DNA of 58,573 nucleotides from Colwellia sp. (lineage in GTDB: Bacteria > Pseudomonadota > Gammaproteobacteria > Enterobacterales > Alteromonadaceae): positions 1 through 58,573 of the forward strand of contig NZ_JABSOV010000018.1 in the NCBI RefSeq assembly GCF_013215345.1. Reading direction: 5' to 3'. Below the pieces are notes generated by a model. It was not told the DNA's origin. It saw nothing but the letters and a program-made list of their open reading frames with translations, and searched no databases. The position numbers were made by a program, and so were the translations under genes. Positions 1-58,573 of this stretch are shown piece by piece (within the stretch, counting starts at the first letter, position 1; each line of letters starts with the position of its first letter).

Positions 1-106
<106 letters not shown>

Positions 107-109
107 CTA

Positions 110-421
110 TTAGCCGTTAATACCAGTAATCTTCACTTCAGTGAACCATTGACGATGGCCCGCTTGCTTGCGTGAATGCTTACGACGTTTAAATTTAACA
201 ATGGTAACTTTAGCAGCACGAGCTTGAGTAACAACCTCAGCTATAACTTTACCACCAGCAACGTAAGGCGCGCCTACATTGATGTTATCGCCATCTGCGA
301 TCATTAAAACGTTATCAAATTCTACTGTTGCGCCTACTTCAAGCTCAAGCTTTTCTAGACGAACTGTTTGTCCTTCGGTTACACGATGCTGTTTACCACC
401 GCTTTGGAATACCGCGTACAT
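110..421 (-). CDS. rplU: 50S ribosomal protein L21
   Basis: Ribosomal protein L21, a structural protein of the large subunit that binds 23S rRNA. The 103-residue product begins [14 protein letters not shown], the family signature, and has the usual length. An in-frame upstream ATG would add eight residues, but the chosen ATG (419-421) has GGAG seven bases upstream and fits the family N-terminus. The basic C-terminal part ([16 protein letters not shown]) is typical of RNA-binding L21. It heads the rplU-rpmA operon and diverges from ispB, the same arrangement as in E. coli. A promoter-like sequence lies 60-90 bases upstream. Confidence 0.97.
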
Positions 422-480
422 AGCTACTCCGTACTGCGCCATCAAATATGTGACGCTAATTTTAAAAATATAGGGCGCAA

Positions 481-509
481 ATTCTACGCGAAGAATATAA
501 TTAGGGCAA
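481..509 (-). promoter_or_regulatory. Predicted sigma-70 promoter of rplU-rpmA
   Basis: On the minus strand TTGCCC (504-509) is followed after exactly 17 bases by TAGAAT (481-486), a good sigma-70 match (4/6 and 5/6). Transcription would start near 474, leaving a leader of about 53 nt before rplU. The position fits a strong ribosomal-protein promoter in the divergent rplU/ispB gap. This is a sequence match only. Confidence 0.55.
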
Positions 510-692
510 GTATAAATATGATCATTTATTAACTTTATTGGCCTTTTATGCTTTTATTTTGCTTTTGGCCTAAGAATTAACACAAAGCCACTAGAAAACT
601 ACTTTTGCCTAAAATTTAGTGTAAACTTTGCCATCTTCACCAATTGAATATTTTTGATTAATATCTAGTCAAAACAGCTAAAGAAAAGCAGC

Positions 693-1676
693 ATGGGCAA
701 TAAAGTAAATATTAAAGCAATACAGGCATTAGCGCAAAGCGACATGACAGCAGTCAATGATCTTATCTATGATCAATTGCAATCTGATGTCGCATTAATT
801 AATCAACTCGGTATTTATATTGTTAACGGCGGCGGTAAACGTATGCGCCCTATGTTAACAGTGCTTGCTGCTAGAGCTTTGTCGTACCAGGGCGAACAGC
901 ACTTGGATATTGCCGCCATTATCGAATTTATTCATACCGCAACGTTATTACACGATGATGTTGTTGATGAGTCTAATATGCGCCGCGGCAGAGAAACGGC
1001 CAATGCTTTATTTGGTAACAGCGCCAGCGTACTCGTTGGTGACTTTCTTTATACTCGCTCTTTCCAAATGATGACCAAATTAGGTGATATGCGCATTATG
1101 GATATTTTATCTGAAGCCACTAATATAGTTGCCGAAGGTGAAGTATTGCAGTTGATGAACTGCAATGATGCTAGCACCACAGAAGAAAGTTATATGCAGG
1201 TCATTTATTGTAAAACGGCTAAATTGTTTGAAGCGGCAACCCGTCTTGCTGCGGTAATCGCACAAAAAGATGAAAAAATTGAACAAGCCATGGCTGATTA
1301 TGGAACATTTCTTGGTACTGCGTTTCAGTTAGTTGATGACATTATGGATTACACTGCTGATGCCAAAGAAATGGGCAAAAATGTCGGTGACGACCTTGCT
1401 GAAGGCAAACCTACCCTACCACTGATTTATGCCATGAAACATGGTAATAGCGCTCAACAAGCACTGATCAAAGAAGCGATTGAACTTGGTAATGGCATGG
1501 ATAACCTTGATTTAATACTCGAAGCTATGGAAGAAACTGGTTCTTTACGTTATACCCAGCAACGGGCTGAAATTGAAGCGGACAAAGCCATTAAGGCACT
1601 AGACATTATTGCTGACAGTGAACACAAGCAAGCATTAATTGCCTTAGCGCATATCGCCGCTAATAGAAGTCATTAA
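693..1676 (+). CDS. ispB: Octaprenyl diphosphate synthase
   Basis: Long-chain trans-prenyl diphosphate synthase that extends farnesyl diphosphate with isopentenyl diphosphate to make the side chain of ubiquinone and menaquinone; a cytosolic enzyme. The 327-residue protein shows both aspartate-rich motifs, LLHDDVVDESNMRRGR (about residues 90-105) and QLVDDIMDY (about 217-225), plus GGGKRMRP near residue 47, which binds IPP. E. coli IspB is 323 residues. Its place divergent from rplU-rpmA is the E. coli order and supports IspB rather than IspA. The ATG at 693 follows an AAGAAAAG stretch. Chain length (C40 or other) cannot be read from sequence. Confidence 0.93.
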   Translation: MGNKVNIKAIQALAQSDMTAVNDLIYDQLQSDVALINQLGIYIVNGGGKRMRPMLTVLAARALSYQGEQHLDIAAIIEFIHTATLLHDDVVDESNMRRGRETANALFGNSASVLVGDFLYTRSFQMMTKLGDMRIMDILSEATNIVAEGEVLQLMNCNDASTTEESYMQVIYCKTAKLFEAATRLAAVIAQKDEKIEQAMADYGTFLGTAFQLVDDIMDYTADAKEMGKNVGDDLAEGKPTLPLIYAMKHGNSAQQALIKEAIELGNGMDNLDLILEAMEETGSLRYTQQRAEIEADKAIKALDIIADSEHKQALIALAHIAANRSH

Positions 1677-1690
1677 TTCCCTATAAATAT

Positions 1691-1714
1691 ATCACAGTAG
1701 TTATTTGCTGTGAT
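1691..1714 (+). terminator. Hairpin after ispB, possible terminator
   Basis: ATCACAG (1691-1697) pairs perfectly with CTGTGAT (1708-1714) around a 10-nt loop, 15 bases after the ispB stop. Only a short pyrimidine-rich run follows (TCTCTATC), so it may be a weak intrinsic terminator or an RNA 3'-end stabiliser. Confidence 0.4.
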
Positions 1715-1861
1715 TCTCTATCATGAGCACCTTTCATCAGCGTCTGTCATGGTTACCTCTTGCGACTACCTATCGGAATTAACACCTGAAAACCAGGCAT
1801 AAAAAAACACTCTTACCAAGAAGTAAAAACCAATCGATAACAGCGTTTTTTTATAAGGTAT

Positions 1862-1915
1862 ATACCCAAACCACTTGAAGGCGCGTTTTTCAAGACGCTT
1901 TAGCGGTTTAGGTAT
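1862..1915. repeat. 54-bp palindromic relative of the ATACC repeat family
   Basis: The sequence starts ATACCCAAACCACTTGAAG and ends GGTTTAGGTAT, so its ends are inverted copies with a mismatch, and TTGAA/TTCAA lies inside. The start closely resembles the left end of the 39510-39773 element (ATACCCGTTCCACTTGAAAG). It looks like an internally deleted copy with only terminal repeats left. It lies between the 3' ends of ispB and mdh, where it could fold in either transcript. Confidence 0.6.
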
Positions 1916-1930
1916 AAGTTTTATGGCAGC

Positions 1931-2866
1931 TTAGCTAGCCATAAAATCAACACCTTCTTTGATGTCTTTCTTTAATGTCGCTAGCATATCTTCTTTTGCT
2001 TTTTGCTCAAAAGCACTTAGTTCGCCGTAAGATAAAATTTCACTAACACCGTTTACGCCAAGACGTACTTGTTGTGCGAAAAATGGTGCATCTTCACCTT
2101 TACCTTCAACATAAGCGTAATCAACAACGTCTTCGCCTTGTAAACCTTTAACCAAAGACATACAAAAACGAGCTGCAGCTGCGCCCATTGAAAGTGTTGC
2201 AGAGCCGCCACCCGCTTTTGCTTCAACAACTTCAGTACCTGCATTTTGGATGCGAGGAGTAAGCGTAGCAACTTCTTCTTCTGAGAAAGTAGCACCTTCA
2301 ACTTGAGAAAGTAATGGTAAGATAGTTGTACCTGAGTGGCCGCCAATTACTGGAACCTTAACAGTCGCAACATCAAGGCCTTTAAGCTCAGCAACAAAAG
2401 CTTCAGAACGGATAACATCTAATGTAGTTATACCGAAAAGTCGAGCAGCATCATAAGTACCCGCTTTTTTGAATACTTCAGCAACAATTGGCACAGTGCC
2501 GTTAACTGGGTTAGTAATTACCCCAACTAATGCTTTTGGACAGCTTGCCGCAATGCCTTCAGCCAATACTTTAATAATGCCAGCATTTACGTTGAATAAA
2601 TCAGCACGATCCATACCAGGCTTACGTGGCATACCTGCCGGGATCAAAACAATATCAGCACCTGTTAACGCACCGTTAAGGTCGTCACGACCAAAACCAG
2701 CAACTTTAACGTCAGTTGGGATGTGTGATAAATCTACAGCAACACCCGGAACTACAGGGGCAACATCATATAAAGATAACTCAGAACCTGCTGGAAGTTG
2801 AGTTTTTAATAATAAAGATAATGCTTGACCAATACCGCCTGCGGCGCCTAAAACAGCTACTTTCAT
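1931..2866 (-). CDS. mdh: Malate dehydrogenase (NAD-dependent)
   Basis: Oxidises malate to oxaloacetate with NAD+ in the TCA cycle; cytosolic. The 311-residue protein has the usual length of the proteobacterial mitochondrial-type Mdh (E. coli 312). Visible features are the N-terminal nucleotide-binding loop [12 protein letters not shown], the substrate-binding loop [17 protein letters not shown] (about residues 75-91), [11 protein letters not shown] and the catalytic histidine in [13 protein letters not shown] (about residue 177). The start ATG has CGGAGAAATCAC just upstream. It diverges from argR, as in E. coli, so regulation may be exerted from the shared 235-bp gap, although no clear ARG box was found there. 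Confidence 0.97.
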
Positions 2867-3101
2867 GTGATTTCTCCGAAATTAAGTGGGGTTTATTTGT
2901 TATACAATGAATTATTAAAATATTATTCGAGTAAATACGTTAATTTTTGCAGAGCAAAAGATATAGTATAAGCAGGTAAAAAACAATTGTTATAACCTTA
3001 TACCGGATATTAACTTCCAGTATGATGACACGATAACGTATACTAGCGTTTATCACACTGATTACAAACGCCACTTTAGTCTATTACAGGGTTAATTACG
3101 C

Positions 3102-3578
3102 ATGATGAGCGCTTTACAAAAACAAGAAGCACTAGTACAAGCATTTAAAGGTTTATTAAAACAAGAACAGTTTGGCTCTCAAGGTGAAATTGTTGAGGCA
3201 TTAAAAGCCAATGGTTTTGAAAATATCAGCCAATCAAAAATATCTCGCATGCTCAGTAAATATGGTGCTGTACGAACCCGTAATGCTCGCCAAGAAATGG
3301 TTTATTGCTTACCTGCAGAGTTAGGTGTACCAACAGCACAAAGCCCACTCAAGCAATTAGTGTTAGAAATAGAGCACAACGAAGTAATGATTATTGTGCA
3401 AACAAGCCCAGGCGCAGCCCAGTTAATAGCTCGTCTACTGGATAGTTTAAGTAAGAGTGATGGTGTACTTGGTACTATTGCCGGCGATGATACTATTTTT
3501 ATTGCTCCTACCGATGTTAGCAAAATCAGTGATACCATCAAAAAATTAGAGCAACTTTTCTCTAAAAACTTAAGCTAA
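3102..3578 (+). CDS. argR: Arginine repressor
   Basis: Transcriptional regulator that binds ARG boxes as a hexamer with L-arginine as co-repressor and controls arginine synthesis and uptake genes. The 158-residue protein has the N-terminal winged-helix region ([20 protein letters not shown], about residues 26-45, with [17 protein letters not shown] following) and the C-terminal oligomerisation/arginine-binding domain with [13 protein letters not shown] (about residues 126-138), where the GDD motif contacts arginine. E. coli ArgR is 156 residues. Two consecutive ATG codons are possible starts; AGGG lies 10 bases before the first. It is divergent from mdh and convergent with the hybrid kinase. 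Confidence 0.96.
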
Positions 3579-3616
3579 CTGTCGAACCTGAAAACTTAGG
3601 CTCATAGCTTAAGTTT
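3566..3616. terminator. Perfect 12-bp inverted repeat across convergent gene ends
   Basis: AAACTTAAGCTA (3566-3577) and TAGCTTAAGTTT (3605-3616) are perfect inverted copies 27 bases apart. They cover the stop codons of argR (3576-3578) and of the convergent hybrid kinase (3609-3611), so either transcript could form the stem. There is no good U-tract, so it may be a weak bidirectional terminator or a 3'-end stabiliser. Confidence 0.4.
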
Positions 3617-6600
3617 CTACCTCACTAAGAACTTGTTTTATGCAAGTAAGCAAAGCTTGCCCGGTAACGGGTTTAGGCATATGCAAGTTCATACCAGCGG
3701 CTAAACTCTGTTGTTTATCTTCTTCTCTAGCATGAGCTGTCATGGCCACAATAGGTAAATGTTGATATTTACTTTGCGCTCTAATAAGTTTAGCGGCGGT
3801 AAGGCCATCCATAATAGGCATTTGAATATCCATCAATACCACATCAAAATGATACTCTGCTAGGGTATCTATAGCCCGTTGACCGTTATCAGCAATGGTG
3901 ACCTTAGCATGCATATTCAGCAGTAACTCTTTAGCAACGAGCTGGTTAACTAAGTTATCTTCCACTAATAAAACTGATACACCTTGTAAGCTCTGTTCAT
4001 CTTTTATCATTAATGGCTTTTGTGTATTACCCCTTGCTGTTTGATTGCTTGAGCTTGGTCGGTAAGCTTGGCTATGTCCTCTTTTCATGACAATACTATT
4101 CACGCCAGCACTTTTATATTGTTCGGTGGCAGAGCCTGCTTTAGCAAGTAAAGCCTGTGATATTTGATCAAGGGAATAACGAAATAACGGCATATCAACC
4201 AGTAAATAGGGAGCAGATAGCTTATCGAGGTAATCACAGGTTTCATTGCTCAATTGCGTTAATGCCGGCTGACACAGACAAAGTAATCTAAACGCAGTTA
4301 ATGACATAACAGTGTCTTGTCGGCTTTGCTCGGCAACAAAGGCTGCTTCATCAATAAATAAGATACTGTTTTCGACAATCTCTAATTGATACAAATCGTC
4401 AACACTATGCACTTCATGCAATAACCAATTCATCTGAGTAATACTTTCGACAAAGCTCGCCGATAGCTTTTGATTTATCGCATAAATGGTAATACCTGTG
4501 ATTAGCGGCTGAGTTAATTCTACTGGCAGACTCGATACTCCTTCAGTAGAATGATGGTTTGACTTAAATAACGTATCAGCAATTACTTTATTGGTGCATT
4601 CAAACTGAGCACGTTGCAGGGGTATAACAAAGCTCAGTTCACTGCCTTGCCCTAATTCACTGGTAAGACTGATCTCGCCACCGAGCAATTTGATAATTTG
4701 CTGACAAATGGATAAACCTAAGCCTGAGCCACCATATTTTCGCGTCATTGACTCATCAGCTTGACTAAAGGCGTTAAATAAATGACTTTGATTGTCACTG
4801 GCAATACCGATACCCGTATCTATTACCCGAAAGCGTACTTGAACCTCACTATCATTAGTCGACAGTGCATCAACAATTAACTTAATTTCGCCTTGTTCTG
4901 TAAATTTGATGGCATTATTAAATAAGTTAGCCAACACTTGTACTAAGCGCATTTCATCACTGATGACATTGCTGGGCACCTCTACCGCCATATCAACGAT
5001 CACTTCGACCCGTTTATGATCAACATTACTTAAGTTTAGCTTTAACGCCTTATCAATTATGATCGGCAGGTTGACCACATCTTGACTGACGACCATTTTA
5101 CCCGCCTCAATCTTAGATAAATCCAATAATTCATCAACAAGGTGTAGCAAGGTTGAGGAAGCACCCTGCGCGTTGACTAAATAATGTTGTTGGCGATTAT
5201 CTAAAGAGGTATGTGCCAATAAGTCCATCATGCCTTGCATAGCATTTATTGGCGTTCTGACCTCGTGACTCATATTGGCAAGAAACTGTATTTTTACTTT
5301 ATTCGCGTATTCCGCTTGGTCTTTTGCTTTTTCCAACGCTGACTGTGTTGCTTGCTGTAATGTCACATCATGAAAAATACTGATAGAGCCAAGAATATTA
5401 CCTTGCTCATCGGTGAATTGATTACAAAAGCCTTGGTAAATATAATCCCCTGCGCTTATGAGTGCTTGTTGAGGGTAAATATCATTACATGTGTCGTTTA
5501 AACGATTCACTTCTTGCGCTAATGCAGTAGGCATAAAACTCGCGGACTTAAACCCTAACATTTGCTCAACGGATTGATTAGCCAAACGTTCAAAGGCTTT
5601 ATTACAGCCCATTAACAAGCCGTTTGGGTCATTAAAGACAATCAATTCGGGAATGGCATTCATCACCGAGCGTAATAGCGCATAATCACGTTGATGTTTT
5701 GCACTCGTTTCTTGTAACGCTTTGGTTTTTTCTATAACACGACTATCTAGCACATCATTTTGTTCAGTCAGTTGTAAGAGTAAACTTCTATTCTGCACAA
5801 AGATATCTTCAACCACCTGAAACCAATGTAACCAATCAGCTGCGGGGGTAATTTTACCTGGGTCACCTTCGGCACAATATTGAATATGGCTAATAAATTC
5901 TGTTGTTGGCTTAATAAAAGTGCGCTTTGTCATGGTATTAACTAACATAAGAAAAGCTAACAAACCAATGAACAGCGTGGCAAAGACGAAAACAAAATCA
6001 CTGTACTGAGGCGCGGCAAAACTCTCGTAATTTTGATATTTAAGTAAAGTCCAGCCGTTAACTGCAAGCACTTGTTTTTCTATAAACCAATCACCAAAGC
6101 GCTCCGAATCACTTACTTTAGTTAACTTTTCAGCGCGCAAACTCTGTAATGATTTTGGCAGTAAATCTTGCCAAGAAGCACGATAACTTAACGACTCTTT
6201 TCCCAAGTGCTTAGCCAATAAAATATCATTATTTTGATTGTATAAAATAAGTCCTTGATCACTTGATTCTAGCTCGGTCAAACTCGCATGCAAACGCGAT
6301 AAATTGACATCAATAACGACTGCGCCTAACAGCTTGTCATGATAAAAAACACCGGTACCCACTGAAGCATTCATGCCACCACCGGCCGCATCAAGATAAG
6401 GAGGAGACCAGAGCACACGATTATTACTTGACGTAAGTGTTCGCACCGCTTGGTTATGTGGACTCATTAATGTTTTATGACTAAACTGCCAAACCTCTCG
6501 GTCAACCCAAGGGTAGATATTGACAAAGTCACTGAAGGATACATAATAAAACCAAGTCGCTTCTTCTATGATATTTTGTGCAGCAATAAATGCCGGTGTT

Positions 6601-7031
6601 AGCGCATTAGCCATAGCGATTTCTTGTTTTTTAGCCTCGCTAAACTGACTCACTTGCCCTATGCCAGTAATATTACTGCTTAAACGCTTACCTTGCTTAA
6701 TGACATCATGCAGCGGCTTGTTTAAATAAAACATCTCCCCTTGTTGTGACAAGGAAGGCATAGGGATATTAATTTCATTGGGGTGCTTGAGAACGTATTC
6801 TGAAAATTCTTGTATACCCACCACAGCTTGAGCGCTTTGCTCTAGCATATTATTTAGCTGCTGAGCTTCTTGACTAAGCTCAGCCAGACTTTGCTGTTTA
6901 TGTTTGGAAATCTGATTAAAATAACGAAAAGAAGCAGCCGAAAAGGCAACGAGAATAATAACAATAAAGGCAACCACAACTGTGGTGTTATAACGCCTAA
7001 AAACTGTATTTATGCCCGCTTGGTAATACAC
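3609..7031 (-). CDS. Hybrid sensor histidine kinase with Cache-like sensor, PAS and receiver domains
   Basis: A 1140-residue inner-membrane two-component sensor. Domain order: membrane segment at about residues 18-38; a periplasmic region of ~310 residues (NIYPWVDREVWQFSH, NASVGTGVFYHDKLLGAVVI) resembling Cache sensors; second membrane segment at about 348-370; PAS domain at about 450-570; HisKA with the phospho-accepting His589 in NMSHEVRTPINAM; HATPase with DTGIGIA and GGSGLGLSICQQ; and a C-terminal receiver with phospho-acceptor Asp1068 in VVLMDIQMPIMDG. No HPt domain follows, so output needs a separate phosphotransfer protein. The start appears to be GTG (7029-7031) with AAGG seven bases upstream. 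No response regulator is adjacent, so partner and ligand are unknown. It is convergent with argR. Confidence 0.88.
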   Translation of the reverse strand: MYYQAGINTVFRRYNTTVVVAFIVIILVAFSAASFRYFNQISKHKQQSLAELSQEAQQLNNMLEQSAQAVVGIQEFSEYVLKHPNEINIPMPSLSQQGEMFYLNKPLHDVIKQGKRLSSNITGIGQVSQFSEAKKQEIAMANALTPAFIAAQNIIEEATWFYYVSFSDFVNIYPWVDREVWQFSHKTLMSPHNQAVRTLTSSNNRVLWSPPYLDAAGGGMNASVGTGVFYHDKLLGAVVIDVNLSRLHASLTELESSDQGLILYNQNNDILLAKHLGKESLSYRASWQDLLPKSLQSLRAEKLTKVSDSERFGDWFIEKQVLAVNGWTLLKYQNYESFAAPQYSDFVFVFATLFIGLLAFLMLVNTMTKRTFIKPTTEFISHIQYCAEGDPGKITPAADWLHWFQVVEDIFVQNRSLLLQLTEQNDVLDSRVIEKTKALQETSAKHQRDYALLRSVMNAIPELIVFNDPNGLLMGCNKAFERLANQSVEQMLGFKSASFMPTALAQEVNRLNDTCNDIYPQQALISAGDYIYQGFCNQFTDEQGNILGSISIFHDVTLQQATQSALEKAKDQAEYANKVKIQFLANMSHEVRTPINAMQGMMDLLAHTSLDNRQQHYLVNAQGASSTLLHLVDELLDLSKIEAGKMVVSQDVVNLPIIIDKALKLNLSNVDHKRVEVIVDMAVEVPSNVISDEMRLVQVLANLFNNAIKFTEQGEIKLIVDALSTNDSEVQVRFRVIDTGIGIASDNQSHLFNAFSQADESMTRKYGGSGLGLSICQQIIKLLGGEISLTSELGQGSELSFVIPLQRAQFECTNKVIADTLFKSNHHSTEGVSSLPVELTQPLITGITIYAINQKLSASFVESITQMNWLLHEVHSVDDLYQLEIVENSILFIDEAAFVAEQSRQDTVMSLTAFRLLCLCQPALTQLSNETCDYLDKLSAPYLLVDMPLFRYSLDQISQALLAKAGSATEQYKSAGVNSIVMKRGHSQAYRPSSSNQTARGNTQKPLMIKDEQSLQGVSVLLVEDNLVNQLVAKELLLNMHAKVTIADNGQRAIDTLAEYHFDVVLMDIQMPIMDGLTAAKLIRAQSKYQHLPIVAMTAHAREEDKQQSLAAGMNLHMPKPVTGQALLTCIKQVLSEVET

Positions 7032-7210
7032 TAAATTGCCTTAATTTTTTTATATAGCCAGTTAACTAGATAAGTTAAAGCAGTCACCCCATTTAAACAA
7101 GAGTTAAACAAGGAAAAGTAACTGATTTAACCCTACTGCTTCTTCAAATAAAGTGAGTATGGACTGCGTATCTTTTACTTAAACGTTCATTTAATGAGGA
7201 AGTAACGGGG

Positions 7211-7901
7211 CTAGGTTCTAGGTAACGACAGGCAAATGGCTAATCCTGGTGATAGCGATGTTAAATACACCTTACCGCCATGAAGTTCAGTGATAGCTTT
7301 TACAATTGAAAGACCTAAGCCAAAGCCACCTTGTTGCCTGCTGGCATCTAAGCGATATAAGCGTTTAAAAACCGCTTCATGTTCCCCTTTAGCAATACCA
7401 GGGCCGTTGTCAGTCACCAATATTTCAACGCCAGCCTCGATATAATTTACCTGTAAAGTAATAACTCCCTTTATTCCCGTGTACTTAATGGCATTTTCAA
7501 CGATGTTATATATCGCTCTAAAGAGTAAGTTGGCGTCGGCCAAAATGGGCTTACTAAGCCTCTCTGAAGACGTGTTATCAATGAAGGTAAATTGTTGCTC
7601 TTTATCCTCAGCTAGGGGTTGTGCTAACTCAAATACATCCTGACAAAATGTGCTGATATCAACGCAGCTATTGGGCTTATGTTGAACTCCTTTTTCTAAT
7701 CGTGATAACTCCAACATGGTATTGAAGGTATGGATGACATTATCAATTTCATCTAATAATTTTTCTTTCCACTGATCATCTTGATACAGTGCACTATAGT
7801 TATCAATACTATCTTCAACTGCGATGCGAATACGCGATAATGGTGTACGAATATCATGGGCAATGTTATTTGTTACCTGTGAAACCGAGTCTATCAAATC
7901 A
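7211..7901 (-). pseudogene. Histidine kinase remnant: HisKA and HATPase only, sensor half deleted
   Basis: Codes for the C-terminal ~230 residues of a sensor kinase: the end of a HAMP-like linker (LIDSVSQVTN), the H-box NIAHDIRTPLSRIR, the N-box NLLFRAIYNIVENAIKYTG, and DNGPGIAKGE and GFGLGLSIVKA. The N-terminal membrane, sensor and HAMP parts are absent. The frame stays open upstream to 8020, but that stretch is antisense to a phytase remnant and begins at TTG, so it is chance coding. Homology stops near 7900, exactly where phytase homology on the other strand begins. A short cytosolic kinase could still be made, but no start site with a convincing Shine-Dalgarno was found, so a broken gene is more likely. 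Confidence 0.75.
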
Positions 7902-8153
7902 TTTACCGTCGCAGACGGCAGTATTGATGGCGTAAAAGAAACCGATGGCATGATGGTGGTTAATGCGGATTTAGGAAAAGGATTTAGCCAAGGTGTATTA
8001 ATAATGCAAGATGGTGACAACCAGGCTAAAAGTACTCAAGGTGTTAAAGCTAATCAACAAAGAGAAAGAACCAACTTTAAATATGTTCCATGGGCGGGTA
8101 TTGCTAAAGCATTAAACTTACCGGTAAATACTGGCTTCAAGTGCAACCACTAA
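7902..8153 (+). pseudogene. C-terminal fragment of a beta-propeller phytase (3-phytase)
   Basis: Plus-strand codons from about 7902 to the TAA at 8151-8153 read SIDGVKETDGMMVVNADLGK, GVLIMQDGDNQ and NFKYVPWAGIAKAL. These match the last blade of beta-propeller phytases (Bacillus-type: DGTSDTDGI, then GLFVAQDGEN, then NFKMVPW), calcium-dependent secreted enzymes that release phosphate from phytate. Only about 83 of several hundred residues remain. The upstream open frame (7824-7901) is antisense to the histidine kinase remnant. There is no start or signal peptide, so this is a dead 3' fragment. It keeps its downstream terminator (8209-8249). Confidence 0.72.
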
Positions 8154-8208
8154 TCATAAATAGAAACGAAAAAGTAGAACAGGTTCACTAAAAAAAACAC
8201 CAAGAAAA

Positions 8209-8249
8209 AGCACCGCTAAAACTAATTTTTAGCGGTGCTTTATTGTTTT
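8209..8249. terminator. Strong intrinsic terminator, bidirectional
   Basis: AGCACCGCTAAAA (8209-8221) pairs with TTTTAGCGGTGCT (8227-8239) in a 13-bp stem with a 5-nt loop; T-rich sequence follows on the plus strand and an AAAAA run precedes it, giving a T-tract on the minus strand. It would end the phytase remnant (plus) and phoH (minus). Confidence 0.85.
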
Positions 8250-8370
8250 CAGAGCCTTTTCTATACATTGATGAAAAAGTCTTAATAAAATGGCTCTAAC
8301 AAAATAGAAGCTCCTTCAGTAAGGTTTAATCATCTTCCTTAGAAGTCGTTGCTACTTTCGCGATGAAAAG

Positions 8371-9822
8371 CTATAAATTCTCTTCGGCAAAAGAAGCCAG
8401 TCGGCTTCGCACCACGCCATTTAAATTAACCGTAGCAGAGCCTGGGAAATCTTTAAAGCGCTCAACAATATAAGTTAACCCTGAAGTAACCGCGGTTAAA
8501 TAGTTACTATCAATTTGCGCTAAATTACCAGAGCAGACTAATTTAGTACCTTCACCACAACGGGTGATAATAGTTTTTAACTGAGCCGCGGTTAAATTTT
8601 GACACTCATCAAGCAGCACTAGTGCATTTTGAATACTACGTCCTCGCATGAAATTTACTGACTTAAACTGAATATTGGCTTTTTCCATAATGTAATTCAA
8701 ACTGCCATGCATACTTTCATCTTGTTTATGCAATACCTCAAGTGAATCGGTTATTGCAGCTAGCCAAGGCGCCATTTTCTCTTCTTCAGTACCCGGTAAA
8801 AAACCGATGGACTCGGCAATTTCCGGCGTACTTCGCGTGACAATAATTTTGTCATATAAACCACGTTCTATCACTTGCTCTAAAGCAGTTGCCAAGGCAA
8901 GTAGGGTTTTACCACAGCCTGCCGGCCCCGTAAGAATGACTAAATCAATATTAGGATCGAGTAAAGCGTCCATCGCCATGCCTTGATAAACATTTTTAGG
9001 ATGAATACCCCAAGCATTTTTGGCTAATAAGCGTTCTCGACCAAGATCTAATATTGAAATACGGTCGTCATCCCAACCAGTAACTTTACCAGCAAAGCTA
9101 TCGCCATCATCAAGTAGATACTCATTAATATAAGCTAATGGCACAGCATCGCGAGCAACATAATGAGTAGTGTTCCGTCCTTCTGTCTCTGTATCTACGG
9201 ACTGAATTTGTTGCCAAAAATCCCCTTCAAATTGATGATAACCTTTAGTGAGGAATTGGATATCATCAATAAGTTGATCGGTCCTATAATCTTCAACATG
9301 CGCCAGCCCTGCTCCTTTGGCTTTCAAACGCATATTGATATCTTTAGTCACTAAAACAATTTTCTTGTGTGGGGTTTTCTTTTGAATATGTAAGGCCGCG
9401 TTAATGATACGGTTATCATTTTCATTAAAAGATAACGTATGCGCTGTTTGCTTTAAGGCATAATCATTAATAATGGCGAGACAACCACTAGGATGCTGAT
9501 CATCATTTTGTGGCAGTTTAACGCCAGCGAGCACCTGCTCTGGACTGGCATCTCTTAGCGTATCTTCTAATGCTCGAATAGCAACTCTAGCATCACGACT
9601 AACATCTTTGCGCCTGTCTTTAATTGAGTCGAGCTCTTCTAGCACTGTCATAGGCACAACTACATCGTGCTCTTTAAACGATAAAAAAGCGAAAGGTTCG
9701 TGCAAAAGGATATTGGTATCTAAAATATAGACAATTTGTTGGTCGGCGGTCTCTTCGGCTGAAGACGGATGGGCTAATTTATCACTTAACATATTCTCAT
9801 TATTCATATTCTCTTTAGTCAT
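8371..9822 (-). CDS. PhoH-family PIN-ATPase (YlaK-type ribonuclease/helicase)
   Basis: A 483-residue cytosolic protein with two domains. The N-terminal PIN nuclease domain (about residues 30-170) has YILDTNILLHEP, PMTVLEELDSIK and SRDARVAIRALED, with the conserved acidic residues. The C-terminal PhoH ATPase (about 245-480) has Walker A ILTGPAGCGKTLLA and Walker B ALVLLDECQNLT. The family (B. subtilis YlaK, mycobacterial PhoH2) couples RNA unwinding to cleavage; the role in gammaproteobacteria is not well defined. An in-frame upstream start would add 15 residues, but the ATG chosen (9820-9822) has CGGAGATTGCCC directly before it. It diverges from rapA. An 8-bp inverted repeat, ATACTTTA/TAAAGTAT (9868-9894), sits 45 bases upstream and may be regulatory. 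Confidence 0.88.
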   Translation of the reverse strand: MTKENMNNENMLSDKLAHPSSAEETADQQIVYILDTNILLHEPFAFLSFKEHDVVVPMTVLEELDSIKDRRKDVSRDARVAIRALEDTLRDASPEQVLAGVKLPQNDDQHPSGCLAIINDYALKQTAHTLSFNENDNRIINAALHIQKKTPHKKIVLVTKDINMRLKAKGAGLAHVEDYRTDQLIDDIQFLTKGYHQFEGDFWQQIQSVDTETEGRNTTHYVARDAVPLAYINEYLLDDGDSFAGKVTGWDDDRISILDLGRERLLAKNAWGIHPKNVYQGMAMDALLDPNIDLVILTGPAGCGKTLLALATALEQVIERGLYDKIIVTRSTPEIAESIGFLPGTEEEKMAPWLAAITDSLEVLHKQDESMHGSLNYIMEKANIQFKSVNFMRGRSIQNALVLLDECQNLTAAQLKTIITRCGEGTKLVCSGNLAQIDSNYLTAVTSGLTYIVERFKDFPGSATVNLNGVVRSRLASFAEENL

Positions 9823-10067
9823 GGGCAATCTCCGTGAGTCACTGACAAAACAAATATAAAAGAGCAATACTTTAATCTATACCTACTAAAGTATAGCTTA
9901 ACCACAGTAATCTCTAAATTATCGTGAAGCAAGCACAATTTTTTAATGATTCCGTCTATGATAAAGAGTATTATAGCGCCCTTTTTTTACCCCAAGTTTT
10001 TAATGCTTAGTCTCGCTCTTTATCAAATATAAGGTAATTACTAAGCAATCGTCGGAGAAGTAAGTTT

Positions 10068-12995
10068 ATGCCATTTCAGCTAGGTCAGCGTTGGATCAGT
10101 GACAGTGAATCAGATCAAGGATTGGGTACAGTAACTGGGGTTGAACACCGCTTTGTTAATATTGTTTACACTGCGACCGGAGAGTCTCGACAATATGCTA
10201 AAGAAAATGCTCCTTTAACCCGTGTTATCTTTAACCAAGGTGACCTTGTTCCCAGTCATGAAGGCTGGATGTTAAAAGTAGAGTCAAAGAGTGAAGCACA
10301 TGGTATTTTGACTTATGAGGGCATACGTCAGGACACCAAAGAGCAAGCAAGCTTAAAAGAAGTGATGATAGATCATTTTATTAAATTCAATAAGCCGCAC
10401 GACCGTTTGCTTAATAGCCAAGTAGATCGTTTAGATTGGTTTCGCTTGCGTAAAGACTGTTTACAACATCAATATCAGCAGCAACAATCTGACTTAACTG
10501 GCCTAACCGGTGGTCGAGTTAGCTTAATACCACATCAACTCTACATTGCCGATGAAGTGGGTAATCGTTTTGCTCCTCGTGTTTTACTCGCTGATGAAGT
10601 GGGCTTAGGTAAAACCATTGAAGCAGGCTTAATCATTCATCAACAATTAGTTACTGGCCGGGCTAAAAGAATTCTCATCATAGTACCAGAGTCTTTAATG
10701 CATCAATGGTTAGTAGAAATGCTACGCCGTTTTAATCTTAATTTTAGTATTTTTGATAATGAACGTTGTGTTGAAACCAGCCAAGATAATTATGTTGATG
10801 GTAAAAAAGCTAACCCTTTTAGTTCAGAGCAACTGGTACTGGTTAACTTAGGCTTTATTACTAATAATCCAGAATGGTATGACGCACTTGTCAGTGAAGA
10901 CTGGGATTTAATGGTCGTTGATGAAGCGCACCACTTAAACTGGCAACAAGACAAGCCAAGTATTGAATACCAATGTATTGAGCAACTTGCAAAAGTTATC
11001 CCTGGGGTTTTATTGTTAACAGCTACCCCTGATCAATTAGGTCATGAAAGCCACTTTGCCCGTTTACGTCTACTTGATCCTGACAGATTTTATGATTATC
11101 AAAAATTTACCGAAGAAGAGTCCCACTATAGCGAGGTTGCTGATGCCGCTAATGCTTTAGTCGATGGTGAAAAACTTAACGCTGAGCAAGAAAAAACATT
11201 AGCTGATTTATTAAAAGAAACAGATATCAGCGCCCAGTTAACTGAATTAAATCAGGCTGACTCGGCAAGTTCAGCCAAGGTACGCCAAAATTTATTAAAA
11301 CAATTACTCGATAGACATGGTACTGGCCGTATTTTATTTAGAAACTCGCGCAACACAATTAAAGGCTTTCCGGCACGCCAAGTAGTACCCGCACCATTAG
11401 CTATGCCAGAGCAGTATCAAGATAATATCAATGAATTTATGCTTAGTGACTGCCCAGAAGTATTAGCTAAATCTAAACAAGCTAAGTATATATTTACCCC
11501 GGAAATGCTCCATGGCTTAAACCTACAAAATGACACTTGGACTGATTTTGATCCTAGAGTTGATTATTTAATTGAGCTACTGCAATCACTTAATAAAGAA
11601 AAAGTATTAGTAATTTGTGCCCACGCGCAAACAGCCATTGATTTAGAAGCTGCTCTGCGCATTAAAGAAGGTATTCGCAGCGCAGTGTTCCACGAAGGTT
11701 TATCAATATTTGATCGTGATAAAGCCGCCGCTTATTTTGCTCAAGATGAAGATAGTGCGCAACTGCTACTTTGTTCTGAAATCGGTAGTGAAGGGCGTAA
11801 CTTCCAATTCGCTCATCATTTAGTATTATTTGATTTACCAAGTAATCCTGATTTATTAGAGCAGCGTATTGGTCGCTTAGACCGTATAGGTCAAACAGAG
11901 ATAATCCGTATTCACGTGCCTTACTTTGAAGACTCTGCACAGCAATTATTATTTGATTGGTATCAGCAAGGTATGCAAGCTTTTGAGCACACCTGCATTA
12001 CCGGTCGAGTAATATTTGAAAGCTTTGGCGAGCAATTATTATCGCTAGCGTTAACTTGCCAGCAGCAATCAGCCGAGGCCGAAGCGCTTATTAGCGATAC
12101 TTGGCAAAAGCACTTAACCATCAAAGCTGAGCTAGAGTCAGGTCGAGATAAGTTATTAGAGCTGAACTCTTCTGGTCAAGGGCGTGCACTTGAACTGGTT
12201 GAAAAGATTCGACAAGCCGATGATGACATAGGGTTGCCGCAGTTTATGTTTCAAGCTCTGGATGTTTTTGGTGTGCAACAAGATGATAAAGCCGATAATG
12301 CCATTGCCTTAAATCAAAGCGAACATATGCTTAATAGCAACTTCCCTTGTTTACCAGAAGACGGCACCACCATTACTTTTGATAGAGATACTGCTTTAGC
12401 CAATGAAAACTACCAATTACTAACTTGGGATCATCCTATGGTGCGTGGCGTCATGGACTTAGTATTAAGTGATGAAATTGGTAATGCCAGTATTGGCTTG
12501 TTAAAAAATGAAGCGCTACCTGTAGGGACTTTCTTCCTTGAGTGCTTATTTACTGTGGAAGCAACTGCACCAGCACATTTACAGCTAGGTCGTTACTTAC
12601 CGACTACGCCTATTAGGATTTTAGTAGATAAAAATGGCACTAATTTAGCGGATAAGGTCAGTGAAAAAGTACTTGACAAACAATTATCGCCAGTAAAAAA
12701 ACAAATGGCCTTACAACTTATCAAAGCGCTTAAACCTCAAATTACACCTTTGGTTGCTAAAGCAGAAGCACACGGCGCACAACATATTGTTGCCATTCAA
12801 GAAAAATCTTTAGCGGCTATGCAAAGCAAACTCTCTGTCGAGCAACAAAGGTTAACGGCGTTAAAAGCAATTAACCCAAGTGTTCGCCAAGAAGAGATTG
12901 ATTTTATCAGTCAACAACAAGATGAATTAAGCCACTATATTGATAAGGCGCAATTGACCTTTGAAGCAATTCGCATGATAGTGGTTACCCATTAA
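10068..12995 (+). CDS. rapA: RNA polymerase-associated ATPase RapA (HepA)
   Basis: Swi2/Snf2-family ATPase that binds core RNA polymerase and promotes its recycling after transcription. The 975-residue length equals the family norm (E. coli 968). Seen in order: N-terminal Tudor-like domains (FQLGQRWISDSESDQGLGTV), Walker A ADEVGLGKTIEAG (about residues 176-188), DEAH box VVDEAHHLNWQ, TATPDQLG, the C-terminal helicase lobe with CSEIGSEGRNFQFAHHLV and QRIGRLDRIGQTEII, and a long helical tail. GGAGAAGTAAGTTT precedes the ATG. It is followed on the same strand by rluA, the conserved rapA-rluA pair. Confidence 0.97.
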   Translation: MPFQLGQRWISDSESDQGLGTVTGVEHRFVNIVYTATGESRQYAKENAPLTRVIFNQGDLVPSHEGWMLKVESKSEAHGILTYEGIRQDTKEQASLKEVMIDHFIKFNKPHDRLLNSQVDRLDWFRLRKDCLQHQYQQQQSDLTGLTGGRVSLIPHQLYIADEVGNRFAPRVLLADEVGLGKTIEAGLIIHQQLVTGRAKRILIIVPESLMHQWLVEMLRRFNLNFSIFDNERCVETSQDNYVDGKKANPFSSEQLVLVNLGFITNNPEWYDALVSEDWDLMVVDEAHHLNWQQDKPSIEYQCIEQLAKVIPGVLLLTATPDQLGHESHFARLRLLDPDRFYDYQKFTEEESHYSEVADAANALVDGEKLNAEQEKTLADLLKETDISAQLTELNQADSASSAKVRQNLLKQLLDRHGTGRILFRNSRNTIKGFPARQVVPAPLAMPEQYQDNINEFMLSDCPEVLAKSKQAKYIFTPEMLHGLNLQNDTWTDFDPRVDYLIELLQSLNKEKVLVICAHAQTAIDLEAALRIKEGIRSAVFHEGLSIFDRDKAAAYFAQDEDSAQLLLCSEIGSEGRNFQFAHHLVLFDLPSNPDLLEQRIGRLDRIGQTEIIRIHVPYFEDSAQQLLFDWYQQGMQAFEHTCITGRVIFESFGEQLLSLALTCQQQSAEAEALISDTWQKHLTIKAELESGRDKLLELNSSGQGRALELVEKIRQADDDIGLPQFMFQALDVFGVQQDDKADNAIALNQSEHMLNSNFPCLPEDGTTITFDRDTALANENYQLLTWDHPMVRGVMDLVLSDEIGNASIGLLKNEALPVGTFFLECLFTVEATAPAHLQLGRYLPTTPIRILVDKNGTNLADKVSEKVLDKQLSPVKKQMALQLIKALKPQITPLVAKAEAHGAQHIVAIQEKSLAAMQSKLSVEQQRLTALKAINPSVRQEEIDFISQQQDELSHYIDKAQLTFEAIRMIVVTH

Positions 12996-13036
12996 TAGAA
13001 AATCCGTATAAAAAAGTGACCTCTTATTTATGCGGA
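12996..13036. repeat. Short palindrome related to the ATACC repeat family
   Basis: AATCCGTATAAA (13001-13012) pairs with TTTATGCGGATT (13027-13038 or nearby) with one G-T wobble. The AATCCGTATAAAAAAGTGA arm closely matches the right terminal repeat of the 51382-51648 element (CCAATCCGTATGAGAAAGTG). It begins at the base after the rapA stop codon and would fold as a hairpin in the rapA transcript. It looks like a deletion derivative holding only the terminal repeats. Confidence 0.55.
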
Positions 13037-13121
13037 TTGCTATAACAGCAATTGTATTAAATTAATGACGCAGGGCTAGGTTGTATTAACCTTAGCTCTG
13101 CCATAAATTAATGAGAAAGTA

Positions 13122-13805
13122 ATGAGCGCAAACCCCGATTTTACCTATTTACCTCCTATGTCACCTTACCTTGATATTATTTATCAAGATGATGATATTG
13201 TTGTCATAAATAAAGGCAGTGGCATTTTAAGTGTGCCCGGACGCTTGCCTGAGCACCAAGATTGTTTACAAAACCGTATACAAAGAGTATTGCCGACAGC
13301 AACTATAGTGCACCGATTAGATATGGCAACCTCCGGCATAATGATTATGGCATTGAACAAACCAGCACACGTTGTCATCAGCCGCCAATTTGAGCAGAGG
13401 AAAACCCAAAAAAGTTACCTTGCTCGAGTTTTTGGTTCGGTTGCGCAAGATGCAGGCAGTGTCGATTTACCCTTGATATGTGATTGGCCCAATAGACCAA
13501 AACAAAAAGTAGACCATGAAAACGGCAAACAATCATTAACCCATTATCGCGTGCTTAGCCGTAGTGATTCAACAGATGAACATGCAAGTACCTTACTTGA
13601 GTTAACACCTGTTACTGGCCGTTCACATCAACTTAGAGTACATATGCTCGCCTTAGGCCATCCTATTCTAGGGGATAGACTTTATGCTCCAGAGCCAGCA
13701 TTAACAATGAGAAATAGATTACAGCTACATGCTTTGCAGTTAAGTTTGTTTCACCCAAGTACTGAGCAAGCCATTAGTTTTAACGCGCCTTGTCCATTTA
13801 TTTAA
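13122..13805 (+). CDS. rluA: Dual-specificity rRNA/tRNA pseudouridine synthase RluA
   Basis: Isomerises uridine to pseudouridine in 23S rRNA (U746 in E. coli) and tRNA U32. The 227-residue protein (E. coli 219) has the catalytic motif HRLDMATSGIMIMAL (about residues 65-79) with the essential aspartate, and the family signatures ARVFG, TGRSHQLRVHM and GHPILGDRLYAP. It has no S4 domain, which fits RluA rather than RluC or RluD. It lies 126 bases after rapA on the same strand, as in other gammaproteobacteria, which supports RluA. The ATG at 13122 has a GAGAAAGTA stretch upstream. Confidence 0.94.
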   Translation: MSANPDFTYLPPMSPYLDIIYQDDDIVVINKGSGILSVPGRLPEHQDCLQNRIQRVLPTATIVHRLDMATSGIMIMALNKPAHVVISRQFEQRKTQKSYLARVFGSVAQDAGSVDLPLICDWPNRPKQKVDHENGKQSLTHYRVLSRSDSTDEHASTLLELTPVTGRSHQLRVHMLALGHPILGDRLYAPEPALTMRNRLQLHALQLSLFHPSTEQAISFNAPCPFI

Positions 13806-13879
13806 CGTTATTTCTTTCACGCTTTTTATTCTATAGTCGATATAAAGCGTGGGAAGTTTAGTCCGTAGAGGAAAGGTAA

Positions 13880-14839
13880 TTGCAACAGATAAGTCTTGAT
13901 AAAGAAATTCGAAGCACAAACAGTCAAAGGAAAGGCAGTTCAAAGTTATGGGCTTTACTTATCTGCTCGCTTATTTATATTTGCACAATCGCTCCCTCGG
14001 TTGCTGAAGAAAAAAAAGCTGATACTGCACAAGATAAATCTCAAAAGAAAGCTAATAGTGCAACAACAATAAAAGAACCGATCCCGTTAACCAAGCAATA
14101 TAAAGCAGACCTCAAACACTACCTAGCAAGTGAACAAGTGAAACCTTTATTGGCAGGACCTGATGATTATCTAACGTTAGTGAAAAGGTATACTAGTGCT
14201 AATAGTAAAGGCGTGGCTATTTTATTACCTGAATGGCAGCAAGGAGCTACAAATCCAAAAGCGATCAACTTTTTACGTAATGCTTTACCTTCGCAAGGTT
14301 GGAGTACCATTGCCATACAACCTAGTAACAAACCAGACAATTATCCCTCGACGGCGATAACAGTTACCGAGCAGAAAAAAGAAAATGAATTAATACTTAA
14401 AGAGTATAAAAATAAACTTGGGGCAATGCTGAATGCAGTGATGAATACAGCAAAAGAATACCCGGGCATAGTGCTGGTCATTGCTCAGGGGAATAATGCC
14501 GCTTTATTGGTAGACTTATATAGTGAAACAGGTAATCAATTACCAAACGCGCTTATATTACTAAGTAGCTATAGAAAAAGTAATCAAGCTCTGACCAACA
14601 GCGTCAATGAAGAGTTTGCCCGCCAATTAGCCTTTACTGAACTACCAGTACTTGATCTATACCTTAAACACGATAACCCACTGGTATTAGCAAAAGCAGC
14701 ACAAAGAAAATATTTTTCCCAACAAGAAATGAAAGTGTATTACCGCCAGCGCCAGCTCAATAACAATGTTACCGGCTATTACCCGGAAAAGGAGTTATTG
14801 AATCAAATCAATGGCTGGCTAAAAGCTATTGGTTGGTAA
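13880..14839 (+). CDS. DUF3530-like protein with alpha/beta-hydrolase-like layout, secreted or membrane-anchored
   Basis: A 319-residue protein of unknown role. A hydrophobic segment (LWALLICSLIYICTIAPSVA, about residues 23-42) looks like a signal peptide or anchor, then a charged low-complexity stretch rich in K, A and T, then a domain with GVAILLPEWQQG, ALPSQGWSTIAIQP and IVLVIAQGNNAALLVDLY, resembling DUF3530 proteins of marine gammaproteobacteria. The position of the nucleophile elbow reads GNNAA, with no serine, so it may not be a catalytic hydrolase. Translation probably starts at TTG (13880-13882), since AGAGGA lies seven bases upstream and no ATG precedes the signal segment. It sits between rluA and the convergent djlA. 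Confidence 0.7.
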   Translation: MQQISLDKEIRSTNSQRKGSSKLWALLICSLIYICTIAPSVAEEKKADTAQDKSQKKANSATTIKEPIPLTKQYKADLKHYLASEQVKPLLAGPDDYLTLVKRYTSANSKGVAILLPEWQQGATNPKAINFLRNALPSQGWSTIAIQPSNKPDNYPSTAITVTEQKKENELILKEYKNKLGAMLNAVMNTAKEYPGIVLVIAQGNNAALLVDLYSETGNQLPNALILLSSYRKSNQALTNSVNEEFARQLAFTELPVLDLYLKHDNPLVLAKAAQRKYFSQQEMKVYYRQRQLNNNVTGYYPEKELLNQINGWLKAIGW

Positions 14840-14934
14840 GCTCTCTGCACACAAGTACTAAGACTCTTCGGCTTTACTTTCTTCTTTATCTTTCTACTTT
14901 AGCTTTCTGCTTGAATTTCCTAACTTAATTGTGA

Positions 14935-15750
14935 TTACTTTTGCTGTTTAACAATCACATCATAGGCTGCTTGAATATCTTGAGTTTTTTGTTTGGCACT
15001 TTCCATCATTTCTGGTGGTAGACCTTTGGCAATTAATTTATCAGGATGATGTTGAGACATTAATTTTTTATAAGCTTTTTTGATGGCAGGCATCGCTGTA
15101 CCTTGCTCAATACCGAGTATTTTATAGGCATTGGCAAGTTGTTGTCCGCTAGTAGGTGCTTGCCCTCGCTGACGGTAGCCGCTTCCTTGCTGCTGAAAGT
15201 TAGCACCGGCAATAATCATTTCCAGCAAATTATCAAGCTCACGAGCTGAATAGCCTAGAAACTTAGCGATGGTATGCAGAACTGAACGCTCGGCACTATC
15301 TAACTCGCCGTCACTAAAAGCTACTTGAATTTGAATCTCCAAAAACATTAACAATAAGTCATGTCTATTGCCCATCAAACGCTTAAATTTTACCAGACGG
15401 TCTTTGAGCGGAAAGCCTGAGGACTTACCTTCCCGAAAGGCATCTTGAGCTTGCTGTCGTAATTCAGTACTTAATCCCAGTTTATCCATATAGGCACTAG
15501 CAAAAGCAATTTCATGGCTAGTCACCTGCCCTTTAGCTTTGGCTACATGGCCCATAACCGAAAAAGTGGTGTAGAAGAAGGCGGCTTGTCTAGAGATATC
15601 ATCTTCTTTACCGCCAGATAAACCATTAAAATTAAACCCACGGCCACGATCAAAAATATGACCAAGCCAAAGGCCAAGTAAAGCACCAAATAAGCTTTTA
15701 CTGAGCATAAAGCCAAATAAAAACCCTAAAATCTTACCCCAAATATGCAT
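14935..15750 (-). CDS. djlA: Membrane-anchored DnaJ-like co-chaperone DjlA
   Basis: A co-chaperone that stimulates DnaK from the inner membrane. The N-terminal segment (GKILGFLFGFMLSKSLFGAL) is a glycine-rich membrane anchor, as in DjlA. A TerB-like acidic helical domain follows (about residues 55-175), and a C-terminal J domain (about 205-271) carries the HPD motif in LMSQHHPDKLIAKGLP. The ATG at 15750 gives MHIWGKILG, matching E. coli MQYWGKIIG; an upstream ATG at 15762 adds four residues but lies too close to AAGGA. Total 271 residues, as in the family. It is divergent from lptD and convergent with the DUF3530-like gene; rluA, djlA and lptD are also neighbours in E. coli. Confidence 0.93.
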   Translation of the reverse strand: MHIWGKILGFLFGFMLSKSLFGALLGLWLGHIFDRGRGFNFNGLSGGKEDDISRQAAFFYTTFSVMGHVAKAKGQVTSHEIAFASAYMDKLGLSTELRQQAQDAFREGKSSGFPLKDRLVKFKRLMGNRHDLLLMFLEIQIQVAFSDGELDSAERSVLHTIAKFLGYSARELDNLLEMIIAGANFQQQGSGYRQRGQAPTSGQQLANAYKILGIEQGTAMPAIKKAYKKLMSQHHPDKLIAKGLPPEMMESAKQKTQDIQAAYDVIVKQQK

Positions 15751-15917
15751 ATTTTTGAGCATTCCTTATAATAATTTCTTGTTAACCGGTGAACTATGAC
15801 AGAAGAATTGAGTCCAACTGAAAAAATTGCTATATCATAAAGCAATTAGCCGTTAAAATACTTGATTCACCATTAGAAAATAAATTTATAAAAACTTTAC
15901 CCTTTATCGGACAATAA

Positions 15918-18227
15918 ATGCTTTTTTCCCGTACATTGAATTTTACCTTAGTTGCGTTGCTGGCATGCTTATCTAAAGTCACGCAAGCGAACGCTGATAT
16001 AAAAATCCCAGCGCCTGAAGCTCAAATAATGATATGCCCATTACCTGAGTTTGCTGATATTGCCATTGACATTCCGGAGGTCCTTGATGACAACATCCGT
16101 ATTTCATCATTACATGCCAGTATTAAACAAGATCAAATAGCTCAATTTAACGGTTCGGTTATTTTGGTTGATAAAAGCCAAAGAATACTTGCCGACCAAC
16201 TGGCCTTCGATCGATTAAAAATGCAAATAGAAGCAGTTGGCAATATTCATTACCAAGGCAAACAAATTAACATTTTTGCAGAGACCCTTAGTGCAAGTAA
16301 AGTAGATCGCGCCACTAAAATGACTTCTGCTTCATATCAACTCCAGGGTAACCCTGGCCACGGTACAGCAGGAAGTTTGTCCATTGATGGTGATGGCCTA
16401 CTCAGTTTAGTGGACTCAACGTTTACTACTTGCTTGCAAGAAGTGCCTGACTGGCAAATCAAAGCCGCTGAGATTAATTTATCTGCCAGTGGCGATTTTG
16501 GTGAAGTTTACCATGCACAATTTAGAGTATTAGATGTACCTATACTTTATGTGCCCTACTTTTATTTTCCTCTTTCTAAAGAGCGACTGAGCGGATTTTT
16601 ATATCCTCAAATAGACCAAAGCACCAATAATGGCTTTGAAGTTACCGCTCCGTTTTATCTCAATATTGCCGAAAATTATGATGCCACCATTACACCACGT
16701 TATATGTCTAAGCGTGGCTTGCAATTACAAACTGAATTCCGTTATTTAAATGACATGCAATCAGGGAAAATTGATTTTGAGTATTTAGATAATGACAAAG
16801 CAATAAAGTCTAATAACGATCCGCGTTATTTAGTCCGCTTTCAACATGTAGGTACTTTTTCTGACAACTTCCGCGCTTATATCGATTATACCACCATCAG
16901 TGATGATAATTATTTAGTCGATATTGGCAGCAAGCAATATAGCTCAAATGATGCTTACCTTTATCAAACGGGTGAGTTGGCTTACTTTAGTGAGCAATGG
17001 CAAGCGACAATGCAAGTACAAGATTTCGAAGTACTAGGTGACCATCAACCCAGTTATAAAACATTACCGCACATTGAATTATCAGCCCAGCAACCGTTAA
17101 ACTTTTTAGCTGGACAATTTGAACTTTATTCTGAAATAACGAGTTTTCAGGCCTCAGAAAAAGATCAAGTCGAAGCAAATCGTTACCATATTGAGGCGGG
17201 TTTTATTTTCCCTATAATTAGACCTGCTTGGTTTATAAATTCTGAAATAAAAATAATGCACACTTATTATCAACAAGATAATATTACTCAAGGTAGTAAC
17301 TTGGATGAGACTGTCGAACGAACCTTGCCGAAAGTGCGTCTTCATGGTGGTATTAATTTTGATAGAGAGCTAGTCGCTTTTGGGCAAAGTTACCGTCATA
17401 CTTTAGAGCCACAGTTACAATACCTTTACGTGCCAGAAAAAGATCAATCAAATATTGGTTTATATGATACCACGCTATTACAAGACGACTTTCACGGTAT
17501 TTTTAGAGATACTAATTACAGTGGTTTAGATAGAATAGCAGCAGCTAACCAGTATACCTGGGGGCTTACTAGCCGCTTACTTGATAAAGAAAACTTAGAA
17601 ATAGTTCGAGTGAGTATTGGCCGCATTCAATATCTTGGTGATAAAAATACTGACCTTGCCAATGACCCCCTGTTAATTGATAATGACAGCATTAACGATA
17701 ATCAGTCATCAGTCGCAGCTGACTTGTTTTATCGGGTTAATCATCAGTGGCAGGTAAGTGGCGATATTCAATACAATACCATCGAAGACTTTACCAACAA
17801 AGGTCAAGTCAAAGTTGATTATCAAATTGATAAATATAATCTTGTACAATTGAACCATCGCTATACTCGTAATGTCTCAGGAGATAGCTTAGAACAAGTT
17901 TCGCTATTAACTAGCTTCGCTATTGACAAAAACTGGGCCTTTGTCGGCCGTTTAACGCAAGATTTACAGCAAAATAGAAGTTTAGAATCATATGCAGGCT
18001 TTCAGTATGAAAGCTGTTGTTGGGCAGTACGTATTGCCTTTCATCGCCATATTAACTCTAATTTAGATCCTGCAAGCGCTCCAGACGGCCGAGAAGATTT
18101 TGATAAAGGTATTAGCTTCAAGTTCATCATTAAAGGATTAAATGGCAAGCAATCGGCCATAGGCACTCAAGAGATGTTTGATAAAAGTATCTTTGGTTAT
18201 AAGCGCCCTTATTACTTACAAAATTAG
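15918..18227 (+). CDS. lptD: LPS-assembly outer-membrane protein LptD
   Basis: Outer-membrane beta-barrel that, with the lipoprotein LptE, inserts lipopolysaccharide into the outer leaflet. The 769-residue protein has a signal peptide ending about ...[10 protein letters not shown] (residue 25), an N-terminal OstA/LptA-like domain (about 50-180) continuing the periplasmic Lpt bridge, and a barrel domain to the C-terminus. Cysteines near residues 41 and 174 ([12 protein letters not shown]) and a CC pair near 696 ([12 protein letters not shown]) are placed for the inter-domain disulfides. It starts the lptD-surA-pdxA-rsmA run. The other Lpt genes (lptA, B, C) lie 16 kb to the right. Confidence 0.96.
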
Positions 18228-18300
18228 TTTGCAAAATTAGCTTAAAAAATAGCATAATTCGAAAATTATAAATTATAAATTATAAAACAAGACCTAAATA

Positions 18301-19602
18301 ATGAAAAATACCATAAAAACAATATTGTTAGTATCTAGCCTTATCGTTAGTGCTATAACCCCCGCTCACGCCAATGAGGAATTACTCGATAGAGTAGCAG
18401 CCATAGTTAATAGCGGTGTAGTACTTGAATCTGAAGTTAATGATTTACTTGCCAGCATAAAACAACAAGCTAAAAGTAATAACCAAGAACTACCATCGGA
18501 TAAAGCTTTACGTATTCAGGTGATGGATAAATTAATTAATGACAGCCTGCTTAGCCAAATTGGCCAGCGCATGGGTATCCAAATTAGTGATGCTCAGCTG
18601 GATCAGACGCTAAATAATATGGCTAAAGACGATAAAATGACTTTAGCTCAATTTCGCCAAAAAGTGATTGATGAAGGTAGTAGCTATGAGAAATACCGAG
18701 AAAGTGTTCGTACTGAGTTAATCTCTGGCGAAGTAAGCCGTAATAGTGTTCAACGTCGGATCTTTGTCTCACCACAAGAAATTATTAACCTACTAGATAT
18801 AATGAAACAACAACGCACTAATAATGTTGAATATCATTTAGGTCACATTTTAATTGAGTTTCCAGCTAACGCGAGTCAAGAGGACTTAGCAGCAGCAAAA
18901 ACTCGCGCCGATAAAGTTGTTGAATTACTTAATGATGGCTCAGACTTTGCTAGAATAGCCATTACTTCATCAGGTGATGCTAATGCTTTAAAAGGTGGTG
19001 ATTTGGGTTGGAAAAATATTAATGAAATGCCGACACTTTTCTCCGAGTTAATTAACGAAAAGCCTAAAGGTACTATTGTTGGCCCTATCCGTACCGGCTT
19101 AGGCTTCAGCATAGTTAAAGTACTGGACATCCGAGGACGAAAAATTGTTGAAGTCGAAGAAGTAAAAGCACGTCACATATTAATTAAACCTTCGATCATT
19201 TTAAGTGATGCAAAAGCACAGGACCTACTGCAAGGTTTCTTAAACAAAATTAACGCTGGAGAAGCCACTTTTGAAGATTTAGCTAAAGAGCACTCTGAAG
19301 GGCCGACGTCTGTACGTGGCGGTGATTTAGGCTGGGCAGATCCAACCAGCTACGATCCAGCCTTTAAAGATGCGTTAGCGTCAATGAAAAAAGGCGAACT
19401 ACATAAACCATTCCGCTCATCTTTTGGCTGGCATATAATTCAGTTGAACGATCGCCGCATGGTTGATGCCACCTCACAAATGAATACAAATCGCGCTCAT
19501 CAAATTCTCTTTAACCGTAAGTATGGTATGGAGAGTACTCGCTGGTTGAAAGAGACTCGAGATGAAGCCTACATTGAAATTTTCGAACAGGATGACAAGT
19601 AA
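18301..19602 (+). CDS. surA: Periplasmic chaperone and peptidyl-prolyl isomerase SurA
   Basis: Escorts unfolded outer-membrane proteins, including LptD, through the periplasm. The 433-residue protein (E. coli 428) has a signal peptide ending SAITPAHA (about residue 24), an N-terminal chaperone domain starting [20 protein letters not shown], and two parvulin domains (about 175-275 and 285-385) with the repeats [12 protein letters not shown] and [12 protein letters not shown]. Its stop TAA shares its last base with the pdxA ATG (TAATG at 19600-19604), so the two are translationally coupled. It lies 73 bases after lptD. Confidence 0.96.
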
Positions 19603-20582
19603 TGACTCATCGCATTGCAATTACGCCAGGCGAGCCTGCAGGTATAGGTCCCGATATAGTCATTAGTATCGCCCAGCGAGATTGGCCAGTAGAAATGGTG
19701 GTGATTACTTCAAAATCATTACTATTAGAGCGTGCAAAACTACTCTCTTTACCATTGACCATAATCGATTATGATCAGCATACTCCCGCAAGCCCACAAA
19801 AAGCTGGAAGTTTAACCGTGCTTGATGTCGAACTGGCTGAGCCCTCTATCCCTGGGACCTTAAACAGTGCCAACGGTGCTTATGTGGTAGAAACGTTGCG
19901 AATAGCCAGTGAAAAAAATATCTCTGGCGAATTCGATGCCATAGTTACTGGCCCAGTACATAAAGGCTTGATAAACAAAGCTGGCATTGCCTTTAGTGGT
20001 CATACTGAATACTTTGCTAATCAAGCTAATTGTACCGACGTGGTGATGATGCTGGCGACTGAAGGCTTAAGGGTCGCTTTAGTTACCACACATATACCGC
20101 TAGCCTATGTTGCTAAAGCTATAACGGCTGAACGTTTACAAAAAGTAACCCGTATTTTACACCAAGATTTACAAGAAAAATTTGGTATTAAATCACCTAA
20201 AATTTATGCCTGTGGCATCAATCCTCATGCCGGAGAAGACGGTCATTTAGGCCGTGAAGAAATTGACGTAATGGAGCCTGCCTTTGCCGAGCTTCGTGCC
20301 GATGGCATTGATATCATTGGTCCTTTGCCTGCGGATACCATTTTTCAAGAAAAGTACCTTGTTGAAGCGGATGCTATTTTAGCCATGTACCATGATCAAG
20401 GTCTGCCCGTGCTAAAATATAAAGGCTTTGGTTCATCGGTAAATATTACCCTTGGGCTACCTTTTATTCGCACTTCGGTCGACCATGGCACAGCACTAGA
20501 TCTTGCTGGTACAGGTACCGCAGATTCAGGTAGTTTCATTGAAGCGATGCGCAATGCTATCAACTTAGCCAGTAACAAATAG
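19602..20582 (+). CDS. pdxA: 4-hydroxythreonine-4-phosphate dehydrogenase PdxA
   Basis: NAD(P)-dependent oxidation of 4-phosphohydroxy-L-threonine in the DXP-dependent vitamin B6 pathway; cytosolic, a metal-dependent dimer. The 326-residue protein (E. coli 329) has the N-terminal [33 protein letters not shown], the histidine ligand regions TTHIPLAYV and [16 protein letters not shown], and [16 protein letters not shown] near the C-terminus. It overlaps surA by one base and precedes rsmA by 18 bases, as in the E. coli surA-pdxA-rsmA operon. Confidence 0.96.
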
Positions 20583-20600
20583 ATTAACAAAGAAAGAGTT

Positions 20601-21506
20601 ATGAACGATAAAAAACATTTAGGTCACCAAGCCAAAAAACGCTTTGGACAAAACTTCCTCCATAATGAAGCTGTTATCAGTGATATTGTCGATGCTATTA
20701 ATCCAGAGCCCGGTGAAAACCTTGTAGAAATTGGCCCTGGTTTAGGCGCATTAACTGAGCCAGTTATTGAACGAGCAGGTAAAATATCGGTAGTAGAATT
20801 AGATAGAGATCTAGCTCATAGACTGCGTCACCATCCTTTTATAGCCGATGACTTAACCATCTATGAAACAGATGCCTTGAAATTTGATTTTGCTCAGTTA
20901 GCTAGCGAAGAAAAGCCATTACGAATTTTTGGTAACTTACCTTATAACATTTCCACGCCACTAATATTTCACCTACTTACTTTCAAAGATAAAGTGAAAG
21001 ATATGCACTTTATGCTGCAAAAAGAAGTGGTAGAGCGTATGGCGGCTGGCCCTCATTGTAAAGCCTATGGTCGTTTATCAATAATGACTCAATACCAGTG
21101 CCAAGTATTCCCAGTGATGGAAATTGGTCCAGAAGCCTTTAAACCCGCACCGAAAGTTGATTCTGCCATTGTTCGGTTGATCCCGCACGAACATATTGCT
21201 AACCCTGTTAAAGATATCAAGGCCTTAAATACTATTTGTTTAGCCGCCTTTGGTCAGCGCAGAAAAACTATTCGTAATAGTTTTAAGAACTTAGTTAGCG
21301 TAGCGCAGTTAGCTGAATTAAATATTGATGCTAATTTACGCCCAGAAAACCTAAGTATTGATGAATATATAAAGCTTGCCAACTTTATTGTTGATAACCC
21401 ACCCGAGGTTGCGCCAGTAAAAGAAAAAAGACACATGTCAAAAAGCAGACTCGCTCAACGTGCTAAAAACGATTTAAATAAGGGCTCTGCGCCAGAAGCA
21501 GAGTAA
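20601..21506 (+). CDS. rsmA: 16S rRNA dimethyladenosine transferase RsmA (KsgA)
   Basis: Uses S-adenosylmethionine to dimethylate two adjacent adenines (A1518/A1519) of 16S rRNA late in 30S assembly. The 301-residue protein has [16 protein letters not shown], the SAM loop [13 protein letters not shown], and the catalytic NLPYNIST (about residues 113-120), then the C-terminal helical domain with [14 protein letters not shown]. It is about 28 residues longer than E. coli KsgA; the extra tail (from [17 protein letters not shown]) is basic then acidic. The last base of its TAA stop is the first base of the 21506-21770 repeat. apaG, which normally follows, is absent. Confidence 0.96.
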
Positions 21507-21770
21507 TACCAATTTGACTCAGTTTTTTCCCACTCAGAGCTTATCAGCGGTTTGAGAACAAATTGAATTTTTTACATTATAGTTATTTCTATATGAAAGA
21601 AATTCAGTGCGGTTATCGAGTCGCTGACAAACTCCCGAAGGGCGAGTTTAAAAGGCTGACATCCTACGTTATTGATTTTGATAAGGGAATAACCATTCTC
21701 TTCAATCAATGCCTTGCCTCTAAACCTTTTAACTCTCGCTGAGTGAAAAGAAACTAAATCAAAATGGTAT
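21506..21770. repeat. ATACC repeat family, full copy (265 bp), between rsmA and apaH
   Basis: Begins ATACCAATTTGACTCAGTTT and ends in the approximate inverted copy (AATCAAAATGGTAT); about 30 bp can be paired with roughly six mismatches. The shared core, starting CGTTATTGATTTTGATAAGG, is at 21667-21719 on the plus strand. It is flanked by an inner inverted pair, GCGAGTTTAAAAGG (21642-21655) and CCTTTTAACTCTCGC (21725-21739). There is no coding capacity beyond chance frames. The element fills the whole gap, from the last base of the rsmA stop to six bases before the apaH ATG. Confidence 0.85.
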
Positions 21771-21775
21771 AGCTT

Positions 21776-22627
21776 ATGGCGATCTATCTGGTAGGTGATA
21801 TACAAGGTTGTTTTAACGAATTAACGGCTCTGTTAGTGCAAGTTAATTTTGATGACAAGAAAGATACCCTCTACCTTGCGGGCGACTTAGTCGCTCGCGG
21901 CCCTGATTCTTTAAAAACCTTACGCTTAGTAAAGTCTCTTGGTGAAAGTGCCAAGGTTGTCTTAGGCAATCACGATTTACATCTATTAGCGGTTTATGCT
22001 GGCATTAAAAAAGCAAAAAAGTCAGATCATTTAGCGGCACTATTGGCTGCTGATGATATTGATGACTTGATGGACTGGCTCGCGGCGCAACCTTTATTAC
22101 AAAAAATACCCCAGCTTAATTCTCAAGCAGAACAGCAAAACATAACTAATGATGCCTACATGAGTCATGCGGGAATATCCCCACAATGGCAACTAGCCGA
22201 TGCCATAGAGCAAGCTCAGTTTGTCCACTCTAAACTTGCCAGTAGTGAGCGTAATACCTGGTTAGCACTAATGTATGGCGAAGAACCTAATAGTTGGCGA
22301 CAAGTAAAAAGTGAAATTGACAAGTTTCGTTTCAGTATTAATGCCTTTACCCGTATGCGCTATTGCTTTAGTGATGGTTCTCTAGAGTTTACCCAAAAAG
22401 AATCTCCTGATGATATTAATGTTAGCGGCATAGTGCCATGGTATGAGTTATCACATACTATCAAGGATACTGCTTGGGTTTTTGGTCATTGGGCTTCGTT
22501 AATGGGCCAATGTTCACACACTAATATTTATCCCTTAGATACCGGGTGTGTCTGGGGGAATCAATTGACCATGCTACGCTGGCATGATAAAAAACACTTC
22601 AGTCAAGCGGCAATACTGAGCATATAG
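21776..22627 (+). CDS. apaH: Bis(5'-nucleosyl)-tetraphosphatase, symmetrical
   Basis: Metal-dependent phosphatase that splits Ap4A into two ADP and also removes Np4 caps from RNA; cytosolic. The 283-residue protein (E. coli 280) shows the metallophosphatase motifs GDIQGC (residues 7-12), GDLVARGPDS (about 36-45), GNHDLHLL (about 63-70) and GHWASLMGQ, with the last histidine motif LDTGCVWGNQLT. It normally forms rsmA-apaG-apaH; here apaG is missing and a repeat ends six bases before the ATG. No purine-rich Shine-Dalgarno is visible upstream (AATGGTATAGCTT), so initiation may be weak or may rely on repeat structure. Confidence 0.95.
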   Translation: MAIYLVGDIQGCFNELTALLVQVNFDDKKDTLYLAGDLVARGPDSLKTLRLVKSLGESAKVVLGNHDLHLLAVYAGIKKAKKSDHLAALLAADDIDDLMDWLAAQPLLQKIPQLNSQAEQQNITNDAYMSHAGISPQWQLADAIEQAQFVHSKLASSERNTWLALMYGEEPNSWRQVKSEIDKFRFSINAFTRMRYCFSDGSLEFTQKESPDDINVSGIVPWYELSHTIKDTAWVFGHWASLMGQCSHTNIYPLDTGCVWGNQLTMLRWHDKKHFSQAAILSI

Positions 22628-22720
22628 AATAATAAAGAATTTTATATCAGATAAAAACAAAGAATCCATAGCGGATATATTTTCACTTAGTATAATGTTA
22701 ACAGTAGTTGGAAATAAAAT

Positions 22721-22747
22721 TAAATATTTCCTATTGCGCGCCGATAC
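22721..22747 (+). promoter_or_regulatory. Predicted sigma-28 (FliA) promoter of the chemoreceptor gene
   Basis: TAAATATT (22721-22728), an 11-base spacer, then GCCGATAC (22740-22747) match the flagellar sigma-28 consensus TAAAGTTT-N11-GCCGATAA at 6/8 and 7/8 with exact spacing. It lies 75 bases before the chemoreceptor start, the class of gene normally driven by this factor. A separate TATAAT (22691-22696) without a clear -35 lies further upstream. Confidence 0.65.
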
Positions 22748-22821
22748 AAGCTAAACTTGATAAATATCAAAACAAATTAACGTATTAACTAGGCAAGTAG
22801 CCTACCAATTGGGTGGATTCT

Positions 22822-24840
22822 ATGAATTTAACTGTAGCTGTAAAAATTATTGGTGGCTTTGCCATTATTTCAATTTTACTGGTAGTAATTAGTATCATAT
22901 CGCTATCGAACTTAGATACTATAAGTGAGGCCACTCAGCAACAAAATACTTTGGCAATCCCAACCCTTAAAGCCAGTAATAAACTTGCCCTTGAATTGAG
23001 CCAAATGAGTAATTTAACTTTAGAAGGTTACTATCTAACAGATCTTAATCTGTTAGCTCAACAGCTGAGAGATTATAAGAAAATCAATAGTCTTTTCTCA
23101 AAAGGATTATCAGAGCTTAAACAGATTGTTGCTACAGAGCAAAATTTGTTAGCAAACTTGGGACAGGTAGACAATCTTTCCGCTAATTTTCACCGTGCTG
23201 GCCTTGGTTTATTTAGTAGCCATAAAACAAGTATCGAACAACAGCAACAATTAATAGAAAAAGTAGATACTTTAGAAGAGCAAGCTGATGACACAGTGAT
23301 GTTACTTTTAGATTTAGCAGATCATGATTTAGCAGACACTAAACTTCAGCGCGCTATAAGTTTGAGCGAGCATTTAGAAAACCAATTTAACTCCATAGTC
23401 TCTTCCTCATTTGAATACCGAGATATCCTCGATGCAAGTACCGCCAAACTCATCGAAAGTGAACTTTCACGCAGCCTAAGTGAAGCAAACAAGTCTGTAG
23501 ACGATATCATCTCTGAATTAGATACCCATGATATCAGCGACATTTCACAGCAAGTCAGCCTTGCCTTTAACAAAATCCAAGCACTTTTATCTCGAGAAGA
23601 TGGCATTCTTGCTCATAAAACAGCGCAACTTGCCGCCAATAAAAAAGCAGCTCGTATGCTCAAACAAGAAGAGCTATCGGCTAAACAAGTTAATAGCGCT
23701 TTAGAAAAACAAATTGAGTTAGCTAATCAAACTACCATCAAAGCAAGTCAGTTGATAGAAGACGCTGTGAGTAGTGGTAATACCCAAACAACAATTATCA
23801 TGCTTATCTCAATTGTTGTCGCCCTATTTATTGCTAGAGCAACGCTTATCGGTATTACTCGTCCACTAGCTCGCGTTAATGAAATGCTTAATATTGTTGC
23901 CTCTGGTGACCTTTCAATGAAACTTGATGAAAGTGGCACTGATGAATTTGCTCAGTTATCAAGAAACTGCAACTTATTGATTGATAGTTTACGTAACCTG
24001 ATCGAAAGTATTGTTAATCGCTCCGCCCAACTGGCTGCCGCCGCAGAGCAAACATCTGCAGTTACCGCGCAAAGTACCACGGCAATTGAAGAGCAACGCA
24101 ATCAAGTAGAACAAGCCGCTTCTGCCACGACAGAAATGAGCAGTACCGCTCAAAGCGTGCTGGCAAGTGCTAATGATGCCTTGAGCGAAATAAAGCATGC
24201 CGATGACGAAGCCGAGCGTGTTAAAGTTATTTCAGCGCGAAACCGCCAGACGATAGAATTATTAGCCAGTGAGGTTGACTCAGCATCTCAGGTTATCAAT
24301 CAATTACAGCAAGACAGTGCTTCAATTGGTGGCATTTTAGATGTAATTCGTGGAATTGCCGAACAAACAAACTTACTAGCTTTGAATGCGGCCATTGAGG
24401 CAGCTCGAGCGGGTGAACAAGGTCGAGGCTTTGCCGTAGTTGCTGATGAAGTACGAACATTAGCGAGCAGAACTCAAGAGTCGACTTCAGAAATTCAAAC
24501 CATGATAGAGGCGCTACAAACCGGCGCAGGTAAAGCGGTAACGGTAATGGATGCCGGTAAAGCTAAAGCCAGTGACTGTGTCAGCCAAAGCGAAGAAGCA
24601 GATCAAGCACTAGAAGTCATTACCCATGCAGTACATGAGGCATTTGATCGCAGTACACAAATTGCTACGGCAGCCGAAGAGCAAAGTGTTGTCGCCCATG
24701 AAATTAGTGAAAACCTTGAGTCTATTGTGACTATTGCCGAGCAAACCACTGCTGGCTCGCAACAAACTGCAGCATCAAGCAGTGAGGTTGCTCGTTTAGC
24801 GGAAGAACTACAACAATCGGTGCAAGAGTTTAAATTATAA
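22822..24840 (+). CDS. Methyl-accepting chemotaxis protein
   Basis: Transmembrane chemoreceptor that controls the CheA kinase. The 672-residue protein has a first membrane segment at about residues 7-28, a long, mostly helical periplasmic region of about 290 residues (possibly a four-helix or HBM-type sensor), a second membrane segment near 318-340, HAMP (about 340-395), and the signalling hairpin with the conserved tip [20 protein letters not shown] (about 515-534) and [13 protein letters not shown]. No C-terminal CheR-binding pentapeptide is present (it ends VQEFKL). Of two starts, the ATG at 22822 has GGTGGA five bases upstream; an in-frame GTG at 22813 is less likely. The ligand is unknown. 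Confidence 0.93.
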
Positions 24841-24902
24841 GGATAAACATAAGCTGTAAGTATAATATTCTAATTTACTTGCAGCTTAAAACACACTTAT
24901 GG

Positions 24903-24930
24903 TTGACATATGACGCGCTAACTATATAAT
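24903..24930 (+). promoter_or_regulatory. Consensus sigma-70 promoter of the cold-shock gene
   Basis: TTGACA (24903-24908) and TATAAT (24925-24930) both match the sigma-70 consensus perfectly, with a 16-base spacer. Transcription would start near 24937, about 180 bases before the cold-shock gene. Confidence 0.85.
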
Positions 24931-24936
24931 GCCCCC

Positions 24937-25116
24937 AGCTTGAAGTTAGTTTATTTTTTTGTACACCATTTCGATGTTATCTCATGCTTACCTTAGATAA
25001 GATATCTGTAACACGTCCTGATTTATAAGTAATAGCAACTCTTTTTAGCAAACCCGCGAGCTACTTGCATAAGCAATTAGCAGCACAATTACTCTTAAAT
25101 ATTTATAGGATACATT
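24937..25116 (+). promoter_or_regulatory. Long 5' untranslated leader of the cold-shock gene
   Basis: About 180 nt of untranslated RNA between the predicted start site and the ATG, similar in length to the 159-nt cspA leader of E. coli, which acts as an RNA thermometer. Local inverted pairs such as CCTTAGATAAG/ATATCT could fold, but the switch cannot be modelled by eye. No coding frame was found. Confidence 0.55.
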
Positions 25117-25323
25117 ATGTCTACTACTACTGGTACAGTAAAATGGTTTAACGAAGCTAAAGGTTTTGGTTTTATCGAGCAAGAAAACGGTCCAGACGTT
25201 TTTGCTCATTTCAACGCTATCGTTGGTGACGGTTTCAAAACTCTTGCTGAAGGTCAAAAAGTTGAATTTACAGTTACTGAAGGTCAAAAAGGCCCTCAAG
25301 CTGAAAACATCGTTGCTCTTTAA
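25117..25323 (+). CDS. CspA-family cold-shock protein
   Basis: A 68-residue OB-fold protein that binds single-stranded RNA and DNA and melts RNA structure at low temperature. The RNP1 motif KGFGFIEQ (residues 16-23) and RNP2-like DVFAHF (about 29-34) are intact, after the usual [13 protein letters not shown] start. Length matches CspA-type proteins (about 70). The ATG follows ATAGGATACATT. It is a single-gene unit with its own consensus promoter, long leader and terminator. Which csp paralogue it corresponds to cannot be settled from the sequence alone. Confidence 0.96.
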
Positions 25324-25368
25324 TTAGCACTTGTTAAGTTAGCTATCAGCTAACTTACATTAGATGTT

Positions 25369-25405
25369 TGAAAAAGGACATTCCTGTAAAGGATGTCCTT
25401 TTTTA
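25369..25405 (+). terminator. Intrinsic terminator of the cold-shock gene
   Basis: AAAAAGGACAT pairs with ATGTCCTTTTT around a short inner stem (CCTGTAAAGG), ending in TTTTTT. It lies about 45 bases after the csp stop. The remaining sequence up to 25620 shows no gene or repeat. Confidence 0.85.
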
Positions 25406-25619
25406 TTGCCTTTAATTTATGCCTTTAAAAATTTAGCTCTCAAACAGATCCCTTCAATACAACTAATTAACTTAAGCTATACTCTTCTCAGTATCTGACC
25501 ACGTCTCTGTATATAGCCTTAACTACTAGGGAAAATTTTTAAGTACTTTGTAACCATACAAGATTCTAACCTCCATAATAATCTCTGCAACTTTTATTTT
25601 ATGCACTTTCTGCAGACAC

Positions 25620-25665
25620 AAAAAAGGCCAGAACTTTTGCAAGTACTAGCCTTTATAGTTTTTTA
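25620..25665 (-). terminator. Intrinsic terminator of murA (minus strand)
   Basis: Read on the minus strand, AAAGGC, an internal mismatch, ACTT-GCAA-AAGT, then GCCTTTTTT forms a stem-loop with a T-tract. It lies about 45 bases downstream of the murA stop. A second weak inverted pair (CCACTAG 25677-25683, CTAGTGG 25700-25706) lies between it and murA. Confidence 0.65.
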
Positions 25666-25710
25666 ATTAACACTGCCACTAGCGGTATTAATTAAAACCC
25701 TAGTGGATAA

Positions 25711-26985
<1,275 letters not shown>

Positions 26986-27084
26986 TTACTTAAAATGATG
27001 AAACAATATTCAGCCAGTATACACAAAAATGCCCAGCATTAAAAAGCTAGGCATTAAAAATACAATTAAGTAACAACTTAACCA

Positions 27085-27345
27085 TTAATTAAATAATTTA
27101 TCACGCTGCCATTGCGCCTTATTAAAGGTTTTCACGGTTACGGCGTGAATTGTGCCGTCTTTTATAATATCAGCTAACGGCTTAAGCACAGCTTGTTGAC
27201 GCTTGACGCGGCTTAAGTCATCAAACATATCACTCACTGCATTAATACGGCATTGTGAGCCATCAAATTTCACATGCACTTCATCAAGTTCTAGTGCGTC
27301 ATTAATCAGTTTACTTACTAATTCTTCAATTTCTTTAACTTCCAA
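27085..27345 (-). CDS. ibaG: BolA-family protein IbaG (YrbA)
   Basis: An 86-residue BolA-like protein that works with monothiol glutaredoxins in iron-sulfur handling and affects acid resistance in E. coli. The BolA fold is visible: CRINAVSDMFDDLSRVKRQQ (residues 32-51) and the C-terminal HAVTVKTFNKAQW with the conserved histidine. The position between mlaB and murA is the E. coli arrangement and identifies IbaG rather than BolA. The start ATG (27343-27345) follows a GGAGACTCCCTTGG-like context. Confidence 0.92.
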   Translation of the reverse strand: MEVKEIEELVSKLINDALELDEVHVKFDGSQCRINAVSDMFDDLSRVKRQQAVLKPLADIIKDGTIHAVTVKTFNKAQWQRDKLFN

Positions 27346-27377
27346 GGGAGTCTCCTATGTACGTTATTTTATGGTTA

Positions 27378-27680
27378 CTAATCAGATGCTAAGGGCAATA
27401 AACCGTCCACACCACTTAAACTAATTAGTTTAGTTAATTTCTCAGGAACATTACTAAAGCTTAATTCGCAGCTATGATGAGATGCCTGCTCCAAAAGGTA
27501 AAACAACCAAGCAAGTCCAGCCGTATCGGCCTTGTTCACTTGGCTTAGGTCAACGTTCACCGCACCATGGGCAAACCAGTTAACATAGGCATTTTTTTTA
27601 ATTTCGGCGACACTATGACGGGTTAATTCCCCCGCAATAGCAAGAGTACCATGATTTAGAACTATATTCGCTTTACTCAC
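27378..27680 (-). CDS. mlaB: STAS-domain protein MlaB of the phospholipid transporter
   Basis: A 100-residue cytosolic STAS-domain protein; in E. coli MlaB binds the MlaF ATPase and is needed for Mla complex stability. The central motif VDLSQVNKADTAGLAWLFYL (residues 49-68) has the conserved D-T-A-G loop, with threonine at the STAS phosphorylation position as in E. coli MlaB. It lies between mlaC (4 bases upstream) and ibaG (32 bases downstream), the standard operon order. Confidence 0.92.
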   Translation of the reverse strand: MSKANIVLNHGTLAIAGELTRHSVAEIKKNAYVNWFAHGAVNVDLSQVNKADTAGLAWLFYLLEQASHHSCELSFSNVPEKLTKLISLSGVDGLLPLASD

Positions 27681-27683
27681 GAT

Positions 27684-28469
27684 TTACCCTTGCTGTGCTT
27701 TTTTTGCAGTTGCGCCACTGTCTTTAGCTGCACGACTTTTAAATACAATGTCTCGAGTGCTTTTTCTTTTTAATAATTCAGTCACATAAGGTAGGCCCTT
27801 TTGCCTAATGATACTACCTAACTCGGCTTGCTTTGAGTCAAGTAAACTTATGCCTTCTGCCACCATATCAAATGCTTGCCACTCTTTAGTTTTTTTATTA
27901 AGTCTAACTTTGAAAGCAACATTAATATTAGCTCTACCTGGCATGATAATGCGAGTATTCACCGCAACGATTCTTTTACCCTCATAAGACTTTTCAGGGG
28001 AAAACTCCACCGCTTGATTATCATATAAAGTAAAGACTTGTGCATAAGAGCTCACTAAGTATTCACGAAAAACCGGTACAAACGCGCGACGTTCAGCGTC
28101 GGTTGTTTTCTTTAAATGCTTACCAATAACCTTAAAAGCAGAATATTTATGATTGATATAAGGCATAAGCTCTTCACGAACTATATCTTTTAGCAAATTG
28201 GGATTTGCTTGGATAGCTTGTTGCTCGGCAGCAAAGCGCTTAAAGGTCTGCTCGGCAGCACCTCGTACCATGTTATAAGGATTACTTTGGTCAACAATAA
28301 GTCGAGTAGGCTGCGAAGAGAGATTAGTAGCCTCTGCAGGTAACTTAGTTGCTACTTCTGTATTAGCCATAGCCGTATTATTCAGTAACAGGCCTAAAAC
28401 TAAGCCTGCAAAAATATTACTGTTGCGCTTACCTATATATAGCTTACTTATATTCACTAACTTATTCAT
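27684..28469 (-). CDS. mlaC: Periplasmic phospholipid-binding protein MlaC
   Basis: Shuttles phospholipid between the outer-membrane MlaA complex and the inner-membrane MlaFEDB transporter. The 261-residue precursor has a signal region ending NNTAMA (about residue 35), then the MlaC/Tgt2 domain with NPYNMVRGAAEQTF, VREELMPYINHKYSAFKVIG and WQAFDMVAEGISLLDS. The chosen ATG (28467-28469) has AAGGAAGTGGTG directly upstream; a longer frame to 28502 lacks a site. It overlaps the end of mlaD by eight bases. It is somewhat longer than E. coli MlaC (211), mainly at both ends. Confidence 0.92.
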   Translation of the reverse strand: MNKLVNISKLYIGKRNSNIFAGLVLGLLLNNTAMANTEVATKLPAEATNLSSQPTRLIVDQSNPYNMVRGAAEQTFKRFAAEQQAIQANPNLLKDIVREELMPYINHKYSAFKVIGKHLKKTTDAERRAFVPVFREYLVSSYAQVFTLYDNQAVEFSPEKSYEGKRIVAVNTRIIMPGRANINVAFKVRLNKKTKEWQAFDMVAEGISLLDSKQAELGSIIRQKGLPYVTELLKRKSTRDIVFKSRAAKDSGATAKKAQQG

Positions 28470-28935
28470 CACCACTTCCTTGGCTAAATAAAAACTGTCC
28501 AATTAACTCTTCTAATACTAAGGCTGGCTTAGTATCTTCAATGAAATCACCTGCTTGCAAAGTATCAACCGACTCATCGACAAAGCCTGGTTGCACACCT
28601 AAATATTGTTCGCCTAATAAGCCGGCAGTTAATATTGCCACAGAAGTAGCCTCTGATAACTTATTGTATTGAATATAAATATCAAGAGTGACTACGGGTG
28701 TATAGTCTTCGTCGTCTAACGATATATCGCTGACACGGCCGACAACAACGCCACCAATTTTAATCGGCGAACGTACTTTCAAACCGCCAATATTATCGAA
28801 CTTAGCAAAAAGCTGATAACTTTCACTACCCCCGCCAAGACCTGCATCTGCAACTTTTAACGACAACATTAATAAGGCAGCTATGCCTAATGCAACAAAA
28901 AAACCTACTAATAACTCTACTTTCTTAGACACCAT
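28462..28935 (-). CDS. mlaD: MCE-domain substrate-binding subunit MlaD
   Basis: Anchored in the inner membrane, it forms a hexameric ring that passes phospholipid between MlaC and MlaE. The 157-residue protein has one membrane helix (LLVGFFVALGIAALLMLSLK, residues 8-27) and an MCE domain with YQLFAKFDNIGGLKVRSPIK and GGVVVGRVSDISLD, then LLGEQYLGVQPG. The ATG at 28933-28935 (MVSKKVELL) matches family starts; an in-frame GTG at 28944 with AAGG five bases upstream is also possible. It lies 67 bases after mlaE. Confidence 0.93.
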   Translation of the reverse strand: MVSKKVELLVGFFVALGIAALLMLSLKVADAGLGGGSESYQLFAKFDNIGGLKVRSPIKIGGVVVGRVSDISLDDEDYTPVVTLDIYIQYNKLSEATSVAILTAGLLGEQYLGVQPGFVDESVDTLQAGDFIEDTKPALVLEELIGQFLFSQGSGDE

Positions 28936-29002
28936 GTCTTTCACCAACGCCTTGTAATAAAAAATTCAATATAAACATCTGACTGATTAACTATTTCCGT
29001 GA

Positions 29003-29779
29003 TTATTTTACGAACATTAACGCCGTTAAAATAAAATCTAGACACAAAACCCATAATGATGATTGTACCACAGTAGAGGTAGTTGCCCGACTAATGCCCT
29101 CAGAGGTTGGCTCACAATCATAACCTTTGTATACCGCTATCCACATCACTACAAAAGCAAAGACGACACTTTTGATTACGCCGTTGAGGATATCTTTTTC
29201 AAAATCGACTTGATCTTGCATCACTGACCAAAAGGTTCCGCCATCAACACCCAACCAATCAACACCAACGACGTAAGCACCGAGTATGCCCACCATTGAG
29301 AAAATAGCGGCCAATAAAGGTAAACTAATAAAACCGGCCCAAAAGCGTGGCGCAATAATTCGTCTTAACGGATCAATAGCCATCATCTCTAAGCTTGATA
29401 ATTGCTCAGTAGCTTTCATTAAACCTATTTCAGCTGTTAGAGCAGAGCCTGCTCGGCCAGCAAATAATAACGCAGCAACCACAGGACCAAGCTCTCGTAA
29501 TAACGACAGCGCAACCATAGGACCTAAGCTAGCTTCTGCGCCATAGCCGACAAGAATAGTATAGCCTTGTAAAGCTAACACCATACCTATAAACGTACCC
29601 GAGACGATAATTATCAATAAAGATAAAACACCGACACTATAAAGCTGCTGGATAAGTAAAGGTGTACCCTTCCTTATATTAGGCACATGCATTAACGCTG
29701 ATACCAACAAAATTACTGCGCGTCCTAAACCACTTATCATGCTAAGGGTTTTTTTACCTAAATAATGTAACTGCTGCAC
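29003..29779 (-). CDS. mlaE: Phospholipid ABC transporter permease MlaE
   Basis: Inner-membrane permease of the Mla system. The 258-residue protein (E. coli 260) has five to six hydrophobic segments and the permease signature region [20 protein letters not shown] (about residues 93-112) with [20 protein letters not shown] directly after, which couples to the ATPase. The C-terminal [20 protein letters not shown] is conserved in the family. It follows mlaF by 55 bases. Confidence 0.95.
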
Positions 29780-29834
29780 TAGTTAACGCCTCGAATTTTA
29801 CGACTTCGAATAAGGTTCATTTACTCACTATCCC

Positions 29835-30650
29835 TTAAGATATTTTAATAAGTTCATCACGATAAGCTGGAGCTTCATAATGAAAAGGTACTGGACCATC
29901 AGCTTCACCTTGTACAAACTGCTGTACCAAAGGCGAGGTATCTTGGCGTATTTGCTCTGGGGTACCATGACCAATGATTTTCTTTTCCGCTACAATATAA
30001 ATATAATCAGCGATACTCATAACTTCGGGAACATCATGTGAAACGACCACTGAAGTTAATCCTAACGCGTCACTTAATGAACGTATTAATCGCACTATAA
30101 CCCCCATTGAAATAGGGTCTTGGCCAGCAAAGGGCTCATCATACAAGATCAGCTCGGGATCCAAAGCGATTGCGCGTGCTAATGCTACTCGACGAGCCAT
30201 ACCGCCAGAAAGTTCACTAGGCTGTAGATGCCTTGCACCACGTAAGCCAACGGCTTCTAGCTTCATTAATACTATTTTTTCAATGATGGCTTCAGATAAT
30301 TTGGTGTGTTCTCGAATGGGGAAGGCTATATTGTCAAAAACATTCATATCGGTAAATAAGGCGCCACTTTGAAAAAGCATACTCATATGTTTACGTGCTT
30401 CATATAACTCGCTACGTGATAGCAAAGGTATGTTTTTGCCAGCAAAGAGTATTTTACCACTTTCTGGTTTTATTTGACCGCCAATTAAACGCAGCAAGGT
30501 TGTTTTGCCTATACCACTGGGTCCCATGATTGCGGTCACTTTTCCTTTCGGAATAGACAAGCTGAGATCGTCAAAGATAACTCGCTCACCCCGTTTAAAG
30601 GTTAGGTTTTCAATTTCAACCAAATTTTCTTCAGATGCAGGCTTTGTCAT
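29835..30650 (-). CDS. mlaF: Phospholipid ABC transporter ATP-binding protein MlaF
   Basis: ATPase of the MlaFEDB complex. The 271-residue protein (E. coli 269) has Walker A MGPSGIGKTTLL (about residues 42-53), the Q-loop in MLFQSGALFTDMNVFDN, signature LSGGMARRVALARAI (about 145-159), Walker B LILYDEPFAGQDP and the H-loop VVSHDVPEVMSIADY. The C-terminal extension (FHYEAPAYRDELIKIS) resembles the MlaF tail that contacts a neighbouring subunit. It is first in the mlaFEDCB-ibaG-murA unit; the promoter should lie in 30651-30916. Confidence 0.96.
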   Translation of the reverse strand: MTKPASEENLVEIENLTFKRGERVIFDDLSLSIPKGKVTAIMGPSGIGKTTLLRLIGGQIKPESGKILFAGKNIPLLSRSELYEARKHMSMLFQSGALFTDMNVFDNIAFPIREHTKLSEAIIEKIVLMKLEAVGLRGARHLQPSELSGGMARRVALARAIALDPELILYDEPFAGQDPISMGVIVRLIRSLSDALGLTSVVVSHDVPEVMSIADYIYIVAEKKIIGHGTPEQIRQDTSPLVQQFVQGEADGPVPFHYEAPAYRDELIKIS

Positions 30651-30916
30651 TATTCAACGTCACTGTTAATTTATTGCCGCAGACCATTAGACTAAGTCCG
30701 CAATATAATTTCTTTAGTAGCCGATGATTTTACCTGAGCCATAACAATTGTTCATTAGAAATAAACCAATAACGAGGCAATAAGTGTAAAAACTCTAAGC
30801 TAATTTGTAAGAAAGTGATCGTTTTCGCTTAAAACTAAGACAAATTAATACTATTTCCCTGTTGTTGACATTATTTACTTCTTTTTTGCTCAACAACCAG
30901 CGACAATTTACTCATA
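30651..30916. other. Divergent intergenic region mlaF / CaCA exchanger
   Basis: 266 bases with no gene. It must hold the mlaF promoter (minus strand), but no clear -35/-10 pair was picked. Several long AT tracts are present. It ends where the 30917-31183 repeat begins. Confidence 0.5.
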
Positions 30917-31183
30917 ATACCAATTCGATTCAGTTTGCTCCCAACTCAGAGCTATATTAGCGAGCTTAAAACAAGAAAAATTGATTAAACATAGTCATTC
31001 TATATTTCATTAATTTTGGGCAGTTATCAGTTTGCTAATAAGCTCCTAAAGGGCGAGTTTAAAAAGGTTCATATGCTGCGTTATTGATTTTGACAAGGGA
31101 ATAACCATTCTCTGCAATCAATTTCTTGCCTCTAAACCTTTTTAATTCTCGCTGAGCGGGAAAAGACTTAGTCGACTAGGTAT
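30917..31183. repeat. ATACC repeat family, full copy (267 bp), upstream of the CaCA exchanger
   Basis: Begins ATACCAATTCGATTCAGTTT and ends GTCGACTAGGTAT, inverted with several mismatches. The core (starting CGTTATTGATTTTGACAAGG) is at 31079-31131 on the plus strand. The inner stem is GCGAGTTTAAAAAGGTT against AACCTTTTTAATTCTCGC. It ends eight bases before the Shine-Dalgarno GGAG of the next gene. Confidence 0.85.
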
Positions 31184-31199
31184 CACCTTGGAGTCATTA

Positions 31200-32180
31200 A
31201 TGCTAGAACAAATTTTTATATTACTCATTGCCCTTATTGCTTTAGTTTGGAGCGCAGACAAATTCGTATTTGGTGCTTCATCATTAGCGAGAAATTTAGG
31301 CATTTCACCCATGATTATTGGTTTAACCATTGTTGCAATGGGTTCTTCAGCCCCCGAAATGATGGTAGCGGCAACGGCATCTTTGCAAGGTAATCCAGAT
31401 ACCGCCATTGGTAACGCCATTGGCTCAAATATTACTAATATTGCTTTGGTGCTTGGTATTACCGCCTTGTTACAACCTTTAACTGTATCATCACAAACAA
31501 TAAAACGTGAAATCCCACTGATTTTAGCCATCACCGCATTAGGCTATTGGGTACTTAGTGATAACCACTTTAGTTTTTATGAAGGCATTATTTTAATGTC
31601 CGGCTTTGCTATTTACATCATTGCGCTACTCGTTATCACATTAAAGAGAACCCAAGGAAAGCCCAGTGATGACCCCTTAATTATTGAAGCTGAACATGAT
31701 GTTGCCCCAGCAGTAAGTATGAAGTTATCTTTACTTTGGTTAGGCGTTGGAATCATTTTATTACCATTAAGTGCGAGCTTTTTGGTGGATTCTTCGGTAT
31801 TTATTGCTAAAGCATTTGGTATTAGTGACCTAGTGATTGGCTTAACCATTATTGCTATAGGTACTAGCTTACCAGAGCTAGCCGCGTGTATTATGAGCAT
31901 AATCAAAAAAGAAGACGATTTAGCCTTAGGTAATATCATTGGCTCAAATATCTTTAATATTTTAGCGGTATTGCCACTAGCTGCCCTCATTTCTCCCGGT
32001 GATATTGATCCCTCAGCCGCCAGTAGAGATGCACCCTATATGTTAGGTGTTACTTTATTACTATTTATTTTATGTTTTAGTCGCCGATTGGGCGCATTTA
32101 GAATTACTCGTGCAAAAGGCGTATTATTACTGTTAAGCTTTATTGCTTATCAAGTATTACTTTTTAGTCGATTATCATAA
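31200..32180 (+). CDS. Calcium/sodium antiporter family protein (YrbG-like)
   Basis: Inner-membrane cation exchanger of the CaCA family. The 326-residue protein has ten or so hydrophobic helices in two inverted halves, each with the alpha-repeat motif: GLTIVAMGSSAPEMMVAATA (about residues 44-63), followed by GNAIGSNITNIALVLG, and GLTIIAIGTSLPELAACIMS, followed by GNIIGSNIFNILAVLP. The acidic residue in each motif binds cation. The chosen ATG (31200) has GGAG seven bases upstream; an in-frame TTG at 31188 is less likely. It sits directly before kdsD, as yrbG does in E. coli. The ion has not been tested in this family branch. Confidence 0.92.
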   Translation: MLEQIFILLIALIALVWSADKFVFGASSLARNLGISPMIIGLTIVAMGSSAPEMMVAATASLQGNPDTAIGNAIGSNITNIALVLGITALLQPLTVSSQTIKREIPLILAITALGYWVLSDNHFSFYEGIILMSGFAIYIIALLVITLKRTQGKPSDDPLIIEAEHDVAPAVSMKLSLLWLGVGIILLPLSASFLVDSSVFIAKAFGISDLVIGLTIIAIGTSLPELAACIMSIIKKEDDLALGNIIGSNIFNILAVLPLAALISPGDIDPSAASRDAPYMLGVTLLLFILCFSRRLGAFRITRAKGVLLLLSFIAYQVLLFSRLS

Positions 32181-32205
32181 GCAGAGTTGATATAAATTAA
32201 TCATT

Positions 32206-33171
32206 ATGAAAAATTTCAAACAGTTAGCAAAAAACGTAATTGAGATTGAGCAGCAAGCCATTGCTGAATTAGTGCAATTCATTGATGATAGCTTTGAACT
32301 TGCCTGCCAACTTATGTTCCATTGTAAAGGTCGAGTGATTGTTATCGGTATGGGCAAGTCAGGTCATATTGGTGGAAAAATAGCAGCCACTCTTGCTAGC
32401 ACTGGCACACCGTCATTTTTTGTTCACCCAGGCGAAGCCAGTCATGGTGACTTAGGTATGATCACCGGTAACGATGTGGTGTTAACCATCTCTAACTCAG
32501 GTGAAACCAGTGAAGTACTCGCTATCATCCCGGTGATTAAGCGCATTGGCGCGAAACTGATTTCAATGACGGGTAATAAGGACTCTACCCTAGCTAAATT
32601 AGCCGACACCCATGTTTGCATTAAAGTCTCTGCTGAAGCTTGCCCACTTGGTTTAGCGCCAACATCAAGCACGACCGCCGCCCTAGTAATGGGTGATGCC
32701 TTAGCTGTAGCCTTATTAAATGCCCGTGACTTTACCGCTGATGATTTTGCCTTATCTCACCCTGGTGGTAGTTTAGGTAAACGCTTATTACTGCGCCTCA
32801 ACGATATTATGCATCAAGGTGAACGAGTGCCAGTGGTTTCTGAGCATGCACTTATCAAAGATGCCTTGGTTGAAATGTCATTGAAGGGCTTAGGCATGAC
32901 CGCGATAGTTAACAATGAGCAGCAATTAGTCGGCTTATTTACTGATGGTGATCTTCGCAGAGTACTGGATAACAGAATAGATATTCACAGCGATAGTATT
33001 AGCACAGTAATGACCCACAACCCGCAGGTAGCGCAAAGTGATATGCTCGCGGCTCAGGCGCTAAAAATAATGGAAGATAAAAAAATTAATGGTCTTATCA
33101 TTGTTGATAATAATAACCAGGTCGTTGGTGCGATGAATATGCATGACTTCTTAAGCTCTGGAGTACTTTAA
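32206..33171 (+). CDS. kdsD: D-arabinose 5-phosphate isomerase KdsD
   Basis: Converts D-ribulose 5-phosphate to D-arabinose 5-phosphate, the first step toward Kdo for LPS. The 321-residue protein (E. coli 328) has a SIS domain (about residues 40-175) with VIGMGKSGHIGGKIAATLAS and TISNSGETSEVLAIIP, then two CBS domains (about 210-321) with GLFTDGDLRRVLD. Its stop overlaps the kdsC ATG (TAATG region at 33169-33173), so the two Kdo enzymes are coupled. The following lptC, lptA and lptB complete a Kdo/LPS-export unit. Confidence 0.95.
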   Translation: MKNFKQLAKNVIEIEQQAIAELVQFIDDSFELACQLMFHCKGRVIVIGMGKSGHIGGKIAATLASTGTPSFFVHPGEASHGDLGMITGNDVVLTISNSGETSEVLAIIPVIKRIGAKLISMTGNKDSTLAKLADTHVCIKVSAEACPLGLAPTSSTTAALVMGDALAVALLNARDFTADDFALSHPGGSLGKRLLLRLNDIMHQGERVPVVSEHALIKDALVEMSLKGLGMTAIVNNEQQLVGLFTDGDLRRVLDNRIDIHSDSISTVMTHNPQVAQSDMLAAQALKIMEDKKINGLIIVDNNNQVVGAMNMHDFLSSGVL

Positions 33172-33716
33172 TGAACACTTTATACGGTAATGTTCAGAGC
33201 AACATTTTAGTCAAAGCTAAGCAAATAAAGTTACTGGTCTGTGACGTTGACGGTGTATTTTCTGATGGCAGAATATATTTAGGTAATGATGGTGAAGAGC
33301 TAAAAGCTTTTCACACTAAAGATGGCTTTGGCATAAAAGCTTTAGGTGCAAGTGGTGTTGCGGTAGCAATTATTACCGGTAGGAATTCTGCTATCGTAGC
33401 AAATCGTATGAAAGCTTTAAATGTTGCGCATATTATTCAAGGTCAAGAAGATAAACTGCCAGCACTAATCGAATTAGCAAAAAAATTAGCCATTAACCTT
33501 AGCGAAGTGGCTTATATTGGCGATGACGTGCCTGATCTGGCTTGTATTGAAGCAGTAGGCCTTGGTATTTGTGTTTCTGATGGTCATCCTCTGGTAATGC
33601 GTGGCGCAAATTACATTACTTTTACCCGTGGCGGTTTTGGCGCAGTAAGGGAAACATGTGATTTAATCATGCAAACTCAGGGTAGCTTAACCAGTGCGAC
33701 AGGCGCTAGTGTATGA
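33171..33716 (+). CDS. kdsC: Kdo 8-phosphate phosphatase KdsC
   Basis: HAD-family phosphatase that removes phosphate from Kdo-8-phosphate to give Kdo. The 181-residue protein (E. coli 188) has the catalytic motif I CDVDGVFSDGRIYLG (about residues 24-38; nucleophile D and general acid D), TGRNS (motif II) and IGDDVPDLACIEAVG (motif IV). It has no cap domain, as is usual for the tetrameric KdsC group. It overlaps lptC by four bases (ATGA). Confidence 0.95.
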   Translation: MNTLYGNVQSNILVKAKQIKLLVCDVDGVFSDGRIYLGNDGEELKAFHTKDGFGIKALGASGVAVAIITGRNSAIVANRMKALNVAHIIQGQEDKLPALIELAKKLAINLSEVAYIGDDVPDLACIEAVGLGICVSDGHPLVMRGANYITFTRGGFGAVRETCDLIMQTQGSLTSATGASV

Positions 33717-34282
33717 ACCGGTTAAATAGCCTCACGCTATTTGTTTTACTGCTTAGTGCGCTAATATATGGCATTATCGAATGGCGTACCGCAGCCATTG
33801 AACAAGACACCTTAATTGTTGATGTAGAGCGCCCTGACTTTATCGCTGAGAAACTAAAAAGTAGAATTTATAATGAAATGGGGCAATTATCTCACACTAT
33901 CGAAGCAGAGCGAATGGAGCATTATGCTGATTTAGAGGTGAGTTACTTTGAAGCGCCACATTATACTTTGTACCCGCAAAAAGATGGCCAGCCATGGAAA
34001 GTTAGTGCTCAAGAAGCGACACTGTACAAAGATAATCGTGTTGAACTCAAAACACAGGTCCTTATTCAGGCAACTGAAGTTGATAGCTTAATAAAAGAGA
34101 TTCATTGCAAAAAAATAACATTAGATTTAAAAACCAATATAATTAGTTCAGAGCAAGCCGTTATTGTGGTCGGTAAAGACTTGACCATCTACGGCTCAGG
34201 ATTAATTATCGATTTAAACACTAAACAAATGACAATAACCCAGCATGAACGTACTATTTATAAAAAACATGATAAAAGCTAA
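33713..34282 (+). CDS. lptC: LPS export protein LptC
   Basis: A bitopic inner-membrane protein that receives LPS from LptB2FG and hands it to LptA. The 189-residue protein (E. coli 191) has one N-terminal membrane helix (LTLFVLLLSALIYGIIEW, residues 7-24) and a periplasmic beta-jellyroll region with YEAPHYTLYP-like FEAPHYTLYPQKDGQPW and ISSEQAVIV. It overlaps kdsC by four bases and lptA by 38 bases, so translation is coupled across kdsC-lptC-lptA. Confidence 0.92.
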   Translation: MNRLNSLTLFVLLLSALIYGIIEWRTAAIEQDTLIVDVERPDFIAEKLKSRIYNEMGQLSHTIEAERMEHYADLEVSYFEAPHYTLYPQKDGQPWKVSAQEATLYKDNRVELKTQVLIQATEVDSLIKEIHCKKITLDLKTNIISSEQAVIVVGKDLTIYGSGLIIDLNTKQMTITQHERTIYKKHDKS

Positions 34283-34889
34283 TTTAAACTCAGGTACCTT
34301 AAAAGTACTCGCCCTAACTTGCAGCCTATTCTTATTCACTAGCGCCCAAGCTGCTAAAAAAGATTTAGAGCAAGAAATAACTATTAAGTCACAACGCCAA
34401 TCTGCCGATCTTAAAAATAAAATCGCCAGTTATTTGGATAATGTTAGCATCCAACAAGGCTCTATTTCTATTACCGCCGATATAGTTAAGGTCTTTAGCA
34501 GTATCGATAAAAACAGCGGTGAAAAAACTGATACCTATCTAGCCAAAGGTAATCCAGCGGTCTTTCAGCAGAAACTCGAAGACGGTAGCTTAATTAAATT
34601 ACAAGCCGATGAAATCACCTATATCCCTAACGCTAATATGATCACAATTTCAGGAAATGCCTTAGTCAAGCAAGCGGGTAGTGAAGTTAGAGGTAATGAA
34701 ATTACTTACAATACCTTAAGCGAAAAACTAGAAGCACAAGGCTCGGAGAATCAGTCTGTTACTACCGTACTGCAACCAACAATATTAAAGAAACAAAAAG
34801 AAACTTACGAAAAGTCTAAAGCAGAAAAAACCTCTGATAAAGTAGTTGATAAAAAATCAGAAAAAAAAGGTAATGGCAGTGACAACTAA
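34245..34889 (+). CDS. lptA: Periplasmic LPS-bridge protein LptA
   Basis: Polymerising periplasmic protein that forms the bridge carrying LPS to LptD. The 214-residue precursor has a signal peptide ending FTSAQA (about residue 36), the OstA-like jellyroll ([55 protein letters not shown]), and a lysine-rich tail beyond residue 185. The start is uncertain: ATG 34245 lies within lptC, and a later ATG at 34269 would shorten the signal peptide. Neither has a clear Shine-Dalgarno, which fits translational coupling to lptC. Confidence 0.92.
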
Positions 34890-35634
34890 TATCGATAGTA
34901 ATCCCCCTAAAAACACTTTAATTGCCGAGGGTTTATCTAAGTCTTATAAAAGCAGGCAGGTTGTTAAAAATGTCAGTTTGCAAGTTGATGCTGGGCAAAT
35001 AGTTGGTTTATTAGGGCCAAATGGTGCAGGAAAAACCACCTCGTTTTATATGATCGTTGGCTTAGTACCTAATGACAATGGCACCATTAAACTGAACGGC
35101 GAAGACTTAACGCTTGCTCCTATGCATGAAAGAGCTCGTCGTGGCATAGGTTATTTGCCGCAAGAAGCATCAATTTTTAGAAAACTCACCGTTTCTGACA
35201 ATATCATGGCTATATTACAAACACGTAAAGAGCTTAATGAAACACAACGCGCAGAAAAGCTTGAACATCTCTTAGAAGAGTTTCATATCTGTCATATCAA
35301 AGATAATACCGGTATGAGCTTATCAGGTGGTGAACGACGACGTGTTGAAATTGCCCGAGCATTAGCGGCAGACCCGCAATTTATTTTATTAGATGAGCCT
35401 TTTGCCGGTGTTGATCCTATTTCGGTTGGCGATATTAAAAAAATAATATTACAATTAAAGCAACGAGGTATCGGTATATTAATTACCGATCATAATGTAA
35501 GAGAAACTTTAGACGTTTGTGAACATGCTTATATAGTTAGCCACGGTGAAATAATTGCCCAAGGCAACGCCGAGCAAATTCTTGCTAATCAAAAAGTGAG
35601 AGATGTATACCTAGGCGAACAATTCACGCTATAG
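34873..35634 (+). CDS. lptB: LPS export ABC transporter ATP-binding protein LptB
   Basis: ATPase of the LptB2FG complex that drives LPS extraction from the inner membrane. The 253-residue protein has Walker [14 protein letters not shown] (about residues 43-55), the Q-loop in [13 protein letters not shown], signature [15 protein letters not shown], Walker [14 protein letters not shown] and [13 protein letters not shown] with the switch histidine. It overlaps lptA by 17 bases. The ATG at 34873 is close to its AAGG; a GTG at 34879 with spacing of eight is an alternative. The partner genes lptF and lptG are not in this window. Confidence 0.95.
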
Positions 35635-35740
35635 TAAAGCTATATAAAGTAGCTCTAGCCAGAACAGTTTAATAGCAAAGTAGTTAAACATTACCAGTGA
35701 TAACTGCTAAGAATAATAAATAGGAAAACATATAACCTAG

Positions 35741-37258
35741 ATGCGCCCTACATTACAGCTCCGTATTGGACAACAATTAACCATGACTCCCCAATTGCAA
35801 CAAGCAATCAAGCTGCTGCAATTGTCGACATTAGAGTTACAACAAGAAATTCAAGAAATTTTAGAAAGCAATCCATTACTTGAGCTTGATGAAAAAATTC
35901 AAAGTGAAAGTACTGGTGAACAAAACAACCTCGAAGAAGCTTTTACAACCAGTACCTCTGAAACTAGCACTGAGTTGCCAACAAGTGACGGCAGTGAAGA
36001 GCAACCGGCAAGTATTGACGAAATTTGCACCACTGAGGCCATGGAAAAAAAGGACATCCCAGAAGAGCTTAATATCGATACTACCTGGGAAGAAAGTTAC
36101 AGTGCAGGGGTTTCCAATACCGGCGCAGTCAGCAGCCCCGCAGATGATTATACCTATCAAGGTGAAACCACTGATTCCATTCAAGATCATCTCTTGTGGC
36201 AAATGGAATTAACGCCGTTCACTGATACCGATAAAACCATTGCTATTGCTATTATTGAAGCGGTTGACGATGCCGGATACTTAACAGTATCACCAGAAGA
36301 TATTCTTGAAAGTGTTGGTACCGAAGGCCTTGAGCTCGATGAAGTGGAAGCGGTCTTAAAACGTATTAATATGTTTGACCCCATTGGTGTCGCCGCTCGC
36401 TCAATTCCTGACTGTTTACTTATTCAATTAAATCAATTTAGTGTCGATACCCCTTACCTAAAAGAAAGTAAATTAATTATCAATGAGCATATTGATTTAC
36501 TTGGTAACCGAGATTATCGTCAGTTAATGCGGAAAACTAAGCTAAAAGAAGATCAACTGCGTGAAGTGATGCGCTTGATCCAAAGCTTAAACCCTCGCCC
36601 AGGTGATGCTGTTATTAAAGGCGATGATCAATATGTTATTCCTGATGTAACCGTTGAAAAGAAAAATGGTCGTTGGGTGGTTGAATTAAACTCTGACACA
36701 GCGCCAAAGCTATCTATTAATCAGCAATATGCAGCCATGTCTAAAACAATGAAATCATCAACCAATGATGGTCAATTTATTAGATCTAACTTACAAGAAG
36801 CTAAATGGTTTATTAAGAGCTTAGAGTCTCGCAATGACACTCTGCTTAAAGTTTCTAACTGTATTGTGCAACGCCAGCAAGGTTTTTTAGAACATGGTGC
36901 TGAAGCGATGCGCCCTATGGTACTAAACGATATTGCCGAAGCAGTTGATATGCATGAATCGACCATATCGCGAGTTACTACACAAAAGTATATGCACACC
37001 CCTAGAGGCATCTTCGAGTTGAAGTACTTCTTCTCCAGCCATGTTAGTACTGAAAATGGTGGTGAGTGTTCGTCTACAGCAATTCGCTCTTTAATTAAAA
37101 AATTTATCTTAGCGGAAACGCCTGCTAAACCGTTAAGTGATAGTAAAATGGCTGATATATTGGCCGAGCAGGGAATAAAAGTGGCACGACGCACTATTGC
37201 TAAATACCGTGAATCATTAGCGATACCGCCGTCTAACCAACGTAAGAGTTTACTTTAG
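35741..37258 (+). CDS. rpoN: RNA polymerase sigma-54 factor RpoN
   Basis: Alternative sigma factor for -24/-12 promoters that need AAA+ enhancer-binding activators; controls nitrogen, flagellar and other genes. The 505-residue protein (E. coli 477) has the Gln/Leu-rich region I ([20 protein letters not shown], residues 12-31), an acidic region II (about 50-130, longer than in E. coli), the core-binding domain, and the DNA-binding C-terminus with the RpoN box [15 protein letters not shown] (about 484-498). It follows lptB by 106 bases and leads rpoN-hpf-ptsN-rapZ-ptsO. Confidence 0.97.
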
Positions 37259-37284
37259 AGTACTACAATAAAAGGATCATGCTT

Positions 37285-37572
37285 ATGCAAATTAATCTTT
37301 CTGGCCATCATGTAGAAGTAACACGTTCATTACGCGAATATGTAGATACTAAATTCTCAAAACTAGAGCGACATTTTGATCATATCAATAATATTCACGT
37401 CGTACTTACCGTAGAAAAGCTTAACCAAAAAGCAGAGGCCAATGTCCATATAAATGGTAGTGAAGTTTTTGCCTCAGCGGTTAACGGCGATATGTATGCC
37501 TCTATTGATACTTTAGTTGATAAGCTTGATCGACAAATCCTTAAGTATAAAGGTAAGCTAGCTCAGCACTAA
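37285..37572 (+). CDS. hpf: Ribosome hibernation promoting factor HPF (short form)
   Basis: Binds the 30S subunit between A and P sites and favours inactive 100S ribosome dimers in stationary phase. The 95-residue protein has the same length as E. coli HPF and matches along its length (MQINLSGHHVEVTRSLREYV, HVVLTVEKLNQKAEANVHIN, DKLDRQILKYKGKL). It lacks the C-terminal dimerisation domain of long HPF. The ATG at 37285 has AAAGGA eight bases upstream; the in-frame ATG at 37279 is too close to that site. It follows rpoN as in E. coli. Confidence 0.96.
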   Translation: MQINLSGHHVEVTRSLREYVDTKFSKLERHFDHINNIHVVLTVEKLNQKAEANVHINGSEVFASAVNGDMYASIDTLVDKLDRQILKYKGKLAQH

Positions 37573-37624
37573 GCTGAACTAAACTATAACAACGCTTTAA
37601 ATGTAATTAAAGCATGTAAAACCT

Positions 37625-37662
37625 GGCGCCCTAAGCTAAATGAATTAGCACTATTGGGCGCC
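37625..37662 (+). terminator. GC-rich hairpin between hpf and ptsN
   Basis: GGCGCCC (37625-37631) pairs with GGGCGCC (37656-37662); the stem may extend with CTAAG against CTATT-like bases. No T-tract follows. It is a likely attenuator, processing site or stabilising structure separating hpf from ptsN inside the rpoN operon. Confidence 0.45.
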
Positions 37663-37682
37663 TAAATACCACTAACACCATT

Positions 37683-38153
37683 ATGCAATTATCAGAAATA
37701 TTAACTATCAGCTGTACCAGCTGTGATGTAAAAGTTACCAGTAAAAAACGCATTCTAGAAAGAATTTGTCAACTCGCCGCCAATCAAGTTGGAGATATAG
37801 AACAAGATGAGCTATTAGAAAGTCTACTCAATAGAGAGAAAATGGGTAGCACAGGTATAGGTAACGGCATTGCCATACCGCATGGTCGATTACCTAATAC
37901 CAGTAAAGCTGTCGCCGTGTTAATAACAACCGAGCAAGCGATTGACTTTGACGCCATAGATAATAGAAACGTCGATATCTTTATTGCTTTATTTGTCCCA
38001 GAAAACAGCTGCAAAGAACATTTAAAGACCTTACAAAGTATCGCTCAGTTATTTAGTGATAAAAAGGTGATTAAGCAAGTGCGAAGGTGCCATGATAATC
38101 AAGCCCTCTATAACTTAATTCAACAAGCTAGTCATACCATAGATGCCATATAG
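37683..38153 (+). CDS. ptsN: PTS IIA-like nitrogen-regulatory protein PtsN (EIIA-Ntr)
   Basis: Phosphate acceptor of the nitrogen PTS (PtsP to PtsO to PtsN), which affects potassium uptake and other targets according to its phosphorylation state. The 156-residue protein (E. coli 163) has the phosphorylatable histidine in GIGNGIAIPHGRLP (about residue 66) and the EIIA fold. It lies 110 bases after hpf, followed by rapZ at 22 bases, the canonical order. Confidence 0.95.
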   Translation: MQLSEILTISCTSCDVKVTSKKRILERICQLAANQVGDIEQDELLESLLNREKMGSTGIGNGIAIPHGRLPNTSKAVAVLITTEQAIDFDAIDNRNVDIFIALFVPENSCKEHLKTLQSIAQLFSDKKVIKQVRRCHDNQALYNLIQQASHTIDAI

Positions 38154-38174
38154 TAACGTACACGGAATTCAAGA

Positions 38175-39029
38175 ATGAAACTACTTATAGTCAGTGGCCG
38201 CTCAGGCTCAGGTAAATCAGTTGCCCTACGCGTGTTAGAAGACCTTGGCTACTATTGTGTCGATAACATCCCTATTAATCTCCTTCCGGCATTAACTCAT
38301 ACTGTAATTAATGACTATGAAAACGTTGCGGTCAGTTTAGACGTGCGTAATTTACCTAAAGACCCGCAAGATATTCCGGAAATTATTGCTTACTTACCCA
38401 AAGCAGTTGACGTTAATACGCTATTTCTTGATGCCGACGATAAAGAGTTAATCAGACGTTTTAGTGAAACACGTCGTTTACACCCGCTTATTAAAGAGAA
38501 TATGGCCCTTGAGCAAGCAATTGCCCTAGAAAAATCATTATTAGAGCCAATATCAACTAATGCCGGTTTATACATAAATACTAGCCAGCTGACTCCTCAT
38601 CAACTAGCTGATTTAGTTAGGGAAAGGATTTTAGGCAAAAAGACTGGTTCCATGGTCCTAGTCTTTGAGTCGTTTGGTTTTAAACATGGTATTCCTGCCG
38701 ATGCTGATTATGTTTTTGACGCAAGGTTTTTACCTAACCCTTTTTGGGAGAAATCTCTTAAGGGTAAAACAGGCGTCGATCAAGAGGTCAAAGATTTTCT
38801 TGCTAGCCAAGCAATAGTTACTAAGTTTATATGGCAAATTAACAGCTTTATGATGACATGGTTACCGCATTTAGAACGTAATAATCGTAGTTATGTCACC
38901 ATAGCTATTGGTTGTACTGGTGGTAAACATAGATCTGTTTATATCGCAGAAATGTTAGCAAAAAACTTCCGTAAAGAGCGCGAAGATATTCAAACGCATC
39001 ATAGAGATATTCATATTAAATCAACCTAG
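38175..39029 (+). CDS. rapZ: RNase adapter protein RapZ
   Basis: Nucleotide- and RNA-binding protein that in E. coli guides RNase E to the sRNA GlmZ and so controls glucosamine-6-phosphate synthesis. The 284-residue length equals E. coli RapZ. Visible are Walker A VSGRSGSGKSVAL (residues 5-17), DNIPINLLP, the C-terminal SFGFKHGIPADADYVFDARF, NPFW, and CTGGKHRSVYIAEML (about 245-259), which belongs to the RNA-binding domain. It follows ptsN by 22 bases. Whether GlmY or GlmZ RNAs exist in this organism is not shown by the window. Confidence 0.96.
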   Translation: MKLLIVSGRSGSGKSVALRVLEDLGYYCVDNIPINLLPALTHTVINDYENVAVSLDVRNLPKDPQDIPEIIAYLPKAVDVNTLFLDADDKELIRRFSETRRLHPLIKENMALEQAIALEKSLLEPISTNAGLYINTSQLTPHQLADLVRERILGKKTGSMVLVFESFGFKHGIPADADYVFDARFLPNPFWEKSLKGKTGVDQEVKDFLASQAIVTKFIWQINSFMMTWLPHLERNNRSYVTIAIGCTGGKHRSVYIAEMLAKNFRKEREDIQTHHRDIHIKST

Positions 39030-39044
39030 CTAAACGGATAGTCA

Positions 39045-39335
39045 ATGAGCGCAATAGTATTGCAAAAAAAATCTCAACAAGTGACCATTTGTAATAAATT
39101 AGGCTTACATGCTCGTGCGGCTACTAAACTCGCGCAATTAAGCCAAAAGTTTTCCGCAAAAATCACCCTAGAATTGGCAGGTAAACAAGCCGATGCTAGT
39201 AGTATTATGGCGCTGATGCTATTAGCGGGTGGCCAAGGAAAAACCGTCAACATTACCGCTCAAGGCGAGGATGCGCAGCTAGCTTTAACTGAAATATGCC
39301 AACTTATTTCTGATAAATTCGATGAAAACGAATAA
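39045..39335 (+). CDS. ptsO: HPr-like phosphocarrier protein PtsO (NPr)
   Basis: Phosphocarrier of the nitrogen PTS passing phosphate from PtsP to PtsN. The 96-residue protein (E. coli NPr 90) has the active-site His in KLGLHARAATKLAQL (about residue 22), and the regulatory region DASSIMALMLLAGGQGKTVN. No Ser46-kinase motif partner was seen. It follows rapZ by 16 bases and ends the operon; mgtE comes after a 460-base gap. Confidence 0.93.
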   Translation: MSAIVLQKKSQQVTICNKLGLHARAATKLAQLSQKFSAKITLELAGKQADASSIMALMLLAGGQGKTVNITAQGEDAQLALTEICQLISDKFDENE

Positions 39336-39509
39336 CATAAAACGACTAAAGCAGCACCTAGCTCAAGATAAAAAAGCTGATAAAACCACTGAGTTACGAT
39401 AAACTTAAACTGTTTTCCAAAGAAAGCTTTTTTCTTTTCATCATCAAATACCCCTAAGTATCGCCAATTTCCTCAGCGATACTCTCTTGAAGGGTTTTCT
39501 GTGTAATAT
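39336..39509. other. Intergenic stretch after ptsO with a small hairpin
   Basis: 174 bases without a gene. AGTATCGC (39457-39464) and GCGATACT (39476-39483) form a perfect 8-bp inverted repeat followed by CTCTTGAAGGGTTTTCTG, so it could be a weak terminator of the ptsO transcript. The 39510-39773 repeat begins directly after. Confidence 0.45.
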
Positions 39510-39773
39510 ATACCCGTTCCACTTGAAAGTGCAGGGTTCAGCTGGAATTATAAGTGCCTTTAGGCAAGACATTGATTGAAGATAATGGTTGCTCCCTTGT
39601 CGAAATCAATAACGTAGCATAAAGCGTTTATAAACCAGCCTTTTGAGGGAAAACTGAGCAAACCATATTCGTTGTTACATTTGTTTTTAAGGGAATAGCC
39701 ATTAACAATAAATGTGCCTTATTATGATTCGCTCAAGTTTCCTGAAACGAGCATCTTCAAGTTGAACGGGTAT
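39510..39773. repeat. ATACC repeat family, full copy (264 bp), with the core in both arms, upstream of mgtE
   Basis: Begins ATACCCGTTCCACTTGAAAG and ends CTTCAAGTTGAACGGGTAT, a good terminal inverted repeat. The core lies at 39562-39614 on the minus strand; a diverged second core occupies 39670-39720 on the plus strand (GTTTTTAAGGGAATAGCCAT), so the element is close to a long imperfect palindrome. Orientation is opposite to the other three copies. It ends 22 bases before the mgtE start. Confidence 0.82.
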
Positions 39774-39795
39774 ACACTAAAGAAGCAGAGTCGCT

Positions 39796-41154
39796 ATGCC
39801 AGAAATATCAGAACAAGAATTTAACCAAAAAAGACTACAGCAAGTTAACGAAGCACTTGGCAGTGGTATGTTCGTCTATGTACGAAAACTGCTGCAGAAC
39901 ATGCCTGCTTACGATCTAGCCCTTATATTAGAATCCTCCACCGCAAAAAGTCGACCGGTACTCTGGCAACTTATTGATCCTGATTTTCATGGTGAGGTAC
40001 TCGAAGAGCTTAATGAAGAAGTCCGCAAAGGCATTCTTAAAAGCATGCGACCGGAAAAGCTTGCGGCTGTTGCCGAAGGCATGGACGTTGATGATTTAGC
40101 TGAAGTTCTACGTACCCTACCTGACAGTACTTTTAACGAAGTACTTAATTCGATGGACTCGCAAGACCGTAGCAGAGTCGAAACGGCATTATCTTATGAA
40201 GAAGATACTGCTGGCGGCATAATGAATACCGACACTATTACCCTACGTCCCGACGTAAGTGTTGATGTAGTGTTACGTTATTTGCGTCTAAAAGGTGACT
40301 TGCCCGAGGCAACCGACTCCTTCTATGTTGTTGATCGTAGTAATCGTTTTATTGGTGTAGTGTCACTTGCTGCCATAGTGACAGCCAAAGCAGATGTGAT
40401 TGTCTCTCGTTTAATCAAGGCGGAAGTTGAAGCGGTACAAGCCGATATGGATGAGCAAGATGTTGCTCAGCTCTTTGAACGTCACGATTGGTTTTCTGCC
40501 CCCGTTATTGATAAACATGGTCACTTACTCGGTCGTATAACCATTGATGACGTCATCGATATCATTCGTGAAAACGCAGAGCATTCCATGATGAGTATGG
40601 CCGGTTTAGACGATGAAGCAGATACCTTTGCTCCGGTACTCAAGAGTACTAAGCAGCGCTCATTGTGGCTGGGTGTTAACCTTATTACCGCATTGATGGC
40701 TGTAGCCGTTACCAGTATGTTTGAAGGTGTATTTCAACAACTAGCCATTTTAGCCGTATTAAATTCTTTAGTACCAAGTATGGGTGGTGTTGCCGGTAAT
40801 CAAACCTTAACATTGGTTATTCGTGGTATGGCATTAGGCCATGTCGGTGACAGTAATGCTCGGGCACTATTGAGTAAAGAAGTAGCGATTGGCTTTTTAA
40901 ATGGCATTATTTGGGCGACGTTAATTGCTACTGTCGTAGCTATTTGGAAACAAGATTTAATGCTTGGTGGCGTTATTGCTTTCGCCATGTTGATGAATAT
41001 GACTGCCGCAGGACTTGCTGGTGTAAGTATTCCATTGATATTAAAACGTATGAAGATAGACCCTGCGCTGGCAGGTAGTGTGATTATTACCACAGTCACG
41101 GATGTAGTGGGTATCTTTGCTTTCCTAGGAACAGCAACGTTATTACTTACATAA
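39796..41154 (+). CDS. mgtE: Magnesium transporter MgtE
   Basis: Magnesium-gated channel of the inner membrane. The 452-residue protein has the N-terminal helical Mg-sensing domain (about residues 30-130), two CBS domains (about 135-255, with VVDRSNRFIGVVSL and VIDKHGHLLGRITIDDVIDI), a connecting helix, and five membrane helices with PSMGGVAGNQTLTLVIRGMA (about 322-341) and the pore-lining NMTAAGLAGVSIPLIL. The length matches the family. MgtE after ptsO is also the order in Vibrio and Shewanella. The operon is separated from ptsO by a repeat. Confidence 0.95.
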   Translation: MPEISEQEFNQKRLQQVNEALGSGMFVYVRKLLQNMPAYDLALILESSTAKSRPVLWQLIDPDFHGEVLEELNEEVRKGILKSMRPEKLAAVAEGMDVDDLAEVLRTLPDSTFNEVLNSMDSQDRSRVETALSYEEDTAGGIMNTDTITLRPDVSVDVVLRYLRLKGDLPEATDSFYVVDRSNRFIGVVSLAAIVTAKADVIVSRLIKAEVEAVQADMDEQDVAQLFERHDWFSAPVIDKHGHLLGRITIDDVIDIIRENAEHSMMSMAGLDDEADTFAPVLKSTKQRSLWLGVNLITALMAVAVTSMFEGVFQQLAILAVLNSLVPSMGGVAGNQTLTLVIRGMALGHVGDSNARALLSKEVAIGFLNGIIWATLIATVVAIWKQDLMLGGVIAFAMLMNMTAAGLAGVSIPLILKRMKIDPALAGSVIITTVTDVVGIFAFLGTATLLLT

Positions 41155-41244
41155 AAAAGTCTTACCTAGTAACTGTTATCTATTTACAGTTTTTCTAGTA
41201 CTTGATACAGGATACCTAGTAATAATTTAGCTAGTCTCACTTAT

Positions 41245-41285
41245 AAAAAAGCGTTATCAATGAAACCATTGATAACGCTTTTTAT
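41245..41285. terminator. Strong bidirectional intrinsic terminator between mgtE and pmbA
   Basis: GCGTTATCAATG (41251-41262) and CATTGATAACGC (41267-41278) form a perfect 12-bp stem with loop AAAC. An AAAAAA run precedes and TTTTT follows, so it can end both mgtE (plus) and pmbA (minus). Confidence 0.92.
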
Positions 41286-41301
41286 TTTAGCAATAGAGGA
41301 A

Positions 41302-42663
41302 CTAGTGTCCCGCGACTTGCATTTCATCAATCAAAATAGAGCCAGTTCTGATACTACCGCGTAAATCAACATCAGAGCCAACGGCAACAATTCCTTTGAA
41401 CATCTGCGCTAAATTTCCAGCGATAGTAATTTCACTCACTGGGTAAGCAATTTCTCCGTTTTCGACCCAAAATCCTGCCGCGCCGCGAGAGTAATCACCA
41501 TTAATAACATTAACGCCTTGGCCCATTAATTCAGTTACCAGTAAACCTGTTCCTAGTGTTTTTAACATAGCATCAAAGCTACCATCATGACCTTGTGCGT
41601 CGACGAACCAATTATGAATACCACCGGCATGGCCTGTAGTAGTTAGTCCTAATTTACGGGCTGAGTAGCTAGTCAATAAATAGGTTTGTAATGCACCTTG
41701 GCTAATTATCTCCCTATCTTGGGTTAATACGCCTTCACTATCAAAAGCGCTACTGGCTAACGCTTTAGCAATATGAGGTCTTTCACTGATATTCAAAAAC
41801 TTAGGGAATACATCATTACCAATGGCATCAAGTAAAAATGACGATTTACGATATAAATTCCCGCCACTAATCGCGGCAATAAAGTGTCCCCAAATGGTAT
41901 TGGCAATATCCGCTCTAAATAATACCGGTACTTTTCCAGTCGCTATTGTTTGCGGTTTTAAGCGAGATAGCACCTCTTTCGAAGCTTGTAGACCAATATT
42001 TTTTGCACTTTCAAGTAAATAAAAATCTCGATTAACCGTGTAGGCATAGTCGCGTTCCATATCGTCACCATCGCTGGCAATCATCACACAGCTTAAACTA
42101 TGGCGAGTGCTTGGGTAGCCCACCAACTGGCCATGGCTATTACCATAGACTTTAAAGCCAGAAAAACTATCAAAGCTCGCACCGTCTGAATTACTAATAC
42201 GTGGGTCTACTGCTAAGGCGCTTTCCTCACATTCTTTAGCCAGTTCAATTGCTTCTTCGGTACTGATTTCATGTGGATGATATAAATCTAAATCAAGTGG
42301 CTGCATTGCTAACAGTGCTTTATCCGCTAAACCTGAGCAATCATCAACCGAAGTATACTTAGCAATATTTACTGCAGCGGTAACCGTTTTAGTGAGTGCT
42401 TGTTCGGATAAGTCAGCTGTAGAAGCACTGCCTTTACGCCCCTGCCGATAAACAGTAATACCTAAAGCGCCATCATTAGTAAATTCAACATTTTCTACTT
42501 CACCCATGCGAGTACTAACACTTAAACCTTGTTGACGGCTCATTGCCACTTCAGCGCCATCTGCGCCAAGAGATTTAGCGAGTTCAAGTACAGTAGCAAC
42601 ACGTGCTTTTACTTCACTGAGTTGTTGGTAGATTAGATCATTCGATTTGGAGGCTGGGGTCAT
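41302..42663 (-). CDS. pmbA: Metalloprotease-related protein PmbA (TldE)
   Basis: Subunit of the TldD/TldE heterodimeric protease, which matures peptides such as microcin B17 and helps degrade CcdA. The 453-residue protein (E. coli 450) has the PmbA features GAEVAMSRQQGLSVSTRMGE and ITVYRQGRKGSASTADLS near the N-terminus and GLLVTELMGQGVNVINGDYS with RGAAGFWVENGEIAYPVSE near the C-terminus. No HExxxH is present, as expected for the TldE subunit. Its partner tldD is encoded 800 bases away with darP between them. Confidence 0.95.
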   Translation of the reverse strand: MTPASKSNDLIYQQLSEVKARVATVLELAKSLGADGAEVAMSRQQGLSVSTRMGEVENVEFTNDGALGITVYRQGRKGSASTADLSEQALTKTVTAAVNIAKYTSVDDCSGLADKALLAMQPLDLDLYHPHEISTEEAIELAKECEESALAVDPRISNSDGASFDSFSGFKVYGNSHGQLVGYPSTRHSLSCVMIASDGDDMERDYAYTVNRDFYLLESAKNIGLQASKEVLSRLKPQTIATGKVPVLFRADIANTIWGHFIAAISGGNLYRKSSFLLDAIGNDVFPKFLNISERPHIAKALASSAFDSEGVLTQDREIISQGALQTYLLTSYSARKLGLTTTGHAGGIHNWFVDAQGHDGSFDAMLKTLGTGLLVTELMGQGVNVINGDYSRGAAGFWVENGEIAYPVSEITIAGNLAQMFKGIVAVGSDVDLRGSIRTGSILIDEMQVAGH

Positions 42664-42898
42664 ATTGGTTTCTACTTTCTCTTTTCTTTTTAAGGAGTAA
42701 CAAGGTTAAAACAGTAACTTTACATATTAAGTACTGTGAACTATCGAGATTATATTAAGCTATTTTCTTGGCGCGACTAAGCTGGATACCGCTCGCCGTG
42801 ATTAAAACGCTTTTATCTCGAACAAGGTTTGACCGCAAAAGATCAACAGCCCCTATAAATTTAGTGATATAATAAGGGTAATTATTATTTATTTTACC

Positions 42899-43441
42899 AT
42901 GGTATTAGACATTATTATGCCCCAGTCAGCCAACGATATCGACGATTCATCACAAGAAATGGAAGAAGAATTTAAAAGTAAAACCGAAATAAAGCGTGAA
43001 ATGCATAAACTGCAAGATTTCGGCCAAAGCTTAGTGGACATGTCTAAGCATCAGCGTAGTCGTCTGCCTTTAAGTGAAGACCTAAAATATGCCATGGTTT
43101 TAGCTGACAAGATCTCCAATAAACATGAAGCTTTGCGTCGCCACATTCGTCATATAGCTAAAATATTATTGGAAACTGACCTAGAGCCAATTCATCATGC
43201 TATCGAAGTTATGGCTAATAAGCATCAACAAGAATCGGCAAAATTTGTCCGTTTAGAAACTATTAGAGATGAATTAATAGCGCAAGGTAATGACGCTGTT
43301 GAAGCATTAATAAGTGAATTTCCTAAAATTGAACGACAAAAAATCAAGCAGTTAGTTCGCAATGCCGCGAAAGAGAAAAAAGCTGAAAAACTAGGTAAAC
43401 ATTATAAAAACTTGTTCACTTACCTAAAAGCTAATGCCTAA
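42899..43441 (+). CDS. darP: Ribosome-biogenesis protein DarP (YjgA)
   Basis: A dual-action assembly protein that associates with late 50S precursors in E. coli. The 180-residue protein has an acidic N-terminus (DIDDSSQEMEEEFKS), then KSEIKRE-like KTEIKREMHKLQDFGQSLVD and the C-terminal ERQKIKQLVRNAAKEKKAEK, all typical of the family (E. coli 183). The start could be ATG 42899 or ATG 42917; neither has a strong Shine-Dalgarno. It diverges from pmbA, as in E. coli. Confidence 0.92.
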   Translation: MVLDIIMPQSANDIDDSSQEMEEEFKSKTEIKREMHKLQDFGQSLVDMSKHQRSRLPLSEDLKYAMVLADKISNKHEALRRHIRHIAKILLETDLEPIHHAIEVMANKHQQESAKFVRLETIRDELIAQGNDAVEALISEFPKIERQKIKQLVRNAAKEKKAEKLGKHYKNLFTYLKANA

Positions 43442-43460
43442 AAGGCAAACCAGTAAGTAT

Positions 43461-43488
43461 CAGCAAGCACTATTAATAGTGCTTGCTG
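43461..43488. terminator. 28-bp perfect palindrome between darP and tldD
   Basis: CAGCAAGCACTATT (43461-43474) is followed directly by its perfect inverted copy AATAGTGCTTGCTG (43475-43488). It lies between the convergent 3' ends of darP and tldD, 19 bases after one stop and 18 before the other. There is no clear T-tract. It is probably a bidirectional terminator or 3'-end structure; a protein-binding site is possible. Confidence 0.5.
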
Positions 43489-43506
43489 AACTATTAAACT
43501 AGCTAA

Positions 43507-44952
43507 TTACTGGGTACCACCAATAGTCATCTCATCAATTTTCAGCGTCGGTTGACCGACACCAACAGGTATACTTTGGCCATCTTTACCACAGATACCA
43601 ACACCGGCATCAAGCTTTAAGTCATTACCCACCATGCTGATTCGTTTCATCGCTTCAGGACCATTACCTATCAAGGTAGCGCCTTTTACTGGTGAGGTTA
43701 TTACACCATCTTCAATTAAATACGCTTCTGAAGTGGTAAAAACAAATTTCCCAGAGGTAATATCAACCTGACCACCGGCAAAGTTTGGCGCATAAATACC
43801 TTTTTTCACTGACTTTATAATATCTTCAGGGCTAGACTCACCAGCTAACATATAAGTATTAGTCATGCGAGGCATAGGTAAATGCGCATAAGATTCACGT
43901 CGTCCATTACCTGTGGGTTTTACCCCCATTAGACCGGCATTATGTTTATCTTGCATGTAGCCTTTTAAGATACCCTTTTCGATTAAGACGTTATATTGTC
44001 CAGGTGTACCTTCATCATCTATAGTAATAGAGCCTCGACGATTAGCTAAGGTGCCATCATCAACAATGGTACAAAGCTCGGAGGTAACTTGCTGACCAAT
44101 TTTACCAGAAAAAGCCGACGAACCTTTACGGTTAAAGTCACCCTCTAAACCATGACCAACGGCCTCATGCAATAATACTCCAGGCCAACCGGCTCCCAGC
44201 ACCACTGGATAAGTACCTGCTGGGGCTTCAATGGCAACTAAATTAACTAACGCTAGTCTAACCGACTCTTCGGCATAAGCCAGGTAACGTGCTTTGTTAT
44301 CGCCAGGTTCAACTTCAAAGAAGTAACTGTAATCAGTACGTGCTCCACCTCCAGCACTTGCGCGCTCTCGTTTGCCATTTTCTTCAACTAACACTGAGCA
44401 GTTTAACCGTACTAATGGACGGATATCCGTACCATAAGTACCATCGCTGGCACTGATTAAAATAGTTTCATATACACCGGAAATACTCGCAATAACCTGT
44501 TTAACCCGACTATCAGTTTGACGCGCATGTGCCTCGATCTTGTGCAGTAAATCAATCTTTTGTTCTTGGGTTAAACTGCCAAGTGGCTCAACGGCTTGAT
44601 AAACCTGAATAGGTGATTGACGAGTAAAAGCTTTAACGGTAGCGCCTGTACCACTATCAGCAATACCTTTAGCTGCATCAGCGGCCTGTTGCAGTGCTTC
44701 AGGAGATATTTCATCCGAATATGCAAAGCCGGTCTTTTCGCCGGAAATTGCTCTTACACCAACGCCACGCTCAATATTATACGAGCCTTCTTTAACAATA
44801 CCGTCTTCTAGCACCCAAGATTCATGCTGACTCGCTTGAAAATATAAATCAGCATAATCAACTTTTCGTCCCATCATGCTTCTTAAGGTTTTTGCTAATA
44901 CTTCATCATCAATATGACTATCACTTAATAAGGATTTTTCAACACTATTCAT
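43507..44952 (-). CDS. tldD: Metalloprotease TldD
   Basis: Catalytic subunit of the TldD/TldE protease. The 481-residue length equals E. coli TldD. The zinc motif is visible in [13 protein letters not shown] (about residues 260-272; HEAVGH is HExxxH) with [18 protein letters not shown] and the downstream cysteine/histidine region. The C-terminal [20 protein letters not shown] is the family end. Upstream of it on the same strand are nit-like and yhdP; all three form one minus-strand run (gaps of 46 and -8 bases). Its partner pmbA is 844 bases away. Confidence 0.96.
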
Positions 44953-44998
44953 TAGGTATAAGCTCTACTTCTATGTTCTTTAATTATAAGCGCTGCAA

Positions 44999-45886
44999 TT
45001 AATTATTCAGCGGCGTGTTTAAAGGTGTAGTCAAAGGCATGCTTTGACGTATACGTGTTACTTCTTGTTTTTGGTATTCAACAGTAATAAAACCTTCACC
45101 CGTGGCGATACTCTGTTCAACTTCACCCCAAGGGTTAATGATCATTGAATGTCCCCAAGTTTCCCGGCCATTTTCATGAACGCCTTCTTGTCCTGCGGCA
45201 ACAATATAGACTTGGTTTTCTATCGCGCGTGCTTGCAATAATGTTTGCCAGTGTGCTTTGCCTGTTACTTTAGTAAAGGCACTGGGTACGGTAATTATCT
45301 CTGCCCCAGCTTTTACTAGCTGTTGAAATAAGTTAGGAAAGCGTAAATCGAAGCACACTGATAAACCAATGTTAGCAAATTCGGTGTTAACAACCTTTAT
45401 TTCTTTACCAGCTTGGGTATAACGCGATTCACAATAACTGTTAGTACTATCACTGACATTGACATCAAATAAGTGAATTTTATCGTATTGCCCTATTAAT
45501 TCGCCATTAGGACTAAAGACACAACTGCTGTTAGTAAATTTTTTAGCTGAAGACGTTAGAATAGGCACAGTACCTGCGACTAGGTATACCTTAAAGCGCT
45601 TAGCTAATTGTCCAAGCGCAAAACAAAGATCGTTCGCGAGTGCCGATTCTTTTGCCAAGCTTAGCTGTTCACTGTCTTTACCACCAAAGTATAAACAACA
45701 CTCGGGTAAAACCACTAAATTCTGAACCGGCTCATTAACAGTATCATCATGTTTAACTATGTTAGTACTGCCGTTTTTAGCCCTTATCGGAGGCGCGGTA
45801 ATTTTAGCAAGTAACTCAGCTATTTTAGCAAGGTTGGTGGCGACATTAGCCGCTGATGATAATTGTATCGCTGTCAATTTAACCAT
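44999..45886 (-). CDS. Carbon-nitrogen hydrolase of the nitrilase superfamily (Nit-like amidase)
   Basis: A 295-residue cytosolic enzyme. The Glu-Lys-Cys triad is visible: first part of the fold with LVVLPECCLYFGG, Lys in LIGQYDKIHLFDV (about residue 151), nucleophile Cys in IGLSVCFDLRFP (about 184), and RAIENQVYIVAAGQEG. It resembles bacterial Nit1-like omega-amidases or deaminated-glutathione amidases; the substrate is not proved. A ~25-residue charged insertion (GSTNIVKHDDTVNEPVQN) sits after the first 33 residues. The ATG at 45886 has GAGGT five bases upstream and overlaps the yhdP stop by eight bases. Confidence 0.88.
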   Translation of the reverse strand: MVKLTAIQLSSAANVATNLAKIAELLAKITAPPIRAKNGSTNIVKHDDTVNEPVQNLVVLPECCLYFGGKDSEQLSLAKESALANDLCFALGQLAKRFKVYLVAGTVPILTSSAKKFTNSSCVFSPNGELIGQYDKIHLFDVNVSDSTNSYCESRYTQAGKEIKVVNTEFANIGLSVCFDLRFPNLFQQLVKAGAEIITVPSAFTKVTGKAHWQTLLQARAIENQVYIVAAGQEGVHENGRETWGHSMIINPWGEVEQSIATGEGFITVEYQKQEVTRIRQSMPLTTPLNTPLNN

Positions 45887-48800
45887 CAATTACCTCATTG
45901 CTTATAGCTGCTAGTGGCTTATCACCCTTTGACTCATCTTGTTTTTTATCTTCCGTTGGCACTGTGCCCTTGAGGCTAATACTCTTACTTTTACGATCAA
46001 CTTCTTTGAAGTCAGGATTATCCACAGTGCCAGTTAGTTCAAATTTAAATTCAGAGATAACTTGAGACCTAACGACTTGATCAATGGCAACGCCCGCGAG
46101 AAAAGTCACTGGATTCAAAGATGTAGCTATCCAAGCAAGTACAGGTAAACTAGAGGTCAAATTCGGTTTATAAGACATATCATAAGCTAGCTCACCTGTT
46201 ACTAAGTTAGTATGCCCCGTCATAAACAAATCACCGGCAGTACCTTTCATTTCGGTATTATTGGTCGTTAACAGCCCCTGACTTAATTGATAGTCACCGG
46301 TGATATTACTGTAAAACATACCGTCACTAAAGATATCACGGAAGTCCAGCGTGAGCTTACGTACTAAAGATTGCAAACTTAGCACAGAAAAGATCTTTGC
46401 TTTATCACTGACATCCGCTAAATAGCCATCATCAAGTCGACCATTGATAGTACCGTTTAATTGACTAACATCGAAGTCATGTAGACCTCCAGCCCAGTTA
46501 AGGTTTACGTTGATTTTAGCACCACTGTCTTTAATAATTGATTCATAACCCGCGGCTTTTAATTCTGTCTCTATATCAGCCACCGATAGATTACCCGCTA
46601 ACGAGGTTATCGATTCTTGCTCGTTATGAAGCCAACTACCAGTAAGGTTTAATTTTGTTGCTCCACGTTTAGCGGTTAAGTTAGTAAACTCTATGGTTTG
46701 TTGGTCAACGCGCTTAATATTTACATCAACTTCCCCTAGGTCTACTGAACCCATAGCGCAGCTATCACAATGAAATTTTATTGGCGGAATGTTGGCAAAG
46801 ATAATATCGTTTTCCGCTTTATCTGGCTGTTTATTTAGTAAAGGCAGCTCAATCTCCGCTACTGCTTTTTTAGCTGGTGTCAGTTTTAAAAACTCAGCAT
46901 TGATATCTAAACCTTGGGCTAGCCAATCTGGATAAATTTTTATTTGGCTGCGAATTTCATTGGCATTGAGTTGTAATAGCCACCACTCTGGCTTATCTAA
47001 CAAGTTAAAAGAAACATTATTGAGTTGCTGGCCTAGTATTTGTAACTGACCAATTGAGCCTCTTATTCTTTTAGGTTTCGCTAAAAAAGGGATGGTGTCT
47101 TCTAACTCTGTAGTTGCAGTTATACTTGTGCTTATAGTGGGTTGATTAATACTGTCGAAAATATCGCTGATCAGTGGTTGCCATAATGAAAAATCAGCTT
47201 GCTCTAACTTAGTAGTTATATGAAATCCGTCACTTGCCAATGCCATAGTGCCTTGTCCCAACATCAAATTAGCACGAGTGAATGCCGTAGTGTCGTGATC
47301 TAATAAGCCCGAGAATTGCATTTTATCGCCATAATTGAGCACGACTTTAGACTGCTCCATCTGACCATTAATTTGCACCGATAAGTGATTTTCTTGTTTC
47401 TCGCTTCGATCATAAGGGGGCGGTAACAATAACTGAGTTTTGTTTAAGTCAGAATAAAAATTGGCATTGTAAGAAAAGCCACCTTGGTGGTGCTGGTGTA
47501 AGGATAAATCCCCTTGCCACGGCAGCTCACCTTGGGTATATCGTCGTAATCGCTGCGGTACATAAGCCAACCATTGTTCTTCTTGCCATAAAGCAGAAAG
47601 ATTAATATCAGTATCGTAATAATCCGTTTTATCCATGCCAGAAATATCAAGGGCAATAGGTAAGCCTTGCCAAACAAGGGTTAAATTTTTAGTACTAATT
47701 TTATCGTTACTAAAACTTAATTGACCTTTAACCTCAGTAAAATTCATCTGTGGTGTTTGCAAACTAGCTTTATTATTATCAAAGTAGATAATGCCACTTG
47801 CCAATGCTTGCTCATTATCGTTCAGTGGTAAATTTAAATGAAATTCACCACTGACCTCACCCGTTACTTTTAATTGCTCTAAGACACTACCAACGCTATC
47901 TTTAAAAGGGCTTTGATTCATCAAATCGCCAATAAAGCGTGGCTCTGTTGGTTTTATCTCTGCATCTACCGTTAAAATTTGGCCATGAGCTAAATCAGCA
48001 ATGCCTGCACGCACACCGGTTACATCCAAGCCGGTCAGTTTTCCCGCTCGACCGGTAATTAACATAGAATTATTAGTGAAGTTTAAATTAGCAACAAAGT
48101 CAGTGATGGCTGGCCAGTTTTCAACAAACTTAAACTCAGCTTTACTTAATTCAGCATCAACGACAAAAATACCACTACCATCGCTGAAAGGAAAACGACT
48201 GATAGGACCATTTATCAAGATCTGGGCATTTTCAACACGGCCAGAGACAACTGCGGAATTAAGATAGCCAACTAAGTTATCACTCATAATAGGTAAAGGT
48301 AAGTAACGGCCCACTAAGCCCGCATTAGCATTGGAGACATTAGCCAGTAGCGCTAGATTCACTTCGCCATCAAGCGGCGCCTCGACTTTAATTTGTGCCG
48401 ATAAGTTAATTTCTTTTGAAGTAAAATCAAATTTTTCAACCGTTAATGCCCAACCCTTATCATCAAATTCAGCATTGAGCTGTCCTGATAAACCTTGATA
48501 GGGAAAGGCTTGTACAAACAACTTATCAAAATCTAACTTACCCTGCTCGGCGTTAAAATCAACAGATAGATAATTGCCAACAAAACTTAGCTTGCCAGAC
48601 ACATTTTCTAAGCCCGGTATACCGTGACTAAAGTTGTTATTGAATGAGGAAAAATTTGTCAGTATTTGCAGCTCGTCATTATCTTTACGAATATGTAGAT
48701 TTTCAACTTTACCCGTTAAACTCATCTCTGCTAGTACATTACGTGTTGCTTGCTTCGCCACGATTAACGGCGCTAATTGCGCTAACATAGCAACATCTAT

Positions 48801-49841
48801 TTCGGACAGGTGTAGTGAAAAATCATCACCTTTTTTAGCTAACATAGCGGTAAATTGTTGAGGTACTTGTTCGTTAAACTGTAATGATAACGGCGTACTA
48901 TAAAGCTTAAAACTTTGCTCTGCCTTACCTTTAACCAGTAATACTTGCCCGTTATCTAACACTAGCTTTTGCTTTTTTTGGTCAAATAACCAATTCATGC
49001 TGCTTTGTGCGATATCTATTTGTAAGCGATCATACTCACCGTTATTGACACGTAACCAAGCGGAAAAATTAATATCGGTTTTAGTTTTATCATCTTCAAG
49101 TACTAAAACACTATCTAACCAGGGAGTTATATCGATATGATTAGCTTGTAAGTAAACTTGTCCAGATAAAGTACGGCCCTGCTCTCCTTGCAAATCTACC
49201 TTCAACTGTAAATTATTCGAACTTAAGCCATTTAAGACCACACTGCCTTGTGCTTGATGACGTCCATCGGTATTTAACCAATCTAATTGATTAAGGCCAA
49301 TGTTACGGGCAATGGCCTTATTTCGAACCGTCAATTGGCTTTCACGAATAGAAAAGCGTTTTATACTATGCAGAAAAATATTACTTATAACTTCAATATC
49401 ATTGGCTTCATTTTTTGTATCAACGATCTCGGGGATATTGTCTTCTTTTGCTGATAGCCACAAGCTTTGGGAGATATCAACTTGAGCACCGGAAAGAATA
49501 AGGTTTTTAGTGATAAGGCTTTGTTCTGTCAGAGTTCGCCAAAAATCGACTTGCAATTCAAGTCGTTTAATAAAGACAGAAGCCCTTTCAGTTTCAAGTA
49601 TTTGCACATCACCAATGACAAGAATAGGCCCTGACCGCTGCCAAGTCATACTTAAGCTGCCAATGGAAATATTCGTTTGCGATATTTCGTTTAAATAATC
49701 TTGCAGAGGGATCTTGTAATGCTGCACATAAGGTAAAAATAAACGAAAGGCACTAATTAATACCGCTAACAGCACCAATAAGATGGCAACTGTTTTATAA
49801 AGGCGATTTAGCCAACGATTAGAAGTGCTTACAATACTCAT
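45879..49841 (-). CDS. yhdP: AsmA-like inner-membrane protein YhdP
   Basis: A large bridge-like protein of the TamB/YhdP/YdbH group that moves phospholipid to the outer membrane. The 1320-residue protein (E. coli 1266) has one N-terminal membrane helix (VAILLVLLAVLISAFRLFLP, about residues 18-37), a long periplasmic beta-rich body with repeated DUF3971-like modules, and a C-terminal AsmA_2 region with LFMTGHTNLVTGELAYDMSY and PVLAWIATSLNPVTFLAGVA. It lies between rng and the nitrilase gene, the conserved order in E. coli (rng-yhdP-tldD). Function of this homologue is inferred. Confidence 0.95.
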   Translation of the reverse strand: MSIVSTSNRWLNRLYKTVAILLVLLAVLISAFRLFLPYVQHYKIPLQDYLNEISQTNISIGSLSMTWQRSGPILVIGDVQILETERASVFIKRLELQVDFWRTLTEQSLITKNLILSGAQVDISQSLWLSAKEDNIPEIVDTKNEANDIEVISNIFLHSIKRFSIRESQLTVRNKAIARNIGLNQLDWLNTDGRHQAQGSVVLNGLSSNNLQLKVDLQGEQGRTLSGQVYLQANHIDITPWLDSVLVLEDDKTKTDINFSAWLRVNNGEYDRLQIDIAQSSMNWLFDQKKQKLVLDNGQVLLVKGKAEQSFKLYSTPLSLQFNEQVPQQFTAMLAKKGDDFSLHLSEIDVAMLAQLAPLIVAKQATRNVLAEMSLTGKVENLHIRKDNDELQILTNFSSFNNNFSHGIPGLENVSGKLSFVGNYLSVDFNAEQGKLDFDKLFVQAFPYQGLSGQLNAEFDDKGWALTVEKFDFTSKEINLSAQIKVEAPLDGEVNLALLANVSNANAGLVGRYLPLPIMSDNLVGYLNSAVVSGRVENAQILINGPISRFPFSDGSGIFVVDAELSKAEFKFVENWPAITDFVANLNFTNNSMLITGRAGKLTGLDVTGVRAGIADLAHGQILTVDAEIKPTEPRFIGDLMNQSPFKDSVGSVLEQLKVTGEVSGEFHLNLPLNDNEQALASGIIYFDNNKASLQTPQMNFTEVKGQLSFSNDKISTKNLTLVWQGLPIALDISGMDKTDYYDTDINLSALWQEEQWLAYVPQRLRRYTQGELPWQGDLSLHQHHQGGFSYNANFYSDLNKTQLLLPPPYDRSEKQENHLSVQINGQMEQSKVVLNYGDKMQFSGLLDHDTTAFTRANLMLGQGTMALASDGFHITTKLEQADFSLWQPLISDIFDSINQPTISTSITATTELEDTIPFLAKPKRIRGSIGQLQILGQQLNNVSFNLLDKPEWWLLQLNANEIRSQIKIYPDWLAQGLDINAEFLKLTPAKKAVAEIELPLLNKQPDKAENDIIFANIPPIKFHCDSCAMGSVDLGEVDVNIKRVDQQTIEFTNLTAKRGATKLNLTGSWLHNEQESITSLAGNLSVADIETELKAAGYESIIKDSGAKINVNLNWAGGLHDFDVSQLNGTINGRLDDGYLADVSDKAKIFSVLSLQSLVRKLTLDFRDIFSDGMFYSNITGDYQLSQGLLTTNNTEMKGTAGDLFMTGHTNLVTGELAYDMSYKPNLTSSLPVLAWIATSLNPVTFLAGVAIDQVVRSQVISEFKFELTGTVDNPDFKEVDRKSKSISLKGTVPTEDKKQDESKGDKPLAAISNEVIDG

Positions 49842-49890
49842 TAAAGCTTAGATAGTCCTATATTTGTTATGTTGTAATCGTGCTGGGGCA

Positions 49891-51348
49891 TTACATCATA
49901 ACAACGTCAAATTGTTCCTGATTATACATGGGTTCGGCTTGTACTTTAATCACCTTACCAATAAAAACTTCAACTTCAGCTAAGTTATGGAATTCATCAT
50001 TAACCAAAGACTCACTAACCGCACTTGAAGCATAGACAGTGAATTTATCTGCGTCATGGGCACGGTTTACCCGCACGATTTCTCTAAGGACTTCAAAGCA
50101 AACTGTTTCTACTGTTTTAAGGTGGCCACGGCCAGTACAAAGTGGACATTCACCACACAATACATGTTCTAAGCTTTCGCGGGTTCGTTGCCTTGTCATC
50201 TCAACTAAACCAAGGGCTGAGAAACCATGTAGGCTGTATTTTACTTTATCTTTACTCATCGCCGTATCTAGGCTGTGTAATACCCGACGTTTATGATCTT
50301 CATTGTGCATATCGATAAAATCGACAATGATAATACCACCGAGGTTTCTTAGCCTTAGCTGCCTTGCAATAACTTGAGTCGCTTCAATATTGGTACTAAA
50401 AATAGTATCCGCTAAGTTACGATGGCCAACAAAAGCGCCGGTATTTATATCTATGGTAGTCATAGCTTCGGTTTGATCTATGATCAAGTAGCCACCCGAT
50501 TTAAGCTCTATTTTACGATGCAATGCTCGCTGAATTTCGTTCTCGACAGAAAACAAGTCAAAAATAGGACGTTCACCTGGGTAATATTCTAACAGTGGCG
50601 TCAATTCAGGGACAAATTCTTTGGTAAAAACCTCCAACTCTTGGTAAGTAAGATTAGAGTCAACCCGAATGCGTTCTAATTCAATACCAACAAAATCTCG
50701 TAGCACACGAAATGACAATGACAAATCTTGATATAAAGGTAACTTGGTTTGTTTACGTTGTTTACGGGTTAATACTTTTTGCCATACTCTGCGTAAGAAC
50801 TCGGCATCATGTTGTAGCTCAAGCTCGCCGGCACCTTCACCAGCGGTTCTGACGATAAAGCCTTGTTGCTCATCACAATAGGGGCTAACAATGTCTTTTA
50901 GTCGTTCACGCTCTTTCTCATCTTCAATGCGTAATGAAATACCGGCATGTTGAGAATGAGGCATCAACACTAAATAACGTGAAGCTATGGTTATATCTGT
51001 AGTTAATCGAGCGCCTTTCGAGCCAAGCGGATCTTTAACCACTTGCACCATAATTTTCTGCCCTTCGTGCACTAAAGAGCGAATATCTGCTACTTGCTCA
51101 TTATCTTCATTTAAAATAAGTTTACTTTTAATATCAGAAGCGTGCAAAAACGCCGCTTTTTCTAAATTAATATCAATAAAAGCGGCTTGCATACCCGGTA
51201 AAACACGAATCACTTTACCTAAATAAACATTGCCAACAATGCCACGCTTGCCTTGACGCTCAATATGCACTTCTTGCAGTGAACCATTTTCAACCAAAGC
51301 AACACGTGTTTCACTAGGAGTAACATTAATTAATAACTCGGCACTCAT
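49891..51348 (-). CDS. rng: Ribonuclease G
   Basis: Endoribonuclease that matures 16S rRNA 5' ends and cleaves some mRNAs. The 485-residue protein (E. coli 489) has an S1-type RNA-binding domain (GIVGNVYLGKVIRVLPGMQA, about residues 34-53), the catalytic metal-binding aspartates in TEAMTTIDINTGAFVG and IIIVDFIDM (about 296-353), and the zinc-link cysteines CGECPLCTGRG (about 405-415). It lacks the long C-terminal scaffold of RNase E. It follows maf in the same direction; a repeat lies between. Confidence 0.97.
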   Translation of the reverse strand: MSAELLINVTPSETRVALVENGSLQEVHIERQGKRGIVGNVYLGKVIRVLPGMQAAFIDINLEKAAFLHASDIKSKLILNEDNEQVADIRSLVHEGQKIMVQVVKDPLGSKGARLTTDITIASRYLVLMPHSQHAGISLRIEDEKERERLKDIVSPYCDEQQGFIVRTAGEGAGELELQHDAEFLRRVWQKVLTRKQRKQTKLPLYQDLSLSFRVLRDFVGIELERIRVDSNLTYQELEVFTKEFVPELTPLLEYYPGERPIFDLFSVENEIQRALHRKIELKSGGYLIIDQTEAMTTIDINTGAFVGHRNLADTIFSTNIEATQVIARQLRLRNLGGIIIVDFIDMHNEDHKRRVLHSLDTAMSKDKVKYSLHGFSALGLVEMTRQRTRESLEHVLCGECPLCTGRGHLKTVETVCFEVLREIVRVNRAHDADKFTVYASSAVSESLVNDEFHNLAEVEVFIGKVIKVQAEPMYNQEQFDVVMM

Positions 51349-51381
51349 ATATAACCCTTACTTCAATAAATTATTTGTATT

Positions 51382-51648
51382 ATACCATTCCGTATAAAGA
51401 AGTGATTACTTAGAACGACATGGGCGACATTAGAACAATCAAAATAGGCGTAGTTATAGTTATTCTACATCAAGCCTATTTTGTGACGTTATCATGGTGT
51501 TCCATGTGCTCCCATAGGGCGAGTTTTAAAGGCTTATATACTGCGTTATTGATTTTGATAAGGGAAATAACCATTGCCTACAATCAATGCCTTGCCTATA
51601 AGCCTTTAAACTCTCGCTAAGTGATCACTTTCTCATACGGATTGGTAT
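51382..51648. repeat. ATACC repeat family, full copy (267 bp), between maf and rng
   Basis: Begins ATACCATTCCGTATAAAGAA and ends with the inverted copy (CTTTCTCATACGGATTGGTAT); about 33 bp of the terminal repeats pair well, the best of the four copies. The core is at 51544-51597 on the plus strand. The inner stem pairs TTAAAGGCTTATA with TATAAGCCTTTAAAC (51597-51611). On the maf side it supplies the last ten codons and the stop of maf; on the rng side it ends 34 bases before the start. Confidence 0.88.
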
Positions 51649-52276
51649 TAATTGCGCCAATAAAACCGGCCTTAGCCAGCAGTTGGGCTGTTTCATATAA
51701 CGGTAAACCCACTACAGCTGAGTAGCTACCGTTAATGGATTTAACAAACTGTCCGGCAATCCCCTGAATACCATAACAACCGGCTTTATCTTGCGGCTCA
51801 CCAGTTAACCAGTAAGCTTTAATCTCTGCTGTTGTCAGCGTTTTAAAAACAACATTGGTGGTAATTACTTGCCCTTGCACTCCTGCTTGGCTAGCTAGGG
51901 CAACGGCCGTTAATACTTGGTGCTGATTATTGGATAATAGCGATAAAGTCTTAATACAATCGGCTTCGTTATCAGGCTTTCCTAAAATCTGGCCATTTAA
52001 TACCACACAAGTATCTGAGCCTAAAACCTGGCTGTTGGCTTGCTCTGTTTCAGGCAATAAATTCTGTATATGTTGCGCCTTTTGCTTGGCTAAGCGTAGT
52101 ACATAGTCATAAGCGGTTTCAGTATCGGCTACTGTCTCATCAATATCACTGACCTGTACGGTAAATTGATAGCCTAATTGAGCTAACAACTCCCTACGCC
52201 TTGGTGATTGCGAAGCTAAAATAAGCTTTTGACTAGTATTTTTTGAATTAGCTATAGGGTTTGTCATAAAAATCAT
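51617..52276 (-). CDS. maf: Nucleoside-triphosphate pyrophosphatase of the Maf family (YhdE-like)
   Basis: Hydrolyses dTTP/UTP or modified pyrimidine nucleotides, a housecleaning activity. The 219-residue protein has the signature LILASQSPRRRELLAQLGYQ (residues 18-37), the metal-binding SDIDETVAD, VLGSDTCVVLNGQILGKP and DKAGCYGIQGIAG. The position beside rng and mre matches E. coli yhdE. The C-terminus reads on into the adjacent repeat: the final NTNPYEKVIT and the TAG are encoded by the repeat end, so the tail is not ancestral. The start may be 52276 or the ATG at 52267; neither has a strong Shine-Dalgarno. Confidence 0.94.
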   Translation of the reverse strand: MIFMTNPIANSKNTSQKLILASQSPRRRELLAQLGYQFTVQVSDIDETVADTETAYDYVLRLAKQKAQHIQNLLPETEQANSQVLGSDTCVVLNGQILGKPDNEADCIKTLSLLSNNQHQVLTAVALASQAGVQGQVITTNVVFKTLTTAEIKAYWLTGEPQDKAGCYGIQGIAGQFVKSINGSYSAVVGLPLYETAQLLAKAGFIGAINTNPYEKVIT

Positions 52277-52421
52277 TTACTGCTGTTGTAGCTAGCCCTT
52301 GAAGAAATGTCGGATTATGTGCTGCTTACTTGCTTATTGTTAGTTAGTAGATAGCGCTCAGTGACTTAATGCATGATTACTTGAAACATTGTCATTTAAA
52401 ACATGGTTACTTGATGCACTG

Positions 52422-52901
52422 TTATTTTATACGAAAGTGACGACGAACACGGCGTAACAATAAAAATACCCAAGGCCACAAGACTATAGTCGTTAACACT
52501 GGATATAAATAATTCGGCAGGAAAACTACATCACTTAAGAAACGTTGTAGCCAAAAAACCACCAGATGATATTGTGCTGACAGTACACCAATAATGAGTG
52601 CCTGTTGCCAAACTGAAAAATTTCTAATTTTTTGAAAATTAACGACAACAATATAAACAGATAAAGCCATTGCACAAGCGTGAACGCCAAGCACAGAGCC
52701 AAGTAGTACATCAAGAATAAAGCCCATCACCCAAGCGGTAATAATGTTTACTTTATTCGGTAAGGCTAAGCACCAGTAGACTAAAACAATAAGTACCCAA
52801 TCAGGGCGAAAAGCATCGACACTAAGTGGCATAGGGGTAATGCTGGCCATCAAGGCGATAAGCAACGTTAGCAGAATAATAAAACCGTTATTACTAAACA
52901 T
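52422..52901 (-). CDS. mreD: Rod-shape determining membrane protein MreD
   Basis: Inner-membrane partner of MreC in the elongasome. The 159-residue protein (E. coli 162) is mostly hydrophobic, with five or six helices, and shows PDWVLIVLVYWCLALPNKVN (about residues 34-53), typical of MreD. It ends RRVRRHFRIK. Its ATG overlaps the mreC stop by one base. About 145 bases separate it from maf. Confidence 0.94.
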   Translation of the reverse strand: MFSNNGFIILLTLLIALMASITPMPLSVDAFRPDWVLIVLVYWCLALPNKVNIITAWVMGFILDVLLGSVLGVHACAMALSVYIVVVNFQKIRNFSVWQQALIIGVLSAQYHLVVFWLQRFLSDVVFLPNYLYPVLTTIVLWPWVFLLLRRVRRHFRIK

Positions 52902-53800
52902 TAGGACTTACCCGCAATTGCTTTAATACTCTTTGCAGAGTTAGCATCATTAACTGACGGTGATGTTGACTGCTTGTTAGACTCTTCTTTAGAAAGCAAT
53001 AACATATAACGTAATCTATCGATTTGCGCGACTGGCTTGCTATAAATAGTGGCAAATTCGCGTGACTCATCGGTGCGCACAAATACTACGCGAGATACTG
53101 GATAACCTTCTGGGTACTTACCACCTAAACCTGAGGTAACTAATAAATCACCTTCTTTTATATCGGCACTGTGTGGCACAAAGTTATGAATAAGACGATC
53201 AATTTGGCCACTACCCGAGGCAATAAGCCTTATGCCGTTACGTTGAATACGCACTGGAATAGCATGAGAAATATCACTGATTAAAATCACTCGGGAGCTA
53301 CTAACACCGACATGCAGTATTTGCCCAACAATGCCCTTTTCATCTAGGACCGGCTGACCTTCGTAGACACCATCATTAGCACCACGGTTAATCACCACTT
53401 GATGGGAATAAGGGTCGCTATCTACCGAGAGGATTTCGGCAAACATTTTTTTTATTTCATCGCGAACTGGAGAGGAAAGTAATGAGCGTAAGCGTTCATT
53501 TTCTTGTCGAACCATACTCAGCTGCATCCCTTGTTCATGGAAAAACAGTTCATTTTCACGAAAGGCTTGATTCTCTTTCATCAATTGCTGACGAATAACT
53601 ATATTTTCTGCAGCCCAAGTCATCATTTGCTTAGGCGCATTAGCCATATATTGCAAAGGACTCACTAACGACTGTAAATAACCACGGGCGGTTTCAAAAC
53701 TTGCCATTTTATGGTCGAAAAAAATCAAGGCCGCCGAGCAGAAAAGTACCAAGATAAGTCGGTGTGCTGGGGATGTGCCTTGATTAAAGATTGGGTTCAT
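52901..53800 (-). CDS. mreC: Rod-shape determining protein MreC
   Basis: A periplasmic, bitopic scaffold that links MreB to the peptidoglycan synthases PBP2 and RodA. The 299-residue protein (E. coli 367) has an N-terminal membrane helix (LILVLFCSAALIFFDHKMAS, about residues 15-34), a coiled coil (about 70-115), and the beta-domain with DSDPYSHQVVINRGANDGVY, VVLDEKG-like VLDEKGIVGQIL and SDISHAIPVRI. The tail after residue 270 is short and Ser/Lys-rich, so the protein is shorter than E. coli MreC. It lies 216 bases after mreB. Confidence 0.95.
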   Translation of the reverse strand: MNPIFNQGTSPAHRLILVLFCSAALIFFDHKMASFETARGYLQSLVSPLQYMANAPKQMMTWAAENIVIRQQLMKENQAFRENELFFHEQGMQLSMVRQENERLRSLLSSPVRDEIKKMFAEILSVDSDPYSHQVVINRGANDGVYEGQPVLDEKGIVGQILHVGVSSSRVILISDISHAIPVRIQRNGIRLIASGSGQIDRLIHNFVPHSADIKEGDLLVTSGLGGKYPEGYPVSRVVFVRTDESREFATIYSKPVAQIDRLRYMLLLSKEESNKQSTSPSVNDANSAKSIKAIAGKS

Positions 53801-54016
53801 AAAAAGTTACAGGTAGAAGTGTAAGGCTTTCGTACTTAAAGGTGTCTAGAAAAAGTAAGACAGCACCATAAGAATAAAAAATTTTAACTACATTTGATCA
53901 ATTACTTATTCAAAGGCATTTAGCTCAAGTACAAGACAATAGCACGGAGTTGACGCTAGTCAATGAGTACTTTTACCGAAGTAATTGGACTAAGTAGCAA
54001 TAAAAACTTCCAGCGA
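53801..54016. other. Intergenic region between mreB and mreC
   Basis: 216 bases with no gene, longer than the usual gap in mreBCD. It holds one small inverted repeat, TTGAC-GCTA-GTCAA (53950-53963). An internal promoter or processing site is possible; none was identified with confidence. Confidence 0.35.
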
Positions 54017-55084
<1,068 letters not shown>

Positions 55085-55190
55085 CTAATTAAATAGACGC
55101 TGTTAAGATGCGCATAACAGATCGGATAATCATACCTTAGTATTTAGCTAATGTGTTGCTTTTTTAAAAGAAAGCCCTAAAGAAGCGTAA

Positions 55191-55218
55191 AAAAAATGAG
55201 ACGCAAGTCTCATTTTTT
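55191..55218 (-). terminator. Intrinsic terminator of mshQ
   Basis: TGAGAC (55197-55202) pairs with GTCTCA (55207-55212) around GCAA, flanked by A and T runs; on the minus strand eight T residues follow the stem. It lies about 25 bases after the mshQ stop, before mreB. Confidence 0.88.
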
Positions 55219-55240
55219 AATTTAGTAGTATTTGCTTACT

Positions 55241-58200
55241 TTATTTCGCTATCTCGCGTTGGTAAATAATACGGTCGTTACCGCGGTAAATGCCAAAGGT
55301 TGCTACAGAAAAGGGGTTATCATTAAACAAACCATCAACATCTGTCGTCACAAATGGGCATTGTAAGTTATCTTCATCAACGGCCCACTTATATTGCAAC
55401 CAAGGAGCTATAGCGTAACTAACACATACTTGCCCTATATTACCGGCCCCTGGAGCTGTTAATTCAATGGCGCGTGTGATCCCCGGTGACACTTCAGAGA
55501 TAAATTCACCCAAAGCAGGTAGAATATTGGGTAAAGGCGGAGCTAAACTAAAGTTGATTAAATCAATATTAGTTAAACTCATATTAACAGCATTATACTG
55601 CGTGCAATTATCATCAACACTCAGCACATATTGACCATCTTTAAAGTAGTTCACGGATAGTGGCTGAGGTAAGCTAGACGTTTCTGGGCCATAGCTATTT
55701 TCCAACTGAGCTCGACCAAAGCGAATCGGTATTTCTCTCGGGTGTAGCGTGACTATCAAGCCATTATTAATATCACCATCATAATCCTCTGTTGATATAC
55801 CATCTCCATCAATAATTGATGTCATTGCCAAGTCAATATCAGAAGGAAATTCATTGATTTCACTGTTAGTTTCTTTTAAATAAACATAATTATCGTTATT
55901 GGCATAACGATAGGTAATCTTACCGGCAGAATCAGTAATGACGGGGGGAGATAAATGAGCCTGTAGGTTGACAAAGTTGCCATCCTTACCAGTTCTCCTT
56001 GCATCTGTAGTTGGTGTTAAGCGCTGATAACTGCTTTCTGATAACTTGAAAAAACCTTCAATATAGTTTTTGGTCAAGCTACCACTTTTGTTACGTGCTG
56101 CAATAATAATACCCGGAATATCACCCAACAGCACTTCATAACCTATAGCACCAACATTCGTCGCTGACATTTGACCACTATAAGCAAAGAGTAGACCTGA
56201 TGCTCCACCAGTACTGCAGGTTGCAGTTAAGTCACCATTAATGACTTCAGTTATTTCGAAATATGCAGGAGTGAAACGCCCAATATAGGGCTCATTACCT
56301 TGCACATCACTGGCTCCTAAATAGCTGTTACCCTTTAGATTAGCCGCAAAACTAATAATACCAACTTCGGAATAGCTAACTGTATTATCACTGGCAATGC
56401 CATTGGTAAAACTAAATGTATCACTTATTGTTAAGGCACCTAGTACACCCGTACTTGGTGCAACTAAAGCATGTGACACCTCTGCAGTTGCCGGTGAGTT
56501 TTCTTTACCGAAGTTTACCGTTACGTTATTATTAGATAAATCAGCGCCAATATCAGGTACATCATCATCATTGCTATCATCAGTACTTTGCCAAACAACC
56601 GCTTTTAATTGTACTTTAAAATCTTCCCCTGCCTTTTTAAATATATCACCATTTTCATCCGTTGTTACAGGATCTGGGTTATCTATAACATCAATAAAAA
56701 ATCCAAAAGGCCGAACAACAAATTTATTAGATGAACCAAGCATATAATTACCACTTGGATCGCCATTATCATCTGGAATATTATAACGAGCATGAAGCTG
56801 AATTTTACCCGCATCAGGATAAGTGAAAATAAACTCAGCACTGTTCACCTTATCATCACTAAAATCTAGGCCAACTGAACTGTATGAGAGTACCGCATTA
56901 TTATCGAGAGTAACTATATTGGCTGATGTGCTTAAATTGTTTATTGCCACTTGGCTGCCCGCACACGCAATAGGGTCAATACAAGTAGCGGCCATTTCAA
57001 TCGCAGTAGTATCAATAAAGGCAGCTTGACAAGCTCCTGTATCAGAATTTTTCTCAATCGCTTGAATCTTCAATATGTTTGATGGCTTGGCAGATACTTG
57101 TGTGGGTATAGGGTTCGTTTCTATATTTTCATAAAACCTAAAACCAGTGTCAGCAAAAAACAAGTTACAGCTGGTGGTACTGCTATCAAAACAGACTGCT
57201 GGGCTTGTTGGTATTATCGATGCACTTTCGATCGATAAAATGGTTAACTCAGATTTTGTATATGCAAGATTGGCGGTACCCTCACCAGTAAAACTGATAG
57301 TATCAGTGACAACATTAGAGCCTGTAGTTTTAACGACGAGCGTTACGGCTTCATCACTTTGTGTACAAGTACCGTCATAAGTATTAGTGCAGGCTTTAAT
57401 GATAACTTCTTCTGCTGCGCAGGTTAAGCCATTGCCATCATGAATTATTTGATAATGATTTATTTGTGAGAGACCAACACAAGCTCCAAATTTCACCTTA
57501 TAGCTGAGAGCACCGTGCTTTAAGATTTCATAACCTGAAGGCGCGGCATTACTGCGGATGTCATTTGAAATAGATATCTCTAAATAGTCGCCGCCGCTAC
57601 GTTCAAAAAATATCGCGGCTATATCAAAAATAGAGTCTTCAGTTAAGGTAAAAGATCCTCCAGTATTTGAATTACCAGTTGGGTTTTCAAACCTTAATTC
57701 ATTACTCTCACCACTGGTTGAGCTGCCAAATTTATTGAATAAAACCGTATCACCAGACAGTGTATCCATAATAAAACTAAAACCATCATCTGCCTCAACA
57801 TAAATAGTATAACTACCTGCGGGCAAGCTGATCGTTCCAGAGGTATGCACTAAGAAGTCTGAACCACTAACACCTGCACCCACACCGGGATAGGGTAATG
57901 TACCTAAAAAATCGTGACTTGAGCCACCAAAGTCTACCCGGTCAACTGTACTTGTGCCACTTGCAGCGACATTATATGTGCCGCTATCAATTAAACCAGA
58001 TGTAGGGGAACCTGCAGTCAGCCACGCAGCATAAATGGTTAGTGCTTCCGTTGTAGTATTTATCTTAGAATTACTGCCGTTACCATCAATTCTAATACCA
58101 ACGGCGTTTAGCTGACCAGGAATTGAATCACATACATCACACTCACGAGAGCTACCATCATAATTATTGCCCGCATTTTGATTGGTATAAATATCATTGA

Positions 58201-58573
58201 TTTCAGTCGTTGATAAAACCCTATCAAACAGTAAAACTTCATCAAGTAAGCCTGAAAAGGCTTGTGAGCTATCAAAACCGCCACCAAGAGAGTCTTGCTC
58301 TTGCCCTAAAATAAAGCCCGTGGCATCAACATCAATGGCAAACTCACCATTATTATGTGTCGAACAGCCCTGTAAAACATTATCAATATATAAGCATAAC
58401 TCGCCATTATTAACATTTGTCTTTCGAGTCCAAACATGATGTTTCCATGAGCCTGTACTGATATTACTGACAGCAGTTTTGGTAGATGCATTAAAAGGGC
58501 TTTCTCTTAGGGTAGGCCAAGAGCTGGAATTATTTTCATAGTAAAAGACGGCTTCATTAGACTGCGTGCTATT
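55241..58573 (-). CDS. mshQ: MSHA biogenesis protein MshQ, C-terminal part (runs off the window)
   Basis: A large surface or secreted protein of the mannose-sensitive hemagglutinin type IV pilus locus. The frame stays open from 55241 to the window end (1110 residues visible, start not seen). Seen from the N-terminal side: a LamG/concanavalin-like domain (ENGEFAID-type NGEFAIDVDATGFILGQEQD, then LLDEVLLFDRVLSTTEINDI), a PA14-like module (GTISLPAGSYTIYVEADDGF, EDSIFDIAAIFFERSGGDYLE), then a long beta-rich Ser/Thr/Asn-rich region and the MshQ-type (DUF6701) C-terminus. A shorter frame that starts at GTG 57883 is internal and should not be taken as the start. Placement beside mreB supports the name; the exact role of MshQ is not established. 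Confidence 0.85.
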   Translation of the reverse strand, partial: NSTQSNEAVFYYENNSSSWPTLRESPFNASTKTAVSNISTGSWKHHVWTRKTNVNNGELCLYIDNVLQGCSTHNNGEFAIDVDATGFILGQEQDSLGGGFDSSQAFSGLLDEVLLFDRVLSTTEINDIYTNQNAGNNYDGSSRECDVCDSIPGQLNAVGIRIDGNGSNSKINTTTEALTIYAAWLTAGSPTSGLIDSGTYNVAASGTSTVDRVDFGGSSHDFLGTLPYPGVGAGVSGSDFLVHTSGTISLPAGSYTIYVEADDGFSFIMDTLSGDTVLFNKFGSSTSGESNELRFENPTGNSNTGGSFTLTEDSIFDIAAIFFERSGGDYLEISISNDIRSNAAPSGYEILKHGALSYKVKFGACVGLSQINHYQIIHDGNGLTCAAEEVIIKACTNTYDGTCTQSDEAVTLVVKTTGSNVVTDTISFTGEGTANLAYTKSELTILSIESASIIPTSPAVCFDSSTTSCNLFFADTGFRFYENIETNPIPTQVSAKPSNILKIQAIEKNSDTGACQAAFIDTTAIEMAATCIDPIACAGSQVAINNLSTSANIVTLDNNAVLSYSSVGLDFSDDKVNSAEFIFTYPDAGKIQLHARYNIPDDNGDPSGNYMLGSSNKFVVRPFGFFIDVIDNPDPVTTDENGDIFKKAGEDFKVQLKAVVWQSTDDSNDDDVPDIGADLSNNNVTVNFGKENSPATAEVSHALVAPSTGVLGALTISDTFSFTNGIASDNTVSYSEVGIISFAANLKGNSYLGASDVQGNEPYIGRFTPAYFEITEVINGDLTATCSTGGASGLLFAYSGQMSATNVGAIGYEVLLGDIPGIIIAARNKSGSLTKNYIEGFFKLSESSYQRLTPTTDARRTGKDGNFVNLQAHLSPPVITDSAGKITYRYANNDNYVYLKETNSEINEFPSDIDLAMTSIIDGDGISTEDYDGDINNGLIVTLHPREIPIRFGRAQLENSYGPETSSLPQPLSVNYFKDGQYVLSVDDNCTQYNAVNMSLTNIDLINFSLAPPLPNILPALGEFISEVSPGITRAIELTAPGAGNIGQVCVSYAIAPWLQYKWAVDEDNLQCPFVTTDVDGLFNDNPFSVATFGIYRGNDRIIYQREIAK

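Follow-up and report, generated by a model that had tools for sequence, protein, structure and literature searches.

What are the four non-coding repeats of about 265 bp that lie scattered along a single 58,573-bp Colwellia contig (the window, analyzed over its full length), and what could have brought them there? The original prediction noted their constant length and divergent sequence, and offered two readings: selection on size and fold, or recent mobilization by a transposase acting in trans. Our analysis revealed that these cold-sea bacteria host a large family of short, gene-less mobile DNA. We consider it likely, judging from their ends and flanks, that the elements form a family of MITEs, that is, gene-less short DNA transposons, of which one class would be moved in trans by an IS630-type transposase.

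Four copies with two classes of ends

The four elements have the lengths, positions and ATACC...GGTAT ends originally reported: copy 1 at 21506..21770 (plus strand, 265 bp), copy 2 at 30917..31183 (plus, 267 bp), copy 3 at 39510..39773 (264 bp) and copy 4 at 51382..51648 (plus, 267 bp). The common core is likewise present in all four, and in copy 3 it is reversed, lying on the minus strand. The ends fall into two classes, the commoner ATACCA (copies 1, 2 and 4) and ATACCC (copy 3). In copy 1, the terminal inverted repeats occupy 21506..21537 (plus) and 21739..21770 (minus). They enclose two hairpin arms, both on the plus strand: arm 1 (21537..21634), in which pairing is kept and sequence is variable, and arm 2 (21641..21740), which contains a near-invariant 52-bp core (21667..21718, plus).

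An rRNA adenine dimethylase (KsgA-like) gene precedes copy 1, which starts within the stop codon of that gene and is followed by a calcineurin-like phosphoesterase gene. A Na/Ca exchanger gene lies downstream of copy 2, and copy 3 lies upstream of an mgtE-type gene. Copy 4 is flanked by a Maf-like gene and an RNase E/G gene, and its end supplies the Maf stop codon together with new C-terminal residues.

A large, non-coding family

A blastn search of copy 1 against its own genome returned 45 rows. Three queries combined revealed at least 71 distinct family places, and in 36 the match extends over 255 bp or more; the total of 71 is a lower bound, as no more than 40 candidates per query were scored. 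Family matches occurred in all 37 genus genomes examined, including that of the window, and beyond the genus in Shewanella and others (80 of 114 stretches were listed in the wider genome scan; a later search took all 114 loci and two more). The core is thus not restricted to the four loci, and the number of places in the genome, together with the folding results below, places the resemblance among copies beyond chance.

Element length is indeed nearly constant. Among 199 copies with unique flanks, drawn from a search range of 250–330 bp, 183 measure 259–269 bp, eight measure 275–279 bp and eight reach 300 bp or more; deletion derivatives of 42–180 bp were also found. A length of 255–330 bp, at least 17 of 30 matching end bases and the core score were found together in 114 of 118 located copies. 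The terminal-end analysis included 95 of these 118, and the flank and target-duplication analysis included 199 of 249 copies. Depending on the analysis, a copy needed 17, 19 or 20 of 30 end bases to match in order to be included, so the sample leans to intact ends.

The statement that no element encodes a protein was borne out insofar as no clear sign of coding emerged. Copies 1 and 3, the two for which frames of at least 25 aa were listed, contain only short frames (59 and 77 aa, and 26–42 aa, respectively). One frame runs through the core and, in 63 of the 65 non-redundant copies analyzed, stays open for all 17 codons there. Its variation by codon position is nearly equal (0.33, 0.30 and 0.38 bit), with third positions barely above the others, and the open stretch as a whole has a median length of 40 codons. 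A core-encoded peptide was rejected, given the lack of a third-position excess. No Rfam family matched the window at the gathering threshold, copy 1 yielded only chance-level matches at a lax threshold, and no description of the family was found in the open-licence literature searched.

Target duplications and empty sites

Identical 3-bp flanks were found in 90 of 148 ATACCA copies with unique flanks, compared with 43.5 ± 4.8 in shuffled data (none of 1000 shuffles gave as many). The duplicated target of this class is a 3-bp TNA, almost always TAA or TTA. Colwellia sp. 12G3 carries ten near-identical 266-bp copies (identity of at least 0.977), all ten with a TAA or TTA duplication, and identical 3-bp flanks also surround six of its six longer copies; the near-identical copies mark a fresh burst. 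In the ATACCC class, a T precedes and an A follows the element in 50 of 51 copies; no further flank identity stands out among these 51.

Each of the four window sites is empty in at least one relative. The site of copy 1 is empty in G019 (allele ...gagTAGctt). Its flanking triplets are unequal (TAA at 21504-21506, TAG at 21770-21772) and the empty site reads TAG, so that a TA duplication would fit equally. The site of copy 2 is empty in G006 and G032 and filled in G034 and G035. That of copy 3 lacks the element in G034, with a diverged junction, and the flanks of copy 4 are contiguous in G034 (97%), G035, G001 and G019, three of these four having been aligned. Similarly, the insertions L124 and L122 are missing from G009, where a single target copy remains. 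These sites show that the elements inserted precisely; together with the target duplications and the near-identical dispersed copies, they support the mobilization reading.

A conserved fold and a near-invariant core

Each window copy folds better than all of its 200 dinucleotide-preserving shuffles (z from -5.2 to -9.1). Across the family, a common three-way junction accounts for 92.4% of cells as paired, compared with 35–43% for slid control structures. Changes on both sides were observed in 64 of 82 pairs, and on each of the five measures none of 500 shuffles did as well. Between the ends, the three-way junction is conserved, with a variable arm 1 and an arm 2 that carries the near-invariant core. 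The family fold is kept by compensatory change while the sequence alters, which supports the selection on fold that had been proposed.

The core (columns 163–217) has a mean column entropy of 0.36 bit, whereas the left end reaches 1.08 bit and arm 1 reaches 1.14 bit. Exact matches to WATCAANNNNTTR, the IHF consensus, lie in the core at 21704..21716 (plus) in copy 1 and at 31116-31128 (plus), 39565-39577 (minus) and 51582-51594 (plus) in the other copies. The whole window holds 16 such matches, four of which are those in the element cores. Selection for IHF binding on the core was rejected, as conservation is about equal at the four free and at the fixed positions of the motif; the site is accordingly a consensus match only. 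We also considered an origin of arm 1 by inverted duplication of arm 2. Likeness between arm 1 and the arm 2 reverse complement has a mean z of 3.0 over 25 ATACCC copies and of 0.7 in ATACCA copies, and the idea was rejected as a general rule.

Ends and the search for a transposase

IS630-family insertion sequences of other Colwellia are about 1.1 kb long, with a DDE_3 transposase in two frames. Their ends match the nearest family end at 17–20 of the 25 bases after ATACC (shuffled mean 12–13; 0–2 of 300 shuffles as good). We compared the window ends with nine IS630 ends over 25 bases, using 2000 shuffles. Copy 1 matched at 16 and 16 bases (2 and 12 shuffles as good) and copy 2 at 17 and 15 (0 and 3). 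The match of copy 4 was weak (14 and 14 bases; 64 and 20 shuffles as good), and that of copy 3 was no better than shuffles (8 of 25; 1250 and 1529 as good). Insertion sequences with similar ends were found for the ATACCA class, clearly for copies 1 and 2 and weakly for copy 4, and not for the ATACCC class. By sequence comparison, the ATACCA ends resemble IS630-family ends of other Colwellia over about 30 bp.

TACC-type inverted ends were flagged around five of 30 DDE_3 loci (two being copies of one G010 insertion sequence), and around none of 30 DDE_Tnp_1 and none of 30 Y1_Tnp loci; a second scan requiring such ends accepted eight of the 30 DDE_3 loci. The two frames of the G010 element score 99.6 bits (just below the cut-off of 100) and 147.9 bits against the NCBIfam IS630 model, and the second also matches Pfam DDE_3. 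On Vibrio and Aeromonas plasmids, IS630 relatives have ATACCAAT ends and TCA/TCA flanks, a 3-bp TNA duplication, at two of the six plasmid loci inspected; three of the six showed no such ends. The canonical IS630 target duplication is the dinucleotide TA. In the 15 IS630 copies whose flanks were read (seven in G010, five in other Colwellia and three on plasmids), eight flanks were identical over 3 bp, six were complementary (TTA/TAA type) and one was neither, the G010 copies being mixed. An IS630-type transposon probably moves the ATACCA elements; the mixed flanks of the IS630 copies, the plasmid loci with no such ends, the end matches of copies 3 and 4 and the unequal triplets of copy 1 count against this.

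DDE_3 is present in 15 of 39 genomes. A further point against an IS630 partner is that no DDE_3/IS630 gene was found in the window's own genome (a draft, 95.5% complete), or in 12G3, G032, G034, G036 or G023. Some of the negative genomes are drafts, where absence is weak evidence; G032 and G036 are single contigs. Of the 82 end matches in 12G3, 14 unpaired ones were read up to 420 bases inward: eight look truncated, two belong to whole copies with a diverged other end, and four run off a contig end, where an insertion sequence could hide. For two plus-strand ATACCC ends in G032, a minus end lies at a distance of 2.2 and 3.6 kb, but each of these minus ends already has a nearer partner, and no transposase with ATACCC ends was found among the 100 of 105 end matches listed. 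Other candidate partners were rejected. At nine loci inspected, the DDE_Tnp_1 insertion sequences of G029, G032 and G036 showed no TACC ends, and two of these loci yielded no inverted ends whatever; the 30 DDE_Tnp_1 loci scanned lacked TACC ends too. DDE_Tnp_4 occurred in none of seven genomes.

Alternative explanations

A structured host RNA, located in 3' UTRs or between cistrons, could have been spread by transposition and kept for transcript stability or processing. In arm 1, 21 of 25 informative pairs have more G-T than A-C mismatches (p = 0.0009; 65 non-redundant copies below 90% identity), a pattern to be expected of a canonical strand functioning as RNA, but the asymmetry is missing from the ends (9:8) and arm 2 (13:14). 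For arm 2, a first count over 182 of 199 copies gave 395:51 in favor of G-T, an artefact of how the structure was derived; the recount, with pairs from both strands and a Watson-Crick majority, gave 30:52, and RNA-level selection on arm 2 was rejected. Gene context, assessed in the 158 of 199 copies with the required 600-bp flank, also appears suggestive, as insertion within 10 bp was found for 30 of 128 adjacent stop codons versus 9 of 146 adjacent starts, and copies 1 and 4 lie between same-strand genes. However, the TAA target alone favors stop codons, and an orientation preference relative to two same-strand neighbors was rejected (41 copies with, 37 against). Insertion sites are moreover polymorphic among relatives, and the Rfam searches of the window and copy 1 found no family. 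Overall, we regard a host-useful RNA as quite improbable. Somewhat less improbable, yet still unlikely, is that the covariation arose with no structural selection, through template switching at quasi-palindromes that carries mutations over from one arm to the other. The end stem pairs without wobble asymmetry and the deletion derivatives show that hairpins are mutable here; nevertheless, pairing spans three separate regions in sequences mostly less than 80% alike, and the unpaired positions of the core are conserved as well.

With regard to movement, the two hairpin arms, and the likeness of ATACCC arm 1 to the reverse complement of arm 2, recall REPIN/BIME-like elements, whose hairpins would be recognized by a RAYT-type HUH transposase. 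Y1_Tnp genes occur in 27 of 39 genomes, and one such row outside the 30 loci fetched (G001:C156:306829-307077) adjoins an element (306577-306842) that apparently landed in that gene. However, neither target duplications nor long inverted ends are known from HUH transposition, and the ATACCA class has both. Y1_Tnp is also lacking in 12 of 39 genomes, among them G034, G035, G006, G015 and G061, and none of the 30 fetched Y1_Tnp loci contains the core (allowing up to five substitutions); we give this explanation almost no credence. A more serious question is whether another transposase, one with a TA target, moves the ATACCC class, represented by copy 3, making two families that share one interior type, which we judge to have an even chance of being correct. 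The T...A flanks with no other flank identity, the unlikeness of copy 3 ends to IS630 ends, and an arm 1 tree that tracks end class with one change all point in this direction. On the other hand, arm 2 nearly tracks end class too (three changes, in a poorly resolved tree), no transposase with such ends emerged from the end matches listed for G032, and for one ATACCC copy the empty sites have TG rather than TA.

A proposed explanation

The elements are short, have terminal inverted repeats, show no clear coding, occupy sites that are filled in some genomes and empty in others and, in the ATACCA class, duplicate their target, as MITEs do. An IS630 transposase, resident or transient, would cut and paste the ATACCA elements in trans, and the placement of the ATACCC class between T and A would fit a TA target. 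The interior may have been retained since it helps the element: IHF or another protein could bind the core, or the element could fold as a single strand and in that form aid transposition or leave the host transcript unharmed. Two end classes would let one interior type use different transposases. Extending this, we offer as a tentative idea, and a rather doubtful one, that one type of structured non-coding interior is a genomic parasite found throughout the genus. Its three-way junction would combine a core bound by protein with an arm under selection as folded RNA or as single-stranded DNA, and its different ends would ride different transposases (an IS630 subgroup that makes 3-bp TNA duplications, and a transposase of another kind with a TA target). 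It would spread even in genomes where neither kind of transposase is detectable.

This is a large, recently active family linkable to a transposase family for one end class, with an interior held by abundant compensatory change. Both the purpose of a MITE interior and the way in which one interior acquires different ends thereby become testable. As the family occupies at least 71 places in a single genome, including stop codons within operons, it also bears on annotation and assembly.

Comparison with known systems

In Colwellia, Vibrio and Aeromonas, autonomous IS630 elements of about 1.1 kb that encode a transposase share ATACCA ends with the gene-less family, and 3-bp TNA flanks in 8 of 15 copies. 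An enterobacterial 127-bp TATACCC...GGGTATA repeat, possibly RSA/BEE95, was found in 401 plasmid-collection records; it has similar outer ends and a strong fold, which in the one copy folded is a single hairpin with no three-way junction.

Excerpts of the published accounts allow further comparison. RUP of Streptococcus pneumoniae, a MITE of IS630-Spn1, is likewise a short non-coding repeat with IS630-like ends (PMC2229807), but it measures 107 bp and has a TA target, whereas the Colwellia family has 265 bp, a three-way junction, a 3-bp TNA duplication in its main class and two end classes. Correia/NEMIS of Neisseria, also a non-coding MITE, shares the presence of terminal inverted repeats and of an IHF site (PMC2229807), the latter a consensus match only in Colwellia; it differs in length (107/155 bp), ends and host. 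The RNA model of CIR in Caulobacter and Brucella shares two long hairpin arms (PMC2229807), which in the excerpted description are joined by a linker, without terminal inverted repeats, whereas those of the Colwellia family are closed by an end stem. YPAL/RU-2 of Yersinia is likewise abundant, mobile and structured, lies between genes and shows both empty and filled sites (PMC2229807). Its excerpted descriptions give 168 bp, internal inverted repeats, no TA ends and duplications of 3–26 bp (PMC2229807, PMC2759123), and it was rejected as closest relative, as its sequence and ends differ by eye from those of our family. According to PMC2229807, there is little proof of how bacterial MITEs are moved, and the usual description is of a plain stem. 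The Colwellia elements are a new family of a known kind, unusual in their conserved Y-shaped fold, near-invariant core and two end classes.

Occurrence and distribution of the family

The four elements of the original prediction (copies 1 to 4, at 21506-21770, 30917-31183, 39510-39773 and 51382-51648) were borne out, coordinates and lengths alike, when the window was read directly; their core lies on the plus strand in copies 1, 2 and 4 and on the minus strand in copy 3. In the window's own genome, a 4.24-Mb draft, the family occupies at least 71 places, including these four. Among the 61 genomes compared, 39 contained family matches, namely all 37 of the genus (counting the window's genome) and two of 24 others of the order. 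Scanning named genomes for the core pattern recovered at least 114 stretches, and the 80 listed by title comprised 65 Colwellia, 10 Shewanella (S. olleyana and S. aestuarii), 2 Alteromonadaceae, and one each of Pseudocolwellia, Thalassotalea and Catenovulum. One match was found on a Pseudoalteromonas megaplasmid; blastn detected no family member in phages, and an exact pattern search detected no core in viral contigs.

Most testable copies are intergenic (137 of 158), with no orientation bias (41 copies versus 37). Within 10 bp of the insertion, 30 of 128 adjacent stop codons were found, compared with 9 of 146 adjacent starts. The stop codon in which copy 1 begins belongs to a KsgA-like gene. 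Copy 4, through its end at 51617-51648, replaces the last residues of a Maf-like protein, which here reads ...GFIGAINTNPYEKVIT and in three relatives reads ...GFIGAI followed by HAK, HTK or NAK.

Target duplications and empty sites

Mobilisation had been raised from the outset, and a comparison of target duplications with empty sites in relatives bore it out: every window copy was missing from at least one relative. Copy 1 is missing from G019 and found in G034, G035 and G029; copy 2 is missing from G006 and G032 and found in G034 and G035; copy 3 is missing from G034, where the junction has diverged; and copy 4 is missing from G034 (flanks 97% identical), G035, G001 and G019. Two further loci are empty in G009: that of L124, with 95% identity over 319 bases and a single TTA, and that of L122, with 93% identity and a single TAA. 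The genome of Colwellia sp. 12G3 (G029) carries ten copies, 97.7-100% identical, at ten places, all ten between identical TAA or TTA flanks, as are six longer copies.

We counted flanks separately for the two end classes among 199 copies with unique flanks (148 ATACCA, 51 ATACCC). Identical 3-bp flanks surround 90 of the 148 ATACCA copies (TTA 44, TAA 42), versus 43.5 ± 4.8 after shuffling, and the middle flank base is the same on both sides in 115 of 148. In most copies, a TA duplication plus one base would look the same as a TNA duplication, and copy 1 (flanks TAA and TAG, empty site TAG) is compatible with either; the rare TCA/TCA (two copies) and TGA/TGA (one copy) pairs favour a true 3-bp TNA duplication. 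In the ATACCC type, a preceding T and a following A occur in 50 of 51 copies, with no other prominent flank identity. At the site of one such G032 copy, two relatives that lack the element, G061 and G031, show TG in place of the expected TA, which leaves the target rule for this class provisional.

Fold and core

An end stem with two arms is the predicted fold of all four window copies. Covariation was assessed on 19 representatives, 18 with mutual similarity scores below 0.80 plus copy 2. RNAalifold gave 82 pairs, with 92.4% of cells paired and double changes in 64 pairs, and none of 500 shuffles reached the observed value of any of five pairing measures. Pairing between its ends is expected of a transposon; here, pairing extends beyond the ends, into both arms. 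A strand test compared G-T with A-C mismatches over pairs that were derived from both strands and in which Watson-Crick pairing predominates. It was balanced for the end stem (9:8 pairs) and for arm 2 (13:14) and skewed for arm 1 (21:4, p 0.0009), although arm 1 pairs 75-90 and 76-89 run clearly opposite to the skew. Tentatively, the skew points to an RNA or single-strand constraint in arm 1.

Conservation within the element is highest in the core. The IHF consensus matches it exactly in 171 of 199 copies and in all four of the window. A frame through the core (e.g., 21667-21718) reads VIDFDKGITILFNQCLA-like in most copies; it is probably non-coding, because its third positions show no excess variation.

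Modules and derivatives

A form of ~314 bp consists of the element and a 48-bp double-hairpin insert, its hairpins being GCTGCATGGATGCAGC and one with a GCAGGAGC stem. This module occurs in the arms of elements with differing ends (L140-L145, L027, L414, L415), as if it were itself exchanged. Arm 2 of several copies holds a TACC...GGTA mini-insert, which differs among copy 2 orthologues; in L026, L027, L033, L038, L342 and L343 the mini-palindrome is TACCTAATAAAAGGTA or close to it, at a single place, and its ends are the same as the element's TACC/GGTA ends. Derivatives in G032 retain the ends alone (42-67 bp) or chiefly one arm. The former, L405-L408, are palindromes of hardly more than two ATACCC ends and would be either deletion products or minimal mobile units. 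End class changes once on the arm 1 tree and three times on the poorly resolved arm 2 tree.

Comparison with described repeats

Rfam returned no match. Searches of the open-licence literature turned up no account of this kind of family in Colwellia; an earlier description elsewhere is possible. The single paper found to pair Colwellia with miniature inverted-repeat concerns Thiomargarita (PMC4853749). Two other repeats were encountered. The right flank of L129 (blast query 3099-3190) is a separate multi-copy repeat holding ATACCCGTTTCATTAAGTTTGTG, with many matches in genomes of the genus. A 127-bp TATACCC...GGGTATA repeat occurs in 401 plasmid-collection records (189 Salmonella, 94 Klebsiella, 73 Escherichia); none of the 12 matches listed overlies an annotated feature.

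Candidate transposase partners

Several transposase families were considered. DDE_Tnp_4 was rejected, its gene occurring in none of seven genomes. DDE_Tnp_1, in three genomes, showed TACC ends at none of nine loci inspected and none of 30 scanned. The Y1_Tnp gene is present in 27 of 39 genomes, and none of 30 loci searched contained the core; outside these, the element L032 (G001:C156, near 306577-307077) adjoins or interrupts a Y1_Tnp gene.

DDE_3, the IS630 transposase domain, is present in 15 of 39 genomes but was found in neither the window's genome nor 12G3, which counts against it as the partner. All five loci with TACC-type ends in a first scan of 90 were DDE_3. A second scan yielded accepted ATACC ends at IS distance at 8 of 30 DDE_3 loci (L381, L382, L384, L385, L391, L397, L399 and L403); rows of three further loci were judged spurious. 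Also counting against such a partner, no IS with the family's long ends was seen in 12G3 or G032, although a contig edge cuts off 4 of the 14 unpaired ends of 12G3. The complete genome G010 carries a 1094-bp IS with ATACCAATTCCGATAATT ends in seven of nine stretches; both of its frames match IS630 transposase, the second matching DDE_3. Among six plasmid loci of IS630 relatives, ATACCAAT ends with TCA/TCA on both sides occur on one Vibrio and one Aeromonas plasmid, another locus has complementary flanks, and three lack such ends. At the IS630 copies L451, L452, L453, L456, L399 and L465, the two flanking triplets are complementary and not identical (TTA/TAA, TGA/TCA, TAA/TTA).

After ATACC, 17-20 of 25 bases are alike between IS and family ends. 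The check originally proposed, for an IS with the elements' ends, gave none for copy 3, whose ends agree with those of IS630 at 8 of 25 bases (equalled by more than 1200 of 2000 shuffles). The agreement is weak for copy 4 (14 of 25; 20-64 of 2000) and clear for copies 1 and 2, whose ends agree with IS630 ends at 15-17 of 25 bases, equalled by 0-12 of 2000 shuffles.
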